Positions 1 through 64,000 of a stretch of 64,000 nt of DNA are shown one piece after another. Origin of the DNA: Bowmanella yangjiangensis (GTDB lineage Bacteria > Pseudomonadota > Gammaproteobacteria > Enterobacterales > Alteromonadaceae); NCBI RefSeq assembly GCF_017255015.1, contig NZ_JAFKCS010000008.1, forward strand, positions 62,001 through 126,000, given 5' to 3'. Numbering within the stretch: position 1 is the stretch's first letter; each line of letters opens with the position of its first letter. A program made the translations under genes and the position numbers. Below the pieces are notes generated by a model. It did not search any database. It was not told where the DNA came from and saw nothing but the letters and a program-made list of their open reading frames with translations.

Positions 1-524
1 TGGTACTTAGTATTTTTGTGTTGGATATGCTGTTGATTGGCTCAATGTTTGGGGTCGAAAAGGTAAAACAGCGCATGCAAGATACCAGCTTTGTCAGTGA
101 AGCCCGTGATGAAGTGGTGATGCACAGTCTGCCACTATTGGAAGAACAAGGGCTCACTGGCACGGGCGGGGGCACTTTCTATACTGTCTTTCCGCGCTAT
201 CAACAGCAATCCTATAGCGGCTTTTACGACCACGCACACAATGACTATTTACAGTTTGCTATTGAGCTGGGTTGGCCGGTCACTGTATTACTTTGTGCCT
301 GGCTTGCCATTGCACTCTGGCAATCTTTGTATGTCATGAATAAGCGTAAAACCAAGCTCTATCAGGGGATTGCCTTTGGCTGCTGTATGGCTTGGGTACA
401 TATGCTAATGCACAGTACCGTTGACTTTAGTTTGCAGGCGCCGGCGAACAGTCTGCTGTTTATGACCATCCTGACCTTAGCTTATTTGGTCAGAATGCTG
501 CCGGGTGAGCGCAAAGTTTTTTGA
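1..524 (+). CDS. O-antigen ligase/Wzy-like polysaccharide polymerase, C-terminal part (5' truncated by window edge)
   Basis: The reading frame is open to the first bases of the window, so the gene starts upstream and only about 170 C-terminal residues are visible. They contain a periplasmic-loop signature (G-x-G-G-G-T-F, then HAHNDYLQ followed by E-x-G) typical of the Wzy_C/O-antigen ligase family. Two hydrophobic segments follow, around residues 87-105 and 118-160 of the visible part. Such proteins polymerise or ligate undecaprenyl-linked glycan units at the periplasmic face of the inner membrane, which fits the exopolysaccharide genes that follow. The last 35 nt overlap the convergent VpsP-like gene. 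Polymerase and ligase cannot be told apart from this fragment. Confidence 0.75.
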   Translation, partial: VLSIFVLDMLLIGSMFGVEKVKQRMQDTSFVSEARDEVVMHSLPLLEEQGLTGTGGGTFYTVFPRYQQQSYSGFYDHAHNDYLQFAIELGWPVTVLLCAWLAIALWQSLYVMNKRKTKLYQGIAFGCCMAWVHMLMHSTVDFSLQAPANSLLFMTILTLAYLVRMLPGERKVF

Positions 525-1212
525 GATGTTTCAGACGGTCTTCTGAAAGCGCAGGAGTCCGATTGAAAAGATAAGCACAAACTACCGCCTCACGACGGTA
601 TTGTTTAATCAGGTCACGCATGGTTGAGAAGGTTGGCCAATGAGCTTCAGCGGCTCGTCCGGTTACCTTGAGAAGCCATGCCTTGTCTGGTGTTGACATG
701 TCATCCCAGTTTGCCAATCCCACCACCAGTTGTTGACGTAAAACTTCGGGCAAAAATGGACCATAGTATTCGGCCTGCTGTAGTTGGGTCACTGCGCCTG
801 GAAGATCATTTCCCCAAAAAGCCAACACAAATCCATAGTCCGCATAAGCCACCGGCCAATCAGGTCTTAGCGAGATAGCCTTTTTATACAGCGGTATTAA
901 TCTCTCGGCAGCAGAAGTCTCGAAATGAAAATGCATACCCCACTCGAGTACCTTCGCCAGGGTGAGTATGTAATGAGCGGATTCCGGCTGACTTTCCAAA
1001 GCACGATTAGCAGCGTTTAGGCTTTGCTGATAAGCCTCTTCGGTTGGCACCTCGCCTTTTTGCCACTTTTGCAAAGCATCATTGACGACATAGTACTGAA
1101 TATTACCCTGAGCAGACTGATACAAAACCGGTATTTGCCAAATCAGTAATACCAGAATTAACGCCGCAAGCAGTCGGCTTGTGTGACTTTTTAGCTGAAC
1201 AAGCTTTGACAT
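490..1212 (-). CDS. VpsP-like polysaccharide biosynthesis protein with TPR-like helices
   Basis: This 240-residue protein has one N-terminal membrane helix (about residues 13-30) and then a helical, TPR-like periplasmic region. Segments such as 'AAERLIPLYKKAISLRPDW' resemble a tetratricopeptide unit. Size, layout and position at the end of a Wza/Wzc/CpsB operon match the proteins annotated as VpsP family in alteromonad and vibrio exopolysaccharide clusters; the exact role is not established. The start overlaps the upstream phosphatase gene by 22 nt, so the two are translationally linked. Its 3' end overlaps the convergent ligase-like gene by 35 nt. The family name rests on recognition rather than on a catalytic motif. 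Confidence 0.6.
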   Translation of the reverse strand: MSKLVQLKSHTSRLLAALILVLLIWQIPVLYQSAQGNIQYYVVNDALQKWQKGEVPTEEAYQQSLNAANRALESQPESAHYILTLAKVLEWGMHFHFETSAAERLIPLYKKAISLRPDWPVAYADYGFVLAFWGNDLPGAVTQLQQAEYYGPFLPEVLRQQLVVGLANWDDMSTPDKAWLLKVTGRAAEAHWPTFSTMRDLIKQYRREAVVCAYLFNRTPALSEDRLKHLKKLCAHPAAF

Positions 1213-1916
1213 ATATTGCCCGGAGTAGTTATCAACAATTGCTCGGCCTTGTTTTCTCCTACCAGTTCGCAGGCCCTGTCAAAAGACTGCCGCATTCTTG
1301 GCGGGCGACGTTTAACCGAATGGGTGTCTGAGGCGATAATGTCAAACAAGCCGTCGCTGAGCCACTTTTCCCCCAGACTTTGGGCGGTTTCGCCCATTTC
1401 CCCAATCAGTGCCGAAGCTGTTAGTTGAAATAAACAACCGGCTTGCTTAAAGGGCCTGATAAGTTCAGGATTTGACTGCAAGTCACGATTCCTTTCAGGG
1501 TGGGCAATCATAGGCAAAATAGACTGTCGACACAGCCACTTAATCAGCCGATCTGCACCGGGTGGGATGTGACTATGCGGGAACTCTAACAGCAGCACTT
1601 TGTGGCCATTCAGCTCACCTAGAAACAGCAATTCGCCTTTCTCAACCGCTGGTAGCAATTCTGCGCAAACCCGTGCTTCACAGGCACTGCGTAACTCTAT
1701 TGCTATATTTTCCACGCTGCACAATGACTGTAAATGACCGAGCCCTGCGAGAATTTTAATTCTATCGTTATCAAAGCGACCCGGATACCAATGGGGCGTA
1801 CAAACAATGCGACTGACACCTTGCTCAGCCGCCATACGCAACAATGCCAGTGATTCTTGCGAATCACTGGCACCATCATCAATACCTGGTATCAAATGGG
1901 CATGAAGATCAATCAT
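1191..1916 (-). CDS. CpsB/YwqE-type PHP-domain tyrosine-protein phosphatase
   Basis: The 241-residue protein opens with MIDLHAHLIPGIDDGA, the metal-binding HxH motif of the PHP superfamily. Further ligand motifs follow: TPH (about residue 40), AHPERN (about 140) and SDTH (about 197). CpsB/YwqE/Wzb-type enzymes of this family are manganese-dependent phosphatases that dephosphorylate the C-terminal tyrosines of the polysaccharide co-polymerase kinase. The kinase gene lies immediately upstream with an ATGA overlap (1913-1916), so the kinase-phosphatase pair is co-translated. No signal peptide is seen, which fits a cytoplasmic enzyme. A PHP-type rather than low-molecular-weight phosphatase paired with a fused Wzc kinase is a less common combination in Gram-negatives. 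Confidence 0.85.
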   Translation of the reverse strand: MIDLHAHLIPGIDDGASDSQESLALLRMAAEQGVSRIVCTPHWYPGRFDNDRIKILAGLGHLQSLCSVENIAIELRSACEARVCAELLPAVEKGELLFLGELNGHKVLLLEFPHSHIPPGADRLIKWLCRQSILPMIAHPERNRDLQSNPELIRPFKQAGCLFQLTASALIGEMGETAQSLGEKWLSDGLFDIIASDTHSVKRRPPRMRQSFDRACELVGENKAEQLLITTPGNICQSLFS

Positions 1917-4120
1917 GCCTTCCCTGCAGGTTGTTCATAGGTTTGATAGTATCCATATTCAGCGCTACCGCCATAGTAGCTGGTCTGCTTCTCAGTGGCC
2001 AATTGGTTTACCACTACACCATACACCCTGGCATGGGCTTGATGCAGTTTAGCTAACACGTGCTGAACCACAGGGCTACGAGTACTGTCGGCTTTGACCA
2101 CCAGCACTACCGCATCGGCCTTAGGTGCGATCACCAGCGCATCACTGACGGCCTGAACAGGTGGCGTATCCACGATAATTTTATCGTAGTGCTTAGAAAG
2201 CTGCTCCAGTAAAGCGCTTAACTTATCGCCTGACAGCAATTCCAGGGGATTAAGCGGCACAGCACCGGCCGGCATAACATCAATGCCTCTGACATCTTTG
2301 ATGATGCAATCTTCCAGCAATTCAGTACCACCGAGGCAATCGGCTAATCCTGGTTGATAAGGAGGTAACTCCAGACGGTTTGCAACCGTGGGCTTGCGCA
2401 TATCTGCATCAATTAACAAGACACGTTCAAGGCTTGAAAATGCGAAGGCCAGGTTCAATGATGCGGTGGATTTACCTTCTTCCGGCAACGAGGAGGTGAC
2501 TTCGATCACCTTCAAGGGTTTATCCAGCGCCATCAGTGACAAGCTTGTACGAATGCTACGTATTGCTTCGCCATAGAGCTTTTGCTGGTCGTCAAAGAAG
2601 GCATAGGTTTTGTCTTTTTGCGCCAGTTTTTTCTTCAATCTCGGGATATACCCCAAGGCCCGATGACGCAACAAGGTTTCAACATCCTTGGGCGATTTCA
2701 CTGTATCGTTCAAGGCATCAAATACCAAAGCCACAACCATACCTAAACCAATACTGGCAACAAAAGCCAGTAATACAATCAGTTTACGCTTGGGCTTAAC
2801 CGCTTCGGTGGGCATTGTTGCATAATCGGTAAAACGCGCCACAGGCGAATTAAAATCGCCGGCCACCTCGGTTTCTTTCTGACGACCAAGGAAACTATCA
2901 AATAACGTTCGGTTAGTTTCGACTTCGCGCTGCAGACGGCGATATTCGGTTTCAACTGAGCTTAACCCGGAAAACACTGAACGGGCTTGTTGTAGTTGAG
3001 ATTCAAGTGCTACCAGATTTTGGTCCGCAGACTCCAACTCCTTCTCAATGCCGTTCACCAGTTCCTGAATCTGACGGCGCAGGTTGTCTTGCACCGTTTT
3101 CAGTTCAGCCTGTGCTGCAATCATCTTGGGATGCTTTGGGCCATATACCTGCGTCAGTTCAGACACTTTACGCTCGACAGAAATCAGCTCCCTGCGCACA
3201 TTCTGAATTGATGGGTGTGAGGTAACCTCTGGCAAGCTTTGCAGACGCTGGTAGTTGTTTTTATAACGCCCCAGCAGCTGCCATAGACCTTCGGCTTGCG
3301 CCTTACGAGAACGTGCAGTAGTAATATCGTCGGTAAGCTGCTGCAGTTCACGCGCATCCAGGCTGGTGATACCCGCCACATCCACCAGATTGTTCGCCTC
3401 TCTAAAGCTCTCTAAACGCTTTTCTGAGTCTTCCAGGCGCTGACGAAGTTCCTCAAGACGTCCACCTAACCAGGTATTGGCCTTTTGTGTGATACCCATA
3501 CGCGCATCTAACTGGCTTTCGATATAAGCCTGCCCGAGGGCATTGGCTACATCCCGCGCAAGTTTGGGGTCTTCGGACTCAAAGCTGATTTCAACCAATT
3601 GAGTACGACGTATTGGATTAACACTGATTCGATCTATAAAACGATTTAGCGTTTTAGTTGTTTTCCGTAACTCAGCAGCCTCAGGATCTAATGACTGTTC
3701 TGCAGGTAAGAACGGCAGCGCTGACTTAATCAACTTAACTAAATCATCCGTTAATGAAGACTTACCCTGGAATTCTGGATGTTCCAGAATATTGAATTGA
3801 TGGAAAACACGCTCGGCAACGGCTCTGGATTTAATTATCTCAAACTGCGTCAGATAGTATTCCTGCTGCATTGAGTTAAAACCGTACACTTCTTCGATCT
3901 TGATTGCCTGCGCTTGCTGGGCTTCAATAAGCAATGTTGAGGTTGCTCGATAGACTTTTGGCATACCGAACACGACCAGGCCAGCCACCAGAGTCACCAT
4001 CAATGCCATTAATAAAATGCGCCATTTGGCATTCAAAATAACCAGAAAAGTCTTACGCAGGTCTATCACCTGTTCCTTACTTCCCTGTTCCTGCATATTC
4101 ACTGAGTCCATAGGCGTCAT
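1913..4120 (-). CDS. Wzc-like polysaccharide co-polymerase / BY-type tyrosine autokinase
   Basis: The 735-residue protein combines an N-terminal Wzz domain between two membrane helices (about residues 35-52 and 445-465), a long periplasmic coiled-coil/GNVR region (about 200-420) and a cytoplasmic tyrosine kinase domain. The Walker A motif SLPEEGKST is at about 544-552, Walker A' VLLIDADMRKP at about 568-578 and Walker B IIVDTPP at about 649-655. The tail (about 715-729) holds a cluster of tyrosines (YYGG, YGYYQTY), the expected autophosphorylation sites. It should control chain length and assembly of the exported polysaccharide together with the Wza-like protein next to it. It ends in an ATGA overlap with its cognate phosphatase gene. 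ATG codons at residues 4 and 9 are alternative starts. Confidence 0.92.
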   Translation of the reverse strand: MTPMDSVNMQEQGSKEQVIDLRKTFLVILNAKWRILLMALMVTLVAGLVVFGMPKVYRATSTLLIEAQQAQAIKIEEVYGFNSMQQEYYLTQFEIIKSRAVAERVFHQFNILEHPEFQGKSSLTDDLVKLIKSALPFLPAEQSLDPEAAELRKTTKTLNRFIDRISVNPIRRTQLVEISFESEDPKLARDVANALGQAYIESQLDARMGITQKANTWLGGRLEELRQRLEDSEKRLESFREANNLVDVAGITSLDARELQQLTDDITTARSRKAQAEGLWQLLGRYKNNYQRLQSLPEVTSHPSIQNVRRELISVERKVSELTQVYGPKHPKMIAAQAELKTVQDNLRRQIQELVNGIEKELESADQNLVALESQLQQARSVFSGLSSVETEYRRLQREVETNRTLFDSFLGRQKETEVAGDFNSPVARFTDYATMPTEAVKPKRKLIVLLAFVASIGLGMVVALVFDALNDTVKSPKDVETLLRHRALGYIPRLKKKLAQKDKTYAFFDDQQKLYGEAIRSIRTSLSLMALDKPLKVIEVTSSLPEEGKSTASLNLAFAFSSLERVLLIDADMRKPTVANRLELPPYQPGLADCLGGTELLEDCIIKDVRGIDVMPAGAVPLNPLELLSGDKLSALLEQLSKHYDKIIVDTPPVQAVSDALVIAPKADAVVLVVKADSTRSPVVQHVLAKLHQAHARVYGVVVNQLATEKQTSYYGGSAEYGYYQTYEQPAGKA

Positions 4121-4122
4121 GA

Positions 4123-4641
4123 CTAGAAAAATCTCTGTTGAATGGTGATGGTATCGCCGGCAAACACCCGACTATTCAAGGTTCCCGTTTCCTGCTGCGA
4201 CTTATTACCTTCGCGGGAAAGATTCACGCCTTCCTTAGACGCACGCTCAGTAAAACCGCCAGCCAAGGCCACAGCCTGATTAACCGTCATACCCGGTTGA
4301 TAAGGGTATGCGCCAGGTTTTTTAACTTCACCATGAATGTAAAAAGGACGATATGCCACTATGCCCACGTAGACATTAGGATTAATCAGATAGTCTCCTT
4401 TGAGTCCATCATGAATCAGCACCTCAACTTCCTTTAAGGTCAAGCCACTTAAGCGCAGCGCGCCCAGAAACGGATAGTTGATAATTCCACTGTCGGTAAG
4501 TTGGGTATTGAGATCTAACTCTTCCTCACCATACACTTTGATTTCTATGCTATCGCCCGGCCCCAAACGATAGTTCTCGCCACTTTGGGCGAGAACTAAG
4601 CTTGGGAACAACAGCAATCCGAGAATATACAGAATTCGCAT
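4123..4641 (-). CDS. short Wza-like polysaccharide export protein (Poly_export/SLBB)
   Basis: This 172-residue protein has a signal peptide ending near 'LVLAQS' (about residues 1-19). A Poly_export domain follows (YRLGPGDSIEIKVYGEEEL), then one SLBB domain (FYIHGEVKKPGAYPYQPGMTVNQAVALAGG). It is much shorter than E. coli Wza (379 residues) and lacks both the C-terminal amphipathic helix and the lipobox. It therefore probably forms only the periplasmic ring of the exporter, with the adjacent outer-membrane barrel protein perhaps supplying the pore. The gene lies 2 nt upstream of the Wzc-like gene and is preceded by an AAGGGA ribosome binding site. Confidence 0.85.
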   Translation of the reverse strand: MRILYILGLLLFPSLVLAQSGENYRLGPGDSIEIKVYGEEELDLNTQLTDSGIINYPFLGALRLSGLTLKEVEVLIHDGLKGDYLINPNVYVGIVAYRPFYIHGEVKKPGAYPYQPGMTVNQAVALAGGFTERASKEGVNLSREGNKSQQETGTLNSRVFAGDTITIQQRFF

Positions 4642-4649
4642 GCTATCCC

Positions 4650-5843
4650 TTACAGATTGATACCTACACCGACATAAAAGACGGTTTTATCAAACTCAAA
4701 ACGATCATCAGTAGACGTGCGATCAGAGATCTCAACGCCGCCCTCTAACTTCCACAGGTAGCTGATACGATAACTGGCTTTGGCTTCATAACGCCAGTAT
4801 TTATCTTGTTGATCATAACCCTGGTAGTCGGAGCGAACGTAGCCGGCGATCAGATTGGTTTCCAAATCTTCACTCCAATTATGCTCCCACCCCAAACCAT
4901 GAGCGCTCTCTTTTATTACATCACCACGTAGGTCCGGATCACGGGCTTTACGACCCGTTTCAAACGTAACAGTTGAGTAGGACAAAGGTTGCCAGTTCAC
5001 GGCTGCCTGCCAGGAGATACCACTGAAATCCTCGCGACCGGCAGAGTCAAAGCTCTTTTTCTGATAACCGATACGGAACTCACCACTGGTCAGTGCGGTA
5101 GCCTGCCAATCCATACCCACCAGATAACGGGTATCGATGTTGTCACGATTACCGCCGACGGGATCAATTTTGTCGTAGCGGATATCATCACGGGTAACCT
5201 GAGCAACTAAACTAGTGAACGCGCCGGTGTCATAATAGAAAGCGGCTGACGCATTGGCTTTATTAAACTCACGGAATTGGGTCGCAGCTTCCAGATTTTG
5301 ATAATCTTTTTGTGTGTAACCACCACCAAGACGAATACGCGCAGGCGTTGTACGTGCACCAAATTCGAAGTAGCCAGTGATACCTATCGTACGATGCTCG
5401 GTAGGCTCTAACTGGGTTGCACCGCTAGCATCAAATACTCCCGTACCGCGTTCATCGTGACCTTCAGCGAAAGACGCTTCAACGAACACGCGGTGAGAGT
5501 CAGTAAATTCCCACTTAGCATCAGCGCCAGCATAAATATCCAAGAAGTTGTCAATGCTGCTGGAAAAATACTGTCCCTTACTAACCCCGGCTTGCAGATT
5601 GTATTCATTCACGCCATCCAACAAACGGGCAGCAATGGTAGGTGAATACACCGCAATCGTGCTGCTCTCTTCGTCAGCGTTAGTGTTGGCAATGTTGTCG
5701 TCGTGTTTAAGTTTGACGTCAAAACCTGGCATGATGTCAAAGCCGCTTTCCGTCTGAATAACGTAGCCAGCTTGTTCCTGTGCTATAGCGGCACTGCTCA
5801 AAGTAGCAGCCACCAGCAAGCTCAAATAAGTAGGTTTGTTCAT
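4650..5843 (-). CDS. outer-membrane beta-barrel protein of the exopolysaccharide locus
   Basis: A start at 5843 (MNKPTYLSLL) gives 397 residues. It is preferred over the longer frame because an AGGGGA ribosome binding site precedes it and a signal peptide (…SSAAIAQEQ) begins there. The mature part is a run of alternating amphipathic strands rich in aromatic residues, ending in a typical outer-membrane terminal strand (VFYVGVGINL). Proteins of this type occur in PEP-CTERM/exopolysaccharide loci next to Wza- and Wzc-like genes, where they may form the outer-membrane exit channel. That role is inferred from position and from the unusually short exporter protein downstream. I do not recognise a named family beyond an outer-membrane beta-barrel. 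Confidence 0.75.
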   Translation of the reverse strand: MNKPTYLSLLVAATLSSAAIAQEQAGYVIQTESGFDIMPGFDVKLKHDDNIANTNADEESSTIAVYSPTIAARLLDGVNEYNLQAGVSKGQYFSSSIDNFLDIYAGADAKWEFTDSHRVFVEASFAEGHDERGTGVFDASGATQLEPTEHRTIGITGYFEFGARTTPARIRLGGGYTQKDYQNLEAATQFREFNKANASAAFYYDTGAFTSLVAQVTRDDIRYDKIDPVGGNRDNIDTRYLVGMDWQATALTSGEFRIGYQKKSFDSAGREDFSGISWQAAVNWQPLSYSTVTFETGRKARDPDLRGDVIKESAHGLGWEHNWSEDLETNLIAGYVRSDYQGYDQQDKYWRYEAKASYRISYLWKLEGGVEISDRTSTDDRFEFDKTVFYVGVGINL

Positions 5844-5856
5844 TATGAGTTGTCCC

Positions 5857-7254
5857 CTAGTAAGCATTTTTTCCGGTAAATCCCTTAAATAACGTCATAA
5901 ACACAATACGGATATCGAACCAAAGTGACCAATGACGAATGTACTCCAGGTCATACTTGACTCGCATTTCCATCTTTTCCAAAGTGTCCGTTTCTCCACG
6001 CCAGCCATTCACTTGTGCCCAACCGGTAATACCCGGACGAACCTTATGCCTGAGCATGTAGTAGGCTACTTGCTTGCGATACTCTTCGTTGTGTGCAACG
6101 GCATGAGGCCTCGGCCCAACAACAGACATATCGCCTATTAACACATTGATAAATTGTGGTAATTCATCCAGCGAGGTACGGCGCAGAAAAGCGCCCAGGC
6201 GAGTAATGCGGGGATCATTTTTGGTTGCCTGTACCACCTTGGCACCATTTTCCTGCACACGCATTGAGCGGAACTTGAGTACCTTAATCGCCTTACCATC
6301 CAAACCATAACGGTTCTGGCGGAAAAACACTGGCCCGGTTGAATCCACTTTAATGGCCAACGCAATAAGTGCCAACAAGGGCGAAATCAACAGCAGTACC
6401 GATGTACTAAATAAAATATCAAAGGTACGTTTGTAAAAATCCTTGATGCCATAAACCGGGGATTCAAACACACTTAAGGTATCCATTTCACCCACGCTAC
6501 CAATACGCGCATGCATCAGGTTTTTCAGCAGGAAGTCAGGAACCAGTAAAACGTCGACCGTTGTATCGCCGAGGCGCTGAATAATGTCAGCGATACGCCT
6601 TTCCGCCAGCATCGGTAAGCAGATATACAATTTGGATACCTTGCCTTGCTGCGCCATTTCTACAGCCTGCTCAATAGAACCTTTCAGCAGATGCTTATAA
6701 CCTTGTCCTAGCCTTTCTGCTGTTCGATCATCGAAGAAGCCAATACATTCAAACCCAAGCTCGATGTGATCCTGCATTTGCTGATGCAACTGCATACCGG
6801 ATTTGGTCATACCAACAATAGCGACGGTCTGCATGCTCAAACCACGGCGGCGACGCCAAGCCTTAATGTGCTTGGCAGAAATGCGCCAGCTTACCAGTGC
6901 CAATAAACTGGATGAATACCAGCCCAACAACACCACACGTGAAAAGGTTGCGCCTTCCTTCAACACAAACAACAGCGAGAAGATCAGCAGGAAGCAAGCA
7001 CTGTGCACCAGGATAAGCAGCATTAACATGCGGGAAAACCGACCAACCCGCCATGAACGATAAAGCGCCACCGACTCGCCAATATAGGCATACAAAAGCA
7101 CCAGAGACAGCAAGACCAGCAGGTAATCACGTGAAAAAGTTACACCATACAGATAACTGGCGATGAATAAGGTCGTGGCCAGAATAAACACATCTATGAT
7201 GCGATAAAGAAAATGTGTCGACGAATCAATCTTAAACAATGAGGAGGTGTCCAT
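5857..7254 (-). CDS. undecaprenyl-phosphate sugar phosphotransferase (WcaJ/WbaP type)
   Basis: The 465-residue protein has four N-terminal membrane helices, a CoA-binding-like middle domain (about residues 140-260), one more membrane segment and a C-terminal bacterial sugar transferase domain. The conserved stretches are [27 protein letters not shown] and VGPRPHA. These enzymes start glycan assembly by moving a hexose-1-phosphate, often glucose, from a nucleotide sugar onto undecaprenyl phosphate. The ATG at 7254 is chosen over an upstream TTG at 7260 because AAGGAT lies at ideal spacing (7261-7266). It probably heads the minus-strand export operon; a candidate promoter is at 7313-7340. The sugar transferred cannot be read from the sequence. 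Confidence 0.88.
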
Positions 7255-7312
7255 TTTCAAATCCTTGAAACGAAGTGCTTAAATTCCGTTAAGCGCTTTA
7301 GCGGTGGCCGAT

Positions 7313-7340
7313 CCTATAGTAAAAAAACTACACAGTTCAA
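7313..7340 (-). promoter_or_regulatory. candidate sigma-70 promoter for the exopolysaccharide export operon
   Basis: On the minus strand TTGAAC (7340-7335) and TATAGG (7318-7313) are separated by 16 nt. This places a transcription start about 50 nt upstream of the sugar-transferase ATG at 7254. The call rests only on similarity to the consensus. Confidence 0.4.
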
Positions 7341-7402
7341 CTTTTAAACAGAAGAACCAGCATCCCGCAATGCTAAGCGCATAATTATATAAATAAAATT
7401 TA

Positions 7403-7816
7403 TTACCGATTGAGTGCCGTACTGCGCGTTCTGCCAAGCCAGTGCAGCATAAACCAACAAAATACTGCTATTCCCCATCCCAATGCCGATGCTCCGAAGT
7501 CCCTACTGCTAAACTTCCTAAAGGGAACCCAGATCTGAATCAATTCATCTACGCCGTACATCACCAGCAAAATGACAAAGAAGCCCAGTTGCCGCTTCAC
7601 TAAATGCCTGTGTATCGCAAACAACTGCGCTAACGCCAAAGACAAACCGCAACCAACCAACATATGCAAGTAATGATCAGACCCTAACCATCGCTCAATA
7701 GCTTTAGGGAAAGTATCCCATCCTGGTATGTATTTAGCGGCTATTACCACCAAACACGTCAAAAAAACGACAAATGCAAGCCTGTCACTGCTAGTCCATT
7801 TTTGTTTCAGTTTCAT
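7403..7816 (-). CDS. VanZ-like membrane protein
   Basis: The 137-residue protein has four predicted membrane helices. It also carries the VanZ-like polar signature: DHYLHMLVGCGLSL around residues 46-60, and E-x-x-Q followed by R-D-x-x-A-x-x-x-G around 90-112. VanZ-family proteins are often encoded in exosortase/exopolysaccharide loci; their biochemical role is poorly defined. The gene is separated from the priming transferase by about 150 nt and is divergent from the PEP-CTERM gene. A fragment of a larger VanZ fusion seems unlikely because both termini look natural. Confidence 0.7.
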   Translation of the reverse strand: MKLKQKWTSSDRLAFVVFLTCLVVIAAKYIPGWDTFPKAIERWLGSDHYLHMLVGCGLSLALAQLFAIHRHLVKRQLGFFVILLVMYGVDELIQIWVPFRKFSSRDFGASALGWGIAVFCWFMLHWLGRTRSTALNR

Positions 7817-8132
7817 GAACCCGATACTTTCCGTGTTGGTTCTTCGAAAACCGCATTAACATCGCGTTAACACGCGTATTTGCTCACTTTTCGACACTCT
7901 TTTTCTAGGATAACAAGTAGAAAAATACCGTGCATCTAAAAGATAATATTATTTTTCAGGGGCTACTGATTTTTTTTACCTTACAACCTGGGTTTGTCAG
8001 AGTTTTTTACAGGCTGGCAAAGTAAAAAATAAAATAAACCATACATATCAATTAGATAATTTTATGGCCTATTTCTTGCTTTATCAAATTGCAGGAGATG
8101 TTGTAATTTTTTTTCAGATAAGGAGATTCTCG
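7817..8132. other. divergent intergenic region between vanZ-like and PEP-CTERM genes
   Basis: This AT-rich gap contains no convincing gene. A frame beginning at 8064 is only an upstream extension of the PEP-CTERM gene; the real start is at 8133. The region holds the sigma-54-type promoter described separately. No clear minus-strand promoter for the VanZ-like gene was recognised. Confidence 0.6.
8065..8080 (+). promoter_or_regulatory. sigma-54 type (-24/-12) promoter of the PEP-CTERM gene
   Basis: TGGCC at 8065-8069 and TTGCT at 8076-8080 form the GG-N10-GC arrangement of a sigma-54 promoter (GG at 8066-8067, GC at 8078-8079). This predicts transcription from about 8091 and a leader of about 40 nt before the ATG at 8133. 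PEP-CTERM genes are known to be commonly controlled by sigma-54 and the PrsK/PrsR two-component system, which supports the call. The regulator itself is not in this window. Confidence 0.6.
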
Positions 8133-8939
8133 ATGCTGAAAGCTAACTTGTTGAAATCTTTAGTATTAGCTTTAAGTTTTGGCGCAGCAGGCGCCCACGC
8201 CTCAATCGTCACGAACGGTAGTTTTGAAGACGGTGCTGGTGATTTGATTATTTTCAATAATACCGGACCATCTTGGAAACATGACCCCAATGTAACCTTC
8301 GATAATTTGGGTACAGCTGCACCAGGGCAGCGTTGGGGTGTCTATGAGAATCTAGACAACTGGCAAGCTCGCGCTGGTTCAGGTGTCGAAGCTCAGTTCA
8401 ACGGTAACATTGTTGATGCTGCCAACGGCACACAGTTTAATGCTTTTGACGGTAACTATTACGTTGAACTGGATACTCACTTTGATTACGAGAATCCAAC
8501 CAATAGTAACTCGTGGATCCGTCAGCAACTGACCGGATTAAACATTGGTCAGACTTATGAGCTTTCTTTTGCTTATGCCGCCCGTACTCAGGACACTGAT
8601 GATAACGGTATCGGTGTTTACTGGGGCGAGACTGAAGATTTGTTCGGCAGTTTGTTCCAAGTAAGTGTGGATTACGATGGGTCTAACTGGCTGAACTGGA
8701 CAACTTATACTTACCGTTTTACTGCCTCTGCCGCTGAAATGTTCCTGGGCTTCCAAGCACTGGGCAATAAAGCCTGGGATGTAAATGTTGGTGGTCAGGA
8801 CTATTACAATGCAGACAGTAACAAATACGGTGGTTTCCTGGATGCCGTTAACGTTACTGCCGTTCCAGAGCCAGGTACGTTAGCTTCATTGGCACTAGGT
8901 TTAGTTGGTTTGGGTGCAATGCGCCGCAGAGCCAAATAA
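8133..8939 (+). CDS. PEP-CTERM sorting-domain protein, secreted surface or biofilm protein
   Basis: The ATG at 8133 follows an AAGGAG site (8120-8125) and starts a signal peptide ending near 'AGAHAS'. The mature domain begins VTNGSFEDG and is a beta-sandwich-like, carbohydrate-binding-type module rich in Asn, Asp and aromatic residues, resembling the DUF642/choice-of-anchor group. The C-terminus carries VPEPGT, a hydrophobic helix and RRRAK, the tripartite PEP-CTERM signal read by exosortase. The protein (268 residues) is therefore likely exported, processed by an exosortase encoded outside the window, and held in or released with the extracellular polysaccharide made by the surrounding locus. 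A strong terminator follows, so it is a single-gene transcript. Confidence 0.88.
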   Translation: MLKANLLKSLVLALSFGAAGAHASIVTNGSFEDGAGDLIIFNNTGPSWKHDPNVTFDNLGTAAPGQRWGVYENLDNWQARAGSGVEAQFNGNIVDAANGTQFNAFDGNYYVELDTHFDYENPTNSNSWIRQQLTGLNIGQTYELSFAYAARTQDTDDNGIGVYWGETEDLFGSLFQVSVDYDGSNWLNWTTYTYRFTASAAEMFLGFQALGNKAWDVNVGGQDYYNADSNKYGGFLDAVNVTAVPEPGTLASLALGLVGLGAMRRRAK

Positions 8940-8961
8940 ATATTGTCAGAATTTTTTACAG

Positions 8962-8990
8962 AAAACGCCAGACATTGTCTGGCGTTTTTT
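8962..8990 (+). terminator. intrinsic terminator after the PEP-CTERM gene
   Basis: AACGCCAGAC, loop ATT and GTCTGGCGTT form a perfect 10-bp stem that runs into TTTT. It lies 23 nt after the stop codon at 8939. Confidence 0.9.
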
Positions 8991-9048
8991 ATGCTCGCTC
9001 GATATAGCTATTGAAGCTCGTAATAAAAGCATCAATATTTGCTACATC

Positions 9049-9825
9049 TTATTCCCCTTGATCAGGCTTCTTGCGAAAATTCCTCCACCAAAAGCTCACT
9101 ATCTGCCCCATCCCCAATAGTAAAAAACGCGGATTGTGCTTTATATACCGCCAAAAAAGTCGTCTTGGCTCCTGACTAAAGCGATAAAGCCACTCTAATC
9201 CAAATTTTTGCATCCAACGGGGGGCAGACAGCTTACTTCCAGTAACAAAATCCACTGCAGCACCAATACCTATCATTAGTGGGCCAAGGTGCTGATGACT
9301 TGCCATCCATTTTTCTTGTTTAGGGCAGCCCAGTCCAACCAGCAACAATTGCACATCCAAACGTTGAATATCTGCCGCTACTTTTTGCTCCTCCTCGGCA
9401 GTTAAAGGCCTGAATGGTGGTGCATATCGATAAACTAACCTTAAACGAGGGTAACGGTTCAGTAAGGTGTCAGCCAGGCCTTGCAGAACAACACTATTTT
9501 GACCACCATAAATTCCAACGCGAATCCCGTTAGCCTGCGCAAGTTCACAAGCTGCCAGGAAAAGATCCTGACCGCGCACTTGCTTGGCCTTTGAATAACC
9601 TAGCAATCGCTGCATCCATAGCAAAGGCCTGCCATCGGGGAGAACCAACCTAGCTTGCCGTAAAAGCAATGCAAATTCCGGATCATCATAGGCCTCCATG
9701 CACATATGTACATTGGCCAGGCAAACATAGCCTTTTTGGCCGGTCTGACACATCAACAGAATGCTATCTAGTGCTTGTTGGCAACTCGTCACTGCCACGT
9801 CAGTTGAAACGATATAAGACTTCAA
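9049..9825 (-). CDS. WecG/TagA/CpsF-family glycosyltransferase (GT26)
   Basis: The 258-residue protein shows the family's conserved blocks in order: ANVHM (about 38), LPDGRPLL (about 62), GIYGG (about 98), GLGCPKQEKWM (about 164) and G-x-GAAVDFVTGSKLSAP-x-WMQ-x-x-GLEWLYR (about 185-214). These enzymes add the second sugar, classically ManNAc(A), to an undecaprenyl-pyrophosphate-linked first sugar on the cytoplasmic face of the membrane. Translation probably begins at TTG 9825, which overlaps the stop of the upstream glycosyltransferase (TTGA) and has AGGGAAG upstream. It is the last gene of the minus-strand transferase operon. Confidence 0.88.
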   Translation of the reverse strand: MKSYIVSTDVAVTSCQQALDSILLMCQTGQKGYVCLANVHMCMEAYDDPEFALLLRQARLVLPDGRPLLWMQRLLGYSKAKQVRGQDLFLAACELAQANGIRVGIYGGQNSVVLQGLADTLLNRYPRLRLVYRYAPPFRPLTAEEEQKVAADIQRLDVQLLLVGLGCPKQEKWMASHQHLGPLMIGIGAAVDFVTGSKLSAPRWMQKFGLEWLYRFSQEPRRLFWRYIKHNPRFLLLGMGQIVSFWWRNFRKKPDQGE

Positions 9826-10979
9826 TCTGTGCTTCCCTGACCTTGATGTAATTCCTTATAGAGGCCAATAAGCTGCTCAGCATGCGCCCCTGGGGTATAG
9901 TGTTGTTCATAGTGTATCCTGCCCCTATGGCCAAGATGGCGCAGACGTTCAGGTTCAAGCAACAGCTGTTTAATTTGGTTGGCAAGAGCCGAAACACTTT
10001 CCAAAGCTATCCATTCGCCGTTCACTCCTGACTGCACCAGCTCTTTCAACGCGCCTTTGGCACTGACCAATACCGGCGTGGCATGGGAAAAGGCTTCCAT
10101 AACCACATTGCCAAAAGTTTCGGCCACTTGCGAAGGTACAATCAACAGTTTGGCCTCGGCATATAGCTTGCTGAGTGCGGATGCATCCACTTTTCCAACA
10201 AAACGAACGTTTTGCGGAACGTCACCAATCAGCGGTTTATCGGCACCCGCAATGACCAGCGGAAAATTAACCTGTTGCCAGGCTTCAAGAAGCATATTCA
10301 GCCCTTTTTCTGGTGTATTTCGCCCGACAAAAAGAGCAAATGTGCGTTCAACTTGATCGGTTGGCTGATTATCCAACACAGGGTCTGGACAAAAGTGCGG
10401 GATAACCCGCAATTTATCGGCGGCAAATCCCGCTTCTATATATTGCTGTCGAACAAATTCAGAGGGGCAGATAAAGGCATCCACCTGTTTTAGCCAGGTC
10501 TTGCACCAGCGATGCATCTCAATCATGCCCCCGATAGCCAGACTGGCAAGTTTGCTGCCCTGATATGCACCTTGCCAGCATTGCTGCAAAGTGTGGCGAG
10601 CCGAATATTCCACCAAACCTTCAGTCAACATGGCCGATGGCGTAAGACAGCGGAAATTATGCAGTGTGAATACTGTTTTCAGCCCCTGACGTTTGGCGTA
10701 ATAGAAGATAGAAGGAGACAACAGCGGGAAAAAATTGTGCACATGTAATATATCGCCTGCAGATACCGGAAATGCAGCCAACTGTTGCCTGACATCAGAC
10801 TGCCAAATTGTCCCCAACACCAGCCTCAGCTTTTGCCTGGTCGTTGGATGTGCAGGGTTATTCAGATACCAGGGAAGCAGAGAAACGCCCGACTGCTGCA
10901 ATAGCGACGCTTCACGTTCGACCACCACGTCTTCACCGCCACGTTTACTATAGAAGCAATGAGCCTGGATCACTTTCAC
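9822..10979 (-). CDS. GT4-family glycosyltransferase
   Basis: This is a GT-B fold glycosyltransferase of about 385 residues. The N-terminal half has a glycine loop (FYSKRGGEDVVV) and LHVHNFFP. The C-terminal half has FVGRNTPEKGLNMLLEAW, then VVPSQVAETFGNVVMEAFSHATPVL with the conserved E-x7-E arrangement of GT4 retaining enzymes. The GTG at 10979 gives a 4-nt GTGA overlap with the preceding gene and a start right at the conserved beta-strand (VKVIQAHC); an ATG at 11009 would need a 34-nt overlap. Donor and acceptor sugars are unknown. It presumably builds the repeat unit of the local polysaccharide. Confidence 0.85.
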   Translation of the reverse strand: MKVIQAHCFYSKRGGEDVVVEREASLLQQSGVSLLPWYLNNPAHPTTRQKLRLVLGTIWQSDVRQQLAAFPVSAGDILHVHNFFPLLSPSIFYYAKRQGLKTVFTLHNFRCLTPSAMLTEGLVEYSARHTLQQCWQGAYQGSKLASLAIGGMIEMHRWCKTWLKQVDAFICPSEFVRQQYIEAGFAADKLRVIPHFCPDPVLDNQPTDQVERTFALFVGRNTPEKGLNMLLEAWQQVNFPLVIAGADKPLIGDVPQNVRFVGKVDASALSKLYAEAKLLIVPSQVAETFGNVVMEAFSHATPVLVSAKGALKELVQSGVNGEWIALESVSALANQIKQLLLEPERLRHLGHRGRIHYEQHYTPGAHAEQLIGLYKELHQGQGSTD

Positions 10980-12070
10980 TTCATGGCTCCTTCCAGCAGG
11001 CAATCGCATATGCCCTGACTAAAGCGCTCAACCATAGCTGATATTCCAAAGCGCTCGGCACTTTCCAATGCACCTCTTGCACAATGCTGATAAGTCTCAG
11101 GGTTTTCCAGCAAGTTGGTTACGGCATCAGCCAGCAGCGTTGCTGATGGTGAGACTATCAGGCCGTTCACATTAGGATAAAGGTAAGCGATTTCAGGGCT
11201 ATGGTAAGGCAAATCACAGGTAACATAAGGCAAACCTGCGGCGAAGGCATCAAGAATCGCCAGCCCGGTTAACCCTGGGTTTAGCACTAGTGAGGCTTCA
11301 GCATATGCCCTGGCTTTATCCTCACCAAAGCAGGCTCCCCGATAATCCAGCCAAGGGCTGGGTTTTAAAAGGGTTTCGAGCGGGCCAGCGCCTAGCACAA
11401 TCAGACGCGAAATTACGCCACGTTTGTAAAGATGCTCAGCAGCATCCAATAACAGATCCAGACGTTTATCCTGATACAAAGCGCCACAAAAAAGCACAGT
11501 GTCAGCTTGTTGCGCCCCTGCCAGCCGATAGTTTTTTACTTGCTCGGCAAATTTCTGCGTATCAATACTATTGTTTACCGAGCTTATGCGTGAAGCCGGC
11601 ATGCCCGATGCTTCTACCGAACTTGCAACCTTGTCGGTGTAAGCAAAAAACCAGTCGGCCTGAGTCAACATGGCAGCTTTGAATTTCTCCCGCCAGCCAG
11701 TGTGACGGCTCTGATGATTATGCCCATGCCCCCACCATGCAAGCTTCGGCTGTCCGATCAGGCGCCTGCTAATCATAAGCGCATAGGTAAGCAAATGTCG
11801 GTTAGCCTGCTCTACAATGACCAGATCGTAATTGCTAAGTCCGCCAACTCTTTGCCAGGTTAGCTTACCCATTCTCAATACCGGCACCCTTTGATAAAAA
11901 GCGTTAGGTGAAGTGAGTATATTGTCCTGCTTACTGCGTTCTTTGTTATCCGGCAGTGAAAACGCAACCGTCAGTTCAATGTTCTGTAATCGCAACGCGT
12001 CGTGCAATGAATCAAACAAAGCCAGACGATACTGCTTGAGTACATCCTGAATGATCAGTACCCGCTTCAT
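10976..12070 (-). CDS. GT4-like glycosyltransferase
   Basis: The 364-residue protein has a GT-B layout: an N-terminal Rossmann half (VLIIQDVLKQYRLALFDSL), a basic and aromatic linker (WWGHGHNHQSRH) and a C-terminal donor-binding half with VLFCGALYQDKRLDLLLDA. It ends with ASLVLNPGLTGLAILDAFAAGLPYVTCD, in which the usual catalytic-region Glu residues are replaced (GLAILDAFAAG). It starts in an ATGA overlap with the GT2 gene and ends in a GTGA overlap with the next GT4 gene. Substrates cannot be deduced. Confidence 0.8.
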   Translation of the reverse strand: MKRVLIIQDVLKQYRLALFDSLHDALRLQNIELTVAFSLPDNKERSKQDNILTSPNAFYQRVPVLRMGKLTWQRVGGLSNYDLVIVEQANRHLLTYALMISRRLIGQPKLAWWGHGHNHQSRHTGWREKFKAAMLTQADWFFAYTDKVASSVEASGMPASRISSVNNSIDTQKFAEQVKNYRLAGAQQADTVLFCGALYQDKRLDLLLDAAEHLYKRGVISRLIVLGAGPLETLLKPSPWLDYRGACFGEDKARAYAEASLVLNPGLTGLAILDAFAAGLPYVTCDLPYHSPEIAYLYPNVNGLIVSPSATLLADAVTNLLENPETYQHCARGALESAERFGISAMVERFSQGICDCLLEGAMK

Positions 12071-12969
12071 TTGGTGTTTGCCCCACTGTCAGCATCTAAG
12101 TCAGCGGGCTTTCGCCCCCGCAACCACAACCATAAGCGCGGAGCCAACTTGCGCATCAGCGCCTTGCCCCATAGCAAAGGCCAAACCAAACCGCCGTGTC
12201 GCCGAACAAAATGCATCCACTCGCCAACAGGCACGAATCTGGCTGGGTTATTCAATAGCGCCAGTCTGGTCGACATGGGTAACGAGGCGTCAAATACCGA
12301 ATTTAGCTTAGTATTTGAAGCACATTGCCCGTAAAAACCCGGCGCTACGTATAGCCTGAACCCTGCCTGTTTCAGCCTTAAACCATAATCAAAATCGCCG
12401 AGGGCATGGGTATAGGTTTTATCCAGTATGCCGACTGCATCCACAGCTTCTTTCGTGACAAAGCACAAGTTGCCATTGATAAAGTCACATTCAATGGGAT
12501 ATTCATCTGGAGAGAGCAGCTTGCCAAACCCTAACGGGTGCCATGCATACCTGCTGCGTCTGCCACCATAGCTAATGGCCGTGCTGTCTGGTTCATGCAT
12601 GCTGCCCACCAGCGCACCTAATTTGCCAGATATCGATGATTGCCAATAGTGCAGCCTCGTCAGGGCATCAGGCTGTAACTGCACATCATCGTTTAGCCAG
12701 ATATACGCATCATAGGATTGCGGCAAAGCGTGCTGCCACAAACAGGCCATCGCCCCATTCCAGTACATATCACCCTGGCCCTGATAGCATTTCACCTGAG
12801 GGAATTGCTCCTTCACAGCCGCCGATGTGCCGTCACTACTGCCATCATCGAGCAGAAAAATATCCAGGCTGACATCAGTTGGTAACTGCTGCGCTGACAG
12901 CGAAGCCAAACAAGCCAGGGTTTTTTCCTTGCGATTGTAACAACAGAGCATGGCTACATATCTCAGCAT
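12067..12969 (-). CDS. GT2-family glycosyltransferase (rhamnosyltransferase-like)
   Basis: The 300-residue GT-A enzyme shows CCYNRKEKTLACLASL at the N-terminus, LLDDGSSDGT (about residues 40-49) for nucleotide binding and WLNDDVQLQPDAL (about 90-102) as the DxD-like metal motif. GDFDYGLRLKQAGFRLYVAPG follows downstream. This family includes many rhamnosyltransferases and related enzymes. It overlaps the flippase-like gene by 7 nt and the following GT gene by 4 nt, so the five genes from 14216 to 9049 form one tightly packed operon. Confidence 0.85.
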   Translation of the reverse strand: MLRYVAMLCCYNRKEKTLACLASLSAQQLPTDVSLDIFLLDDGSSDGTSAAVKEQFPQVKCYQGQGDMYWNGAMACLWQHALPQSYDAYIWLNDDVQLQPDALTRLHYWQSSISGKLGALVGSMHEPDSTAISYGGRRSRYAWHPLGFGKLLSPDEYPIECDFINGNLCFVTKEAVDAVGILDKTYTHALGDFDYGLRLKQAGFRLYVAPGFYGQCASNTKLNSVFDASLPMSTRLALLNNPARFVPVGEWMHFVRRHGGLVWPLLWGKALMRKLAPRLWLWLRGRKPADLDADSGANTK

Positions 12970-14216
12970 AGAGATTGCACCTCAGTAGCCTGGGCATTAA
13001 GCAGACGACGATATGTGGGATACAGCCAAGCTAAGATGATCACTTCCCCAACTATAAGGCCATATAAACTGGCGTTTACATCGACAGTCAAAATCAGCGT
13101 TAACAGCAGTGGCAAGGTCACCAGTGCGGAGGTAACACAGGCTTTCGCTAACAGGCCGAATTGATCATTTGCCTGAGCAAACAATGAGGGAGTCAGTCGA
13201 ACACTACGCAGCAATACAATGCCCCCCCACAACAAACAAAGATAAAGCATCATGCTGTTATCTTTGGCTTCCCACAAACCGTGCGAAGGCCAGATCAACA
13301 AGGCAGTAACCAGCAAGGCATTGCCCGCCCACAGCAAGGCAGACCAGGCCATCATTTGCCGTGCAGCCAGACGCACCCCACTTCTATCTTGCGCTGCCAG
13401 TAACTGCACCAAGCGAGGACGCTCAAACGAAGCCAAGGCCCCCTGCACCACAAAGCAAGGTCGAAACAACAGCGCGGCCGCAGCAATAGGTGCAAAAGCC
13501 GCTGGCCCCGCCAGCAAACTAATCAGATAACTGTGTCCGTTGGTGGTGGCCTCCACGCTTAACGCCCCAGTCAGGGCCGCCTTTCCTTGCTGATTTACAC
13601 CATGCTTAACGGCGTGCCAGTCACGCCTAAACAGCGCCGTCATGAATAATGACGCATGCGTTCGGCCTAGCGCTAGCAGCCCACCACATTGGGCAATGGC
13701 ACATACCAGCAACATACCTTCCAAGGTTATCCACTCAATAGCCCACAGCAGCAGCGCACCCATCAGCATCAGTACCGAGGTAGTCAAATCACTAGATACC
13801 GCCAGAGCAGGTTTCACGCTCAGCGCATAGTTGCGACCAAACCAGCGTAGTGTGCCGCAGAAAACCAACATGGATGCCCACAACATCACAGGTGCAGCGG
13901 CAGCCAGCCCCAATGTGATCAACACTTGCCCGGCAGACAGCAAGGCTGCTAACAGCAAGCTGGCAGAAAAAAAGCCTCGCAGTTGGCTCTCATCAGGCTG
14001 TTTTTCTTTGAGAAACAATAATAAGGGGGAACCCAACAAGGCATTACTTATGCCATAAGCAAGCCCGGTGCTGACCTGCAGCATGGCAAAACTGCCAAAC
14101 TCGGCAGCATCGGCAAACCACAACAACAACAAGGATAGAGTCAGATTCGCACCGGCAAGGGACGCACTGGAAGAAACATTCAGGATACGGCGCCATCCTG
14201 GCCACAGGCTTTTCAT
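12963..14216 (-). CDS. polytopic membrane protein, putative Wzx-like polysaccharide flippase
   Basis: The 417-residue protein is almost entirely hydrophobic, with about 11-12 predicted membrane helices and short polar loops. It starts near a conserved-looking GANLTLSLLLLWFADAAEFGSFAMLQ, resembling the first helices of polysaccharide-transport flippases. Its place at the head of the glycosyltransferase operon supports export of an undecaprenyl-linked repeat unit. No diagnostic motif was recognised, so a different MOP-type transporter remains possible. Confidence 0.65.
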   Translation of the reverse strand: MKSLWPGWRRILNVSSSASLAGANLTLSLLLLWFADAAEFGSFAMLQVSTGLAYGISNALLGSPLLLFLKEKQPDESQLRGFFSASLLLAALLSAGQVLITLGLAAAAPVMLWASMLVFCGTLRWFGRNYALSVKPALAVSSDLTTSVLMLMGALLLWAIEWITLEGMLLVCAIAQCGGLLALGRTHASLFMTALFRRDWHAVKHGVNQQGKAALTGALSVEATTNGHSYLISLLAGPAAFAPIAAAALLFRPCFVVQGALASFERPRLVQLLAAQDRSGVRLAARQMMAWSALLWAGNALLVTALLIWPSHGLWEAKDNSMMLYLCLLWGGIVLLRSVRLTPSLFAQANDQFGLLAKACVTSALVTLPLLLTLILTVDVNASLYGLIVGEVIILAWLYPTYRRLLNAQATEVQSLC

Positions 14217-14407
14217 TAATACCTATCCGACATAATAAACAACACAAGAAAACAGGAGCTGGCTGACATACCCTATTGGTGTTTGGACACCACCCTTCCT
14301 GTCCTGTTAAGTGGCTGACAAGTTAGCATATTTTGCATAACTAATCAGCAGTTACCTAACCTATGCGGCTAAAGAAAAGACACGCAAATTTCCCTTAGAT
14401 AGTTACT

Positions 14408-14436
14408 TTGACCAAGACTTGTTCCCACGATAGAGT
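14408..14436 (+). promoter_or_regulatory. candidate sigma-70 promoter for the CHAD-ParA genes
   Basis: TTGACC (14408-14413) and TAGAGT (14431-14436) are spaced by 17 nt. The predicted transcription start is about 35 nt before the ATG at 14480. The 263-nt divergent gap otherwise shows nothing recognisable. Confidence 0.5.
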
Positions 14437-14479
14437 GGTAGGCATAGCGTAAAAAACCATCAAAAAGGGGACCTGCAGT

Positions 14480-16000
14480 ATGGCCGGTTCGTGGCATTGC
14501 TCTGGGGAGTCAAACATCCCTCAGTATTGGTCATGGCTGAGAACCCAGGCGGCCAGCAGAGACCTAACACTTTGTCAGACCGAGTCGCTTTCAGGACCAA
14601 TAAGGTTGATAGATAACGCGGATTGTCAAATCGCCAGACAAGACAAGCTATTACTGCAAATTGAACAGGAATTGATAAGCCTCAGCCAGACCGACCTTCA
14701 CCAGCTTAAGTGCACGCATGCGCATCAGTTAGTTTTCCCTCTGGCTTCAGAAATGCTTTGTAGAAACCTTATGGACGTGCCGACCTGGTTATCCACCCTG
14801 CCCAGCCTGCGGCCTTTGCAGGTTTTTGCTTATGGCGAAGGCCATTACCAGCAGTGGCGGCTGCTAAACAAAATGCAAAAAACTTGCGGGATAATTCACT
14901 GGCTGAGTATCAAATTAGACGACCAGGCCGCGCTTAGCTTCTGTTTCTGCCGGTCTTATCGGGGATTTCGAAAAAGTGAAAAATTGCTGAAAGCCTGGCA
15001 ACAACTGCTGGAACGAGAATGTCCCGGTCAAGCCCTTGATTTTGCCGCCTTGTTCGCAACAAACCCATTAGTTGCAAAGAATCCAGAACTTAGCCAAATC
15101 CCTGGCAACCCAGAAATGGCCGTACAGGCCAGAAGCTGGTTAAAAGCTTTGCTCAGTGGTGCCTGTAGTAATGAACAAGGCATTATTTTGGATGTTGACA
15201 ACGAGTATTTACATCAATACCGGGTGAATATGCGCAAAGCACGTTCACTGCTGTCGCTATGTAAGGGGATATTTATTGAAACTGAGCAGCGGCGCTTTGC
15301 ACAAAAATTGGCAGAATGGATGCAACAAACCAATGCACTACGTGATCTAGACGTGCACCTGCAAGACTTAAGCAACTACAAATTGATACTGCCCGATCAC
15401 CTGCAAAGCCAAGCAGATGAATTGCAGCGCCGGTTACACGATAAGCGCAAAAGCGCCCTGCGCAGTGTGAAGAGATTACTTGAATCCTCCCGCTATCAAC
15501 GGCAGAGGCAAGCTCTGCTAGAGGAAACTTCACGACTAACCATAGGCCCGAAAGGGCATAAGCATGCTTACCGGTACGGCCATAAGCGGCTGTTCAAGCA
15601 GTTAGGCAAAATTTTTACCCTGGCAAACCGGCTAGATGAGCAATCACCCGATAATGATTTACATCAGTTGCGTATTGCGCTGAAAAAGGCCCGTTATCTG
15701 GCTGAGTTTTTTCAGCCAACGATAACCGCTAAGCCATTGTTGAAACTGATATCTTGGTTAAAGCGGTTAACTCAGGACTTCGGTCAGTTCAATGATGCCT
15801 GTGTTCAGCAACTCGCTTTGCAAGCTTGGTTGGAAGAAGCCCAGGCAGACAAACGCGCATCCGTTGACTACCACCACGCACTGAACTTACTGCTGCTACA
15901 CTACCAGGCACAAAAACAGCAATACAAACTAAAGATACAACAGCATGTAGCTAAGCTGCGTGACCCCATCCATCAATCTAAGTTACTGGCCACTATGTAA
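14480..16000 (+). CDS. CHAD domain-containing protein
   Basis: The 506-residue protein carries a C-terminal CHAD domain (about residues 215-490), an all-helical, strongly basic fold with conserved histidines. Two repeats begin at His245 (HQYRVNMRKARSLL) and His395 (HQLRIALKKARYLAEFF). CHAD domains bind inorganic polyphosphate, and several CHAD proteins localise to polyphosphate granules. The N-terminal 200 residues are not a clear CYTH/triphosphatase domain and are not recognised. An AAGGGG ribosome binding site (14465-14470) fixes the start. The ParA gene follows after 27 nt, suggesting co-expression. Confidence 0.85.
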   Translation: MAGSWHCSGESNIPQYWSWLRTQAASRDLTLCQTESLSGPIRLIDNADCQIARQDKLLLQIEQELISLSQTDLHQLKCTHAHQLVFPLASEMLCRNLMDVPTWLSTLPSLRPLQVFAYGEGHYQQWRLLNKMQKTCGIIHWLSIKLDDQAALSFCFCRSYRGFRKSEKLLKAWQQLLERECPGQALDFAALFATNPLVAKNPELSQIPGNPEMAVQARSWLKALLSGACSNEQGIILDVDNEYLHQYRVNMRKARSLLSLCKGIFIETEQRRFAQKLAEWMQQTNALRDLDVHLQDLSNYKLILPDHLQSQADELQRRLHDKRKSALRSVKRLLESSRYQRQRQALLEETSRLTIGPKGHKHAYRYGHKRLFKQLGKIFTLANRLDEQSPDNDLHQLRIALKKARYLAEFFQPTITAKPLLKLISWLKRLTQDFGQFNDACVQQLALQAWLEEAQADKRASVDYHHALNLLLLHYQAQKQQYKLKIQQHVAKLRDPIHQSKLLATM

Positions 16001-16027
16001 GCCAACTCACGCCTAAGGGAGCAATCT

Positions 16028-16771
16028 ATGAAAATCATTGCTTGTTACAGCAACAAAGGCGGGGTGGGGAAAACAGCCAGCGCCGTTAATCTGGCGCATT
16101 TAATGGCGCAATCCGGGCAAAAAGTACTGCTTTGTGATTTAGACCCGCAAGGTGCCTCGGCATTTTACTTTCGCCTCAAACCGGCCAAAAAGCTCACCGA
16201 GGATAGCTTCTTCACCGATCACGACAAACTGCTGAAAGCCATAAAGGGGAGTGATTATGAAAACCTCGATGTACTGCCCGCCAATATGGATTTTCGTGAT
16301 TTCGATATTTTCCTGTCACGCTTGGCCAAAGGCCATGGGGCATTAAAGAAAACTCTGAAAAGCGTAAAGAAAGACTATGACATTGTGCTGCTGGATTGCC
16401 CACCGACCATTTCCATGTTATCCGAATCGGTATTTAGCTGTGCCGACAAAGTGATAGTACCCGTCATCCCCAGTACCTTATCAGAGCGCACCTTAGAACA
16501 GTTGTTGGACTTTTTCACTCAGCATAAGCTGGAAAAAAGCAAGATTCTGGCCTTCTTCTCCATGGTCCAGGTAAGTAAAAAGTTGCACCTTGATACTATG
16601 CAACGTCTGGGGGAGCAGCATGCTGACATGCTGCTGAGCACCTACATTCCATTCTCTTCACATATTGAGCGTATGGGAGTAAACCGTGCGCCAGCCACGG
16701 ATTTTGCCAAAGCCACACCGGCAGCCCAGCATTATCTTGATCTCTGGCGGGAACTGGTAACACGAATATGA
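16028..16771 (+). CDS. orphan ParA/MinD-like P-loop ATPase
   Basis: The 247-residue protein contains a deviant Walker A motif KGGVGKTAS (about residues 11-19) with the signature lysine, Walker A' LLCDLDPQGAS (about 38-48) and Walker B VLLDCPP (about 119-125). ParA-family ATPases form nucleoid-associated gradients that segregate plasmids or chromosomes, or position large cytoplasmic cargo. No ParB gene or parS-like repeat is visible nearby, and the operon partner is a CHAD protein, so this is unlikely to be the chromosomal soj. A GGGAG ribosome binding site precedes the ATG. Confidence 0.85.
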   Translation: MKIIACYSNKGGVGKTASAVNLAHLMAQSGQKVLLCDLDPQGASAFYFRLKPAKKLTEDSFFTDHDKLLKAIKGSDYENLDVLPANMDFRDFDIFLSRLAKGHGALKKTLKSVKKDYDIVLLDCPPTISMLSESVFSCADKVIVPVIPSTLSERTLEQLLDFFTQHKLEKSKILAFFSMVQVSKKLHLDTMQRLGEQHADMLLSTYIPFSSHIERMGVNRAPATDFAKATPAAQHYLDLWRELVTRI

Positions 16772-16828
16772 ACCCGATGCCCATTTGTCCGTATAACTAG
16801 TGAGTGTTAAAGATTCAGACAAGCGCAT

Positions 16829-17134
16829 ATGACCATTAAACTGACTGAGCTAACTAAAACCAAGCATATTGAAAAGGTGATCATTCAATCCCTGGATTTA
16901 TCAGTTTTTCAGCTTTATGTGACCATTAACCATCAGGAACACTTGGTGGTCGATGAATCCGGTCGGGCCATTCGGGCCCCCAATATCCTTAGCCTGCAGA
17001 AGTTGTTTGACGGTAGCAAGGTTGGCCAGATGCGCCTGCGCCATGAAAGCGCCTATGATGAAATGATCGGTCAACCGGCGAAACCTGGAGGGAATCGATT
17101 GGAGGTGCCACTGGGAAACAACAGGTTGTACTAG
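16829..17134 (+). CDS. small DUF6482-like protein
   Basis: This 101-residue soluble protein has no signal or membrane segment. The stretch VIIQSLDLSVFQLYVTI, with VVDESGRAIRAPNILSLQKLF, matches my recollection of the DUF6482 family, short proteins common in Pseudomonas and alteromonads. The function is unknown. It lies 57 nt after parA on the same strand and may be part of the CHAD-ParA transcript. The ribosome binding site is weak. Confidence 0.6.
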   Translation: MTIKLTELTKTKHIEKVIIQSLDLSVFQLYVTINHQEHLVVDESGRAIRAPNILSLQKLFDGSKVGQMRLRHESAYDEMIGQPAKPGGNRLEVPLGNNRLY

Positions 17135-17200
17135 GGGGCTGTTTATCTGAAGAACACAGAAAACACGAAAGGAAGACGATCCAGCCGAATCAGTACGCGC

Positions 17201-19552
17201 TCAAAATAATCCCATCTGGTTACTGGCCAGCTCATCAAAGCTTAGGTCGACAAACGGTAGGATCCCTTCAGCTACCGGTCTAAGCTGCTTTTCCACATAG
17301 TGATCGTAATCAATAGCGCTATGTTGGTATTCCACAGGCTGTGGGCCATCCAGGGTAATCACATAGGAAACCCAGCCCTTGTGTTGGTATTGCAACGCCT
17401 TACCTTGCGCATAATTTTGCTCATCCGCTAACCTGGCCGCTCTGGCATGCGGGGGGACATTCTTCACATAACGAGCCAGCGGCCTTCTCAGGCGTTTACG
17501 ATAACTCAGTTGGTTATCCAACTTGCCCCTACGAGTATCATCGATAATGCCACGAATATAACCGGCCACATCTTGCCCGGCGAATACTCTGCGATAGAGC
17601 TCGTTTTGAAATTGTCTGGCCAGCGGCGTCCAGTCTGAGCGCACTGACTCCAGACCTTTAAACACCAAAACTTCACCTTCAGCACTGGCTTTAAGCCCGG
17701 CATAGCGTTTTTTACTGCCCAGTTCAGAACCGCGAATGGTGGGCATCAAAAAGCGTTTGTAGTGGGTCTCAAATTCAATTTCCAGATAGCAGTCCAGTTG
17801 CAACTCATCCTGCAACTTTTTCTGCCAGCGCTGATTAATCATGCTCTCCAGATGCTGACCAATCTTGGTGGCCGTCTCATCTGCCACCTCATCCCCCAGC
17901 CAGACAAAAGTCGAGTCGGTATCACCGTAAATCACCTGATAACCTTCTGCCTCTATCCACTGGGCGGTGGTTTGCATAATTTCGTGGCCACGCAAGGTGA
18001 TGGAGCTGGCCAGGCGGGTATCGTAAAAACGGCAGCCCCCCGAGCCAAGCACGCCATAAAAAGAGTTCATCAGTATCTTGATAGCCTGAGAACGAGCGGC
18101 ATCTTTTTGCTTTTTTGCTTCGTCACGCTGCTGCCACAGCCCGGCGATAATGTCAGGTAAAAAGTGCCTATCCCGGGAAAATTGCGCACCGCGAAAGCCA
18201 GGGATGGCTTTGTCCGGAGCAAGTAAACCTTCAATTAAGCCGAGAGGATCTATCTTAAAAGTGCGGATAATAGAGGGATACAGGCTCTTAAAATCCAGCA
18301 CCAAGACCTGACGGTACAAGCCAGGTCTTGAGTCCATAACATAACCGCCGGGGCTGGCCAAACCGCCGCCCACGGGCAGGTTGGGGGCAATATAGCCAGC
18401 CCGGTGCAACTTGGGTAAATACACATTGGTAAAAGCCGCCACCGAGCCACCACTGCGGTCCAGTTCCAGGCCGGTTAACTGGCTGCGTAGTTTTAAGAAG
18501 TCTATCAGTCGGGTATGAGCGAAGATCTCCAGCACCAACTTGCAGTCTTGCAGGTTGTACTTAGCGAGCTTGACCTTGTTATGCAGAAAATCATGCTTGA
18601 TGGTGGCCAGTCGGTTAGCGACATCCTCGGTATCTTTACCTTTGCCCAGGAGTTGCTGGGCCACGAATTCAAGACTGAAACTGTCAAACTGATAGGTAGC
18701 GGTTTTCAGCGCATCAATACCATCGAGCGCCACCCGCCCAGCCATACTGACAAAGCCCTGATTGGCTTCACGGCCATCGCGCCAGGTGGCAAAACCTCCA
18801 CCGCGGCCCAGCTTGAGCTTAATGCCTTTCAGTTCAGCGCGCAGCAGCAGCAGTTTGAAATCAAAATTCACCACCGCCCAACCAATAAACAAGTCTGGGT
18901 CGTAATCAGCTACAGCAGCCTCCAAAGCCCTGAGCAGTGCAGTTTCATCTGCTACCCATTCAATCCAGTCAGGGCCTTCTTGTACCGCACCTATCATAAT
19001 GACTTTTTGATAGTCATCGGCGGCCAGCCCTATGGAATAAAGCTCACCTTTTTCACTGCACTCTATGTCCAAAGACAGCAAACGAAATTGCACAGGCGGT
19101 TCAGCAGCCCGCACTTTGGCATCCAACACTTCCAGATAGCCTTGGCGCTGATGAGTTGTGCCGGTAAAAGCCAGACTACCGTAGGAAAACCGCTCCATTA
19201 GATAGCGGTCGGCCAGGCGGATATCATCTTCATAGCAAGTCAGCCCGGCGCCTTTCAATATATCTTTGGCCTGAAAAGCCGCCGACTGCGAGGAAAAATA
19301 CAGGGCACAGACAGCTTGCTGGGCAAAAGTCTTTAGTGGCAATGCTTTCAACCCAAAACGAACTCCTGCCCTATGAAGCAAGTTTTCAGCGTTACCTGCA
19401 TCATCCTGAGCAATGAAAAACACTGATTTTTGCGGCTCGGTTAACAGCCGCACCGGCCCTTGTTCGGTAGCCAACCAGAGTTCAAGCAGGGTTCCATTAG
19501 CGGAATCCAGGTTGCTACGAGTAAGCACAAAACCGGTGTGATAGCTGGACAA
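17201..19552 (-). CDS. polB: DNA polymerase II (family B)
   Basis: This is a family B polymerase with an N-terminal proofreading exonuclease (Exo I LSLDIECSEKGELYS; WAVVNFDFK further on) and the polymerase motifs DFKSLYPSIIRTF (motif A), KILMNSFYGVLGS (motif B) and VIYGDTDSTF (motif C). Bacterial Pol II is an SOS-associated polymerase used in replication restart and translesion synthesis. No in-frame ATG exists at the 5' end. The choices are TTG 19606 (801 residues) and TTG 19552 (783 residues). I prefer 19552 because it gives the same length as E. coli PolB, aligns with its start just before the GFxLTR block, and has AAGAGA upstream. No LexA box was recognised. Confidence 0.9.
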   Translation of the reverse strand: MSSYHTGFVLTRSNLDSANGTLLELWLATEQGPVRLLTEPQKSVFFIAQDDAGNAENLLHRAGVRFGLKALPLKTFAQQAVCALYFSSQSAAFQAKDILKGAGLTCYEDDIRLADRYLMERFSYGSLAFTGTTHQRQGYLEVLDAKVRAAEPPVQFRLLSLDIECSEKGELYSIGLAADDYQKVIMIGAVQEGPDWIEWVADETALLRALEAAVADYDPDLFIGWAVVNFDFKLLLLRAELKGIKLKLGRGGGFATWRDGREANQGFVSMAGRVALDGIDALKTATYQFDSFSLEFVAQQLLGKGKDTEDVANRLATIKHDFLHNKVKLAKYNLQDCKLVLEIFAHTRLIDFLKLRSQLTGLELDRSGGSVAAFTNVYLPKLHRAGYIAPNLPVGGGLASPGGYVMDSRPGLYRQVLVLDFKSLYPSIIRTFKIDPLGLIEGLLAPDKAIPGFRGAQFSRDRHFLPDIIAGLWQQRDEAKKQKDAARSQAIKILMNSFYGVLGSGGCRFYDTRLASSITLRGHEIMQTTAQWIEAEGYQVIYGDTDSTFVWLGDEVADETATKIGQHLESMINQRWQKKLQDELQLDCYLEIEFETHYKRFLMPTIRGSELGSKKRYAGLKASAEGEVLVFKGLESVRSDWTPLARQFQNELYRRVFAGQDVAGYIRGIIDDTRRGKLDNQLSYRKRLRRPLARYVKNVPPHARAARLADEQNYAQGKALQYQHKGWVSYVITLDGPQPVEYQHSAIDYDHYVEKQLRPVAEGILPFVDLSFDELASNQMGLF

Positions 19553-19707
19553 GAAAGTTTCTCTTGGCGAAAGACGAATGGACTGATGAGGCGCTAACGA
19601 TACCAATGATGGACGGCATAGCCTAAAGGTTTTTAGAACGGCTGGAAAAAGCCCCTGTCAGGCAGTAGGCTTTAAAAGCATCACAACCGTCCGGCAAAGG
19701 AGCAAAG

Positions 19708-20154
19708 ATGTCTAAGCTGATTGCAAGCGTACTGGCTTTAGCCTTATTGGCAGGTTGCGCCACTTACCATCCAAGTGAAGAAGAATGGCAAACTATGGTA
19801 AATGACTTTGTAAAAAGTCAGCAGCTTGAAAGCATTAAGCGAATTACCACCTTTAAACTGGATAGCTGGTATCCCTTGGGTGAACAGCATTTAGTCCTAC
19901 GTACCAGTCCTGCAAGATCCTATTTATTGAAACTAAAAGGACGCTGTCCGGATTTAGACTTTGCCCAGGCATTGGCCACCGACCAAAGCATAAGTTCACA
20001 GTTGGATGCTAAATTTGACGCTGTGTATGTGCCAGGTAAATTCCATGTACGCTGCCCAATAGACAGCATTTACCCCATCAGCAAGGAACAATACAAAGCC
20101 TTAACGTCGTGGAAAAGCGGCAAGCAGGAAGAGGCCAAGCCTGCCGCAAACTAA
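19708..20154 (+). CDS. small lipoprotein, DUF6491-like
   Basis: The 148-residue protein has a lipoprotein signal with lipobox LLAGC (Cys16). The mature domain contains SWYPLGEQHLVLRTSPARSY, CPDL and CPIDSIYPI, with two cysteines spaced as in the DUF6491 family as I remember it. Those proteins are of unknown function and probably sit in the periplasm or outer membrane. A good AAGGAG site precedes the ATG. Its stop lies 1 nt from the stop of the convergent GH92 gene, so the transcripts must overlap or terminate inside the neighbouring gene. Confidence 0.65.
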   Translation: MSKLIASVLALALLAGCATYHPSEEEWQTMVNDFVKSQQLESIKRITTFKLDSWYPLGEQHLVLRTSPARSYLLKLKGRCPDLDFAQALATDQSISSQLDAKFDAVYVPGKFHVRCPIDSIYPISKEQYKALTSWKSGKQEEAKPAAN

Positions 20155-20155
20155 A

Positions 20156-22369
20156 TCAAGAACGGGGTGCCATCACAAAGCGCAGTTCACCGCCTTGTAA
20201 GATCTGCTGGTGAGTCAGGATAGGACTTACCAGCTTTTCGCCGTTTAACCAGACCGATTGTACGCTTCCCTCACCTTCTTTCTTGACGCTTAGCTGATGA
20301 CCATTGGCTAGGCTCAGGGTAGCTTGCTCAAACTGTGGGGTGCCTAGCACGTATTCACCACCGACCGGATTTAGCGGATAGAAGCCCATAGCGCTGAACA
20401 CATACCAAGCCGACATTTGTCCTAGGTCGTCATTGCCGGCCAAGCCATCGGGCTGCGCCAGATACATAGTGTCACGGATCTCTTTAATACGTGCTTCGCC
20501 TTTGTGCTTATCTGCGGTAAAGGCATACAGATAGGCCACATGGTGAACCGGCTCGTTACCATGGGCATACTGACCGATCAGTCCGGAAATATCAGGAGAT
20601 ACATCACCCTGCATCTCGGAACTGGTGGAGAACAGCTCATCCAGCTTAGCCACAAAAGGGCTTTCACCACCAAAGAGTTCAATCATACCGGGTACATCAT
20701 GGGGGACAAAGAAGCTGTACTGCCAGGCGTTAGCTTCGGTGTAATCGGTATTACGGTGCTCAACATAAGTAGGGTTAAAGGGGCTTACCCATTGACCTTG
20801 TTTATCCTTGCCACGCATAAAGCCGGTGCTGGCATCAAACAGGGTACGATAACTTTGTGCACGCTGGCTGAACAGCTGATAGTCATCTTGCTTATCCAAT
20901 GCCTTGGCCATCTGCGCAATGGCCCAGTCATCAAAGGCATATTCTAAGGTTTTAGACACCGCTTCGACTTCCAGCTCGGATGGGATGTAGCCGTACTGAC
21001 GATACAGATCGATACCGAATCTGTCCTGCATAGCCGAGGCCTTAATGGCCGCCATGATGTGTTCAGGGTCGGCACTGGTCAGGCCCTTTAAATAGGCATC
21101 CACGATCACAGGTACCGCGTGGTAGCCAATCATCACGTCGGTTTCGTTGGACATCAGATCCCAGGTAGGTAGCAAACCTGTCTCGTCATAAAAACCCAGC
21201 ATGGATTTCACCATATCGTCCACTTTCTCCGGATTGCTGAGAGTCAGCAGCGGATGTAAAGCGCGGAAGGTATCCCACAACGAAAACAACGAATAGCGTC
21301 CATAGTGCTTGTCTTTATGCACCGCGCCATCTGCGCCAAAGAAAGCGCCGTCCACGTCATGGAAGACCTGCGGGGCCACAAAGGCATGGTAAAGGGCAGT
21401 GTAAAACTTGGTTTTGTTAGTCTTGTCAGCATCCTCAACCTGGAATTTACCCAACTGATTTGCCCAGGCCTGGGCAGCCTGCTGTTTTACCTGCTCAAAG
21501 CCCAGTTGCGCGGTTTCTGCCGCCAGGTTGGCCTTAGCCCCAGCAATGCTGGTGTAGGACAACGCGACCTTAGCTTCGATGGCCTTAGCCGGTTTACCAA
21601 AGTTCAGCACAATCTTGCCTTTTTCGGCCTGCAGTTGATCGCCTTTCACTGCTTGTAAGTCGTTCAGCAACTGGTGGCTGAAGGGCGCATCAAATTTGGC
21701 CACAAAATAGATAGGCTGATTTTTGGCCCAGCCTGTAGACAGGCGATAGCCGGTAAGTGTGTACTTATCTTCAACCCGTAAAAAGGTCACAACAGGCTTG
21801 TCGTAGTTCTGCGCATAGCCCAGATCAAACAACAGTTTGGCGTCCTGCTGACCATCAAAACGGTAGCGATGCACTCCTGTGCGAGTGCTGGCGGTCAGCT
21901 CGGCCTGAACTTGCTCTTCGGGCAGATACAAGCTGTAGTAACCAGGACTGGCGCTTTCCTTATCATGGCCGTAGGTTGTAAATATACGCCCTTTGTCATC
22001 TTTGGCGCGGGCTTGATAGTCTCCCCGAAAGGGCATCACCAGCACATCCAGCATGTCTCCCACACCAGTGCCGGAAAGGTGGGTATGAGAAAAACCCAGC
22101 AGAATGTTATCTGAGTAATGGTATCCCGATGTCCAGTCCCAGCCCTTAGAAGGGTTATCCGGGCTCAGTTGCACCATGCCAAAAGGCACTAAGGCACCGG
22201 GGAAGGTATGACCATGACCGCCGGTACCGATAAAAGGGTCCACAAAGTCCAGCACCTGCTGCACAGGCAGAGCCTTAGTTTCAGATACCTGTGAAGTAGA
22301 GGAGGCGCATCCCAGCAAAGACATCAGCGGTAAGGCCGCAAGGCCGTAAATCAAGCTTTTCGTTTTCAT
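20156..22369 (-). CDS. GH92 alpha-mannosidase, lipoprotein (copy 1)
   Basis: The 737-residue protein has lipobox LLGC (Cys22) without Asp at +2, suggesting outer-membrane anchoring. GH92 enzymes are calcium-dependent inverting exo-alpha-mannosidases. The N-terminal block reads DPFIGTGGHGHTFPGA. The predicted catalytic acid is Glu545 in YTEANAWQY, and the base is Asp648 in GNDDLGQMSAW. At the position of the second base Asp of Bt3990 it has Asn646. It carries PDISGLIGQYAHGNEP and not the His-Glu pair linked to alpha-1,2 specificity, so alpha-1,3 or another linkage is more likely. It is the last gene of the nine-gene N-glycan operon and overlaps the symporter gene by one base (TAATG). Confidence 0.92.
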   Translation of the reverse strand: MKTKSLIYGLAALPLMSLLGCASSTSQVSETKALPVQQVLDFVDPFIGTGGHGHTFPGALVPFGMVQLSPDNPSKGWDWTSGYHYSDNILLGFSHTHLSGTGVGDMLDVLVMPFRGDYQARAKDDKGRIFTTYGHDKESASPGYYSLYLPEEQVQAELTASTRTGVHRYRFDGQQDAKLLFDLGYAQNYDKPVVTFLRVEDKYTLTGYRLSTGWAKNQPIYFVAKFDAPFSHQLLNDLQAVKGDQLQAEKGKIVLNFGKPAKAIEAKVALSYTSIAGAKANLAAETAQLGFEQVKQQAAQAWANQLGKFQVEDADKTNKTKFYTALYHAFVAPQVFHDVDGAFFGADGAVHKDKHYGRYSLFSLWDTFRALHPLLTLSNPEKVDDMVKSMLGFYDETGLLPTWDLMSNETDVMIGYHAVPVIVDAYLKGLTSADPEHIMAAIKASAMQDRFGIDLYRQYGYIPSELEVEAVSKTLEYAFDDWAIAQMAKALDKQDDYQLFSQRAQSYRTLFDASTGFMRGKDKQGQWVSPFNPTYVEHRNTDYTEANAWQYSFFVPHDVPGMIELFGGESPFVAKLDELFSTSSEMQGDVSPDISGLIGQYAHGNEPVHHVAYLYAFTADKHKGEARIKEIRDTMYLAQPDGLAGNDDLGQMSAWYVFSAMGFYPLNPVGGEYVLGTPQFEQATLSLANGHQLSVKKEGEGSVQSVWLNGEKLVSPILTHQQILQGGELRFVMAPRS

Positions 22370-24159
22370 TAATCTTTCAACTTATCTAACCAGTTTTTCT
22401 TCAGGAACCAGGTGGTCAGCAAAGCCAGCGTCAACGCCACCAGCATTTCTGTCCATTGTTGGATAACCAGGTAAATAGGCAGAGCCACCAGGCAGATTTG
22501 CCAGGCCATGCCGACCAGAATATTGACCATGTCGCGGCCTGGGTGGGTATCGGGATCAAAACTCGGATCCTGGGCCAGCACTTTGGCCCGAATGGGTCCC
22601 CAACAACCCCAGGGTCTGACCTGGCGGTAGAAATCACAGAGCACCTTGTCATCTTCTGCCGGGGTCATAAGCGTACCTATCACCGAACCGGCCAGGCTTA
22701 TTAGCAACAGCACAGGGAAAGCGAACAGCGGGTGGGTGTGCGGCATCAGCAGCGGCAAACACAGTGAAGCCAGCAAACCGGCCATCATGCCCCAGAAGTA
22801 ACCGTAAGCATTGAAGCGCCACCAGTGCCATTTAAGCAGATTGGCAGCGGCGTAGCCGCCAAATAACGCACCAAAGATCCACTGCATAATGTCGTTAATA
22901 CTGGACAACATCAGGCCAAGCCCGACACCCACCAATACCAGTACAAAAGACACCAAATAACTCACTCTGACATAGGTTTGCTTGTCAGCGTCAGGGCGAA
23001 AATAACGTTTGTAGATATCGTTAACAAAGTACACGGGAGCCGCATTCAGCGACGCCGCCAAGGTCGACATAAAGGCCGCCAGCAGCCCGGCTATCAGCAG
23101 CCCGGTCAGTCCCACCGGCACAAAGTTACTGATGGCGTAAGGCAGAATTTGCTCAAAATCGAAAGCACCGCCCTGAGCCTGAATATCCGGGCCCATATAC
23201 ACCAAGGCCAGTACCGTCAAACCGGCCACCATCATATAGCGGGGGAAGAACATCACCAGGGACACCAGGCCACTCATTTTGGCTGCTTCCTTGGGAGAAC
23301 GGGTCGCCAGGATCCGCTGCATATCATAGTTAGGCACAGGCCCTGCCATGGAGAACAGCACGCCCTTAAACAGCATCATCATTACCATCAGGCCGATAAG
23401 CTCCAGACTGTCGGACTGAATCTTGTCGTTAACACTGTCTATCAGCCCCTGCCAGTTTAAATCCAACTGCCAGCCAAACCAGATATTGTCCCAACCCGCC
23501 GGGGTCGCGGCTTCAATTTGCTCCGGGCTGACCAAATTAATCGCTATGATACCTACCGCCACCGCTGCAATGGTCATAATCACAAACTGCAGGACTTCGG
23601 TGAACACCACCGAGTACATGCCGCCTTTGATCACATACAAGGTGGTAAAGGCGAAGATAATCAAGGCGTAGGTATCGGGGGATAGCTGCCAGGGAAAGAA
23701 TATCGCCGCAAACTTGCCGATGCCCTTGAAGGCATAAGCAATAAAGCCGATGGCACTGACGATAGCAAAGACTACCACCACCAGTTGGCATAACTCGGCG
23801 CCACGACCACTGCCAAAGCGGGTTTGCAACCACTGGGCACCGGTCATGACATTGGAGCGTCGCAGCCAAACCGACAGGTAGACCATCAAAAACACCTGAT
23901 TAAAGATGGGCCAGATCCAGGGCAACCAGGCGCTCTTCAGACCATAAACAAAGCACATGGACACCAACCACATAGTGCCGGCAATATCGAACATCCCCGA
24001 GGCGTTTGATACCCCCAGTGCCCACCAAGGGATCTGCTTACCGGCCAGGAAGTAGGCATTCATATCGCGGCTGGCCAGCTTGGAGATATACATCCCAAGC
24101 CCCAGCGTACCGAGCAGGTATGCAGCGATGATAAGTAGGTCTAACCAAGCCAGGGTCAT
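22369..24159 (-). CDS. sodium:solute symporter (SSS family)
   Basis: The 596-residue protein has about 13 membrane helices and the SSS-family opening: DLLIIAAYLLGTLGLGMYISKLASRDMNAYFLAGKQIPWWALGV, given here only as a range (about residues 7-50). It then has SNASGMFDIAGTMW and, in the middle, LAAFMSTLAASLNAAPVYFVNDIY. SSS carriers import sugars and other small solutes with sodium. The gene overlaps the beta-mannosidase gene by ATGA and the GH92 gene by one base. Because that beta-mannosidase has no signal peptide, the carried substrate may be the Man-beta-1,4-GlcNAc disaccharide or GlcNAc; this is inference. Confidence 0.88.
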   Translation of the reverse strand: MTLAWLDLLIIAAYLLGTLGLGMYISKLASRDMNAYFLAGKQIPWWALGVSNASGMFDIAGTMWLVSMCFVYGLKSAWLPWIWPIFNQVFLMVYLSVWLRRSNVMTGAQWLQTRFGSGRGAELCQLVVVVFAIVSAIGFIAYAFKGIGKFAAIFFPWQLSPDTYALIIFAFTTLYVIKGGMYSVVFTEVLQFVIMTIAAVAVGIIAINLVSPEQIEAATPAGWDNIWFGWQLDLNWQGLIDSVNDKIQSDSLELIGLMVMMMLFKGVLFSMAGPVPNYDMQRILATRSPKEAAKMSGLVSLVMFFPRYMMVAGLTVLALVYMGPDIQAQGGAFDFEQILPYAISNFVPVGLTGLLIAGLLAAFMSTLAASLNAAPVYFVNDIYKRYFRPDADKQTYVRVSYLVSFVLVLVGVGLGLMLSSINDIMQWIFGALFGGYAAANLLKWHWWRFNAYGYFWGMMAGLLASLCLPLLMPHTHPLFAFPVLLLISLAGSVIGTLMTPAEDDKVLCDFYRQVRPWGCWGPIRAKVLAQDPSFDPDTHPGRDMVNILVGMAWQICLVALPIYLVIQQWTEMLVALTLALLTTWFLKKNWLDKLKD

Positions 24160-26681
24160 TGGCTTTGCTCCTGGAATAAAGACTGATAGCGAGCACTTAC
24201 AAGCAGCTGTTCAATCTCAGTTTGGCTAGCCCCCGGCAAGGCCAGGTGAATACGCTTACTTTGGCCGGGCAACAAGTCAAAGAAGTTATCGGAAAAATTG
24301 CCTGCCGCGCCGTCTATTTCCACATGGCATTGGCGCACCAGGGTGGGGCTTTGCAAGGTCAGGGTCAGGCTTTGCTCACCCACCTGGCTTGTCACCTCAA
24401 GGTTAGGCGCGCTGAGAGCTTGCTGCTTGCTGGGTACAAAGTAAAACAAGCTGTCGGTAAGTTCCTGCCCCTGGCTATCAATCAGCACAGCTTGCAGTAC
24501 CACTTTATTGGGGTTATGTGCAGCCAGTAGCTCAATTCTAGGTAGCATAGCCACCTGAGCACTGCCATTGGCTGGTGTACTGATGAGCTGCTCCTGTTGC
24601 CACAGCTTATTGCCGTTGAAGTCCAGCAAGGTCAAACCTACTTTGGCATTGATTGAATGCAAGCGATCACTAACCAATCTGATACGGATGCTCTCCTGTA
24701 CCTCATCGATTACCAACAAGTCGGTGCGGAAACTGCGCTTAGCCTGATAGTGTAAGGCCTTCCAGCGACCATAATAATCAATGCCGGACCAGGACGCGGC
24801 CGGCCAGGTGTCATTGAGCTGCCAGTAAAGGCTACCCATACAAAATGGCTGCGCTGCCCGGTGCGCTTCAAAGGCCAATTTCAGTCCTTCGGCTTGCTGC
24901 ACCTGACTTAAAAATAGCAAACGGGCAAAATTTTCCGGCGCGCTATATTCTGTATCCATATAGCTACGGATAAGGCTGTTGCCGCGAGGGTGCTTCTGGT
25001 GCACCTTCAAAACCTGCGAGTCCAGATGCCAGTCTTGCTGTTCGATAAACTTCGCCATGGACGAGGCCAGCGGAAAAGACTGGAAGCCAAATTCACTCAT
25101 AAAACGCGGTATGCGTTTCTGGTACTCGCTAAACGGCTCTTCACCATGCCAAACCCCCCAATAATGGTGATTACCCATATGATCCATATCTTCTTCCCAG
25201 AAGCCTATGGGGGAGGAGCGCAGATAAAAACGTCCGGCATCAAGCTTTGCCACCGCCTCTGGCAGGCACTGGTCAAACAAACGAATGTAATCGTCTTTTA
25301 AACGGGCATACAGGGCATCGCTATAGCCAAATTTTTCCGGCCACTGCCAATGCTTAATGCCCATATCTACTTCATTATTTCCGCACCATAAGGCCAGGCA
25401 GGGATGATTGCGCAGACGCTTAATATTGTATTCAGCTTCCTCTCTTACATTGGCGAGGAAGGCCTCGTCAGCCGGATACAAAGTGCAGGCAAACATAAAG
25501 TCCTGCCATATCAGAATGCCGTGCTCATCAGCTAATTGGTAGAACACCTCATCCTGATAAATACCACCGCCCCATACCCGCAGCATATTCATATTGGCAT
25601 CCACCACTGCCTTGAAATCCTGCGCATGGCGCTCTGGTGTCATACGGTGTACAAAGCTGTCACCGGGAATATAGTTGGCGCCTTTCATAAACACTGGCTG
25701 GCCATTCACGCGGACAAAGAAAGACTGACCCATGGCGTCATCTTCGTTCACCACTTCGAGGGTACGAAAACCAATGCGCTGCTGTTTGCTGTGCTGCGCT
25801 TGATTGCCAATCAGCAGGCTAAAACTGAAATCATAAAGATAAGCTTCCCCTAAGCCATTGGGCCACCAAAGCTGTGGTGAAGCTAAGTCAAAATCCAGCC
25901 GCTGGATGTTTTCGCCCACAGTCAATTGTACAGGGATTTGTTTATTCAGTTGCGGTGCCTGCGCACATTCCACCTGCAATATGGCCTGCTCCGCCAGTGC
26001 CGATTGCATGCAAATATCAAAACTGAAAAGGGCTTGTGTGGCATCTAACTGATGCTGAACAAAATGCGTATCGGTGATCTGACAAGCCGTTATGCCCTGC
26101 AGATAAATAGGCCGCCAGATACCGCTGGTGACAAATCTTGGGCCCCAATCCCAGCCGAAGTGGCAAGGGGCTTTGCGACAATAAACACTGAGTTTGTCCT
26201 CAGATTTATCGTTCTCGGCAGGATAAGCAAAACCGGCCTGTTGATATTGCGGTAGCACTTCTTTGATGGGAGAGCGAAAACGTATCTCCAGCAGGTTCTC
26301 ACCTTCTTTGAGCAAGGATTTGCACAAAATGTGCTGTCCAATAAACATATTCTGACTTTCGGCCAGCTTCTGGCCGTTTAAATACAAGTCACAAAAGGTG
26401 TCCAGGCCTTCGGCAACCAGTTGAATATCCTGGTACTGCCACCAATCGGCGCTTAGGTTAAAGCGCTTCTGGTAGTGCCAGTCTTCTTGCTCAATCCATT
26501 GCAACTTGGTTTCATTATCGCGGTAGAAAGGCTCATCTATCAGCCCATTGGCCAGAAGATCGGTAAAGTTGCAGCCCGGTACCTGAGCAGGAAGCCAGGT
26601 TGCGGCGTTGGCCTGACGAAACTGCCAGTCACCACAAAGATCCAGACGCTGGCCATAATGCATGGATGAATTCGTAATCAT
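24156..26681 (-). CDS. GH2 beta-mannosidase
   Basis: The 841-residue protein has the GH2 layout: a jelly-roll sugar-binding domain (LCGDWQFRQAN, VPGCNFTDLLANGLIDEPFYRDNE), an Ig-like domain and a TIM barrel. The acid/base is predicted at Glu437 (LALWCGNNEVDMG) and the nucleophile at Glu530 (PRFMSEFGFQSFP). The early VPG…NG-LI-DPFY block is typical of beta-mannosidases rather than beta-galactosidases. No signal peptide is visible, so it should act in the cytoplasm on Man-beta-1,4-GlcNAc left after alpha-mannose trimming. It is separated from cutC by 37 nt containing a hairpin, and overlaps the symporter gene. Confidence 0.92.
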   Translation of the reverse strand: MITNSSMHYGQRLDLCGDWQFRQANAATWLPAQVPGCNFTDLLANGLIDEPFYRDNETKLQWIEQEDWHYQKRFNLSADWWQYQDIQLVAEGLDTFCDLYLNGQKLAESQNMFIGQHILCKSLLKEGENLLEIRFRSPIKEVLPQYQQAGFAYPAENDKSEDKLSVYCRKAPCHFGWDWGPRFVTSGIWRPIYLQGITACQITDTHFVQHQLDATQALFSFDICMQSALAEQAILQVECAQAPQLNKQIPVQLTVGENIQRLDFDLASPQLWWPNGLGEAYLYDFSFSLLIGNQAQHSKQQRIGFRTLEVVNEDDAMGQSFFVRVNGQPVFMKGANYIPGDSFVHRMTPERHAQDFKAVVDANMNMLRVWGGGIYQDEVFYQLADEHGILIWQDFMFACTLYPADEAFLANVREEAEYNIKRLRNHPCLALWCGNNEVDMGIKHWQWPEKFGYSDALYARLKDDYIRLFDQCLPEAVAKLDAGRFYLRSSPIGFWEEDMDHMGNHHYWGVWHGEEPFSEYQKRIPRFMSEFGFQSFPLASSMAKFIEQQDWHLDSQVLKVHQKHPRGNSLIRSYMDTEYSAPENFARLLFLSQVQQAEGLKLAFEAHRAAQPFCMGSLYWQLNDTWPAASWSGIDYYGRWKALHYQAKRSFRTDLLVIDEVQESIRIRLVSDRLHSINAKVGLTLLDFNGNKLWQQEQLISTPANGSAQVAMLPRIELLAAHNPNKVVLQAVLIDSQGQELTDSLFYFVPSKQQALSAPNLEVTSQVGEQSLTLTLQSPTLVRQCHVEIDGAAGNFSDNFFDLLPGQSKRIHLALPGASQTEIEQLLVSARYQSLFQEQSQ

Positions 26682-26712
26682 AATACTCTTAGAAAATAAA
26701 AATGCTGCGGTG

Positions 26713-26729
26713 ACCGGATCACATCCGGT
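26713..26729 (-). repeat. hairpin overlapping the cutC stop codon
   Basis: ACCGGAT and ATCCGGT form a perfect 7-bp stem with a 3-nt loop, at the only untranslated gap between cutC and the beta-mannosidase gene. No T-tract follows directly, so it looks more like an RNA-processing or pausing hairpin than a terminator. Confidence 0.5.
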
Positions 26730-27456
26730 TTTCCGCCTGACACCGGGCCACCATATCGGCCACCCAGCTTTGATTTACTCTGCCCTTATCCAGCAGGGCC
26801 GAATAACTGTGCACCGACCAGGCTTGTGCTTTGTTTTGCAATGCCGGAAGCAGGCTATCCAGCACCGCAATTTGAATCCCGCCGCCCACCACCAGCTCAA
26901 TGCGTCCGGCGGCTTGTTCAAGCAGGGCGCTTAACACTGGCAGTCCTTGCAACGCGCCCTGGCCACTACCCCATGGGGTACCGGCGCTAAGCACGCGGCT
27001 GATACCCAGTTCAATCAGTTGCTCGAGGGCGAGCTTAGGGTTAGCTATGGCATCAAAGGCGCGGTGGAAGGTCACTTGCAACGATAACTTTGTGGCTAGC
27101 TCAACCAGGGGTTTGAGACTTGCCATATCCAGTTCAGCCTGCTGGTTCAAGATGCCCAGCACCACGCCGTCGGCGCCCTGCTCAGCGGCCAGATAAATAC
27201 CTTCCCGCATCAGCTCAAGCTCATCAGGGGAGTAACAAAAATCACCACCGCGAGGGCGAATCATCACGAGCATACCGGGTACATTCGCAAAGGCGTCCCG
27301 CGCAATCTGCATAGCTTCGCTGCTGGGAGTCAGGCCGTCATGCTGCATCTGTCCGCATAGCTCAATACGAACCGCGCCGCCCAGGCGGACCGCGCGCACA
27401 TCTTCACCAAGGTGCATCAGGTCGTCGGCATTAATACAGACTTCCAGGCCTCTCAT
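26719..27456 (-). CDS. cutC: CutC family protein
   Basis: The 245-residue TIM-barrel protein shows the CutC landmarks: EVCINADD, RIELCGQMQHDGLTPS, MIRPRGGDFCYS, VLGILN, VTFHRAFDA, ISRVLSAGTPWGSG and ELVVGGGI. CutC was named for copper homeostasis, but that role is poorly supported and its reaction is unknown. Here it sits inside an N-glycan operon, overlapping the GH85 gene by ATGA and followed by the beta-mannosidase gene. This context points to a step in sugar or aminosugar metabolism, although nothing in the sequence identifies it. No signal peptide is seen. Confidence 0.9.
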   Translation of the reverse strand: MRGLEVCINADDLMHLGEDVRAVRLGGAVRIELCGQMQHDGLTPSSEAMQIARDAFANVPGMLVMIRPRGGDFCYSPDELELMREGIYLAAEQGADGVVLGILNQQAELDMASLKPLVELATKLSLQVTFHRAFDAIANPKLALEQLIELGISRVLSAGTPWGSGQGALQGLPVLSALLEQAAGRIELVVGGGIQIAVLDSLLPALQNKAQAWSVHSYSALLDKGRVNQSWVADMVARCQAENRM

Positions 27457-29171
27457 GGCAGGATCTCCAAACCACCCAAACGCGCCTCAATGGCCTGTTT
27501 TCCATCGCCCTGCAAGGCGATGCGAACCAGCTTCTTACCTGCCAATGACTGCAACGACACTGTCTGTGTTGACCAGTCCTCGGTGGCATCAAGCGGCAAG
27601 TGCAGTGTTTGTCCGTCTGCGGTTTCCAGCAACAGCGACAAGCCATGGCTTTGGCCACGGCTGGTAACTAACAAGCGACTTGTGCCACTGAGTAACAGCT
27701 CGGTGGCATACAAAGGTGCATATGCTTTGTCGCCTTGGGGCTGAGTGACGGCCAGACTACTGCCACCGTTAAAGGCATCATCAAAGGCAAAGTGCAGCTT
27801 CATGGCGCCCTCATTGGCAAATTGCCAGGTCGGCAGTGGCTCCTGATAGGCCATATTGGACCAGGAGCCGCCTTGCTTTTGGCCTTGCTGCCACCAATGC
27901 TTGCCCTGCCCGGTATTAAAAAAGGTCACCAAGGGCAGGCTGCTGAGGGTGGATTTAGCCGGTAGATAACCTCCCAGCCCTTTCCAACCCTCGCTGTCGA
28001 CTTTGGCCAGGTTTAAATCGTCACCGGCAAACAGTCGCACCTCGGTGGTATAGAAGGCCTGCTCGTCATCGGCATTTTTTTGGAACTGGCTAAAGGCCGG
28101 GGTATGCGACTCGCCGTCAAAGTTATAATTCACATTGGGAGCAAACAAGGCGATAGAGGCAAGCGCCTGGTCGTCTTCAAACAGCCAGTCCAGCCACTGA
28201 TGGCGGCTAAAGGCACGCTGAGCATTGCGACTGGGCCAAAGGTCGGCCCCCACATACACATCAAAAGGGCTGCGTCCCAATTCCTGGGCCTTAGCTACCG
28301 AGGCATGAACCATCTTCTGATCCCACCAATAGTTGAGAAAGATGGCGTCGGATGAGCGTACCTTATCCTGCAGATACACCTGGTTTTTGTCATTCAGTTG
28401 GTTTTGCCAACGCACTTCGCCACTGGCAACCATGGCGTCATACCAATGGATTTCCATACCTTGCGGAGCCTTGGCGGTCAGGTATTGCACGAAAGCCAGC
28501 ATACGCGCGGCCAGCGCCTCGCCTCTTGCTTGGTTCTTCTGCCCTTTAAGCAACTGGTTGTTGTCATCTTTAACCGCGGTAAGGTCGGTTTCCTGATTAA
28601 TCAACCAACCGTCAAAACCATAAAAGCGGGCTATCTCTATCAAGCGGTCTGCCACCACAAAACGCCCTTGTGCGTCTTGCTCCAGCAAAGCTTCAGCGGT
28701 ATCGGCACTGCCCCCCCACTGGGCAACCCCCAGAAATACCGAGCCTATGACCTTTACGCCATTTTTATGGGCGGTTTCTACCCAAGGGCGGGCCGGGATC
28801 TGAATACCTAAATCGGCAGTACCGGCAAACCAGTTGAGCACGTCAATCTGTGACCAGTGCGTAAAGTTATACAAGTTAAACTGCGGCTGAGTTTGCAGAT
28901 AATTGGCAAAGTTGTTCATGCCATCCGGTGCATACAGCACCTTAGCAGGCGAAGCTTGTTGCCCGTCCAGTAAGGCAGGAAAACGCCGGGCCAGTGGCAC
29001 CGCAGAAACATTTTGAACACTGGCCTCTGCCGGCGTCCAGGCTTTAGTTTGCGAAATAGTTAACGCAAAAGGTGGCTGGTCATGCAATATCCTTGCGCTG
29101 TCAGCCTGCAGAGCAGCGGCAAACAGCGCGGCACTTAGCATCAGAGGTCGAAGTAACAAGCCGGCACGCAT
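27453..29171 (-). CDS. GH85 endo-beta-N-acetylglucosaminidase
   Basis: The 572-residue protein has a Sec-type signal peptide (about residues 1-24) and a GH85 barrel with YAPDGMNNFANYL, VIGSVFLG and YGFDGWLINQETDL. In the last block Asn192 and Glu194 are the substrate-assisted catalytic pair (N-x-E) of the family. GH85 enzymes cut between the two GlcNAc residues of the N-glycan core, freeing the oligomannose chain and leaving GlcNAc on Asn. The ATG at 29171 shares one base with the stop of the asparaginase gene and follows GGGAGG; the TTG at 29174 is less likely. A C-terminal beta-sandwich, possibly carbohydrate-binding, spans about residues 420-570. Confidence 0.93.
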   Translation of the reverse strand: MRAGLLLRPLMLSAALFAAALQADSARILHDQPPFALTISQTKAWTPAEASVQNVSAVPLARRFPALLDGQQASPAKVLYAPDGMNNFANYLQTQPQFNLYNFTHWSQIDVLNWFAGTADLGIQIPARPWVETAHKNGVKVIGSVFLGVAQWGGSADTAEALLEQDAQGRFVVADRLIEIARFYGFDGWLINQETDLTAVKDDNNQLLKGQKNQARGEALAARMLAFVQYLTAKAPQGMEIHWYDAMVASGEVRWQNQLNDKNQVYLQDKVRSSDAIFLNYWWDQKMVHASVAKAQELGRSPFDVYVGADLWPSRNAQRAFSRHQWLDWLFEDDQALASIALFAPNVNYNFDGESHTPAFSQFQKNADDEQAFYTTEVRLFAGDDLNLAKVDSEGWKGLGGYLPAKSTLSSLPLVTFFNTGQGKHWWQQGQKQGGSWSNMAYQEPLPTWQFANEGAMKLHFAFDDAFNGGSSLAVTQPQGDKAYAPLYATELLLSGTSRLLVTSRGQSHGLSLLLETADGQTLHLPLDATEDWSTQTVSLQSLAGKKLVRIALQGDGKQAIEARLGGLEILP

Positions 29172-30139
29172 CAAGCCTGGCCTCCCAGCAAACTCTTACC
29201 GTCAATCAGTTGGGCACCGCTTTGCTGGCGGACCGCGTAGTTAAAACCGCTTTGAATACAATAAGCCCCGTACTCACCGCGTTTATTCAGCGCTAAAAAG
29301 CCCACCTGGAACTGGGCATAGTCGCCAAGCTTTCTGGCAATACGCTCCACCGCTTGGCGGCAGGCCTGCTCAGGGCTTGCGCCCTGGCGCATCAGTTCCA
29401 CCACCAAATGGCAACCGACAGTCTTAATCATCAGCTCGCCCATGCCGGTGGCGGTGGCGGCACCGACTTCGTTATCCACATACAAACCAGCACCAATTAG
29501 CGGCGAGTCGCCCACCCGTCCGTGCATTTTGTAAGCCGCGCCACTGGTAGTGCAGGCGCCGCTGAGATTACCAGCTTCATCCAGGGCCAGCATACCTATG
29601 GTGTCGTGGTTCTCGATATTGATCATCTGTACTTTCTGGTCTTTTAGCCATTGTTGCCAATCGGCTTCAGACTCAGGTGTCAGCAGATTCTCTTCTTTGA
29701 AGCCCTGCTCCAGGGCAAATTGCTTGGCGCCATCTCCCACCAGCATCACATGGGGAGTCTTTTCCATCACCAAACGCGCCACCGATATCGGGTGTTTAAT
29801 ATCCTGCAAAAACGCTACCGAGCCGCAATTCATGTTTTCATCCATAATGCAGGCATCCAGGGTCACTTTGCCGTTGCGATCCGGATAGCCACCGTAACCT
29901 ACGGTACGCACTTTAGGGTCGGCTTCAGGCACCCGAACACCGGCTTCTACAGCATCCAGTGCGCGACCACCTTTTTCCAGTATCTGCCAGGCCGCCTCAT
30001 TTGCCGGGGTACCATGCTCCCAAGTCGACACCACAATGGGCTTGTTGACCTTGGTGGATGCACCAGCAAGCTTAGGCATCAGCATGCCAACGGCACCGGT
30101 AATGGCAGATAGTTTTAGAAAGTCGCGTCTTGAGCTCAT
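29171..30139 (-). CDS. N4-(beta-N-acetylglucosaminyl)-L-asparaginase (glycosylasparaginase), Tat-exported
   Basis: The 322-residue Ntn-hydrolase begins with a twin-arginine signal (SRRDFLKLS, followed by a hydrophobic stretch and AGAS). The autocleavage site is HDTIGM, making Thr180 the new N-terminal nucleophile. GRVGDSPLIGAG and ATATGMGE form the substrate pocket typical of aspartylglucosaminidases. The enzyme hydrolyses GlcNAc-Asn to GlcNAc-1-amine, which decays to GlcNAc, plus Asp, completing N-glycan removal after GH85. Tat export implies that the precursor folds in the cytoplasm. It overlaps the kinase gene upstream (ATGA) and the GH85 gene downstream (one base). Confidence 0.92.
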   Translation of the reverse strand: MSSRRDFLKLSAITGAVGMLMPKLAGASTKVNKPIVVSTWEHGTPANEAAWQILEKGGRALDAVEAGVRVPEADPKVRTVGYGGYPDRNGKVTLDACIMDENMNCGSVAFLQDIKHPISVARLVMEKTPHVMLVGDGAKQFALEQGFKEENLLTPESEADWQQWLKDQKVQMINIENHDTIGMLALDEAGNLSGACTTSGAAYKMHGRVGDSPLIGAGLYVDNEVGAATATGMGELMIKTVGCHLVVELMRQGASPEQACRQAVERIARKLGDYAQFQVGFLALNKRGEYGAYCIQSGFNYAVRQQSGAQLIDGKSLLGGQA

Positions 30140-31047
30140 AGGGAGTCCTTAGTCTTGTTTTTCTGCTTATGGGATTGCTGGGCAAACAAAATGGCGCCCT
30201 GCTGTGGACTCGCTAGTGCCGGACCAATCGTCATCACCAGTTGCGGGTCAAGCCAGGGTTTGATGCGCTCGGTAATACCGCCGATCATGGCCAAACGGGT
30301 CACGCCGCAAGCCAGCAACCGCCGGATCACCTGATTGATAAAGGCCGCACCTTGTTGAATCAGGCCCAGACTGACCTTATCCCCCACATCCGCCTGTTCA
30401 AACACCAGCGGTGCAAGCTTGGCGTAGTCGGTAGCCGTGGCATGCATAAAGGCCTCGGCCAGTTGGGTTGCGCTGCGCGTTTCCAGCAGTGCCTGGGTTA
30501 AGCTGGTAGACAAACCTACCCCGTCAGCATCCAGCAATACCGCTTTAACGGCTTCAAGGCCAAACCAGGCGCCGCTACAAGTTGCGTTGATGGGGAAACC
30601 GAAACCACCAACCTGAGTCAGTTTGCCTTTACAGGCCGCTAAAGAACTAAATCCGGTGCCCAGAATAATCACGCCACCATCCATGCCCTGATGGGCACCA
30701 AGGGCTGCGGCATGCAAATCTGTGGTGAGATACAAAGCCGCAAAGGGGTGCTGCCAGGCCTGCATCTGTGCTTGCATCTGCGGCAAGTGCAAACCAGCAA
30801 GACCACCACCAACCACCAGACGTGCCATCGCCTTATCATCCAGCCCGGCCTCACGTAGCGCGTCCCGGGTGGCATTGATAATGGAATCCTTGCACTGCTG
30901 TACACCGTACACCGGATTGGCCGGACCGCCCTGGCCCTGGCCCAATACCATACCCTGACCATTCTGGATCATGACCCGACAGTGGCTACCACCGCCATCA
31001 ATGCCCATGAAGAGGGGATCTTGCTCTTGCAGGTTTTTGGTCTTCAC
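30136..31047 (-). CDS. BadF/BadG-type kinase, predicted N-acetylglucosamine or glucosamine kinase
   Basis: The 303-residue ASKHA-fold protein has phosphate-1 MGIDGGGSHCRVMI (about residues 14-27), GLAGL, TDLHAAALGAHQGMDGGVIILGTG (phosphate-2) and IGGI near the C-terminus. It resembles eukaryotic NAGK and bacterial glucosamine kinase GspK. In this operon it should phosphorylate GlcNAc freed by the glycosylasparaginase and beta-mannosidase; glucosamine is the alternative substrate. The start is GTG, supported by GAGGTTT at good spacing; an ATG at 31008 (MGIDGGG) is possible but lacks a ribosome binding site. It overlaps the asparaginase gene by ATGA. Confidence 0.85.
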   Translation of the reverse strand: MKTKNLQEQDPLFMGIDGGGSHCRVMIQNGQGMVLGQGQGGPANPVYGVQQCKDSIINATRDALREAGLDDKAMARLVVGGGLAGLHLPQMQAQMQAWQHPFAALYLTTDLHAAALGAHQGMDGGVIILGTGFSSLAACKGKLTQVGGFGFPINATCSGAWFGLEAVKAVLLDADGVGLSTSLTQALLETRSATQLAEAFMHATATDYAKLAPLVFEQADVGDKVSLGLIQQGAAFINQVIRRLLACGVTRLAMIGGITERIKPWLDPQLVMTIGPALASPQQGAILFAQQSHKQKNKTKDSL

Positions 31048-31092
31048 ACAAACCTCATTGCTGTTTGGTTCATTCGCCGAACCGCCATTTCA

Positions 31093-31130
31093 CAGGCAGA
31101 AACAGCTTTAAGCTGTCTGTTTTCTGCCTG
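31093..31130 (-). repeat. long intercistronic hairpin between discoidin lipoprotein and kinase genes
   Basis: CAGGCAGAAA at one end and TTTCTGCCTG at the other form a perfect 10-bp outer stem. An inner ACAGCTT/AAGCTGT stem lies within it. No T-tract follows on the minus strand, so it resembles a processing or stability hairpin more than a terminator. Confidence 0.6.
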
Positions 31131-31162
31131 CAATTTGTTCCAGGTCGTCTATCAAACACAAT

Positions 31163-31190
31163 GCCGCAGCAGGTTAATTCCCTGTGCGGC
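31163..31190 (-). repeat. intercistronic hairpin
   Basis: GCCGCAGCAGG pairs with CCCTGTGCGGC, with one mismatched position, around a short AT loop. It is the second of three stem-loops in the 193-nt gap between the discoidin lipoprotein and kinase genes. Confidence 0.5.
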
Positions 31191-31210
31191 GACTATCCAT
31201 ACAACAGAAA

Positions 31211-31236
31211 TGCCAGCGGCGTAGCCGCCGGCTGAT
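31211..31236 (-). terminator. terminator-like hairpin just after the discoidin lipoprotein gene
   Basis: Read on the minus strand, CAGC-C-GGCG, loop GCTA and CGCC-GCTG form a GC-rich stem followed by a weak T-rich tail (GCATTTCTGTTG). It begins a few bases after the stop at 31241. Being inside the operon it would give partial termination, favouring receptor and lipoprotein mRNA over the enzyme genes. Confidence 0.45.
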
Positions 31237-31240
31237 GGGC

Positions 31241-33090
31241 TTACAGGTCAGGACCAATAAGCTCAATTTCTGCGATTTGCATCAGGGTATCATCGCCTTT
31301 GTTTTTGGTGATGTTGATGCGATAGGTGTTGAACGCAAATCCATTACCCATTTCAAACAGTTTACGTTCATAACGATTATCCCAAGACTCACCAATCCAG
31401 CTTCCCAGACGAGTCCAGGTCAGGCCACCGTCATTGGAGCCTTCGATGTTGAAGTTTTCGGGGTCACGGCCATCCGCGTCATTGGCACTGGTAATAGCTA
31501 TGCTGCTGACGATCTTGGCTTGTGGCAGGTCCACCTGAATCCAAGACGGGTCTTCCTCACTCGGCGCGCCTTTCCATTCGTTATGATCCAGCCACTTGGT
31601 TTCAATATTATCGTCGAAGGCCATCGGACCGGCCTCGGCATCACCAATGGCATTACGCGCAGTCACTTCAACACCTTGAGCAGACGAATGATCTACCGAC
31701 TGATACTGCGGACCAATCAGCTCAATCTCAGCCACTTGCATCAGCGTATCGTCACCTTTGTTTTTGGTGATTTCTACCCGGTAGTGGCTAAAGCCCAGAT
31801 CGTTACTAAAGGGGAAAACCCGACGCTCAAAGCGCTCATCAAAGCCTTCGCCAATCCAGCTAGCCAAAGTTACCCAGTTCTCTCCGTCGTTTGAGGCTTG
31901 GATATTGAAGTTTTCCGGGTCACGTGAATCTGCATCATTGGCACTTATCATGCCCAGCTTATTCACTGCAACAGGCGCAGGGAACTGGACCTCAACCCAG
32001 GACGGTTCTTCTTCGCTCGGCGCACCTTTCCACTCGTTGTGATCCAGCCACTTGGTTTGTGCATCGCCGTCAAAGGCCATGTCGCCCGCTTCAGTGTCAC
32101 TGATAGCGTTACGGAAGGTCACCACTTTGCCGTCCATCAGGGCATGGTTGAGATCCGGCAACTTGGGTCCGACCAAACCGATTTCGGCAACCTGCATCAG
32201 GGTGTCATCACCTTTGTTCTTAGTGATATTCAGCTTGTAAGAGCTAAATGCCAGGCTGTTGGCCACACTGAACTGACGACGTTGATAACGCTCGTCAAAG
32301 CTCTCACCTATCCACTCGGACAAGGTGACCCAGTTCTCACCATCATTGGAGCCTTGTAGATTGAAGTTTTCCGGGTCACGGGCATCGGCATCATTGGCAC
32401 TGGTAATCACCAGGGTATCTACCGCCTTAGGCTCGGGTAAATCGATCTGTACCCAGGATGGGTCTTCTACCGTAGGCGCACCTTTCCAGTCGTTGTGATC
32501 CAGCCATTTAGTTTCCACATCATTGTCAAAAGCCATAGTCTCAGCTTCTGCATCACCAATGCGGTTGCGGGCCGTGATATTGGCACTGCCTACCGGGTCG
32601 GTGTGGTCAGCGCTGGTATAAATGGGACCAACAAATTCCACCTCGGCTATTTGCATCAGGGTGTCATCACCTTTGTTCTTCGTGATGTTCAGACGATAGT
32701 GGGTAAATTCCAGTCCGTTTACAAAGCGGAATTCCTTACGCTCAAAACGCTCGTCGAAGGTCTCACCAATAAACTCGGCCAAGGTAATCCAGTTTTCACC
32801 ATCATTAGAAGCCAGTACCTGGAAGTTTTCAGGATCACGAGCCGGGGCATCGTTAGCGCTGGTAATAAACAGACTGCTTACTGCCTGTGGCTCGGCAAAC
32901 TGTACTTGCAGCCAGGATGGGTCTTCAACACTTGGCGCACCTTTCCATTCATTGTGATCCAACCACTTGGTATCGAGATTACCGTCAAATACCATAGCTT
33001 CGGCTTCCGCATCACTGATACGGTTACGACCAGTAATCACCGCAGAGGCCAGATTCGCCTCAGTAGTGATTTCATGCACGGGGCCGGAGC
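31241..33090 (-). repeat. four in-frame tandem repeats of about 456 bp encoding discoidin-like modules
   Basis: The conserved TKWLDHN-x-WKGAP segment recurs at 31565, 32021, 32477 and 32936 (start of the same hexamer on the plus strand). The periods are 456, 456 and 459 bp. Nucleotide identity between copies is visibly high but not perfect, with mostly third-position changes. This indicates old duplications kept under protein-level selection. Confidence 0.9.
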
Positions 33091-34129
33091 TGGTATCACT
33101 GTCCAGGAAAGCCAAAGACAAGTCTATAACCTGCTCTGCCGTGATAGCCAATTCTGGCAGATAAGGAACGGCACTGATGCTTGCCAACATGCGCTCACGC
33201 AATGGCGTAAGTACACTGACATCCCCTTCCTGCGCGATGGTGATAGCACCTGCCACATCATTCATTAAACTGCTGAAGCTTTCTCCTTCAGTGATGTTGG
33301 CAAAGGCCGCGTTAGCCAGTGACAGTTTGATAATGTCACCACTGACCAAGGTATCCACACAAACTTCTTCGGTTACTGGATTACCTTCAGCATCGGTGAC
33401 AGGGTTACCCTCGGCATCAGTTTTTGGCACATCATCACAGCTTTCGCCTGTGACAAAGTTTTCATATGACTCAGCACTGACCAGCTCTGTGCTGAATACG
33501 TTAGCTTTGGCACTAATGCCCAGCGCTTTGAGCAAAGTTTGCGAGTTATCAGACAAGGCCAGTTCGTAAAGTGGACGTACCGACACATTGCGACCACCCG
33601 CGACCTGCTCGGCCACCAGGGTTGAGGCCACCGTGGTCAAGGCATTAGCCTGGAAGCTGGCATCAGCGACGCCGTCAGAATTGCTGGCATAAGGTACTTG
33701 TACGTAAGTCAGGGTAGTAAAGGTGGTGCCATCTAAAGGCGCACCAGAGAGCATGTCCCCCATATCCACACCGGCACAGCTGATTGCATCGCAGACCATA
33801 CTGGTACTGGCATCGGCTTTCACTTCGACTTTCAACATACCGTTGATACCAAAGCCCTGCTTTCCTTCAACGCTGAAACTGATCTTGCCGTCGGCATCAG
33901 TTCTGTCGCCAGAGCCCATGCTGATATCAGAACCGTTCATTTGCGTGACTGTCACCAATGCATTACTCAGGGTGCCTTTAACCGCAGAACCACTAATATC
34001 GGCGGAAGTGGTATCAATGACCACGGGGATATTGGCAGGATCGGCTTCGCCTGCGCCACCACATCCATATAAACCGCTCATGGCGAGCGCAATTACTGCA
34101 TACAACTTGTTGTTTTTAAAATGTTTCAT
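31241..34129 (-). CDS. lipoprotein with four tandem discoidin-like (F5/8 type C, CBM32-like) repeats, putative surface glycan-binding protein
   Basis: The 962-residue protein has a lipobox GLYGC (Cys23) and an N-terminal half of Ig-like and helical character (about residues 45-340). This half includes a short tandem repeat, DAEGNPVT twice, between Cys residues near 225-255. Four discoidin-like repeats of about 152 residues then run to the end. Each contains A-x-x-F-D-x-x-x-x-TKWLDHN-[ED]-WKGAP, then ANDA-x-x-RDPENF, ASNDGENW and ITKNKGDDTLMQIAE. Discoidin/CBM32 modules bind glycans. It lies 50 nt after the TonB receptor gene, the place a SusD-type lipoprotein takes in Bacteroidetes. It is probably the surface capture protein for N-glycans. 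A good AGAGGAAT ribosome binding site precedes it. Confidence 0.85.
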   Translation of the reverse strand: MKHFKNNKLYAVIALAMSGLYGCGGAGEADPANIPVVIDTTSADISGSAVKGTLSNALVTVTQMNGSDISMGSGDRTDADGKISFSVEGKQGFGINGMLKVEVKADASTSMVCDAISCAGVDMGDMLSGAPLDGTTFTTLTYVQVPYASNSDGVADASFQANALTTVASTLVAEQVAGGRNVSVRPLYELALSDNSQTLLKALGISAKANVFSTELVSAESYENFVTGESCDDVPKTDAEGNPVTDAEGNPVTEEVCVDTLVSGDIIKLSLANAAFANITEGESFSSLMNDVAGAITIAQEGDVSVLTPLRERMLASISAVPYLPELAITAEQVIDLSLAFLDSDTSSGPVHEITTEANLASAVITGRNRISDAEAEAMVFDGNLDTKWLDHNEWKGAPSVEDPSWLQVQFAEPQAVSSLFITSANDAPARDPENFQVLASNDGENWITLAEFIGETFDERFERKEFRFVNGLEFTHYRLNITKNKGDDTLMQIAEVEFVGPIYTSADHTDPVGSANITARNRIGDAEAETMAFDNDVETKWLDHNDWKGAPTVEDPSWVQIDLPEPKAVDTLVITSANDADARDPENFNLQGSNDGENWVTLSEWIGESFDERYQRRQFSVANSLAFSSYKLNITKNKGDDTLMQVAEIGLVGPKLPDLNHALMDGKVVTFRNAISDTEAGDMAFDGDAQTKWLDHNEWKGAPSEEEPSWVEVQFPAPVAVNKLGMISANDADSRDPENFNIQASNDGENWVTLASWIGEGFDERFERRVFPFSNDLGFSHYRVEITKNKGDDTLMQVAEIELIGPQYQSVDHSSAQGVEVTARNAIGDAEAGPMAFDDNIETKWLDHNEWKGAPSEEDPSWIQVDLPQAKIVSSIAITSANDADGRDPENFNIEGSNDGGLTWTRLGSWIGESWDNRYERKLFEMGNGFAFNTYRINITKNKGDDTLMQIAEIELIGPDL

Positions 34130-34155
34130 TGTAATTCCTCTGAATCTTTTTACGG

Positions 34156-34175
34156 CTGCCCACTTACGCAGGCAG
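34156..34175 (-). repeat. small hairpin between TonB receptor and discoidin lipoprotein genes
   Basis: CTGCC (34156-34160) and GGCAG (34171-34175) can pair across a 10-nt loop in the 50-nt gap after the receptor stop codon. The stem is only 5 bp, so the call is weak. Confidence 0.3.
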
Positions 34176-34179
34176 GCCC

Positions 34180-37080
34180 TTAGAACCTGTAGGTAGCACC
34201 CATGTAGAAACGACGACCACTGTAGGCATTCTGGATAAAGCGGTTATCCGTATCGTTGCCAAGGTGTCGGTAGGTGTCCGATTTGGTCAGGTTGATCACT
34301 GAGGCTGACAGCACCAGATTGTCGGTCAGGTTGTAGCTGGCGTTCACATCCACCTGGTCGTAAGCTGCCGTGTAGAAGTTGGTTTCCCAGGAAGCGGAAT
34401 AGCCGCCTACACTCGGGCCCCGTTTGTTATATGAAGCACGTACACTAAACAGGTCATCTTCATAGAAAGCAGACAAGTTCCATTGATACTTGGAGCTGCC
34501 GATTAAAGGCGACTCACCGACCTTCTGGCCATCCAGTTCTACGTTGGCCTGATTGGTGTTGTTGCGCGTGTAGTTTGCGTAAAGACCAAAGCCATTGTCG
34601 AAGAAGTGCTGCCAGAATACTTCGGTACCTTTAGAGCTGGCGTTAGTACCATTTGCCACTGTGCTAAAGTCGCGAATCAGCAGATTGTCGCCACCCGCGT
34701 TAACCACCTTGTCACCGGCATTTGGCAGGGTGAACTGCACTTCAGGCAGGCTTCGGGTAGTGTCGATAATCAAAGGCACGACAAAGTTGTCTACGTCCTT
34801 TTTGAAAAACGCAATACCAAAGCCCGAGCCTTCGCCGTAGTAATATTCCAGTGACGTATCAAACTGGGTTGACTCCAGCGGCTTCAGATTGGAGTTACCA
34901 CCTGACCCAGTCCAGCCCTCGGAATCACGAATAGTATCGAAGTCATCAGCAGCAGAGCGGTCTGCAGAGTATTCGTTAGAGGTGTAGGTCAGCGTCTGGA
35001 ACTGGCCGATTTCATCATAGCCAGGTCTGGCCATCACTTTGGCCGCTGCTACACGCCAAACCCAGTTGTCATCAATATCCCAGACTAAGTTGAAGCTAGG
35101 CAGAATCTTGTTCTGAGTATTCTCTTTTTCAATGTAGACGAACTCTTCTACACGTTGCTCATCCTCGGGTAGCATGTCACCGTTAGCATCTTTCCAGTCC
35201 AGGCGGTAGTTAATCTTGTCAGATGAGCCAGAGGTAGTGGTAGTGCGCACAAAACGCAGGCCTAAGTTACCGCGTAAACTCTTGTAGCGGTAATCCGCCT
35301 GCATATAGGCCGCGGTGATTTCTTCTTCTACGCCGTAAACATAGTTAGGCTCAATACGGGTGTACTTGACGAAGTTGTCCACCAGATGTTGCTGATACTT
35401 GTGCCAGTCAACGGCAGGGAACAAGTTGGTATTAATCACATCCGACAGATTGCCAAGGGATTCAGACTTCACCACTTTGGTGATATCCGGAATACCGCCA
35501 TTACGCGAGTAGTCATCATCCAGATTAATCCCACCATCTGCTTCTGCGGCAGCAATATCAAAGTCTGGCGCCAGATAGAAGGTATTACGGGTATCGCGGT
35601 GAATCTTGCCGTTACGGTATTTAGCACCGAAACGCAGGGTGTCAACTATGCCCCAATCAACGTAGTAATCCACATCCAGGCTCGCATACTTCTCTTCCTG
35701 CGTGCCAGTAACAAAGCTTGAGTCGGTTGCGCCTACGTCTGCTTCCCCACCAATACCTGCCACCAGATTATTGATCATATTAGGATCCATATAGGTGGTC
35801 ATACGGTGGCCGGACAGGTCGTAGCCATAGAACAAAGACGCTTCGTTGGCATAGTAAGCCGCACGGTATTTTTCAGACGGGCCACCTTCGGCTTCCGTCT
35901 TACCGAAGGTTAGCCTGGCCTTATAATTGTCACCCTCGTAGCTGGCGAAGAAGTCGAAGGTATCTGAGGTTGATTCTTCAACTATGTACTCACCGTTAAT
36001 TCTCGGAATGGCCGACAATCGTTGCCCACCGGACGTGCCAACTGAATAATCAATGCCGGTGACATACTCTGCTTCGGCATCTACGCGAATATCGGTCCAG
36101 AAATTGTCATTGTTGTTCCACTCGGGGTATTCCAACTGGTTCAGAATCGCATTTTGACCAAGGGTGAACTTAAAGTAGTTCATACCAAATTCGAGGCTGT
36201 CAGTTACCCGCCACTGGGCAGTAAACTGATAACCTTCGCGCTCGCGATTCTCTTCCCAGATTTCTTGCACCATACTTTGTGGCGCGTAACCTTTAGCCCC
36301 ACCTTCAACCAGTTGGTTGTCCTGGCGCTCCTGATACAGGAAGTTTTTATTGATGATATTTACCCGCGCGCTTTGCGAACCATTAGTACGATCCTGGCGG
36401 GTATAACCGAACAACATACCGAAGTTTTCGTCGTCGTTTTTCCACGAATAGATACCGCTAAACTGCGGCTCATACTTGTCGGTAATATCAGAGTTGGTGT
36501 ATTCGACATTCAATACACCGGAATTCTTGTCCATGCTCAGCGGCTTGCGGCTGTGCATCAATACGGTACCACCTATACCGCCCTCATCCAGACGGGCTTC
36601 AGATGATTTAAATACCTCTACCCGCTCAATCATGGTGGAAGGCAGCAATGCATAGGAGAAGGAGCGGGATGGCTCACCAGGAGAAGAGGCAATAAAGTTG
36701 CCGTTAAGCTGGGTAAAGGTCAGGTCAGAAGACAAACCACGAATACTTACCGTTGCCCCTTCCCCGCCATCGCGCTGAATCACCACACCGGGAACACGCT
36801 GCAACGAGTCGGCGACGTTTTTGTCCGGAAACTTACCAATATCTTCGGCGGTAATGGCATCGACCACCGCATTAGAAAGACGCTTAACCGCCAGGTTTTC
36901 TGAGGCAGAGGCACGGATCCCCCTAATCTCAATGACCTCTGTCTCTTGCGCTTGTTGTTGCTCGCTGGATTCCTGCGCCTGGGCTGTTGCCCCAATGGCA
37001 GTCAATACAGATAAGCACAGCAGGGATTTGGCAAAACCTCTTGAGGGCGAGGTATTTTTTGTTGTGTTCCAGGTAGCCAT
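34180..37080 (-). CDS. TonB-dependent receptor of the N-glycan locus
   Basis: The ATG at 37080 (MATWNTTKN) has GGAGAA upstream and is preferred to the longer frame. The 966-residue product has a signal peptide ending near 'AQAQES' and a TonB-box-like ETEVIEIRGIR. The plug domain (about residues 55-190) includes DKNVADSLQRVPGVVI and VSIRGL, and a 22-strand barrel ends in RFYMGATYRF. It belongs to the TonB_Xanth_Caul-type group used for glycan uptake in Proteobacteria. As the first gene of the operon, followed by a glycan-binding lipoprotein, it should import N-glycans or glycopeptides across the outer membrane. It is probably repressed through the palindrome at 37209-37222. Confidence 0.92.
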   Translation of the reverse strand: MATWNTTKNTSPSRGFAKSLLCLSVLTAIGATAQAQESSEQQQAQETEVIEIRGIRASASENLAVKRLSNAVVDAITAEDIGKFPDKNVADSLQRVPGVVIQRDGGEGATVSIRGLSSDLTFTQLNGNFIASSPGEPSRSFSYALLPSTMIERVEVFKSSEARLDEGGIGGTVLMHSRKPLSMDKNSGVLNVEYTNSDITDKYEPQFSGIYSWKNDDENFGMLFGYTRQDRTNGSQSARVNIINKNFLYQERQDNQLVEGGAKGYAPQSMVQEIWEENREREGYQFTAQWRVTDSLEFGMNYFKFTLGQNAILNQLEYPEWNNNDNFWTDIRVDAEAEYVTGIDYSVGTSGGQRLSAIPRINGEYIVEESTSDTFDFFASYEGDNYKARLTFGKTEAEGGPSEKYRAAYYANEASLFYGYDLSGHRMTTYMDPNMINNLVAGIGGEADVGATDSSFVTGTQEEKYASLDVDYYVDWGIVDTLRFGAKYRNGKIHRDTRNTFYLAPDFDIAAAEADGGINLDDDYSRNGGIPDITKVVKSESLGNLSDVINTNLFPAVDWHKYQQHLVDNFVKYTRIEPNYVYGVEEEITAAYMQADYRYKSLRGNLGLRFVRTTTTSGSSDKINYRLDWKDANGDMLPEDEQRVEEFVYIEKENTQNKILPSFNLVWDIDDNWVWRVAAAKVMARPGYDEIGQFQTLTYTSNEYSADRSAADDFDTIRDSEGWTGSGGNSNLKPLESTQFDTSLEYYYGEGSGFGIAFFKKDVDNFVVPLIIDTTRSLPEVQFTLPNAGDKVVNAGGDNLLIRDFSTVANGTNASSKGTEVFWQHFFDNGFGLYANYTRNNTNQANVELDGQKVGESPLIGSSKYQWNLSAFYEDDLFSVRASYNKRGPSVGGYSASWETNFYTAAYDQVDVNASYNLTDNLVLSASVINLTKSDTYRHLGNDTDNRFIQNAYSGRRFYMGATYRF

Positions 37081-37612
37081 TGGCTTCTCCACTTGCATTA
37101 ATGTAATCGTAAACACAGAATTAACAACAAGACACAATAGGTCTTTAATTTCAGTGAGTTACACTTTTACTTAGATTTTACACATTGCAATCAATCACGA
37201 ATCCAAAATGTAATCGATTACAAATTGGTTAAAATACTAGCCCCAGTACCAAAACCTGTCAACGTTCCAAAAGGTGAGAAATAACAAATCCTTAACCACT
37301 GCCACTTAATGAAGCATCAAAGATAAGCCCAACCAATTGATTTAAATTGGATTTTTAATTGTAAAAAATTAGTGAGACAGAAAACTAAGTTGTTTAAAAA
37401 TGTTACTTCAGGCTAGGTAAAGAAAACTCAGTCTATTGAAAGCGAAGACCGCCAGGCAGACTCTTTGCCCGTGAATAGCCTTTGGTTCCACAATTCAGGC
37501 GGTGGAGAAAAATAGCGGGCCAGGCTTAGCTATCCAATAAATAGCCAATTGGCGTTATCCGGCACCGATCTTTAGTGTGGAGCCACGTCACCACCAGCCC
37601 CATCGCGGGATT
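37081..37612. other. intergenic region between lacI-family gene and TonB receptor gene
   Basis: The 532-nt region carries no gene. It holds a perfect LacI-type operator (37209-37222) and a related half-site nearer the receptor gene (37102-37115, TGTAATCG followed by a diverged half). The part between about 37260 and 37440 is AT-rich. No convincing intrinsic terminator for the lacI-family gene was found. Confidence 0.6.
37209..37222. promoter_or_regulatory. LacI-family operator upstream of the TonB receptor operon
   Basis: TGTAATCGATTACA is a perfect 14-bp palindrome with the central CG expected of LacI-family operators. It lies about 130 bp upstream of the receptor ATG at 37080. The identical sequence occurs in front of the divergent operon at 38845-38858. 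Confidence 0.75.
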
Positions 37613-38620
37613 TCAGGCCTTGGCCGGCCCCGTGCTTCCGCGCTCCAATAGCTGAAAGGGCAATATTTCTCTTGTGCGCGACAAGGGTTGACGATTTATA
37701 AGCTGGATAAGCACATCCACCGCGCGGCGGCCCATTTCATAGGCGGGTTGGTCAACGGTTGTTAGCGGTGGATCCATATAAGCCGAGACTTTGACATTAT
37801 CAAAACCGGTCAAAGATACGTCCTCAGGCACGCGTAAGCCTTGGCGTTTTAGTTCATACAGGGCACCTATGGCGATATCATCGTTGAAGCAAAAAATCGC
37901 CGTGGGCGGGGTGTCCCGTTTCAGTAATTCCTGCACACCTTCAATGCCGGTTTCAATGCGGTAACTGCCACCAACCAGCATATCTTCTGAGAAGTCTATG
38001 CCCTCTTCGTTCAACACACTTTTAATCCCTGCCAGTCGGTCATGGTGGATCTGACTGGTACGTTGACCGGCAATAATACCGAAGCGGCTATGTCCGTAGC
38101 TAATCAAATGATGAGTCAACGCTCTGCCAGCAGCATAGTTATCAAGCTCAATAAAAGGATAGCGACGCTCACCTTCTATGCGTTCACAGACACTGACCAT
38201 AGGCACTTTTTCAGCCAAAGCTGCGTCATTGGCAGAGAAGGGAAAAGAGTGGTCAAGCTGAATCAGTCCGTCAGCTCGGTTGGTCAGTACCATACTGGCG
38301 TATTCGTTTTCACGGTTGGCTTTGCCTTGCGTATCCCCGAGTAACACTGAGTAACCTTTTTCCTGTGCAGCCTGCTCGATGCCCTCGATAATGCGCATAA
38401 AGAACGGGTTTACCAGGTTAGGCACCAGCACCACGATGGAGTTGGATTTACCGGTTTTAACACTAGTCGCCAACCAATTGGGCCGATACCCCGCCAACTG
38501 AACCGCTTTCATCACTTTTTCCCGGGTGTTCTCTGTCACCAGCTCAGGATTCTTGAGTGTCCTGGATACTGTTGCCGTTGAAACACCGGCTAATTCACTT
38601 ACCTTTTTTATATTAGTCAT
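37613..38620 (-). CDS. LacI-family transcriptional regulator of the N-glycan locus
   Basis: The start at 38620 (MTNIKKVSELAGVSTATVSRTL) places the helix-turn-helix at the N-terminus. The longer frame to 38824 adds 68 unrelated residues and would run across an operator. The 335-residue protein has the LacI HTH and hinge (YRPNWLATSVKTGKSNSIVVLVPNL, about residues 30-60, given as a range) and a periplasmic-binding-like effector domain with AIFCFNDDIAIGAL and SLTGFDN. It sits between the two operons that carry its presumed operator, and a near-perfect copy precedes its own gene, implying autoregulation. The effector is probably mannose or a derivative, but this is not visible. Confidence 0.9.
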   Translation of the reverse strand: MTNIKKVSELAGVSTATVSRTLKNPELVTENTREKVMKAVQLAGYRPNWLATSVKTGKSNSIVVLVPNLVNPFFMRIIEGIEQAAQEKGYSVLLGDTQGKANRENEYASMVLTNRADGLIQLDHSFPFSANDAALAEKVPMVSVCERIEGERRYPFIELDNYAAGRALTHHLISYGHSRFGIIAGQRTSQIHHDRLAGIKSVLNEEGIDFSEDMLVGGSYRIETGIEGVQELLKRDTPPTAIFCFNDDIAIGALYELKRQGLRVPEDVSLTGFDNVKVSAYMDPPLTTVDQPAYEMGRRAVDVLIQLINRQPLSRTREILPFQLLERGSTGPAKA

Positions 38621-38689
38621 GAACGCTAACGATTCCTGTTGTTTGCTGGGCCCTTCCATCGGCTGAGGCAATGCACACCTGTCCTTCTG

Positions 38690-38717
38690 TTTATATAATT
38701 TCACCCCATAAAGGCAA
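38690..38717 (-). promoter_or_regulatory. candidate promoter of the lacI-family gene
   Basis: On the minus strand TTGCCT (38717-38712) and TATAAA (38695-38690) are separated by 16 nt. The operator-like site at 38731-38744 lies directly upstream. Confidence 0.4.
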
Positions 38718-38730
38718 TAGCAAGTATAGA

Positions 38731-38744
38731 TGTAATCGATAACA
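38731..38744. promoter_or_regulatory. LacI-family operator, one mismatch, upstream of its own regulator gene
   Basis: TGTAATCGATAACA differs from the perfect palindrome by one base. It is 14 bp from the candidate -35 box of the regulator gene. It suggests weaker, autoregulatory binding. Confidence 0.6.
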
Positions 38745-38844
38745 AAAATAACATATCGTAAGATAATAACGCCAAAATCAACCGTTATAGCCGTTTTTAT
38801 TTGGGTTATCGGTTGAAATGACATTTTGATCTAGACGTTCCAAA

Positions 38845-38858
38845 TGTAATCGATTACA
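38845..38858. promoter_or_regulatory. LacI-family operator upstream of the GH92-MFS operon
   Basis: TGTAATCGATTACA, identical to the site at 37209-37222, lies 64 bp before the GH92 ATG at 38923. The surrounding 38621-38922 gap holds only this site, the imperfect operator and the regulator's own promoter. Confidence 0.75.
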
Positions 38859-38922
38859 GTTTTACGAATTGTTAACCTGACCCTGTTACAGACTCTACAT
38901 TTGGGTCACAATTGAGTGGAAC

Positions 38923-41256
38923 ATGAAAATGCGTAATGCCTGCCTTGTCGCGGTCAGCCTGTCATTACTGGCCTGCGCCAACCAGACACCCCAGCAATCG
39001 CACCAGACCAAGGTCAACCTGGTGGCCGAAGATTTGGTTCAATATGTTAATCCCTTAATGGGTACGGATTCCAAGTTCAGCTTGTCCAATGGCAATACTT
39101 ACCCAGCCATCGCTACGCCTTGGGCCATGCATTTCTGGACACCGATGACAGCGCCTATGGGCGACGGCTGGACTTATAAATATGATGACGACACCCTGCG
39201 TGGCATCAAACAAACCCATCAGCCTAGTCCCTGGTTAAATGACTACGGTGCGTTTTCACTGATGGCGGTAACAGGGTCATTGAAGTTTAAAGAAGACGAG
39301 CGTGCTTCATGGTTTTCCCATAAAGCCGAACAAGCCAGTCCTGACCACTACTCGGTTTACCTGGCCGATTATGACACCAGCATGGAAGTGACGCCCACAG
39401 AGCGGGCCGCACAATTTCGCTTCACCTTCCCGGATACCGAACAGGCATATATTCTGCTGGATGCCTTTAATAAGGGCTCAATGGTGAAAATTCTGCCTGA
39501 GCAACGCAAGATTGTCGGCTATGCGCGTAACAATCATGGCGGAGTGCCGGAGAACTTCCATAACTACTTCGTGGTGCAGTTTGATAAAGATTTCGAACTG
39601 ACTCACACCTGGCACGATGACTGGACGCTGCAAGAAAACAGCCTGAGCAGTAAAGGTGAGCATGTCGGCGCTATCATCGGCTTTAAGACCCAAAGAGGTG
39701 AGCAGGTGCATGCCAAAGTTGCCTCTTCCTTTATCAGCCTGGAACAGGCCGAGCTAAACCTGCAACGAGAAATCGGCCAGGACAGCTTTGCCCAGACGCA
39801 AGCCAAGGCAAGAGCAACCTGGCAGCAAGAGTTGTCCAGAATTCGGGTAGAAGATCAGGACCTGGATCAGGTACGCACTTTCTATTCTGCTTTGTACCGG
39901 GTGCTACTGTTCCCTCGTAAGTTCTATGAATACGATAACAACAACCAACTGATACACTACAGCCCCTATAACGGCGAAGTACTGCCCGGTTATATGTTCA
40001 CCGACAACGGTTTCTGGGATACCTTCCGTGCCGTCTTTCCTTTCTTCACCCTGATGTATCCTGAACTGGATGCGCAGATTATGGCGGGGCTGGCCAACAC
40101 TTATAAGGAATCCGGTTGGCTACCTGAATGGGCTAGCCCTGGTCATCGCAACGTCATGGTTGGGTCAAATTCCGCCATCAATATTGCCGATGCTTACTTA
40201 AAAGGGATCCGCGGTTTTGATATGGAGACCCTGTACCAGGCGGTGAAGAAAAACGCTGAGGTCAATGAAGGCCGCCCAATGACGTCAGTGGGCCGTGAAG
40301 GTGTGGACTACTACAACAAGCTTGGCTATGTGCCTTACGATGTGGGTATTCATGAAAATGCAGCCCGCACCCTGGAATACGCCTTTGCCGACTTTAATTT
40401 GTACAAGCTGGCTAAAGCGCTTGGTAAAGAGCAGGATGCTGAGCTCTTCCGTCAGCGCTCTCTGAATTACCGGAATTTATTTGATCCTGACACAGGTTGG
40501 ATGCGCGGCAAGAATGCAGACGGCAGTTTCCAGTCTCCCTTCAACCCGCTTAAATGGGGTGACGCCTTCACCGAAGGTAATGCACTGCACTACACCTGGT
40601 CGGTATTCCACGATATCGAAGGCTTAAAACAGCTAATGGGCGGACAGCAAGCCTTTATCGATAAGCTGGACCAGGTTTTCGATATGCCACCGCTGTTTGA
40701 CGACTCTTACTATGGTTTCACTATTCACGAGATCCGCGAGATGCAGATTGTCAACATGGGTAACTACGCCCATGGCAATCAGCCTATCCAGCATATGATT
40801 TATCTTTACAACCACGCTGGCCAACCCTGGAAAGCCCAGTACAAAGTGCGTGATGTGATGGACAAACTGTATTCCGCTACCCCTGATGGTTATTGTGGTG
40901 ACGAAGACAACGGTCAGACGTCAGCCTGGTATGTGTTCAGTGCGTTGGGTTTCTATCCGGTAACCCCCGGCACGCCCGAGTATGTGATTGGCAGCCCGTT
41001 GTTTGACAAGGTCACACTCACCCTGGAAGACGGCAAGACCTTTGTGGTTGAGTCCAGCAACAATCAGGCTGACAGCCCTTATATCCAGCAAGCCTGGTTA
41101 AATGGCAAAGCGCTGAATAAAAGCTGGTTGGATCATCACGTGATTCAGGCCGGCGGCAAACTACATTTCGACATGGGACAAACCCCGAATAAAGCCTGGG
41201 CAAGCAGCAGTTCAGCCCAACCTTATTCTATGTCACTTGAGGCTTCACGCCACTAA
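38923..41256 (+). CDS. GH92 alpha-1,2-mannosidase-like lipoprotein (copy 2)
   Basis: The 777-residue protein has lipobox LLAC (Cys18). Its predicted active-site residues align with the characterised Bt3990 numbering at a constant offset of 18: acid Glu551 (FTEGNA) for Glu533, His602-Glu603 for His584-Glu585, and Asp660/Asp662 (CGDEDNGQ) for Asp642/Asp644. The His-Glu pair is associated with alpha-1,2 specificity, so this enzyme should trim the terminal alpha-1,2 mannoses of high-mannose N-glycans. NTYPAIATPWAMHFW and HQPSPWLNDYG mark the same subgroup. It is the first gene of the plus-strand operon, under a perfect LacI-type operator. The published residue roles are recalled, not checked here. 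Confidence 0.92.
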   Translation: MKMRNACLVAVSLSLLACANQTPQQSHQTKVNLVAEDLVQYVNPLMGTDSKFSLSNGNTYPAIATPWAMHFWTPMTAPMGDGWTYKYDDDTLRGIKQTHQPSPWLNDYGAFSLMAVTGSLKFKEDERASWFSHKAEQASPDHYSVYLADYDTSMEVTPTERAAQFRFTFPDTEQAYILLDAFNKGSMVKILPEQRKIVGYARNNHGGVPENFHNYFVVQFDKDFELTHTWHDDWTLQENSLSSKGEHVGAIIGFKTQRGEQVHAKVASSFISLEQAELNLQREIGQDSFAQTQAKARATWQQELSRIRVEDQDLDQVRTFYSALYRVLLFPRKFYEYDNNNQLIHYSPYNGEVLPGYMFTDNGFWDTFRAVFPFFTLMYPELDAQIMAGLANTYKESGWLPEWASPGHRNVMVGSNSAINIADAYLKGIRGFDMETLYQAVKKNAEVNEGRPMTSVGREGVDYYNKLGYVPYDVGIHENAARTLEYAFADFNLYKLAKALGKEQDAELFRQRSLNYRNLFDPDTGWMRGKNADGSFQSPFNPLKWGDAFTEGNALHYTWSVFHDIEGLKQLMGGQQAFIDKLDQVFDMPPLFDDSYYGFTIHEIREMQIVNMGNYAHGNQPIQHMIYLYNHAGQPWKAQYKVRDVMDKLYSATPDGYCGDEDNGQTSAWYVFSALGFYPVTPGTPEYVIGSPLFDKVTLTLEDGKTFVVESSNNQADSPYIQQAWLNGKALNKSWLDHHVIQAGGKLHFDMGQTPNKAWASSSSAQPYSMSLEASRH

Positions 41257-41261
41257 CGTAT

Positions 41262-41277
41262 GGGCGCAGTCGCGCCC
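41262..41277 (+). repeat. intercistronic hairpin between GH92 and MFS genes
   Basis: GGGCGC, loop AGTC and GCGCCC form a perfect 6-bp GC stem in the 42-nt gap. The following TTCATAT is too weak to call it a full terminator. Confidence 0.5.
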
Positions 41278-41298
41278 TTCATATAGCGAGACGAGATT

Positions 41299-42549
41299 AT
41301 GGCAGGTTTTCAAACAGGTCAGGTAACAGGCGGGCAAGTGAACGGTGGACACTTTGCGTTTGCCGCCATGACCACGTTATTTTTCATTTGGGGCTTTATT
41401 ACTGCCCTGAACGATATTTTGATCCCACATCTTAAGGAAGTGTTTTCTCTTAACTACACCCAGGCCATGCTGGTGCAATTTTGTTTCTTTGGCGCGTATT
41501 TTATTGTGTCGCCCTTTGCCGGCATGCTGATTGAAAAGATCGGCTACCGCCGCGGCATTATTACCGGTCTTTGTACTATTGCGGCAGGCTGTGCGCTGTT
41601 TTACCCGGCGGCAGAAGTCAAAGTATACGGCGTGTTTTTACTGGCACTCTTTGTTCTGGCCGCTGGCATTACGGTTTTGCAAGTCTCAGCCAATCCTTAT
41701 GTGGCCATTCTGGGGCCGGAAAAAACCAGCGCCAGCCGTTTAAATCTGGCTCAGGCAGTGAACTCTCTGGGCCATACATTGGGCCCCCTGTTTGGCACTG
41801 TGCTGATTTTCGGTGCAGTCGGCGCGGCGATTAGCGCCGATGCGGTAAAACTGCCCTATCTGATTCTCGCTGGCGCTACGGTACTGGTCGCATTGTTGTT
41901 TAAAGCCATTAAGCTGCCAGATATACACGCCGACCTGCAACAGCAAGCCAAACCTAGCTGGTCAGAGGTACTGGAACATCGTCAACTGATGTTCGGTGTA
42001 TTGGCCATTTTCTTATATGTGGGGGCTGAAGTCGCTATCGGCAGCTTTCTTGTCAATTACTTTGCCGAAGCACACATTGGTAACCTTAGCGCCAAGCAAG
42101 CCGGAGCCATGGTTTCCTACTACTGGGGGGCAGCCATGATTGGTCGCTTTATCGGCGCCGCCCTGACCCGCGTTATTGCGCCGATTTACGTGCTGGCGGG
42201 CAATGCCACCTTAGCTATTTGTCTGATTATTCTGTCCATCAACAGCGTTGGCGAGTTGGCCATGTGGTCTATTCTGGCCGTTGGCTTCTTTAACTCCATC
42301 ATGTTCCCCACCATTTTCTCGCTGGCCATTGGTGGTCTGGGGCGGCTGACGTCTCGCGGCTCAGGTCTATTGTGTATGGCTATAGTCGGTGGCGCCATAC
42401 TGCCTTTACTGCAAGGCATTGTGGCAGATCAAAGCTCAGTCCAAATCAGCTTTATCGTGCCTATGTGTGCTTACCTGTATATCGGCTGGTATGCCCTTTA
42501 TGGCGTCAAGGCCTCCCCCAAAATTCAAGCCGCACAGGTGCAACCATGA
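41299..42549 (+). CDS. sugar MFS transporter (FucP/NagP-like), predicted mannose permease
   Basis: The 416-residue protein has 12 membrane helices and the FucP-group signature TTLFFIWGFITALNDILIPHLKEVF in helix 1 (about residues 25-49, range given). It also has QVSANPYVAILGPEKTSASRLNLAQA around 132-157. FucP-type proton symporters carry monosaccharides such as fucose, glucose, galactose or GlcNAc. Here the gene is followed, with ATGA overlaps, by a fructokinase and an AGE-type isomerase. Mannose released in the periplasm by GH92 enzymes is therefore the most likely substrate, with fructose as the alternative. Confidence 0.88.
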   Translation: MAGFQTGQVTGGQVNGGHFAFAAMTTLFFIWGFITALNDILIPHLKEVFSLNYTQAMLVQFCFFGAYFIVSPFAGMLIEKIGYRRGIITGLCTIAAGCALFYPAAEVKVYGVFLLALFVLAAGITVLQVSANPYVAILGPEKTSASRLNLAQAVNSLGHTLGPLFGTVLIFGAVGAAISADAVKLPYLILAGATVLVALLFKAIKLPDIHADLQQQAKPSWSEVLEHRQLMFGVLAIFLYVGAEVAIGSFLVNYFAEAHIGNLSAKQAGAMVSYYWGAAMIGRFIGAALTRVIAPIYVLAGNATLAICLIILSINSVGELAMWSILAVGFFNSIMFPTIFSLAIGGLGRLTSRGSGLLCMAIVGGAILPLLQGIVADQSSVQISFIVPMCAYLYIGWYALYGVKASPKIQAAQVQP

Positions 42550-43559
42550 AGAAAGTGTTGTGCTTTGGCGAAGCCTTAATTGATTTTCTTAACGTAGGCG
42601 CCGCTCATCAGGGCCCGCTGACCTTACCCGAGTTTCGCCAGTATCCGGGCGGCGCACCGGCCAATGCCGCCGTTGCCGTGGCTCAGCTAGGTGGCCAGGC
42701 TTTATTTGCAGGGCAGGTAGGGCAAGACCCTTTTGGTGATTTTCTGGCTGATGCCCTCAGCCAATATGGTGTAGATACGCGTTTTCTTTTACAACATCCG
42801 CACGCCAAAACCGCCCTGGCGTTTGTGATGCTGGATAACAGTGGCGATCGCAGCTTTTCCTTTCACCGCCATCAAACCGCTGATGTGATACTGGATAAGC
42901 AGCAGGTAAACCCCGAATGGTTCAGTGGCGAAACTATTGTGCATATTTGCAGTAACACCCTGACCACGGACCAAATAGCCGAATCAACGCAACATGTTGT
43001 GGAGTCTGCACGTCAGGCCGGCAATCTCATCAGTTTCGATGTTAACCTGCGGCACAATTTGTGGGCCGAGAATCAGGCTGATCGCTTGTTGGTCAATAAG
43101 CTGGTTGAGCAGGCAGACCTGGTCAAGTTTTCCCGCGATGAACTGGACTACCTGGCCGAAGGTGAGACTAGCGCCTACCTGGCTCGCTGCCTGAATGCCC
43201 AATGCCAATTGCTGTTGGTCACCGATGGTGCCAATCGGATTGACTACTATACCGCCTCTCACCAGGGCAGCATTCAGCCTCCCAGTGTCAAAGCCGTGGA
43301 CACCACCGCCGGTGGCGATGCCTTTATCGGAGGCTTCCTTTACGGCTTGAGCTGCCTTCCTAACAGCCATAAGATTTTCGTCCAACCGGCAGAACTTGAA
43401 TCCCTGCTGTTATTTGCCAGTCATTGTGGCGCCTATGCCGTAACAAAACCCGGTGCATTTCCGGCCTTGCCGGACCTGAACAATATACAAGCGCAATTGC
43501 GCGCCCATGGACATGAACTTTCAGCATTCAATCCCGCTTTATTCCGGAGCCAGGTATGA
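42546..43559 (+). CDS. PfkB-family fructokinase
   Basis: The ATG at 42546 overlaps the permease stop (ATGA) and begins exactly at the conserved MKKVLCFGEALIDF; the longer frame from 42372 is an artefact. The 337-residue kinase has YPGGAPANAAVAVAQLGG (about residues 35-52), ISFDVNLR and AVDTTAGGDAFIGGFLYGL, whose Asp in GGDAF is the catalytic base of the PfkB/ribokinase family. Together with the neighbouring isomerase it should convert fructose derived from mannose to fructose-6-phosphate. Its substrate could also be another ketose, but the gene order makes fructose most plausible. Confidence 0.9.
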   Translation: MKKVLCFGEALIDFLNVGAAHQGPLTLPEFRQYPGGAPANAAVAVAQLGGQALFAGQVGQDPFGDFLADALSQYGVDTRFLLQHPHAKTALAFVMLDNSGDRSFSFHRHQTADVILDKQQVNPEWFSGETIVHICSNTLTTDQIAESTQHVVESARQAGNLISFDVNLRHNLWAENQADRLLVNKLVEQADLVKFSRDELDYLAEGETSAYLARCLNAQCQLLLVTDGANRIDYYTASHQGSIQPPSVKAVDTTAGGDAFIGGFLYGLSCLPNSHKIFVQPAELESLLLFASHCGAYAVTKPGAFPALPDLNNIQAQLRAHGHELSAFNPALFRSQV

Positions 43560-44743
43560 ATTTCCTATCCCAAGACTTTCTCATTGAACATTGCCAGAGC
43601 ATTCTGGATTTCTATACCGACAAAGTGGTAGACACCAGTGGTGGATATCATCAGAACTATCTGGATGACGGCAGACTATTCGACACAGATTTTAAACAGC
43701 TAGTCAGTAGTACGCGGATTATCGTCAACTATGCCTTGGCCGGGATGCTGTTTAATCGTCAGGATTATCTGAGTATTGCCCGCCACGGCTTGAACTACCT
43801 GGAAAAGGTGCACTGGCAACCGGACAGCCAGACTTATGCCTGGACCCTTAAAGACCATCAGCCGCTGGATATGACCCAGCAGGCCTATGGTTATGCTTTC
43901 GTGTTGTTAGCTTATGCCGCCGCCCGTAAAACCGGCTTGGTCAGCGATAACAGTAAATTATTGATGGTTTACGATCTGCTGGAAAAGCGCTTCTGGCAAA
44001 CCGAATACGGCTTATATGCCGATGAAATCAGTCCGGCTGGAGTGCTGAGCAGCTATCGTGGTCAGAATGCCAATATGCATTTGTGTGAAGCTATGCTGGC
44101 AGCTTACGAAGCAACAGGTCTCAGCCAGTTTTTGGAACGTGCCAAATTGCTTGCGCACAATATTGCTGTGCGTCAGGCCAATCTCACCGATGGGCTGGTA
44201 TGGGAGCATTACACACCAAGTTTCCAGCCAGATTGGGAATACAATAAAAACGATCCGAAGAACCTTTATCGGCCTTGGGGTTTTCAGCCAGGCCACCAAA
44301 CCGAGTGGACCAAGCTGCTATTGATCCTTCATCGTCATGCACCGCAGGATTGGCTGGTAGAACGCGCTAAATCGTTGTTTGATCGTGCCTATCAACAAGC
44401 CTGGGATGCACAAGAAGGTGGTCTGGTGTATGGTTTTGACCCACAAGGTAATTGGTGTGACGACGACAAATACTTCTGGGTACAGGCCGAAAGCTTTGCC
44501 GCGGCAGCTATGCTCTACAAAGTCACCGGTGATAACAACTATCTGGAGCAGTATCAGGCACTGTGGGAATACAGCTGGAAGCACATGGTAGATCACCAAT
44601 ACGGTGCCTGGTTCAGAGTGCTTAGAAGAAATAACAGCAAGTATTCCAACCAGAAGAGTGCTGCCGGTGCCAAGTGTGACTATCACACCTTGGGCGCCTG
44701 CTTTGAGGTACTGCGCGACTTAGGTGTTACGGCTCTGAAGTAA
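43556..44743 (+). CDS. AGE-family sugar isomerase, predicted D-mannose isomerase
   Basis: The 395-residue protein is an (alpha/alpha)6-barrel of the N-acylglucosamine 2-epimerase superfamily. Catalytic-site landmarks are RGQNANMHLCEA (His175), PWGFQPGHQTEW (His247, Glu250) and KCDYHTLGACFEV (His377), the arrangement of YihS and mannose isomerases rather than true GlcNAc epimerases. It should interconvert mannose and fructose, giving a mannose to fructose to fructose-6-phosphate route that bypasses mannose-6-phosphate isomerase. It overlaps the fructokinase gene by ATGA, supporting a shared pathway. Confidence 0.88.
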   Translation: MNFLSQDFLIEHCQSILDFYTDKVVDTSGGYHQNYLDDGRLFDTDFKQLVSSTRIIVNYALAGMLFNRQDYLSIARHGLNYLEKVHWQPDSQTYAWTLKDHQPLDMTQQAYGYAFVLLAYAAARKTGLVSDNSKLLMVYDLLEKRFWQTEYGLYADEISPAGVLSSYRGQNANMHLCEAMLAAYEATGLSQFLERAKLLAHNIAVRQANLTDGLVWEHYTPSFQPDWEYNKNDPKNLYRPWGFQPGHQTEWTKLLLILHRHAPQDWLVERAKSLFDRAYQQAWDAQEGGLVYGFDPQGNWCDDDKYFWVQAESFAAAAMLYKVTGDNNYLEQYQALWEYSWKHMVDHQYGAWFRVLRRNNSKYSNQKSAAGAKCDYHTLGACFEVLRDLGVTALK

Positions 44744-44750
44744 CAGGCCG

Positions 44751-44786
44751 GGCAGAGATAGCCTGTCTACAGGCAGGCTGTCTGCC
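44751..44786 (+). repeat. strong intercistronic hairpin between the isomerase and GH92 genes
   Basis: GGCAGA (44751-44756) pairs with TCTGCC (44781-44786), and AGCCTG (44760-44765) with CAGGCT (44774-44779). The result is a nested stem in the 62-nt gap. It shares the outer GGCAGA/TCTGCC arms with the hairpin at 31093-31130 in the other operon. Confidence 0.6.
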
Positions 44787-44805
44787 AGACAACGATGAGG
44801 ATGTC

Positions 44806-47013
44806 ATGAAAAGAATTGTCACCTTGCTGCTGGTCACTCTACTGTCAGCATGCAATACTCCTTCGACCAACCAGACGGCTTCAGACAAGCTCGATCCGCT
44901 GAACTTTGTTGACCCATTTATTGGTACCGATGGCAAAGGTAAAACCTATCCTGGTGCCACCGTACCTCATGGCATGGTGCAGCTAAGCCCCGATAATGGC
45001 CGTACCGGCTGGGACTGGATAGCCGGCTACTTTTATCCTGACAACATTATCGCTGGTTTCAGCCATACGCATTTATCCGGCACTGGCGCAGGTGACTTGT
45101 ACGACATCTCTTTTATGCCGTTAACCCGTCCCTTTAAAAAACTGAAAACAGAAGGCGGCCCTGAAGATGGCACCATTATCTCGCATTTCAGTCATGAACA
45201 AGAGCAAGCCAGCCCGGGCTACTATCAGGTACTTTTGCAAGATTACGATATTAACGTTGAACTAAGTGCCGGTGTTCGCAGCGGTATACAGCGTTATCAA
45301 TACCCTGAAAATACTAAACAGGGTGTCATTCGCCTTGACCTTGCCTACAGCCGCAATTGGGACAAAACCCTGGCTACCCATGTGGAGATCTTCGACCACT
45401 ATAGTATTGGTGGTTATCGACGCTCTACCGGCTGGGCCAAAGATCAGAGAGTGTATTTTTACACGCGCTTTTCTCGCCCTATCGCTCAACATCTGATTCA
45501 AGCCAATGGCCGCACCCTCACGCAGTCTAAGGGCTTTGGTGAAGATCTCAGCCTGGAAATGGACTTTGAATTAAGTGGTGACAACAGCATCCTGGTGCAT
45601 ACCGCCATCAGCTCGGTCAGCATAGAAAACGCCAAAGCCAATCTGGAAGCAGAAGTGCATTTATTGGACTTTGAGCGCACCAAGCTGGCTGCTGAGCAAG
45701 CCTGGCGGGACGAACTAAGTAAGGTCGTGGTTGACGCCACGCCGGATAACCTCAAGCAGTTTTATACCGCCATGTACCACGCATCACTGGCGCCACGGCT
45801 CTTCTCCGACCTGGATGGCAGTTATAAGGGCCCGGATGGCCGTATTCAGCAAAGCGGCAAGTACCCTCGCTACGAATTTTTCTCCTTGTGGGATACCTTC
45901 CGTGCTCTGCATCCCTGGAAAACCATCATCGACCAGCGCCGCACCCGCGAGATGATGGACAGTATGATGGCTCACTATCAGGTGGCTGGGCGCTTGCCTG
46001 TGTGGATATTTCAGGGCAACGAAACCGACATGATGATGGGGTATCACTCAGTCCCCGTTTTGGTGGACGCCTACTTAAAGGGATTGACCGACATTGATGG
46101 TGAAACCTTGCTTAGCGCCGTGTTGCAAAGCGCTGAACAAGAAGAGTTTGGTTTACAAAGCTACCAGAAGCTTGGCTATGTTCCCTATCCCGAACGTAAA
46201 TGGAACGTGGCCCTGACCTTAGAGTACGCCTTCGATGACTGGGCTATCGCCCGTTTGGCCAAAGCACTGGGTAAAGAGGGCATCTACCAGCGCTTTGCCA
46301 GGCGAGCACAGAACTACCGGCACCATTTTGACCCGCAAAGCGGTTTTATGCGCGCTTTGGACGAGCAAAAGCAATTCCGCCAACCTTTTGATCCCAATGC
46401 CTATCATCCAGAAGATTACTGTGAAGCCAATGCCTGGCAATACAGCTTCTTTGTACCACATGATGTTGAGGGTATGGTGGAAATGATGGGTGGCCCGCAA
46501 AAGGTCAGCGCCAAACTGGATGAGATGTTCAGCACAGTGCAGGATCTCGAAACCTTCCCGGAGTGGATTTCGGGTTATATCGGCCAATATGTGCATGGCA
46601 ACGAACCCAGCCACCATGTGCCATACCTGTATCAGTATCTTGGCGAAGGGCAGAAAACCCAGAAGCTGGTCAGGCAAATTATGGATGAGCTTTACAGCAC
46701 CGCCCCGGATGGCCTGGCAGGCAATGAAGACGCAGGGCAAATGTCGGCCTGGTATCTATTCAGCGCCCTGGGCTTCTACCCGGTCGATCCGGTATCCGGC
46801 GAATATGTACTTGGCAGCCCTGAAGTACAAAGTGCTGACATTCATCTGGAAAACGGCAAGGTATTTAAGATCCGCACAGAAAATCAGGGGCCGCAGCAGG
46901 TCTATGTGAAATCCGTGACCTTAAACGGTAAAGCATTAACAGGCTTTCGTCTGCGTCATAGCGATATTATGGCAGGCGGTGAACTGGTATTTAGCATGAG
47001 TGAAAAACCATGA
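44806..47013 (+). CDS. GH92 alpha-mannosidase, lipoprotein (copy 3)
   Basis: The 735-residue protein has lipobox LLSAC (Cys16), with Asn at +2, pointing to outer-membrane sorting. The N-terminal block is DPFIGTDGKGKTYPGATVPHGM. The predicted acid is Glu540 (YCEANAWQY) and the base Asp642 (GNEDAGQMSAW), with Asn640 where Bt3990 has its second Asp. EWISGYIGQYVHGNEPSHH replaces the His-Glu alpha-1,2 signature. It is closer to copy 1 than to copies 2 and 4, and its linkage preference is unresolved. A GAGGATG ribosome binding site precedes the ATG, and the stop overlaps the next GH92 start (ATGA). Confidence 0.92.
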   Translation: MKRIVTLLLVTLLSACNTPSTNQTASDKLDPLNFVDPFIGTDGKGKTYPGATVPHGMVQLSPDNGRTGWDWIAGYFYPDNIIAGFSHTHLSGTGAGDLYDISFMPLTRPFKKLKTEGGPEDGTIISHFSHEQEQASPGYYQVLLQDYDINVELSAGVRSGIQRYQYPENTKQGVIRLDLAYSRNWDKTLATHVEIFDHYSIGGYRRSTGWAKDQRVYFYTRFSRPIAQHLIQANGRTLTQSKGFGEDLSLEMDFELSGDNSILVHTAISSVSIENAKANLEAEVHLLDFERTKLAAEQAWRDELSKVVVDATPDNLKQFYTAMYHASLAPRLFSDLDGSYKGPDGRIQQSGKYPRYEFFSLWDTFRALHPWKTIIDQRRTREMMDSMMAHYQVAGRLPVWIFQGNETDMMMGYHSVPVLVDAYLKGLTDIDGETLLSAVLQSAEQEEFGLQSYQKLGYVPYPERKWNVALTLEYAFDDWAIARLAKALGKEGIYQRFARRAQNYRHHFDPQSGFMRALDEQKQFRQPFDPNAYHPEDYCEANAWQYSFFVPHDVEGMVEMMGGPQKVSAKLDEMFSTVQDLETFPEWISGYIGQYVHGNEPSHHVPYLYQYLGEGQKTQKLVRQIMDELYSTAPDGLAGNEDAGQMSAWYLFSALGFYPVDPVSGEYVLGSPEVQSADIHLENGKVFKIRTENQGPQQVYVKSVTLNGKALTGFRLRHSDIMAGGELVFSMSEKP

Positions 47014-49232
47014 AGACGTTGTTCTTTGGCCTGCTATTGGCCAGCACTAGTGCGCTGGCTGGCAACAGCCAGCATGTGAATCCCTTTATCGGCACCTCAA
47101 ATTTTGGCGCCACCCACCCTGGCGCTCAGTATCCCAATGCCTTGGCATCGGTTTCACCTTTTAATGTGGCCTATGGCGACACCCTCAATAAGTTTGAAAA
47201 GGACGCCGCCTGGAACTCCAGAGTGTATATCCATGAGAATGGTTATCTCACCGGGTTCAGCCACTTAAATCTAAGCGGCGTGGGCTGCCCCGAAGCCGGC
47301 GTGATGTTGTTGATGCCTACCACCGGAAAGCTAAATCTGGATGCCAGGGAATACGGCAGCACCTATTCGCAAGAGCAAGCCAGCCCGGGTTACTACAGCA
47401 GTATGCTGGACAAGTACCAGGTAAAAGCCGCACTAACCAGCACCCTACGCAGCGGGCTTAGCCGTTTTACCTTCCCGGCCGGACAGTCGCATATTCTGCT
47501 GAACCTGGGACTAGGCCTTACCAATGAAAGCGGCGGCTCATTAAAGGTGGTGTCAGAGCAGGAAGTAGAAGGCAGCCGTATGCTCGGCACCTTTTGTTAT
47601 AACCCTGAAGACGTGCGACCGGTTTATTTTGTAGCCCGCTTCAGTAAAGCGGCGGCTGAATTTGGTGCCTGGAAGAAAATGCCCAAGTACCAGAATGTGG
47701 AAGCCGACTGGATCCACTATAACGACAGCATTAAACCTTATCCGGGCTTTCGTCAGACCTTATCCGGTGATGACATAGGTGCCTGGTTTAGTTTTGATAC
47801 CTCTGCCAATGAAGCCATTGAGGTTAAGCTGGGTATCTCTTTTGTTAGCATCGAAAATGCCCGTGCCAACCTGGATGCAGAACAACCCGGCTTTGATTTT
47901 GCCAAGACCCGTCAGGCCGCGGTTGATGCCTGGGACAAACTGCTGGATAGGGTTGAAGTTGAAGGCACGGATACCAACAAAACCCTCTTTTATACGGCCC
48001 TTTACCATAGCTTGATTCATCCCAATATCCTGCAGGATATCAATGGTGACTATCCTTTGATGGGCCAGCAAGGCATGGGTAACAGCAAGCGGAATCGCTA
48101 CACGGTGTATTCGCTATGGGACACCAATCGTAACCTGCACCCCTTATTAAGCTTGCTTTACCCCGAGTTACAGAGCGATATGCTCAACTCAGCCGTGGCC
48201 ATGGCTGCTGAGAGTGGCTGGCTGCCAAAGTGGGAGCTATACGGCATGGAAACTCAGGTTATGGTTGGCGACCCTGCCACCCCGATGCTGGCAGATAGCT
48301 ATCTGCGCGGTATCCGCGATTTTGATATACGCAGTGCCTATCAGGCCATGGTCAGAGCGGCCGAACAACGTCAGAACAATTTACTCAGACCAGAGAATGC
48401 CGACTACCTGGACTTAGGCTATGTTCCTGTCGATGATGAAGGGCCTTATGACGGCAGTGTCTCTACCAGCCTGGAATACTATCTGGCCGATTTTAATCTG
48501 GCCCAGCTGGCCGGCGCACTGGGAAAAACCGAAGACCAGCAGAAGTACCTCAGCCACGCGATGAACTACCGTAAGTTGTTTGATGCCAGCACAGGTATGC
48601 TGCGCCCTAAAAATCGCAGTGGACAATGGCTGACCCCTTACGATCCAGAGCTTGGTAGAAACTTCGAGCCGGCACCTGGGTATATCGAAGGCAACGCCTG
48701 GAATTATCGCTTTTATGTGCCTCACGACACACTAGGTCTGATTGAACTACTGGGTGGCCAGAACAATTTCCTTAACGCACTAGACGCCACCTTCGATACC
48801 GGTAATTTCGATATGGCCAATGAGCCGGACATTACCTACCCCTTCCTATACAACTATCTGGACAATCAGGGCTGGCGAACGTCGCTGAGGGTTAAACAGC
48901 TGATTGCTGAGCACTATGGGAACCACCCAGCCGGCCTGCCGGGTAATGACGATACCGGCACCATGTCGGCCTGGTTAGCCTTTGCCATGATGGGAATTTA
49001 CCCGGTCAGCCCAGGGGTAATGGACTATGCCTTGTTTGAACCCAGCTTTGACAAGATCACTGTGCATCTGAATTCAGATTACTACCCTGGCGGCAGCCTG
49101 GTGATAGAAAGCAGAAAAAAGAACAAAAGTTCTAATACTAACGCTCAAATTAAATTCCAGCAGAAAGATTTAGAACAACCATTCTTAAGCCATCAAGCGC
49201 TGGTGAATGGTGGTCGGTTGGTTTTCCAATAG
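47010..49232 (+). CDS. GH92 alpha-mannosidase, divergent subgroup, periplasmic (copy 4)
   Basis: The 740-residue protein has a cleavable Sec signal (…STSALAGNS) but no lipobox, unlike the other three copies. It belongs to a distinct GH92 subgroup: NPFIGTSNFGATHPGAQYPNALASVSPFN at the N-terminus (about residues 26-54), YIEGNAWNY with acid Glu560, and GNDDTGTMSAW with base Asp648. It has NEPDITYPFLYNY in place of the HGNEPxHH segment. A different linkage preference from copies 1-3 is therefore expected. It is fused translationally to copy 3 by an ATGA overlap, suggesting that the two act in a fixed ratio. Confidence 0.9.
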   Translation: MKTLFFGLLLASTSALAGNSQHVNPFIGTSNFGATHPGAQYPNALASVSPFNVAYGDTLNKFEKDAAWNSRVYIHENGYLTGFSHLNLSGVGCPEAGVMLLMPTTGKLNLDAREYGSTYSQEQASPGYYSSMLDKYQVKAALTSTLRSGLSRFTFPAGQSHILLNLGLGLTNESGGSLKVVSEQEVEGSRMLGTFCYNPEDVRPVYFVARFSKAAAEFGAWKKMPKYQNVEADWIHYNDSIKPYPGFRQTLSGDDIGAWFSFDTSANEAIEVKLGISFVSIENARANLDAEQPGFDFAKTRQAAVDAWDKLLDRVEVEGTDTNKTLFYTALYHSLIHPNILQDINGDYPLMGQQGMGNSKRNRYTVYSLWDTNRNLHPLLSLLYPELQSDMLNSAVAMAAESGWLPKWELYGMETQVMVGDPATPMLADSYLRGIRDFDIRSAYQAMVRAAEQRQNNLLRPENADYLDLGYVPVDDEGPYDGSVSTSLEYYLADFNLAQLAGALGKTEDQQKYLSHAMNYRKLFDASTGMLRPKNRSGQWLTPYDPELGRNFEPAPGYIEGNAWNYRFYVPHDTLGLIELLGGQNNFLNALDATFDTGNFDMANEPDITYPFLYNYLDNQGWRTSLRVKQLIAEHYGNHPAGLPGNDDTGTMSAWLAFAMMGIYPVSPGVMDYALFEPSFDKITVHLNSDYYPGGSLVIESRKKNKSSNTNAQIKFQQKDLEQPFLSHQALVNGGRLVFQ

Positions 49233-49244
49233 CCGCGCTATTGG
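49226..49244 (+). repeat. hairpin overlapping the stop codon of GH92 copy 4
   Basis: CCAATAGC, loop CGC and GCTATTGG form a perfect 8-bp stem that includes the TAG stop at 49230-49232. No T-tract follows, so it is a processing or attenuation candidate before the last gene of the operon. Confidence 0.5.
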
Positions 49245-49332
49245 CAACCAGAATGGCTGATGTAACTGTGCAGGGCTTTTGCCCGGCATCCACTGCCAGT
49301 CTATGGATTTGTTACCGCTAAGGAGCTTAGAA

Positions 49333-50151
49333 ATGCCTAAAGTCACCAGTGTTTTGTTGTTGGTATTAAGTACCTGCTATGTTGGCAGCTTAAAGGCACA
49401 AGCACTTGTGGTGGAGAGCTTTAACCTGCGTTACGACAATCCCGCCGATGGCGCTAACGCCTGGCCTCATCGACGGGCAATGGTAAAAGAGCATCTGCAA
49501 AATCTTCACCCCGATTTGGTCGGCCTTCAGGAAGTGTTAGCCCACCAGTGGCAATGGTTGGGACAGCAGCTACCAGAGTACGGGCAGTTAGGCGTGGGGC
49601 GGGATGACGGTAAACAAGCCGGGGAGTTTGTCCCTGTACTCTATCGCCTCGACAGACTGGAATTAAAGAAGAATGGATATTTTTGGTTATCGGAAACCCC
49701 GGATAAAGTCGGTTCTATAGGCCCTGGGGCTCACTTACCACGCATCACCAGTTGGGCATTGTTTTACGATAAGCAAAGCCAAAACAGCTTTTGCTTTTTT
49801 AATACCCATTTTAGCCATGTGAGCGACAATGCCCGGCAACATGCGGCAAAACTGCTGCTGGCGCAAATCACCAACCTCTGTGAGGGCTTACCGGTAGTTA
49901 TTAGCGGAGATTTTAATGCCAGCCCTTCTGATACAACTTACCAACTACTTACTGAAAGGCTGAGCGATACCGCCGATAAGTTGGCTCCGGCCACTTTCAA
50001 CGGCTTTGGCAAGGCAAAATCTGCTGCGCGAATTGACTACATTTTTACCGATAAGGCTATCGGCAGTTCACAGTATCAAACCCATCAAGTCATAAAGGAC
50101 GGGGTGTATATCTCCGACCACTTCCCTATTTCGGCAAAGCTAATATTCTAA
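49333..50151 (+). CDS. secreted endonuclease/exonuclease/phosphatase-fold protein
   Basis: A start at 49333 (MPKVTSVLLL) after AAGGAG gives 272 residues with a signal peptide ending near 'LKAQA'. The fold motifs are ESFNLRYDN, LVGLQEV (metal-binding Glu), NTHFSH, ISGDFNASP, IDYIF and ISDHFPI (catalytic His). The superfamily contains nucleases, lipid phosphatases and sugar phosphatases. In an operon of mannosidases a phosphatase or phosphodiesterase acting on glycan-linked phosphate is more plausible than a nuclease, but this is inference. It is the last gene of the plus-strand operon, 100 nt after GH92 copy 4. Confidence 0.85.
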   Translation: MPKVTSVLLLVLSTCYVGSLKAQALVVESFNLRYDNPADGANAWPHRRAMVKEHLQNLHPDLVGLQEVLAHQWQWLGQQLPEYGQLGVGRDDGKQAGEFVPVLYRLDRLELKKNGYFWLSETPDKVGSIGPGAHLPRITSWALFYDKQSQNSFCFFNTHFSHVSDNARQHAAKLLLAQITNLCEGLPVVISGDFNASPSDTTYQLLTERLSDTADKLAPATFNGFGKAKSAARIDYIFTDKAIGSSQYQTHQVIKDGVYISDHFPISAKLIF

Positions 50152-50245
50152 TTGCTTCATCACCACCCAGCTGGCGGATAACATCAAGAGAATCAAAATC
50201 TTAGATGCGCGGTGGTAGCTATTAAACCCTTCGTATATTTCGTGT

Positions 50246-50302
50246 CCTTCGTGTTGATTTGCATTTTGTTTTCTCACCAATAAGATCAGAAGAACACGAA
50301 GG
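50246..50302. repeat. inverted repeat in the gap after the N-glycan operon
   Basis: CCTTCGTGTT (50246-50255) and AACACGAAGG (50293-50302) are perfect 10-bp inverted repeats 37 nt apart. A related stretch (GAAGAACACAG, ACACGAAAGG) occurs after the DUF6482 gene near 17149-17172. This suggests a degenerate dispersed intergenic element. Confidence 0.45.
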
Positions 50303-50344
50303 GGGAATCTTCCCTTAAATCAACCACTTGCTTATGGCCGAGAG

Positions 50345-50387
50345 AGTGATATCAATCAAAGTGAGAGCCTGGGAGAGCGATATCACT
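50345..50387. repeat. inverted repeat AGTGATATC / GATATCACT
   Basis: Two perfect 9-bp arms (50345-50353 and 50379-50387) flank a 25-nt spacer between the EEP-fold gene and the convergent DUF1801 gene. It lacks a T-tract, and its function is not evident. Confidence 0.4.
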
Positions 50388-50416
50388 AAAAATGACAACC
50401 TACAGGCCAACTAAGC

Positions 50417-50824
50417 TTAGCAGGCACCAAGCAAAGGTAAATGCTTGCGTTTGTGATAGGTCAGTGCAAGGTGCAAGCAATGTTTGATAGCGGCCTCAGG
50501 AAGGGAGCCACTAACAGGTAGCAGTAATGCCCGGTTTCCCTCAAATTCAAAGGATTGCGGGTACAATTCACGAAATGTTTCCACCAATTGGGTTTGGCAG
50601 TGGAAATACAATTGAATCATCTCTGGGCGACCAGCTTTCCAGTCCATTCTCACCGTGCTGCCGCCTTGTACCGAATAACTGGGTTCTGCCCATTTCAACG
50701 ATTCGCTGACAGGATTTAACGCTTTCTCGGCTGCGATGTCATACAGCCATTGGCGCAACAGAGAAAAGACGGGTCGAACTTCTGCCGGGTAGCTATCGAT
50801 TTTTATCTGCACATCAGTATTCAT
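50417..50824 (-). CDS. DUF1801-family small protein
   Basis: The ATG at 50824 is preferred over TTG 50830 and gives 135 residues. The sequence has the DUF1801/YdhG pattern: I-x-x-YP-x-EVR-x-x-x-x-LRQW near the N-terminus, SLKWAEPSYSV and VRMDWK-x-GRPEMIQLYFHC in the middle, and a helical C-terminus rich in His and Lys. The family has an unknown or poorly defined function. No signal peptide is present. It lies 25 nt after the GntR-type regulator on the same strand and may be co-transcribed with it. Confidence 0.75.
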   Translation of the reverse strand: MNTDVQIKIDSYPAEVRPVFSLLRQWLYDIAAEKALNPVSESLKWAEPSYSVQGGSTVRMDWKAGRPEMIQLYFHCQTQLVETFRELYPQSFEFEGNRALLLPVSGSLPEAAIKHCLHLALTYHKRKHLPLLGAC

Positions 50825-50849
50825 TGCCAATCCCTTTGACTCTGTCTAT

Positions 50850-51596
50850 TTAGCTAAGGCCGTCCTGCAGCTCCGACACAAACACATACTTGTCACCACG
50901 ATAGACCGAACGGGTATATTCCACCGGCGAGCCGTCGTTTAAGTAGGTTTGACGCTCAATGCGCAGCACCTCGCTGCCGTCTTTTACTGTTAGTAGCCCA
51001 GCTTCTATAGGTGATGCCAATGAGGCGCGCAGCTTCTGAGTACCTTGCTTAGGGTGTTTGCCGTATTCTCGCAGGGCCTGGTAAAGGGAGTCCTGCACTA
51101 CATCGGGAGATGGCAAGATGGCGGCAGGGATCACTGCGTGCTCAATGGCTAAAGGTTCACCGTCAGACAAGCGCAAACGGCTGAATCGCATCACGGGTTC
51201 GCCTTCACTCAAGCCTAAGTGCTTGGCTTCGTCCTCAGTCGCCTTGGCCAGACTTTTTACCAGCCACACCGAACTTGGCGATTCACCACGACTTTTGGCA
51301 TCAGCAGTAAACCCGGTCAGGCGCTGACCAGATTGTTCCCGGCCTGGGGCGATAAAGGTTCCGGCTCCCTGGCGACGCACCAACAGACCTTCCTCTATAA
51401 GTTGCTCCAGTGCCTTACGTATGGTCACCCTTGAGGTGCCGGTAATTTCCATCAACTCACGTTCGGAGGGCAAGGCCTGGCCGCTTTTAACCACACCATC
51501 ATCAATCAACTGGCGAATATGGCTAGCCAGTTGGCGATAAAGCGGCGTTGCATCATGCAGGTTTGGGGTCAATTGTTTTGGGAAAGTGTGCATCAC
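50850..51596 (-). CDS. GntR/HutC-family (UTRA) transcriptional regulator
   Basis: The 248-residue protein has an N-terminal winged helix (PLYRQLASHIRQLIDDG; LPSERELMEITGTSRVTIRKALEQL; RRQGAGTFI, together about residues 18-83) and a C-terminal UTRA effector domain (about 95-240) with YKG-like YTRSVYRGDKYVF. HutC-subfamily regulators often sense aminosugars or their phosphates (for example NagR/DasR types). The neighbouring AnmK and TonB receptor genes fit a regulator of aminosugar uptake. Candidate binding motifs (TGGTATTAA) occur between those two genes at 54513-54532 and 54685-54693. The link is inferred. Confidence 0.85.
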   Translation of the reverse strand: MMHTFPKQLTPNLHDATPLYRQLASHIRQLIDDGVVKSGQALPSERELMEITGTSRVTIRKALEQLIEEGLLVRRQGAGTFIAPGREQSGQRLTGFTADAKSRGESPSSVWLVKSLAKATEDEAKHLGLSEGEPVMRFSRLRLSDGEPLAIEHAVIPAAILPSPDVVQDSLYQALREYGKHPKQGTQKLRASLASPIEAGLLTVKDGSEVLRIERQTYLNDGSPVEYTRSVYRGDKYVFVSELQDGLS

Positions 51597-51723
51597 TGCG
51601 GACCTTGTTTATAAGACTGCCGAACTCCGCCGACAATGCTCTGAGTAGGGTTAATGCCATTTACAACCTGGCAACGTTATGTAACAGAATATCTATTTTC
51701 AAACTGCAGTCTACTGTACAAAC

Positions 51724-51753
51724 AAAAAAGGCGGCGACTAACGCCGCCGCCTT
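51724..51753 (-). terminator. intrinsic terminator of the second TonB receptor gene
   Basis: Read on the minus strand, a GGCGGCG…CGCCGCC stem is followed by TTTTTTG. It begins about 10 nt after the receptor stop at 51764 and separates that gene from the GntR-type regulator. Confidence 0.85.
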
Positions 51754-51763
51754 TCAGCAGAGG

Positions 51764-54487
51764 TTATGGACGGTAACGAACCGACAAACCAAATGAACGA
51801 CCTATCACATCGTAATCACTCACTGTGCCAAACAAGTTGCCGGCCGCTTTAGGCATAGGCGGCTCCTTGTCGAACAGGTTGTCGATACCGAAGGTCAATT
51901 GCAGTTCGTCTGACACTTCCCATGAGGCTGCCAGATCAATGTAGTTCTGGGCTGAGATCGTATCAGTGGCATCCAGTGCATTAACGACATCGCCGATACG
52001 ACGCCAGCTCAACTGTACATTAACCTCATCAATGAACAGGTCAATGGCGGCACGATGGCGATAATCGGCCTGCAGAATACTGGCAAAGTCGCCAGTACAG
52101 GCAGTACCAAAGGTACCTTTACAGTCACGAGCGGCAACCGTGGCGTTGTCCTGACGTTTCTGTTCGGTTACTACGTTACCCTGATAGCTGATTTGCAGGG
52201 TTTCGCCGAAACCTAGCAGTGAATCAAAACGGTAACGGGCACCAATATCAATACCGGATTGCTTCAGGGTCGCCAGGTTCAGGTCATTAACCAGCGTCTG
52301 GCTGATAAGACCGGTAGTGGGATCACGCAGTACCGCACCACACAGAGGATTATCTGCAACCGGGTTGTCGATATAACAGTTGGTCAGGGCAGCGATTGGC
52401 TGGATCTGACTTACTGCATCAGAAATTTCGATATCGTAGTAATCCAAAGTCAGGTCAAAGCCGTCAATGTAGTCCGGGGTGTATACCAGGCCCACAGTGT
52501 AGGTTTCCGCTTCTTCCGGACGGATATTCGGGTTACCACCGAAGGTGTAAACGGCCTTGGAAGTATCGAACACAGTACCAGGGGCGGCGGCACCGAATCG
52601 GGCACATTGCTCGGCATTACCACGACCATCTAAACAAGGATCACCGTCAAAACGGCCGCCTAAACGCGGTACGAACTGCGAACTGTTAGGGTCGAACAAT
52701 GCCAGAGACAAAGCGGTTTCAGGGCCGGCAAACTCACCCAGGTTTGGTGCGCGAATCGCGGTCTGACGGGTGGCACGGAAACGCACGTCGTCATTGATAG
52801 TCCAGCTCAGCCCCAACTTGTTGGTATTAGCGGAGTCTGTGTTGGAGTAATCAGACATACGGTACGCACCTTCCAGGTTCAGCTCCTGAACGAAAGGCAG
52901 GTCAACCAGCAAAGGCACTAGCACTTCAGCGTAAAACTCTTTGGAGTCAAACTCAGCGTCCATATCAAAGATACCGCCCAGACCATAGGCCGTGCCGCTG
53001 CGCAGCGCGCTACCGGCGGTTTGGATGCCATGCTCTTTACGATATTCATAACCTACGGCGTAGCTCAGTGGACCGGCGGGCAATTCCAACAGGCCTAAGG
53101 TATCGCCGGAGAAGGTCAATGCCACAATGCTTTGCTCACGCTGGCGGTCAGAATGCAGTACTGGGTTGCTCAAGCTGCTCAAATCAGCGTCCGGACCGAA
53201 GATGTCAACGGAATTGGCAATAGCGCCGAAGCGGCTGTTACCGGCTGCGTCAAAGCGCACACCATTGTTATACACTGTTGCTTTACCGTCGGTACGGCCA
53301 TATTGACCATAGAGATCCCAGGCGATGTTATCTGTAATATCGCCGCGCAAGCCCAGTTGGAATTGCAAGGTATTGCGCGTGGTTTTGGTGTGCTGCATAC
53401 CAAAACCCAGGTTACGCTCAACATTAACCAGGGCTTCGCCATTGGCATCAAAGGTCAGCAGGTCGCGGAACTGGTCAGTGATAAATGCATTATCAGCACT
53501 GATACGCACCTGCTCGTTGACCGCCACAGGAGTTTGGCCAGTAGAACCTGCGCCGGTAACGCGCACCTGAGTGAACATAGCGCGGCCATAAGCTTCAACG
53601 CTATCTGCCAGGTCGTAATTGAAGAAAACACCGGCGCTTAAGCGCTTCAAGGGTTGGATCAGGAAACGTTCATTGGTTACATCCGTAGTTTGGCGTGTGG
53701 TAGAAAAATTGCCTGCATCATCAAAGGCAAAGAAATTACCACTGGCTACATCGGTAAAATTGCCACCCTGGCTGGCTACCAATGTTTTAGTGGCAGAAGT
53801 GAAATCACGCTCACCGGCCAACAGCTCCTGGCGCTCGGAGTAGCCCAGATAACCCGTAACATGGCCACGACCGTCATTGATGTCACCACCAAAAATCGCA
53901 TCCATATTAAATTGCTCACCACCACCGCTTGGCATCTCGTAGCTGCTGGATAGCTCCAGTCCTTCATACTGGTCATCCAGAATAAAGTTAACCACACCGG
54001 CTACCGCATCAGCACCGTAAATAGCGGCCGCACCGCCGGTTAGCACGTCAACACGTTTGATCAGACCAGCGGGAATGCTGTTCAAGTCAACTGAGTTACG
54101 GAAGCTAAAAGGTGTGGCACGGGTACCGTTGATTAACACCAGTGTCCGGTTTTGTCCAAGACCACGTAAATCCAGCGTTGATGAACCCAAAGAGTCACCT
54201 ACCGTGGCACCAGTGCTGTTGGCACCGCCTGCCGCCTGGGGCAACTTCACGGTGATATCTTCAACCGTTACCGCACGGTCCAGTTGTAACTGGGTTTTCT
54301 CAATGGAAGCAACCGGACTGGTTGCCGTCAGCTCACTGCGAGCAATACGCGAGCCGGTTACCTGAATAATTTCGGCACTTGTTTCTGCACTTTCCTGAGC
54401 CTGGGCACTGGCCAGCAAGCCGAACTGTGAGACAAAAGCAGTTGTAGCGGTACAGGCCAACAGCCTGGTAATTTTGTTCTTCTTCAT
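51764..54487 (-). CDS. TonB-dependent receptor (second), unknown substrate
   Basis: The 907-residue protein has a signal peptide ending near 'AQAQES' and a TonB-box-like AEIIQVTGSRI. The plug (about residues 50-175) contains TLDLRGLGQNRTLVLINGTR and AAAIYGADAVAGVVNFIL, and the barrel ends RSFGLSVRYRP. This plug type is widespread among proteobacterial receptors for peptides, glycans or other nutrients. It is divergent from anmK and the shared gap holds TGGTATTAA motifs, so uptake of an aminosugar-containing compound such as a muropeptide fragment is a reasonable guess. CAGAGGA precedes the ATG. Confidence 0.9.
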   Translation of the reverse strand: MKKNKITRLLACTATTAFVSQFGLLASAQAQESAETSAEIIQVTGSRIARSELTATSPVASIEKTQLQLDRAVTVEDITVKLPQAAGGANSTGATVGDSLGSSTLDLRGLGQNRTLVLINGTRATPFSFRNSVDLNSIPAGLIKRVDVLTGGAAAIYGADAVAGVVNFILDDQYEGLELSSSYEMPSGGGEQFNMDAIFGGDINDGRGHVTGYLGYSERQELLAGERDFTSATKTLVASQGGNFTDVASGNFFAFDDAGNFSTTRQTTDVTNERFLIQPLKRLSAGVFFNYDLADSVEAYGRAMFTQVRVTGAGSTGQTPVAVNEQVRISADNAFITDQFRDLLTFDANGEALVNVERNLGFGMQHTKTTRNTLQFQLGLRGDITDNIAWDLYGQYGRTDGKATVYNNGVRFDAAGNSRFGAIANSVDIFGPDADLSSLSNPVLHSDRQREQSIVALTFSGDTLGLLELPAGPLSYAVGYEYRKEHGIQTAGSALRSGTAYGLGGIFDMDAEFDSKEFYAEVLVPLLVDLPFVQELNLEGAYRMSDYSNTDSANTNKLGLSWTINDDVRFRATRQTAIRAPNLGEFAGPETALSLALFDPNSSQFVPRLGGRFDGDPCLDGRGNAEQCARFGAAAPGTVFDTSKAVYTFGGNPNIRPEEAETYTVGLVYTPDYIDGFDLTLDYYDIEISDAVSQIQPIAALTNCYIDNPVADNPLCGAVLRDPTTGLISQTLVNDLNLATLKQSGIDIGARYRFDSLLGFGETLQISYQGNVVTEQKRQDNATVAARDCKGTFGTACTGDFASILQADYRHRAAIDLFIDEVNVQLSWRRIGDVVNALDATDTISAQNYIDLAASWEVSDELQLTFGIDNLFDKEPPMPKAAGNLFGTVSDYDVIGRSFGLSVRYRP

Positions 54488-54512
54488 TTAACGTCCTCTG
54501 CGATTATGACAA

Positions 54513-54532
54513 TGGTATTAAATTGGTATTAA
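54513..54532. promoter_or_regulatory. direct repeat of TGGTATTAA, candidate GntR-type binding sites
   Basis: TGGTATTAA occurs at 54513-54521 and again at 54524-54532, an 11-bp (one helical turn) spacing, just upstream of the TonB receptor start. ATACCA at 54551-54556 gives a further inverted half-site. Confidence 0.45.
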
Positions 54533-54684
54533 AAAATTTTGATACATCAGATACCATTAGTCAAACCATAGGCGCTTTTACTTTTCTTGTTTTGTAAGTA
54601 AATCTCTTGCAAACCTGAGTAAATCCAGTTTACAAGGCGGATTGCCGCTGTGTACAAGCAAACAGGAAAGTGTAGAGTACGAAG

Positions 54685-54693
54685 TTAATACCA
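54685..54693. promoter_or_regulatory. inverted copy of the TGGTATTAA motif upstream of anmK
   Basis: TTAATACCA is the reverse complement of the motif at 54513 and 54524. It lies 22 nt before the anmK ATG, where a bound repressor would block transcription or translation start. Confidence 0.4.
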
Positions 54694-54714
54694 ATTTCCA
54701 GGCAGGAGACCGCA

Positions 54715-55917
54715 ATGCATCGCCATATCGAGACACTTCAGCAACTTTCCAACAAACCAGAACGCTTAATTATCGGTTTGATGAGCGGCACATCCCTGGA
54801 TGGTTTGGACGTTGCGCTGTGTAAAATCCATGGTGACGGCTTGCAAAGCAAAGTGGAATTGTTGGAATTCACCACAGTTGCGTATGACGACACTTACCGT
54901 AGGTTGATTCGCGATATCTTTTCCAGGCGTGATGTGGACTTACAACAGGTTTGCCTGCTCAACCCCTGGATAGGCACTCTGCACGGAGAAATGATCCTCG
55001 ACTGCCTGAAGACCTGGCAACGTCAGCCTCAGGAAATCGATCTCATCGCCAGTCACGGCCAGACTATCTTCCATGCGCCTAAATCCCTGCATGGCGTGAC
55101 AGCAATGCCAAATGCTACCTTACAGATAGGTGACGGCGACCATGTGGCGGTGAAGACTGGTATTATTACCATCAGTGATTTCCGCCAGAAGCACATTGCT
55201 GCCGGGGGCGAAGGCGCACCACTGGCGGTGTACGGCGATTTTCTGATCTTTGCCGACAACCAGGAAAACCGCGTGATGCTGAATATGGGCGGCATCGCCA
55301 ACTTTACTTTCCTGCCTGCCAGCTTGGATGCACAGGCCGTATTCAGCACCGATGTGGGTACGGGTAACACCTTAATGGATGCGTATGTACAAAAGCATTT
55401 TACCCCAAAAACCTACGATGCCGATGCTGCTATTGCGCGTGCGGGCAAGATTAACCCCGCACTCCTCGGTGCATTAAAAGCCCATGACTTTTTTACCCAG
55501 GGCTTCCCCAAAACCACAGGGCCGGAGCTGTTTAATCTGGACTATCTGGCCCGCGCACAAGTCGCCAGCCATACCCAACAGCTCAGCCATGAAGATGTCA
55601 TGGCCACCCTGAATCGTTTTTCTGCCGATATGATTGTGGACGCCCTGAATCGCTGTGCAGGGGCGCTGGGTGAATACCATTTGTATGGCAGCGGCGGTGG
55701 TGTGCATAACCCGCTGCTGATGGACAATATCCGCAGCCAGATCCCTCAGGTTAAAGTACATTCAACCAGTGAGCTGGGTATCAACCCCGATGCCAAAGAA
55801 GCCGTGCTGTTTGCTCTGCTGGCCAACGAATGCGTAGCCGGCGGTAAAGCCCAGTTTGGTAACGCCAGAGAAGGGATCCCCAGCGTCACTATGGGTAAAA
55901 TCAGTTTCCCAGACTAA
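54715..55917 (+). CDS. anmK: anhydro-N-acetylmuramic acid kinase
   Basis: The 400-residue protein has the AnmK hallmarks: IGLMSGTSLDGLDVAL (about residues 20-35), DLIASHGQTIFH, LQIGDGDHVA, NMGGIANFTFLP, DVGTGNTLMDA and YGSGGGVHNPLL. The enzyme opens and phosphorylates 1,6-anhydro-MurNAc to MurNAc-6-phosphate during cell-wall recycling, in the cytoplasm. AGGAG upstream of the ATG supports the start. It is divergent from a TonB receptor and shares a motif-rich control region with it. This suggests that, besides recycling, it may serve the use of imported muropeptides. Confidence 0.93.
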   Translation: MHRHIETLQQLSNKPERLIIGLMSGTSLDGLDVALCKIHGDGLQSKVELLEFTTVAYDDTYRRLIRDIFSRRDVDLQQVCLLNPWIGTLHGEMILDCLKTWQRQPQEIDLIASHGQTIFHAPKSLHGVTAMPNATLQIGDGDHVAVKTGIITISDFRQKHIAAGGEGAPLAVYGDFLIFADNQENRVMLNMGGIANFTFLPASLDAQAVFSTDVGTGNTLMDAYVQKHFTPKTYDADAAIARAGKINPALLGALKAHDFFTQGFPKTTGPELFNLDYLARAQVASHTQQLSHEDVMATLNRFSADMIVDALNRCAGALGEYHLYGSGGGVHNPLLMDNIRSQIPQVKVHSTSELGINPDAKEAVLFALLANECVAGGKAQFGNAREGIPSVTMGKISFPD

Positions 55918-55943
55918 TCAGCCTGACACGCTGATGTGAATCA

Positions 55944-56990
55944 CTACAGGCTAACGCGGCTGCCATCCAGCAAGCCGCGGTAGCGCTTGCCGTTTTCAAT
56001 CAGTAGCATTTCACCGTTTTCGCCGTTTTTAATGCCGCTGTCGATGGCAATGATTTTGCCGTCATAGAAGCTCGAAACATGCTCCTGAGTGGTATGCCCG
56101 ACAACTATGCTGTTAACCCCGAAGTGGCTACGCAACGCATCAATGTCTTCGTTGCTAGCCTGTGGAAAACGAAAATAGCCACGATACCAGATAGGACCAT
56201 TGGTCTTATGCAAGTAACGGGTAAAACCTTCCCTGGGATGGTCTTTATCTTCTATCAACTGGCCAGAGAACACCTGGTTAATCTCAGCGAGAGTCCTACC
56301 TTCTTTGGCAAGATCCGGATGCAAGCCACCATGCAAAAACAGCAGTTCCCCCACTTTGACCAGTACATTGCGACTGCGTAGCCATTGCCCAAGCACCGTG
56401 TCTTCACCATATAAAGCAGGGAAAGGCCGATTCAGCAACGTGGCAATTTTCTCATACTTTTCATTTAGATAACGAAGGTCACCATTGAGTACCATCATTT
56501 CATGATTACCCAGCAGAAAATGCAACTTGCCACCCGCTTCCAGCGCCTGATGCTGTAACTGGTATATCAACCACAGGGCTTCTGTTTGACGAGGCCCACG
56601 GTCAAAGATATCACCGGTAATCACTAAATGGCCCTGGCCAAACTGCCAGTTACCCTGTTTATCCATGATGCCATGTGCGGTCAGCAAGGTTTTGAATAGC
56701 TCAAACTGGCCATGAATATCACTGATGGCCGCCAGTTTCGAAGGCTGTGGATATTCCAGTACCGGGCGTTTCGCCGCTTGCGGTTGCAACTGTGCCTGTA
56801 AGCCACATTCTTCAATAGTGACGGCACTTTTCACTTCGGGAAGTGTCCTGGCTTTCGCTTCACCGGCACATACCCATAGTGCCTGCCAGTTTGGCAAACT
56901 GGTAAACACATAAGGGCCATCATCCAAGGTGTCAGCACTTATAATACCTGACGCACATACCAGAACGGCTGAAATCAACAAATGACGCAT
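55944..56990 (-). CDS. secreted PPP-type metallophosphatase (calcineurin-like)
   Basis: A start at 56990 (MRHLLISAV, signal peptide ending near 'IISADT') after GGTGGGAA gives 348 residues. Metal-binding motifs of the phosphoprotein phosphatase family follow: SDIHGQF (about 92-98, usually GDxHG), TGDIFDRG, LLGNHEMM, FLHGGLHP and VVGHTTQE. Shewanella-like (Shelph) and related phosphatases have this layout. The signal peptide puts it in the periplasm, so a free phosphoester may be the substrate. It is convergent with anmK across a 26-nt gap, and a terminator of the next gene lies just upstream. Confidence 0.85.
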   Translation of the reverse strand: MRHLLISAVLVCASGIISADTLDDGPYVFTSLPNWQALWVCAGEAKARTLPEVKSAVTIEECGLQAQLQPQAAKRPVLEYPQPSKLAAISDIHGQFELFKTLLTAHGIMDKQGNWQFGQGHLVITGDIFDRGPRQTEALWLIYQLQHQALEAGGKLHFLLGNHEMMVLNGDLRYLNEKYEKIATLLNRPFPALYGEDTVLGQWLRSRNVLVKVGELLFLHGGLHPDLAKEGRTLAEINQVFSGQLIEDKDHPREGFTRYLHKTNGPIWYRGYFRFPQASNEDIDALRSHFGVNSIVVGHTTQEHVSSFYDGKIIAIDSGIKNGENGEMLLIENGKRYRGLLDGSRVSL

Positions 56991-57065
56991 ATTTATTCCC
57001 ACCAACATATCCCATCCCTGTTTAGTTAAAGACTTGGCTTCCTCTGCGCGGACAAACAACCTGGT

Positions 57066-57098
57066 AAAAAATAAAACGGGCGCCGCAGCGCCCGTTTT
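57066..57098 (-). terminator. intrinsic terminator of the third TonB receptor gene
   Basis: AAAACGGGCGC and GCGCCCGTTTT form a perfect 11-bp stem with a 4-nt loop. Read on the minus strand it continues TTTTATTTTTTA. It starts 13 nt after the receptor stop at 57112 and insulates the phosphatase gene. Confidence 0.92.
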
Positions 57099-57111
57099 AA
57101 CGAGAGTGGAA

Positions 57112-60100
57112 TTAGAACTTCAGTTCTGCACCCAGGTAAGCGAAGCGGCCTACACCACCGTCATACTCACCTTCATAGTTTCCGTCACCAGTTTCGACTA
57201 CATCACCGGTATTAGGAACAAAGGGGCTTTCCTTACCAAATACGTTGCGAACACCACCGTATAGTTTCAGCGCCATACCACCATCCAAATCCAGGTTGTA
57301 GGAAGCCGATACATCATGGGTAATGTAAGAACCGTAGAACAAGTACATGGGTGTTTCGGGGTTAGCTACACCACCGGTACCGGCATCAAGCTTAGCTTGG
57401 TTCTCAGCGTACAATTCATTCCATGCTTCTACGCGGTCATAATCATCAACCACAGAGCTCTTATACTTGGTTTTCCAACGAATACGCAGATCATCATAGC
57501 GCCAGGTCACAGAGGCCGTTGCCCTGTCGGTAAAGACACCCGAGCTTAACTCGCCTTTGTATTCTACGGTTTCCAGACCATCGTTACCTTCATAGGTTGC
57601 TGAACGCTCGATAACGTGGGTGAAATTAAGGTTAAAGGACAGGTTGCCGTAGCTTTCTGTCTCATACTTGTAAGCCATGGAGATGTCATAGCCACGAGAA
57701 CTTTCTTCTGCCAGGTTAAACTGACGCTGGATCAACTGGGTAATATTACCTTCAGAGTCACGGGTAATTTCGCCACAGAAAGGATTACCGTCACCAAATG
57801 GAACAGATGAGTCATAACACTCTTTCAGGATCTGCTCATTACCAATGGAGGTAATGGCATCCTCGATAGAAATGTCATAGTAGTCCAAGGCGATATTGAA
57901 GTTTTCCAGGAAGCTGGGCGCGGCGGTAATACCTAAGGTATAGGTATCTGCCGTTTCTTCCTTCAGGTTCTCGTTACCTGCGTTGGGTGAGTAGCCGGTA
58001 TTTTCGTCAGTGAACTGACCGTACAGTTCAATGGCGTTAGCAACTCCTGGTTCCTGACGACATGCATCATGACCAGCACCAGTAGAGGTAGCGGTTACAC
58101 CGTCACAGATATCAGAGAAGCTGTTGTAGTCGCCACGAGGAGGAGATACCAACTCGGTAATGTTTGGCGCACGTTGTGCACGAGCATAGTTAGCGCGGAT
58201 AGCATAGCCTTCGGCCGGCTCCCACAATAATCCAGCACGATAGGAAGCCATCAGGTCAATATTTTTCTGGCTGTAGTCAGCTAAACGCAAAGACAAATCA
58301 AGATCTAAACGTTTAGCGGCTGTAGCGTCTTTTAACAACGGCAGGGTAGCCTCACCGAAGGCTTCCCATACCTTCACCTCTCCGGAAAAAGGCGGTACGT
58401 CGTTAAAAGTGATAGCCTGGCCACGCAATGCAACATCAGTATCAACTTTCTGTGTATCACGGCGATATTCAATACCAAAGGCAGAAGCAACCATACCCGC
58501 AGGCATCTCAAACAGGTCGCCAGTCATAAAGGCCTGAGCATTAAACTGAGTAATATCGGTGTTGATATAGGGATTGGCACGAATATAGTCAGCCGCTTCA
58601 GGGCTGATGCTGTTAATACCAAAAATATTGACCGGTACACACCCTTCGGCGCGAGCTTGCTCATCGGCACACTGAATAGTCGTACCGTCAGCCGCGTATT
58701 CAGCATCCAGACCTAAGGCCAGCTTGGTGATACTGATTTCATTAAAACGACGCTGTTCTTGTTTGAACTTACCGTAACCAACAGACGCTTCCCAATCCCA
58801 CTGTCCATCAAACAAGGTACCTTGCAGGCCAGCAGCGGAACGAATAGTAGTACGAGTGTTCTCGGTGATAACATTGCCCACTTCGTCGAAGCGACGATCC
58901 CACGTCACACTTCTACCAGCCATTTCTGCGATTACCGCAGGTACAAATGGATTATTCGGGCTAATAGTGCCAGGAATAATCAGCTCAGATGCACCAGTTT
59001 CCGGGTTAATGCGCAGCTCATCATCGTTGTAATCCTGACCTTCTGGCGGATTAGTACGGCCAGACTTGTTCTTTGCGTAGTGAATTTGGAAAGTACCACG
59101 CAGATCATCAGTCAGGTCATAATTAACTTTGATGGCGCTGGCCAGTTTGTCGACGGGAATCTTCAGAATATCCCACTCGTAAGTATCATAGCCGTCACGC
59201 TCTTCTTTAAAGCCTTCTTTTAAATTATTGTCGGCGTCATACCACCAGGCATTACCTTCAAAACGGCCACCAGAGATATCATTACTACGTTCACGCCAGT
59301 CATCCATGGTGATGTCACGCATACATTGGTCGCCATCAATGGTGTTATTGGCGTTACACATTTTCTCTGCATCATAGTCAAAGCTTGACTCGTACTGAGA
59401 ACGGTCACGATCCCAGGCCAACAAGCCAAACTGACGATCCCAGGTCACTGCAGCAAGCATGTAACCACGATCATCGTCGAAGCTGGCGCCATAGCCCGTA
59501 TCGATAGTGAACTCACGACCACCACCTTCTGTAGTTTCACCGCCGCGCACATCGATCTCAAAACCGGTTTTATTATTTTCAGTGATAATGTTCACAACAC
59601 CGGCAATCGCGTCAGAGCCGTACACTGCAGAAGCACCACCAGTGATAACCTCTACACGGTCGACCATGGCTGCAGGAATAGTGGCTAAACTAATGTAGTT
59701 GCCACTGTAGCTGTTGGATACCGCACGGCGCCCATCAATTAGTGTCAGGGTGCGGTCAGTACCCAAATCACGCAGGTCGATGGTGGACAAACCAGTATTT
59801 TGCACACTACCTTGCGTGTTTGTGTTGCTTGAGCCAGCGCTGATAGAAGGAATTTCATCAACCAGAATATCGGCCAGTTCACCCAGGCCGCTATCAACCA
59901 AGTCTTCTTTACCCATCAACATCATGGGGGTGGACATGGAGAAGCTGTCACGTTTAATACGTGAACCGGTAACAGCAATTTTTTCGACTTCCTTAACTTG
60001 CTGCTGCTCAACCTGTGCGGCATTGCTGCTTTGAGTGGCTGACACCTCAACTTGCTGCGCCATTGCTGAGGCACTGCTAAATACCGCTGCCTGAATAGCA

Positions 60101-60123
60101 AGGGTTAAGAGTTTCTTTTTCAT
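57112..60123 (-). CDS. TonB-dependent receptor (third), unknown substrate
   Basis: The 1003-residue protein has a signal peptide ending near 'SAMAQQV', a TonB-box-like EVEKIAVTGSRI and a plug with TIDLRDLGTDRTLTLIDGRR and ASAVYGSDAIAGVVNII (about residues 50-185). A large barrel follows, rich in acidic loops, and ends VGRFAYLGAELKF. It is longer than the second receptor but of the same general group. It is divergent from a CadC/TolB-like regulator gene, and an M16 peptidase gene lies beyond, so peptide-type uptake is possible. No direct evidence for the ligand is visible. Confidence 0.9.
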   Translation of the reverse strand: MKKKLLTLAIQAAVFSSASAMAQQVEVSATQSSNAAQVEQQQVKEVEKIAVTGSRIKRDSFSMSTPMMLMGKEDLVDSGLGELADILVDEIPSISAGSSNTNTQGSVQNTGLSTIDLRDLGTDRTLTLIDGRRAVSNSYSGNYISLATIPAAMVDRVEVITGGASAVYGSDAIAGVVNIITENNKTGFEIDVRGGETTEGGGREFTIDTGYGASFDDDRGYMLAAVTWDRQFGLLAWDRDRSQYESSFDYDAEKMCNANNTIDGDQCMRDITMDDWRERSNDISGGRFEGNAWWYDADNNLKEGFKEERDGYDTYEWDILKIPVDKLASAIKVNYDLTDDLRGTFQIHYAKNKSGRTNPPEGQDYNDDELRINPETGASELIIPGTISPNNPFVPAVIAEMAGRSVTWDRRFDEVGNVITENTRTTIRSAAGLQGTLFDGQWDWEASVGYGKFKQEQRRFNEISITKLALGLDAEYAADGTTIQCADEQARAEGCVPVNIFGINSISPEAADYIRANPYINTDITQFNAQAFMTGDLFEMPAGMVASAFGIEYRRDTQKVDTDVALRGQAITFNDVPPFSGEVKVWEAFGEATLPLLKDATAAKRLDLDLSLRLADYSQKNIDLMASYRAGLLWEPAEGYAIRANYARAQRAPNITELVSPPRGDYNSFSDICDGVTATSTGAGHDACRQEPGVANAIELYGQFTDENTGYSPNAGNENLKEETADTYTLGITAAPSFLENFNIALDYYDISIEDAITSIGNEQILKECYDSSVPFGDGNPFCGEITRDSEGNITQLIQRQFNLAEESSRGYDISMAYKYETESYGNLSFNLNFTHVIERSATYEGNDGLETVEYKGELSSGVFTDRATASVTWRYDDLRIRWKTKYKSSVVDDYDRVEAWNELYAENQAKLDAGTGGVANPETPMYLFYGSYITHDVSASYNLDLDGGMALKLYGGVRNVFGKESPFVPNTGDVVETGDGNYEGEYDGGVGRFAYLGAELKF

Positions 60124-60433
60124 TGGTTGTGTATCCCTAAAATAATTTTACTTTTACGGGTTTATTGCTCAGCGCCAGCGACTACCTACTGGCGGATATT
60201 TCCTTTTATTTAACCTGGTTAACAAGCACAATACAGTTGGGCTCTATTCTTCCCCAGTTATATCTCTATTTAATCTCTATTTGCGCTTTTTTCTTTCTAT
60301 AACAATAAGTTGAATTCCACTGTAATCAAGGGTAACATTTGCTCACGCTATTGTGATTGCGGCCCATGCGGCAATTCGATACTCTGCCTTCACACTGTTC
60401 GACCACTGTTAAAAACAGCATAAAAACAACGCC
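60124..60433. other. divergent intergenic region with a palindrome (TonB receptor / CadC-like gene)
   Basis: The 310-nt gap has no gene. At 60210-60222 TTAACC-T-GGTTAA is a perfect 13-bp palindrome, a plausible regulator site for the receptor gene. The rest is AT-rich and shows no clear promoter or RNA. Confidence 0.45.
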
Positions 60434-62557
60434 ATGCTTCAGCAAACCCCCTTCAGATTAGGTCAGTTCAGAGTTGAGCCGCTTGAATGCGCCATCTATC
60501 TGTCGGATTCAGATAAGCAGAGCTTGCAGCCCAAGTTTATCGAGGTGTTGTGTTACCTGGCTTCTCATTACCCTCGGGTAGTGCCACGCCAGGAACTGAT
60601 TGAGCATATATGGCAAGGCAACGGCTACGTAGGAGAGAAGGCATTAACCAATGCCATCTGGCATCTGCGGCAGGCACTTAAACACCCGGATGGCAGTGAA
60701 AGTATTCAGACCATTCGTAAAAGTGGTTACCAGTTGCTGCGCGAACCTGAGTATCTGTCCCCCCCCAAGACGCTTGCACCAACGGCGTCAGAAACTTCTT
60801 CGACAAGCCAGCGCCGACGACACCGTCCGTTGTGGTTATGGGTACTCCCTCTGCCATTACTGCTCTTAGTGTTTTGGTGGCTGCAGACAGAGGAGCTGAG
60901 CCCCATTAGCGGTATCGAAGTTATCACCACCCAACCGGGGATGGAACTCTTCCCCGCGCCAACTCCTGACGGCAGGCATGTGGTGTATAAATGGCGTCGG
61001 CCGGACGGCAGCATGGACTTATACATGCAGGACACCCAGCAGCCCAATCTGTCTCCCAAGCAGTTAACCTTTGACGAAGAAAATGAAGGGCGTGCGGTCT
61101 GGGATATGACAGGTAAGGTGCTGTATTTCAGGCGTAAAAATGATGATCTTGAAACCTGCAACATGATCAAACTAGATGTACAAAGCCTGCAGGAACAAAT
61201 TATTGGAAAATGTCCGCTGGGGGGCGACTTGCATTATCTGGATATCACCCCGGATAACAGCACGCTGGCTTACTGGGGCCTGGAAGGGGTTGCTGACAAA
61301 CCGGCGGTTTATCGCCGCCGAATAAACAGTGAATCCAGTCAAACACCGGTATGTCTGACTGAATGTGATATGCGCGACCGGGATATGGCTTTTTCCCCTA
61401 ATGGACAGTATCTGGCCATTAGTCGCCGTCTTAGCCGCTTCTCAGAAAATATTTATCTGCATGACCTGACTACTGGTCAGGAAAGACTGATGATTGAGGG
61501 CGAGTCCGATATTGTCGGCATAACCTGGCACCCGGATGGCAAGCACCTGGTATACGGTGTGCAAAGAGCAGATTCACGTTCTGGTTATCTGTTGAATGTC
61601 GTTACCGGGCGCTTAACGCCCTTGAATATTGAAGGATTCAGCTACCCGTCATTTGCCAAGAAAACACCCTGGTTGTATTTCCAGACACGCAGCGAGTTTT
61701 ATCAGATTGCCTACCTGCCGCTGGCAAACGACCTGCCTTCCAGCCCATTTCCGTTTTTGCAGTCAGACTACAACCATAAGTATCCAGACTACTCAAATGC
61801 CAGTGACAGCATTGCCTATCTGTCCAACGAGTCAGGCAACTATGAAATATGGATAGCCGACGCCGATGGCAATCAGCGCCAGCAACTGACTGAATTAAAG
61901 CGCCCTGTGCTTTTTCCTAAATGGTCCCATGACGGCAAACGTATTGCCTTTCTGGCAGCAAACGCCGATGGCAGTGGTGACTCTTTGATGGTGGTTGAGG
62001 TCGCAACCAAGCGCATATCCCGGGTACCCAGCCCTTACAATGGCCATTACCGGGTCACCTGGACAGCCGATGACAGCGCTTTAGTCGGGTCTATTTACAT
62101 GAATGAAGACACCGAAGAGCGTGAGCGGGAGCTCTTTCTGCTGCCCTTGGATGGCAGCCCTGTGACCCAGTTAACTTATGACGGCGGAAGACATGGTGTA
62201 CTGCTTGAAGACGGCAGCTTGCTCTACACTCGCTCCGAGCCGGGCCTGTACAGACTGTCACCGGGCTCAGAACAAAGTGAGTTGCTGATCAGCGCAGAAC
62301 AATTTGGAACTCGCTACTCCTGGACCTTAGCCGACGACGGCATTATCTATTTCACCGATCCAGGTACTCGTTACAAGGACATAAAACGCTATGACGCCCG
62401 AAGCGGCGAAATTAAGCCGATTCTGCGCCTGCCGGTGCCCGAGGTCGTTACAGAGAGTTCATTTAGCCTGGACAGCAAGCGGCAACGCCTGCTGTTCAGC
62501 AATACCATCAAGTATCAGTCAGATATAAAACGTCTTAAGCATCTTGAGCTGAACTAG
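60434..62557 (+). CDS. CadC/ToxR-like winged-helix membrane regulator with TolB-type beta-propeller
   Basis: The 707-residue protein starts with an OmpR/PhoB-type winged helix (about residues 8-105: FRLGQFRVEP, LQPKFIEVLCYLA, VVPRQELIEHIW, NAIWHLRQAL, IRKSGYQLL). A basic linker leads to one membrane helix (about 133-150, PLWLWVLPLPLLLLVFWWL). The long periplasmic part consists of PD40/TolB-like propeller blades, with repeated SPNGQYLAISR, WSHDGKRIAFLA and WHPDGKHLVYG patterns. Such one-component regulators couple a periplasmic signal to transcription. Its position divergent from the third TonB receptor suggests that this gene is a target. The 3' end overlaps the convergent peptidase gene by 23 nt. 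Confidence 0.88.
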   Translation: MLQQTPFRLGQFRVEPLECAIYLSDSDKQSLQPKFIEVLCYLASHYPRVVPRQELIEHIWQGNGYVGEKALTNAIWHLRQALKHPDGSESIQTIRKSGYQLLREPEYLSPPKTLAPTASETSSTSQRRRHRPLWLWVLPLPLLLLVFWWLQTEELSPISGIEVITTQPGMELFPAPTPDGRHVVYKWRRPDGSMDLYMQDTQQPNLSPKQLTFDEENEGRAVWDMTGKVLYFRRKNDDLETCNMIKLDVQSLQEQIIGKCPLGGDLHYLDITPDNSTLAYWGLEGVADKPAVYRRRINSESSQTPVCLTECDMRDRDMAFSPNGQYLAISRRLSRFSENIYLHDLTTGQERLMIEGESDIVGITWHPDGKHLVYGVQRADSRSGYLLNVVTGRLTPLNIEGFSYPSFAKKTPWLYFQTRSEFYQIAYLPLANDLPSSPFPFLQSDYNHKYPDYSNASDSIAYLSNESGNYEIWIADADGNQRQQLTELKRPVLFPKWSHDGKRIAFLAANADGSGDSLMVVEVATKRISRVPSPYNGHYRVTWTADDSALVGSIYMNEDTEERERELFLLPLDGSPVTQLTYDGGRHGVLLEDGSLLYTRSEPGLYRLSPGSEQSELLISAEQFGTRYSWTLADDGIIYFTDPGTRYKDIKRYDARSGEIKPILRLPVPEVVTESSFSLDSKRQRLLFSNTIKYQSDIKRLKHLELN

Positions 62558-64000
62558 CCTCGGCTTTAGCCGCGTCCAATAGCAAGCCATTCAAAGGTAA
62601 GGCCAATAAAGACGCTGCCTCGCGCTGGAAAGTCTCAAGAGACAAGTTTTGAATGGCCAACTCAAGTTGCTCCTGCCAGTCCAGCGTCCGCCCATAGCGA
62701 ATATGGGTGCGCAGCTCAGCTTCCATATCAGCACTGTTTAAACGCCCCTGACGCAGGGCATCCAACAGGTTTGCCTTCAATGCATCGAACTCCATCTGGG
62801 TAAGTGCCTGCAGGCTAGGTACAAAGTCCTGATTAAACCGGGCAATCCGCCCATGCAATTGTGTGGCACTGGCTACCGGAGATTGGACGAAATAACCCAG
62901 ATAATGAATGCCCCTGCGCTGTTCGGCTCCGGCTCTGACGGTATAGCCTAGCTGTTCCTGAGTGCGTAGTTGATGGAAAAACGGCGCTTTTAGCATACTT
63001 CCCAACAGTTCAACCAAAGCGATGTCATCCAGCGTTTGAGCCTTTGGTTGCAGAACCAATCGCACCGCGCTGTCCGAGCCCTCAATCATGCGAGTCTGCA
63101 ATGGAGTGGGCCACTTTCCATCCCACATGGTCGAGGCATTTGCTTGCTCCTGAATACTCCTTTGCAGTGCCAACACATGTTGGCTAAGTGCATCGACAGT
63201 GGCAGATGGCACAGGCCCGTAAACCACTAAGGTCATCCTGGCATTGTCCAGGTAATGCTCAACAAACTGGTTGTAGTCACTTTCCTGTAAATCGCGCAGC
63301 GTCAACAAATCCTCGCTTGGCAGACTTGCCAAACCTAACTGGTGGTCAAGCAGACGGCTGCTTTGCACCGTCAGTCGTTCACGCTCAAATCCCTCAAGTG
63401 CATTTATTCGGCGTACCAGAGTCTGCTTTTTTGCCTCATCTGACAGCGTTTGCTTTTCCAGGCCACCAAGCAAATCCGAAAACAGCGCAGACCAATTACC
63501 GCTTTGGCCTTTTATCTGCAGGCGCATCCCGGTACTTGTTGCGCTAATTCCGGCTTGTATGTCTGCCGCCGACGCCTGTTCCAGGATGGGTTCCAATTGT
63601 TGTTCCAGGCGCTTTTCCCACAAGGCATTGAGGGCATCAAAGTCAGCGCCATTCGAATGGCTATCAATATACAAGGTGATGGCGGTATAACTGTCTGCGG
63701 ACCGGCGCGGTGGTAGACCCCAGACATCCAGACCCACCAGCGACTGATGCTGCAAGGCCTTAGCAACAGTGCGACTCTCGGTTTCAGCAAAATATGGGGA
63801 GACAGAAGGCGGCACAAAATCCAACTCAGCTAAGGTCCAATCAGGTATCAAGGCGCGCTGATATTCGGTCTGATAAATCGGTTCCCGGCTTTGTGTGCTG
63901 AGCTTGCGCCCTTCCCTGACCACCAGCATATTCTCGGGCTTAATGGCAGCCCAATACGCAGCTAAAGCGCTTGGATTAAAGCCTGACGACAGATATCCCT
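62535..64000 (-). CDS. M16-family zinc peptidase (insulinase/pitrilysin-like), C-terminal part, truncated by window edge
   Basis: The frame stays open to the end of the window (…NPSALAAYWAAIKPENMLVV), so the true start lies beyond 64000. The ATG at 63929 is internal. The visible region of about 485 residues holds C-terminal M16 domains with RTQEQLGYTVRAG, the substrate-positioning motif of insulysins and pitrilysins, and a typical FxQSP segment. The HxxEH zinc site lies in the missing N-terminal part. The family degrades oligopeptides, often in the periplasm, in keeping with a nearby TonB receptor. The 3' end overlaps the convergent regulator gene by 23 nt. Confidence 0.88.
   Translation of the reverse strand, partial: GYLSSGFNPSALAAYWAAIKPENMLVVREGRKLSTQSREPIYQTEYQRALIPDWTLAELDFVPPSVSPYFAETESRTVAKALQHQSLVGLDVWGLPPRRSADSYTAITLYIDSHSNGADFDALNALWEKRLEQQLEPILEQASAADIQAGISATSTGMRLQIKGQSGNWSALFSDLLGGLEKQTLSDEAKKQTLVRRINALEGFERERLTVQSSRLLDHQLGLASLPSEDLLTLRDLQESDYNQFVEHYLDNARMTLVVYGPVPSATVDALSQHVLALQRSIQEQANASTMWDGKWPTPLQTRMIEGSDSAVRLVLQPKAQTLDDIALVELLGSMLKAPFFHQLRTQEQLGYTVRAGAEQRRGIHYLGYFVQSPVASATQLHGRIARFNQDFVPSLQALTQMEFDALKANLLDALRQGRLNSADMEAELRTHIRYGRTLDWQEQLELAIQNLSLETFQREAASLLALPLNGLLLDAAKAEASSAQDA

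Follow-up and report, generated by a model that had tools for sequence, protein, structure and literature searches.

A probably LacI-controlled locus of Bowmanella yangjiangensis with a likely role in high-mannose N-glycan utilisation, and the linkage of its CutC protein to glycosylasparaginase

A SusC/SusD pair is part of the high-mannose N-glycan PUL of Bacteroides thetaiotaomicron. For Xanthomonas, a nix/nag N-glycan system was reportedly described by Boulanger in 2010 and Dupoiron in 2015. According to the accessible parts of two sources, this gammaproteobacterial cluster combines a TonB receptor with N-glycan hydrolases including alpha- and beta-mannosidases (PMC5700972, PMC6718126); it includes cutC (XAC3091), and an asparaginase lies in its neighbourhood (PMC6718126). 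In the B. thetaiotaomicron PUL an endo-glycosidase is described to release the entire high-mannose glycan, which is imported afterwards (PMC10154615). The alf-2 system of Lactobacillus casei acts on fucosyl-GlcNAc-Asn: a glycosylasparaginase converts GlcNAc-Asn into aspartate and 1-amino-GlcNAc and a sugar kinase follows, spontaneous breakdown of 1-amino-GlcNAc at acid pH being assumed in the text available to us (PMC6960285). Each of these systems has features in common with the locus at positions 20156–50151 of the window, as we call the analysed 64-kb stretch of Bowmanella yangjiangensis DNA.

Gene content and regulation of the locus

A sequence-only reading of this DNA had described two divergent operons around a LacI-type regulator, and gene coordinates as well as a shared operator agree with this arrangement. 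All genes it listed (four GH92, GH2, GH85, glycosylasparaginase (AGA), NagK-like kinase, SSS and MFS carriers, isomerase, fructokinase, TonB receptor, discoidin lipoprotein, LacI regulator) were found by family matches, at the coordinates it gave. Its observation is confirmed and its interpretation partly supported. It left out two genes, a CutC-family protein in the minus-strand operon and a secreted PF03372-type protein at the end of the plus-strand operon.

On the minus strand, a TonB-dependent receptor (34180–37137, start probably around 37080; TIGR01782, 617 bits) is followed by a lipoprotein in which PF00754 matches four F5/8 type C (discoidin) stretches (31241–34129; N-terminus ...GLYGC), presumably a glycan-binding surface protein. 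Downstream, 4-nt overlaps couple the genes for a NagK-type N-acetylglucosamine kinase (30136–31047; NF046058 NagK_SO3507, 343 bits, below the cut-off of 370), AGA with a Tat-type signal (29171–30139; PF01112), a GH85 endo-beta-N-acetylglucosaminidase with a Sec-type signal (27453–29174; PF03644, 267 bits; 240 bits to the solved GH85 structures 2vtf/3fhq) and the CutC-family (beta/alpha)8-barrel protein (26719–27456), in which no signal is seen and which is translationally coupled behind the other three. AGA is closer to the solved bacterial glycosylasparaginase 3ljq than to isoaspartyl peptidases (443 versus 141 bits) and has a Thr nucleophile after Asp; aligned to 3ljq, its DT autoproteolysis site is D179/T180 and the beta chain starts at T180. 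In GH85, N193 and E195 are invariant in all five aligned sequences, and we take them to be the catalytic Asn/Glu pair. The operon continues with a GH2 beta-mannosidase (24156–26681) that scores 754 bits against the beta-mannosidase structures 2je8/2vjx and, showing no signal peptide, would be cytoplasmic, an SSS sodium:solute symporter (22369–24159; PF00474) whose position suggests import of Man-beta-1,4-GlcNAc or mannose, and the alpha-mannosidase GH92a with a lipoprotein-type signal (20156–22369; N-terminus ...LMSLLGC; PF07971, 572 bits, and TIGR01180).

The plus strand carries GH92b (38923–41256, lipoprotein-type signal), a gluP/NagP-like MFS hexose/GlcNAc transporter (41299–42549; TIGR01272, 322 bits, above cut-off; NF046060 NagP, 202 bits, below the cut-off of 625) and a PfkB fructokinase (42546–43559, start corrected to 42546; PF00294; NF006957, 230 bits, below the cut-off of 450). 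These are followed by an AGE-family D-mannose isomerase (43556–44743; NF051846, 199 bits, below the cut-off of 600), which reaches 455 bits to 3gt5/5x32, entries named N-acetyl/N-acylglucosamine 2-epimerase. Two further alpha-mannosidases, GH92c (44806–47013, lipoprotein-type signal, 47% identity with GH92a) and GH92d (47010–49232, Sec-type signal), precede the secreted endonuclease/exonuclease/phosphatase-fold protein (49279–50151; PF03372). In the Rheinheimera loci L014 and L023, a homologue of the latter comes after GH92a.

Between the operons lies the minus-strand LacI-family regulator (37613–38620; PF00356/PF13377). Its ORF is listed to 38824, but in this long form the first HTH residue is number 72, which places the true start near 38620. 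The palindromic putative operator TGTAATCGATTACA occurs exactly at 38845–38858, upstream of GH92b, and at 37209–37222, downstream of a promoter-like site of the TonB operon; such promoter-like sites are about as numerous in shuffles. A third candidate (38731–38744) differs by one mismatch. The exact sequence has only two copies in the 5.4-Mb draft genome, one before each operon, and one-mismatch copies number one in the locus and one elsewhere; in the 64-kb window three matches stand against 0.07 expected. The exact site is present in 24 of 80 GH85 loci, including four Sphingomonas loci. Judged from these sequence patterns, a single LacI-type switch acting on both operons through TGTAATCGATTACA is well supported, and the four alpha-mannosidases and the beta-mannosidase would then belong to one regulon.

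The sequence-only reading had also proposed a comparison of gene order. Of the 80 loci with GH85 that come from named genomes, 23, mostly of Alteromonadales, have GH85, CutC, GH2 and SSS in the same order, which argues against a chance arrangement. Among the 17 locus genes we found no match for GH18, GH20, GH38, sialidase, NagA or NagB, and the lone GH76 match, within the mannose isomerase, stays below its cut-off (19.4 bits versus 25.9). These absences, from which an oligomannose target had been concluded, hold for the locus but are no proof of the target, since genome-wide searches for GH20 and GH18 showed three GH20 genes (four match rows) and one GH18 gene elsewhere. A like search for NagA gave two genes above cut-off. 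As NagA is encoded on another contig, the term “self-contained” was too strong. The SusD family likewise had no match in the 17 genes, in line with the description of a single TonB receptor plus discoidin lipoprotein in place of a Bacteroidetes-type SusC/SusD pair.

Taken together we consider it probable that the locus is a LacI-controlled two-operon system for high-mannose Asn-linked glycans. Use of oligomannose N-glycans including the GlcNAc-Asn stub, as previously suggested, finds good support in the enzyme families, the closest solved structures, the conserved order and the shared operator. Going by families and signals, the discoidin lipoprotein would capture the glycopeptide and the TonB receptor would import it. 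Cleavage of the chitobiose core by GH85 and removal of alpha-mannose by the four GH92 enzymes would take place at the cell surface or in the periplasm. The SSS and MFS carriers would admit Man-beta-1,4-GlcNAc and monosaccharides, and the disaccharide would be cleaved by the cytoplasmic GH2 enzyme. Mannose would be converted to fructose and fructose-6-P, and GlcNAc to GlcNAc-6-P via NagK, followed by the NagA encoded elsewhere in the genome. The Tat-exported AGA would split residual GlcNAc-Asn into aspartate and 1-amino-GlcNAc.

Co-occurrence of CutC and glycosylasparaginase

CutC is the most informative gene of the locus and was missed in the sequence-only reading. We counted it together with AGA in a set of genomes picked by GH85 similarity, which is skewed to Alteromonadales and Hymenobacter, and in samples of Bacteroidota and Pseudomonadota; lineage names of sampled genomes are guesses from family codes and neighbours, and some stretches around CutC were hand-picked and non-random. 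By our own criterion a gene is AGA-type if its PF01112 match does not start before model position 23 and stays below 260 bits, second halves of split matches being excluded. CutC counts include one broken gene (G508), and a fragmentary match (G792) was excluded from AGA.

Among 44 GH85-bearing genomes of Pseudomonadota and Bacteroidota, all 36 with AGA have CutC at most 10 kb away, seven have neither gene and one has CutC alone; the two are thus jointly present or absent in 43. The Gram-positive members of the GH85 set, five genomes, possess CutC and no PF01112 match. In the Bacteroidota sample (148 genomes, one of which, G463, is also in the GH85 set) AGA was found in 42 of 46 CutC genomes (Fisher p 1e-17, kinship ignored), three of the 42 (G547, G582, G590) being recognised solely in regions around CutC. 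The other four have PF01112 matches, and an AGA-like one may lie outside the matches listed. In 27 genomes the pair lies within 12 kb, in 24 of them within 1.5 kb. As a control, none of 38 non-AGA PF01112 genes among the matches listed is located within 12 kb of CutC. Since PF01112 matches in Bacteroidota were listed down to 218.6 bits, the numbers of genomes with AGA alone are minimum values: no fewer than 19 AGA-type genomes in this sample are without CutC.

In the Pseudomonadota sample CutC is present in 11 and absent in four of 15 AGA genomes, and 7 of the 11 pairs lie within about 2 kb. Five of these seven adjacent pairs are new, as G000 is also part of the GH85 set and G726 is apparently the same genome as G437. 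In this sample 31 of 42 CutC genomes have no AGA-type gene, and the substrate of CutC therefore cannot derive only from AGA. Where a genome has both genes, they are distant or on separate contigs in 15 of 42 cases in the Bacteroidota sample and in 4 of 11 in the Pseudomonadota sample. Second copies of CutC (G443, G445, G446, G447, G450) and of AGA (G430, G445, G446) adjoin no partner. One locus (L175) shows the order SusD-PNGase-AGA-CutC-GH92.

In a quick CutC tree without bootstrap, from which loci repeating a genome and the poorly cut row L170 were excluded, AGA linkage is dispersed (13 changes). The AGA tree, with 49 of 51 AGA-linked rows, contains several small groups as in the CutC tree and places Xanthomonadaceae-like rows differently. 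Joint transfer of both genes as one unit is neither shown nor excluded. Overall, the counts make a functional link between CutC and AGA reasonably likely.

Possible functions of the CutC protein

The locus protein matches PF03932 with 174 bits (cut-off 23.3) and the NCBIfam CutC equivalog with 139 bits, below the cut-off of 311. Its predicted model (pLDDT 95.5) is a TIM barrel that matches 3iwp with E 2.4e-21. The CutC structures 3iwp, 1twd, 2bdq and 4r9x share its fold (TM 0.74–0.86, query-normalised) and motifs, but all carry a copper-protein annotation. E30, H129, D133 and H214 are invariant in the alignment and R28, R65, R67 and R130 nearly so (protein numbering is +2); in the model, six of these eight residues would lie in or just past the ends of strands 3, 5 and 8 on the C-terminal, catalytic side of the barrel. 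The clade of the locus protein is divergent (branch 0.86 in the quick tree, no bootstrap) and has an extra invariant Trp (W162, protein numbering) where other aligned CutC proteins have a gap.

Encoded on the same coupled message, CutC would most likely be a cytoplasmic enzyme of the asparagine-stub branch and not a copper protein. As its substrate we would favour 1-amino-GlcNAc, a glycosylamine, or the 6-phosphate that NagK would make of it. From the linkage, we offer a reaction on 1-amino-GlcNAc or something derived from it as a tentative proposal. It is equally conjectural that the family as a whole, from bacteria to humans, processes the 1-amino-GlcNAc (or 6-phosphate) that AGA releases from GlcNAc-Asn. 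Among the observations that run counter to the proposal, the locus CutC belongs to a divergent clade, AGA has an export signal and CutC none, and the L. casei route from GlcNAc-Asn, as described in the accessible text, runs without CutC (PMC6960285). If the proposal is true, the CutC step is a missing part of N-glycoprotein catabolism that was until now presumed to be spontaneous, and an orphan family also found in humans gains a concrete, testable metabolic role.

It is also possible, although we would not expect it, that the locus functions as described and CutC is a general housekeeping protein merely recruited beside AGA, for example in damaged-sugar repair or as a mutarotase or epimerase of GlcNAc or GlcNAc-6-P. 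This would fit the Pseudomonadota CutC genomes that have no AGA: their CutC genes have no strong common neighbour theme (LysR 5, YecM 3 and ROK kinase 3 of 56 neighbours). Outside CutC, the closest fold is that of MJ1099, an enzyme whose structure contains PRPP, and aldolase-type barrels come next; this is consistent with it too. Against such a role, CutC in the Bacteroidota sample is nearly limited to AGA genomes, and the two genes go together or are both missing in all but one of the 44 Pseudomonadota and Bacteroidota genomes of the GH85 set.

A copper handler, as annotated, that is co-located since glycoprotein feeding or an operon enzyme requires metal control appears improbable. The E. 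coli copper phenotype is reportedly explained by MicL, following work by Guo in 2014. This sRNA originates from the cutC region, according to the part of a source available to us (PMC8216713). Of the two conserved cysteines, Cys32 is well conserved, but C5 is present in 57% of AGA-linked proteins outside Alteromonadales, compared with 82% of unlinked ones and 100% in Alteromonadales. The accessible text of a review reports that CUTC knock-down renders human cells and worms more copper-sensitive and infers an involvement in copper homeostasis by an undefined route, yet it disfavours carrier, classic chaperone and buffer roles on account of weak binding and the lack of a classic site (PMC11083455). 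Near CutC, no copper family was among those listed (25/73 and 25/54 families; 115/134 neighbour proteins scanned). The copper role was dropped on the basis of these listings despite two copper-type neighbours in Xanthomonadaceae-like loci: L160 has a P-type ATPase that carries heavy-metal-associated domains, and L161 has a multicopper oxidase. The copper label has an undefined mechanism, while linkage to AGA recurs in two phyla.

That fungal mannan, algal mannan or other alpha-mannosides are the main target of the locus, with GH85 incidental, is very unlikely: the four GH92 enzymes and the two enzymes of mannose catabolism would suit it, but GH85, AGA and the GH2 beta-mannosidase share an operon and are conserved together, and characterised GH85 enzymes are, in the accessible text, exclusively N-glycan-active (PMC10154615).

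Comparison with known N-glycan systems

For marine gammaproteobacteria, a high-mannose system as favoured here would provide a route, governed by a single dedicated operator, that feeds the whole oligomannose N-glycan and its stub into central metabolism. The sequence-only reading described such loci as known chiefly from Bacteroidetes and so passed over the nix/nag TonB-receptor cluster of Xanthomonas (PMC5700972, PMC6718126, as far as accessible). In these texts nix is directed at plant complex glycans, with fucosidase, galactosidase and hexosaminidase, and is linked to virulence. The Bowmanella locus differs in being apparently oligomannose-type and LacI-controlled, and in itself encoding a mannose route, a GlcNAc kinase and carriers; none of the three nix-type enzymes had a Pfam match above cut-off in the 17 locus genes, the GH2 enzyme being of the beta-mannosidase type. 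In L. casei alf-2 the AGA is intracellular, and no CutC is named in the accessible part of the paper (PMC6960285). The endoglycosidase of the B. thetaiotaomicron PUL belongs, as described there, to GH18 (PMC10154615), whereas the Bowmanella locus has GH85, one TonB receptor plus a discoidin lipoprotein, and both AGA and CutC.

Organization and predicted regulation of the locus

At 20156–50151, on contig C778 of a draft host genome (5.4 Mb, 922 contigs), a LacI regulator stands between two divergent gene sets. The minus-strand operon encodes, in this order, a TonB receptor, an F5/8C (discoidin) lipoprotein, a NagK-like kinase, glycosylasparaginase (AGA), GH85, CutC, a GH2 beta-mannosidase, an SSS symporter and GH92; the plus-strand operon encodes GH92, an MFS carrier, fructokinase, mannose isomerase, two further GH92 enzymes and a secreted protein of endonuclease/exonuclease/phosphatase fold. 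NagK, AGA, GH85 and CutC are connected by 4-base overlaps, which also occur between GH2 and SSS, MFS and fructokinase (start inferred), fructokinase and isomerase, and GH92c and GH92d. These overlaps suggest translational coupling. The closest solved structures support the predicted assignments of AGA (bacterial glycosylasparaginase 3ljq, 443 bits; beta chain beginning at T180), GH85 (2vtf/3fhq, 240 bits), GH2 (beta-mannosidase 2je8, 754 bits) and the isomerase (AGE-family entry 3gt5, 455 bits).

Compartments were deduced from reading N-termini. Lipoprotein-type signals were found in GH92a, GH92b, GH92c and the discoidin protein, and Sec-type signals in GH92d and GH85. AGA carries a Tat-type signal (NCBIfam TAT domain over cut-off, PF10518 match just below its cut-off), and no signal was seen at the N-termini of GH2, CutC, both kinases and the isomerase. 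These signal types suggest that glycan trimming and AGA cleavage take place outside the cytoplasm, and GH2 action, phosphorylation and CutC activity inside.

By comparing the upstream regions of relatives we detected a 14-base palindrome, TGTAATCGATTACA. Genome-wide it has exactly two exact copies, at 37209 (before the TonB operon) and 38845 (before GH92b); allowing one mismatch adds two sites, one within the locus (38731) and a second on the same contig outside it, and a genome-wide search with the reversed control pattern gave no match. With up to two mismatches the window contains 3 matches versus 0.07 expected. The sole operator-like site outside the locus, with one mismatch (L184, G000:C778:194800–194813), lies amid small ORFs. 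At the TonB operon the palindrome is located just downstream of a promoter-like TTGACA-17-TAGTAT, a position that would be suited to repression, but promoter-like sites there are about as common as in shuffles (4 found versus a mean of 3.0). Exact copies occur in 27 of the 184 loci compared: 24 of 80 GH85 loci (four Sphingomonas among them) and three pieces of the host genome. This pattern points to a dedicated local regulon that would include CutC through the TonB operon.

After the locus, a GntR regulator, a TonB receptor (51764–54487) and an AnmK-like sugar kinase (54715–55917) occupy 50850–55917, probably as a separate, further amino-sugar uptake cluster. A third TonB-dependent receptor (57112–60123) is located beside a calcineurin-like phosphoesterase (55944–57059), and at 60434–62557 a winged-helix DNA-binding domain is fused to a WD40-like (PD40) propeller.

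Distribution of GH85 loci

GH85 is rare in Gammaproteobacteria: among 369 genomes sampled class-wide only two had a match, the host and one other in which it was weak. GH85 is present in each of the five genomes examined from the genus, host included, and that of the window is 95% identical to the Bowmanella pacifica enzyme. Among GH85 loci of named genomes (80 in all), 23 keep the order GH85-CutC-GH2-SSS (Bowmanella, Aliiglaciecola, Lacimicrobium, Rheinheimera, Paraglaciecola, Aestuariibacter, Alteromonas, Thalassotalea, Colwellia and further relatives). NagK-AGA stands immediately before GH85 in some of these loci, and in others it has moved downstream. AGA and CutC are both missing from Marinibactrum and Alteromonas sp. 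ALT199, which keep most remaining genes. Four Sphingomonas loci retain TonB, GH85, GH2, GH92, SSS and LacI in a different order, and GH85 loci of Hymenobacter, Chryseobacterium and Gram-positives have few window families within 10 kb.

The high-mannose N-glycan system described by the sequence-only reading is real and well delimited, with the genes as listed, and it is not unique. Nor is it fully self-contained as had been claimed: NagA lies on contig C13, where GH20 and NagA are close together (G000:C13:21861–26568), probably forming a GlcNAc catabolic cluster on which the locus relies. The genes whose absence had been taken to indicate an oligomannose target are indeed missing from the locus, but three GH20 genes and one GH18 gene are present elsewhere in the genome, so that the enzymes the locus does encode say more about its target than the missing genes do. 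The same reading overlooked the CutC gene of the minus-strand operon (26719–27456).

Association of CutC with glycosylasparaginase

CutC presence tracks AGA presence. Among 44 Pseudomonadota and Bacteroidota genomes chosen by GH85 similarity (GH85 set), 36 contain both genes, 7 neither and one (G440) CutC alone; in all 36 both genes are on one contig, within 10 kb. The five Gram-positive genomes among the 49 searched in this set have CutC and no PF01112. Fourteen of the 36 pairs are less than 0.7 kb apart (8 Hymenobacter, 3 Sphingomonas, 2 Chryseobacterium, 1 Arenibacter), and in these genomes the pair is absent from the GH85 loci, including flanks of up to 10 kb. The linkage is therefore independent of GH85 adjacency. 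In two Sphingomonas loci (L164, L165) the pair is surrounded by GH92, SSS and MFS homologues.

A survey of 148 Bacteroidota genomes showed CutC in 46, of which 42 also have an AGA-type gene. The two lie within 12 kb in 27 of these (within 1.5 kb in 24) and far apart or on other contigs in 15; at least 19 genomes carry AGA and no CutC. The control was the remaining PF01112 genes listed for genomes with CutC, 38 in all and isoaspartyl peptidase-like; none was within 12 kb of CutC. Immediately upstream of CutC in one Bacteroidota genome with no AGA-type gene listed are a GH20 gene and an S9 peptidase-like gene (L119:2–5367). Among 299 Pseudomonadota genomes 42 contain CutC, 15 an AGA-type gene and 11 both; seven of these 11 pairs, two of them also in the GH85 set, are within about 2 kb. 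Three loci of family code f37, which we read as Xanthomonadaceae-like, show the order glucokinase-AGA-CutC with AGA and CutC abutting or overlapping, followed by a TonB receptor in L160 and L161 and also by GH92, LacI and MFS homologues in L161. Locus L175 has the order SusC-sized protein (1130 aa, called by size), SusD, PNGase-F-like, AGA, CutC, GH92. In a quick tree built from 92 CutC proteins (51 AGA-linked) the linked state requires 13 changes; the link was therefore gained or lost many times.

A candidate role for CutC

The CutC model is a (beta/alpha)8 barrel (pLDDT 95.5), nearest in fold to human, Shigella, Bacillus and Streptococcus CutC and next to MJ1099, a methanofuran/methanopterin synthesis enzyme solved with PRPP. 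Glu30, His129, Asp133 and His214 (alignment numbering; protein number +2) are invariant in 93 sequences, and Arg28, Arg65, Arg67 and Arg130 nearly so (90–100% per group). Active sites of such barrels are at the C-terminal strand ends; in the model Arg65, Arg67, His129, Arg130, Asp133 and His214 are in or just past these ends of strands 3, 5 and 8, with Glu30 within strand 2 and Arg28 at its start. The pattern would suit an acid-base enzyme with a polar or anionic substrate. Cys32 is well conserved (at least 93%), and Cys5 is retained in 57% of AGA-linked CutC outside Alteromonadales, 82% of unlinked CutC and all Alteromonadales. The CutC clade of the locus is divergent with its charged residues retained. 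This Alteromonadales clade adds an invariant Trp (W162) following strand 6, where other aligned CutC show a gap.

AGA yields aspartate and 1-amino-GlcNAc. At sea water pH the latter would break down slowly, so an enzyme for it would help. Cytoplasmic CutC, with NagK alongside, could act after uptake on 1-amino-GlcNAc, perhaps on its phosphate form. For Lactobacillus casei, 1-amino-GlcNAc is described as not metabolisable, with spontaneous breakdown assumed at acid pH (PMC6960285). Against such a role, 31 of the 42 genomes with CutC in the Pseudomonadota sample are without AGA, AGA genomes without CutC exist, the two proteins are predicted in separate compartments, and copper-type genes are near CutC in two Xanthomonadaceae-like loci. 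A review passage regards CUTC as neither carrier, classic chaperone nor buffer, and as still involved in copper homeostasis in a mode that needs defining (PMC11083455).

A full-text literature search returned no paper treating CutC and glycosylasparaginase together, and among the matches listed by related searches and the passages they led to, with subscription papers mostly outside their scope, no functional CutC-AGA conclusion was drawn. We regard a strong, testable hint at CutC function as the most interesting content of the locus. In Xanthomonas, cutC (XAC3091, "resistance to copper") is assigned to the nix N-glycan cluster (138 genomes; PMC6718126), and an asparaginase gene is placed nearby (PMC5700972). 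The oligomannose N-glycan system of the locus is a new variant of a kind already known.
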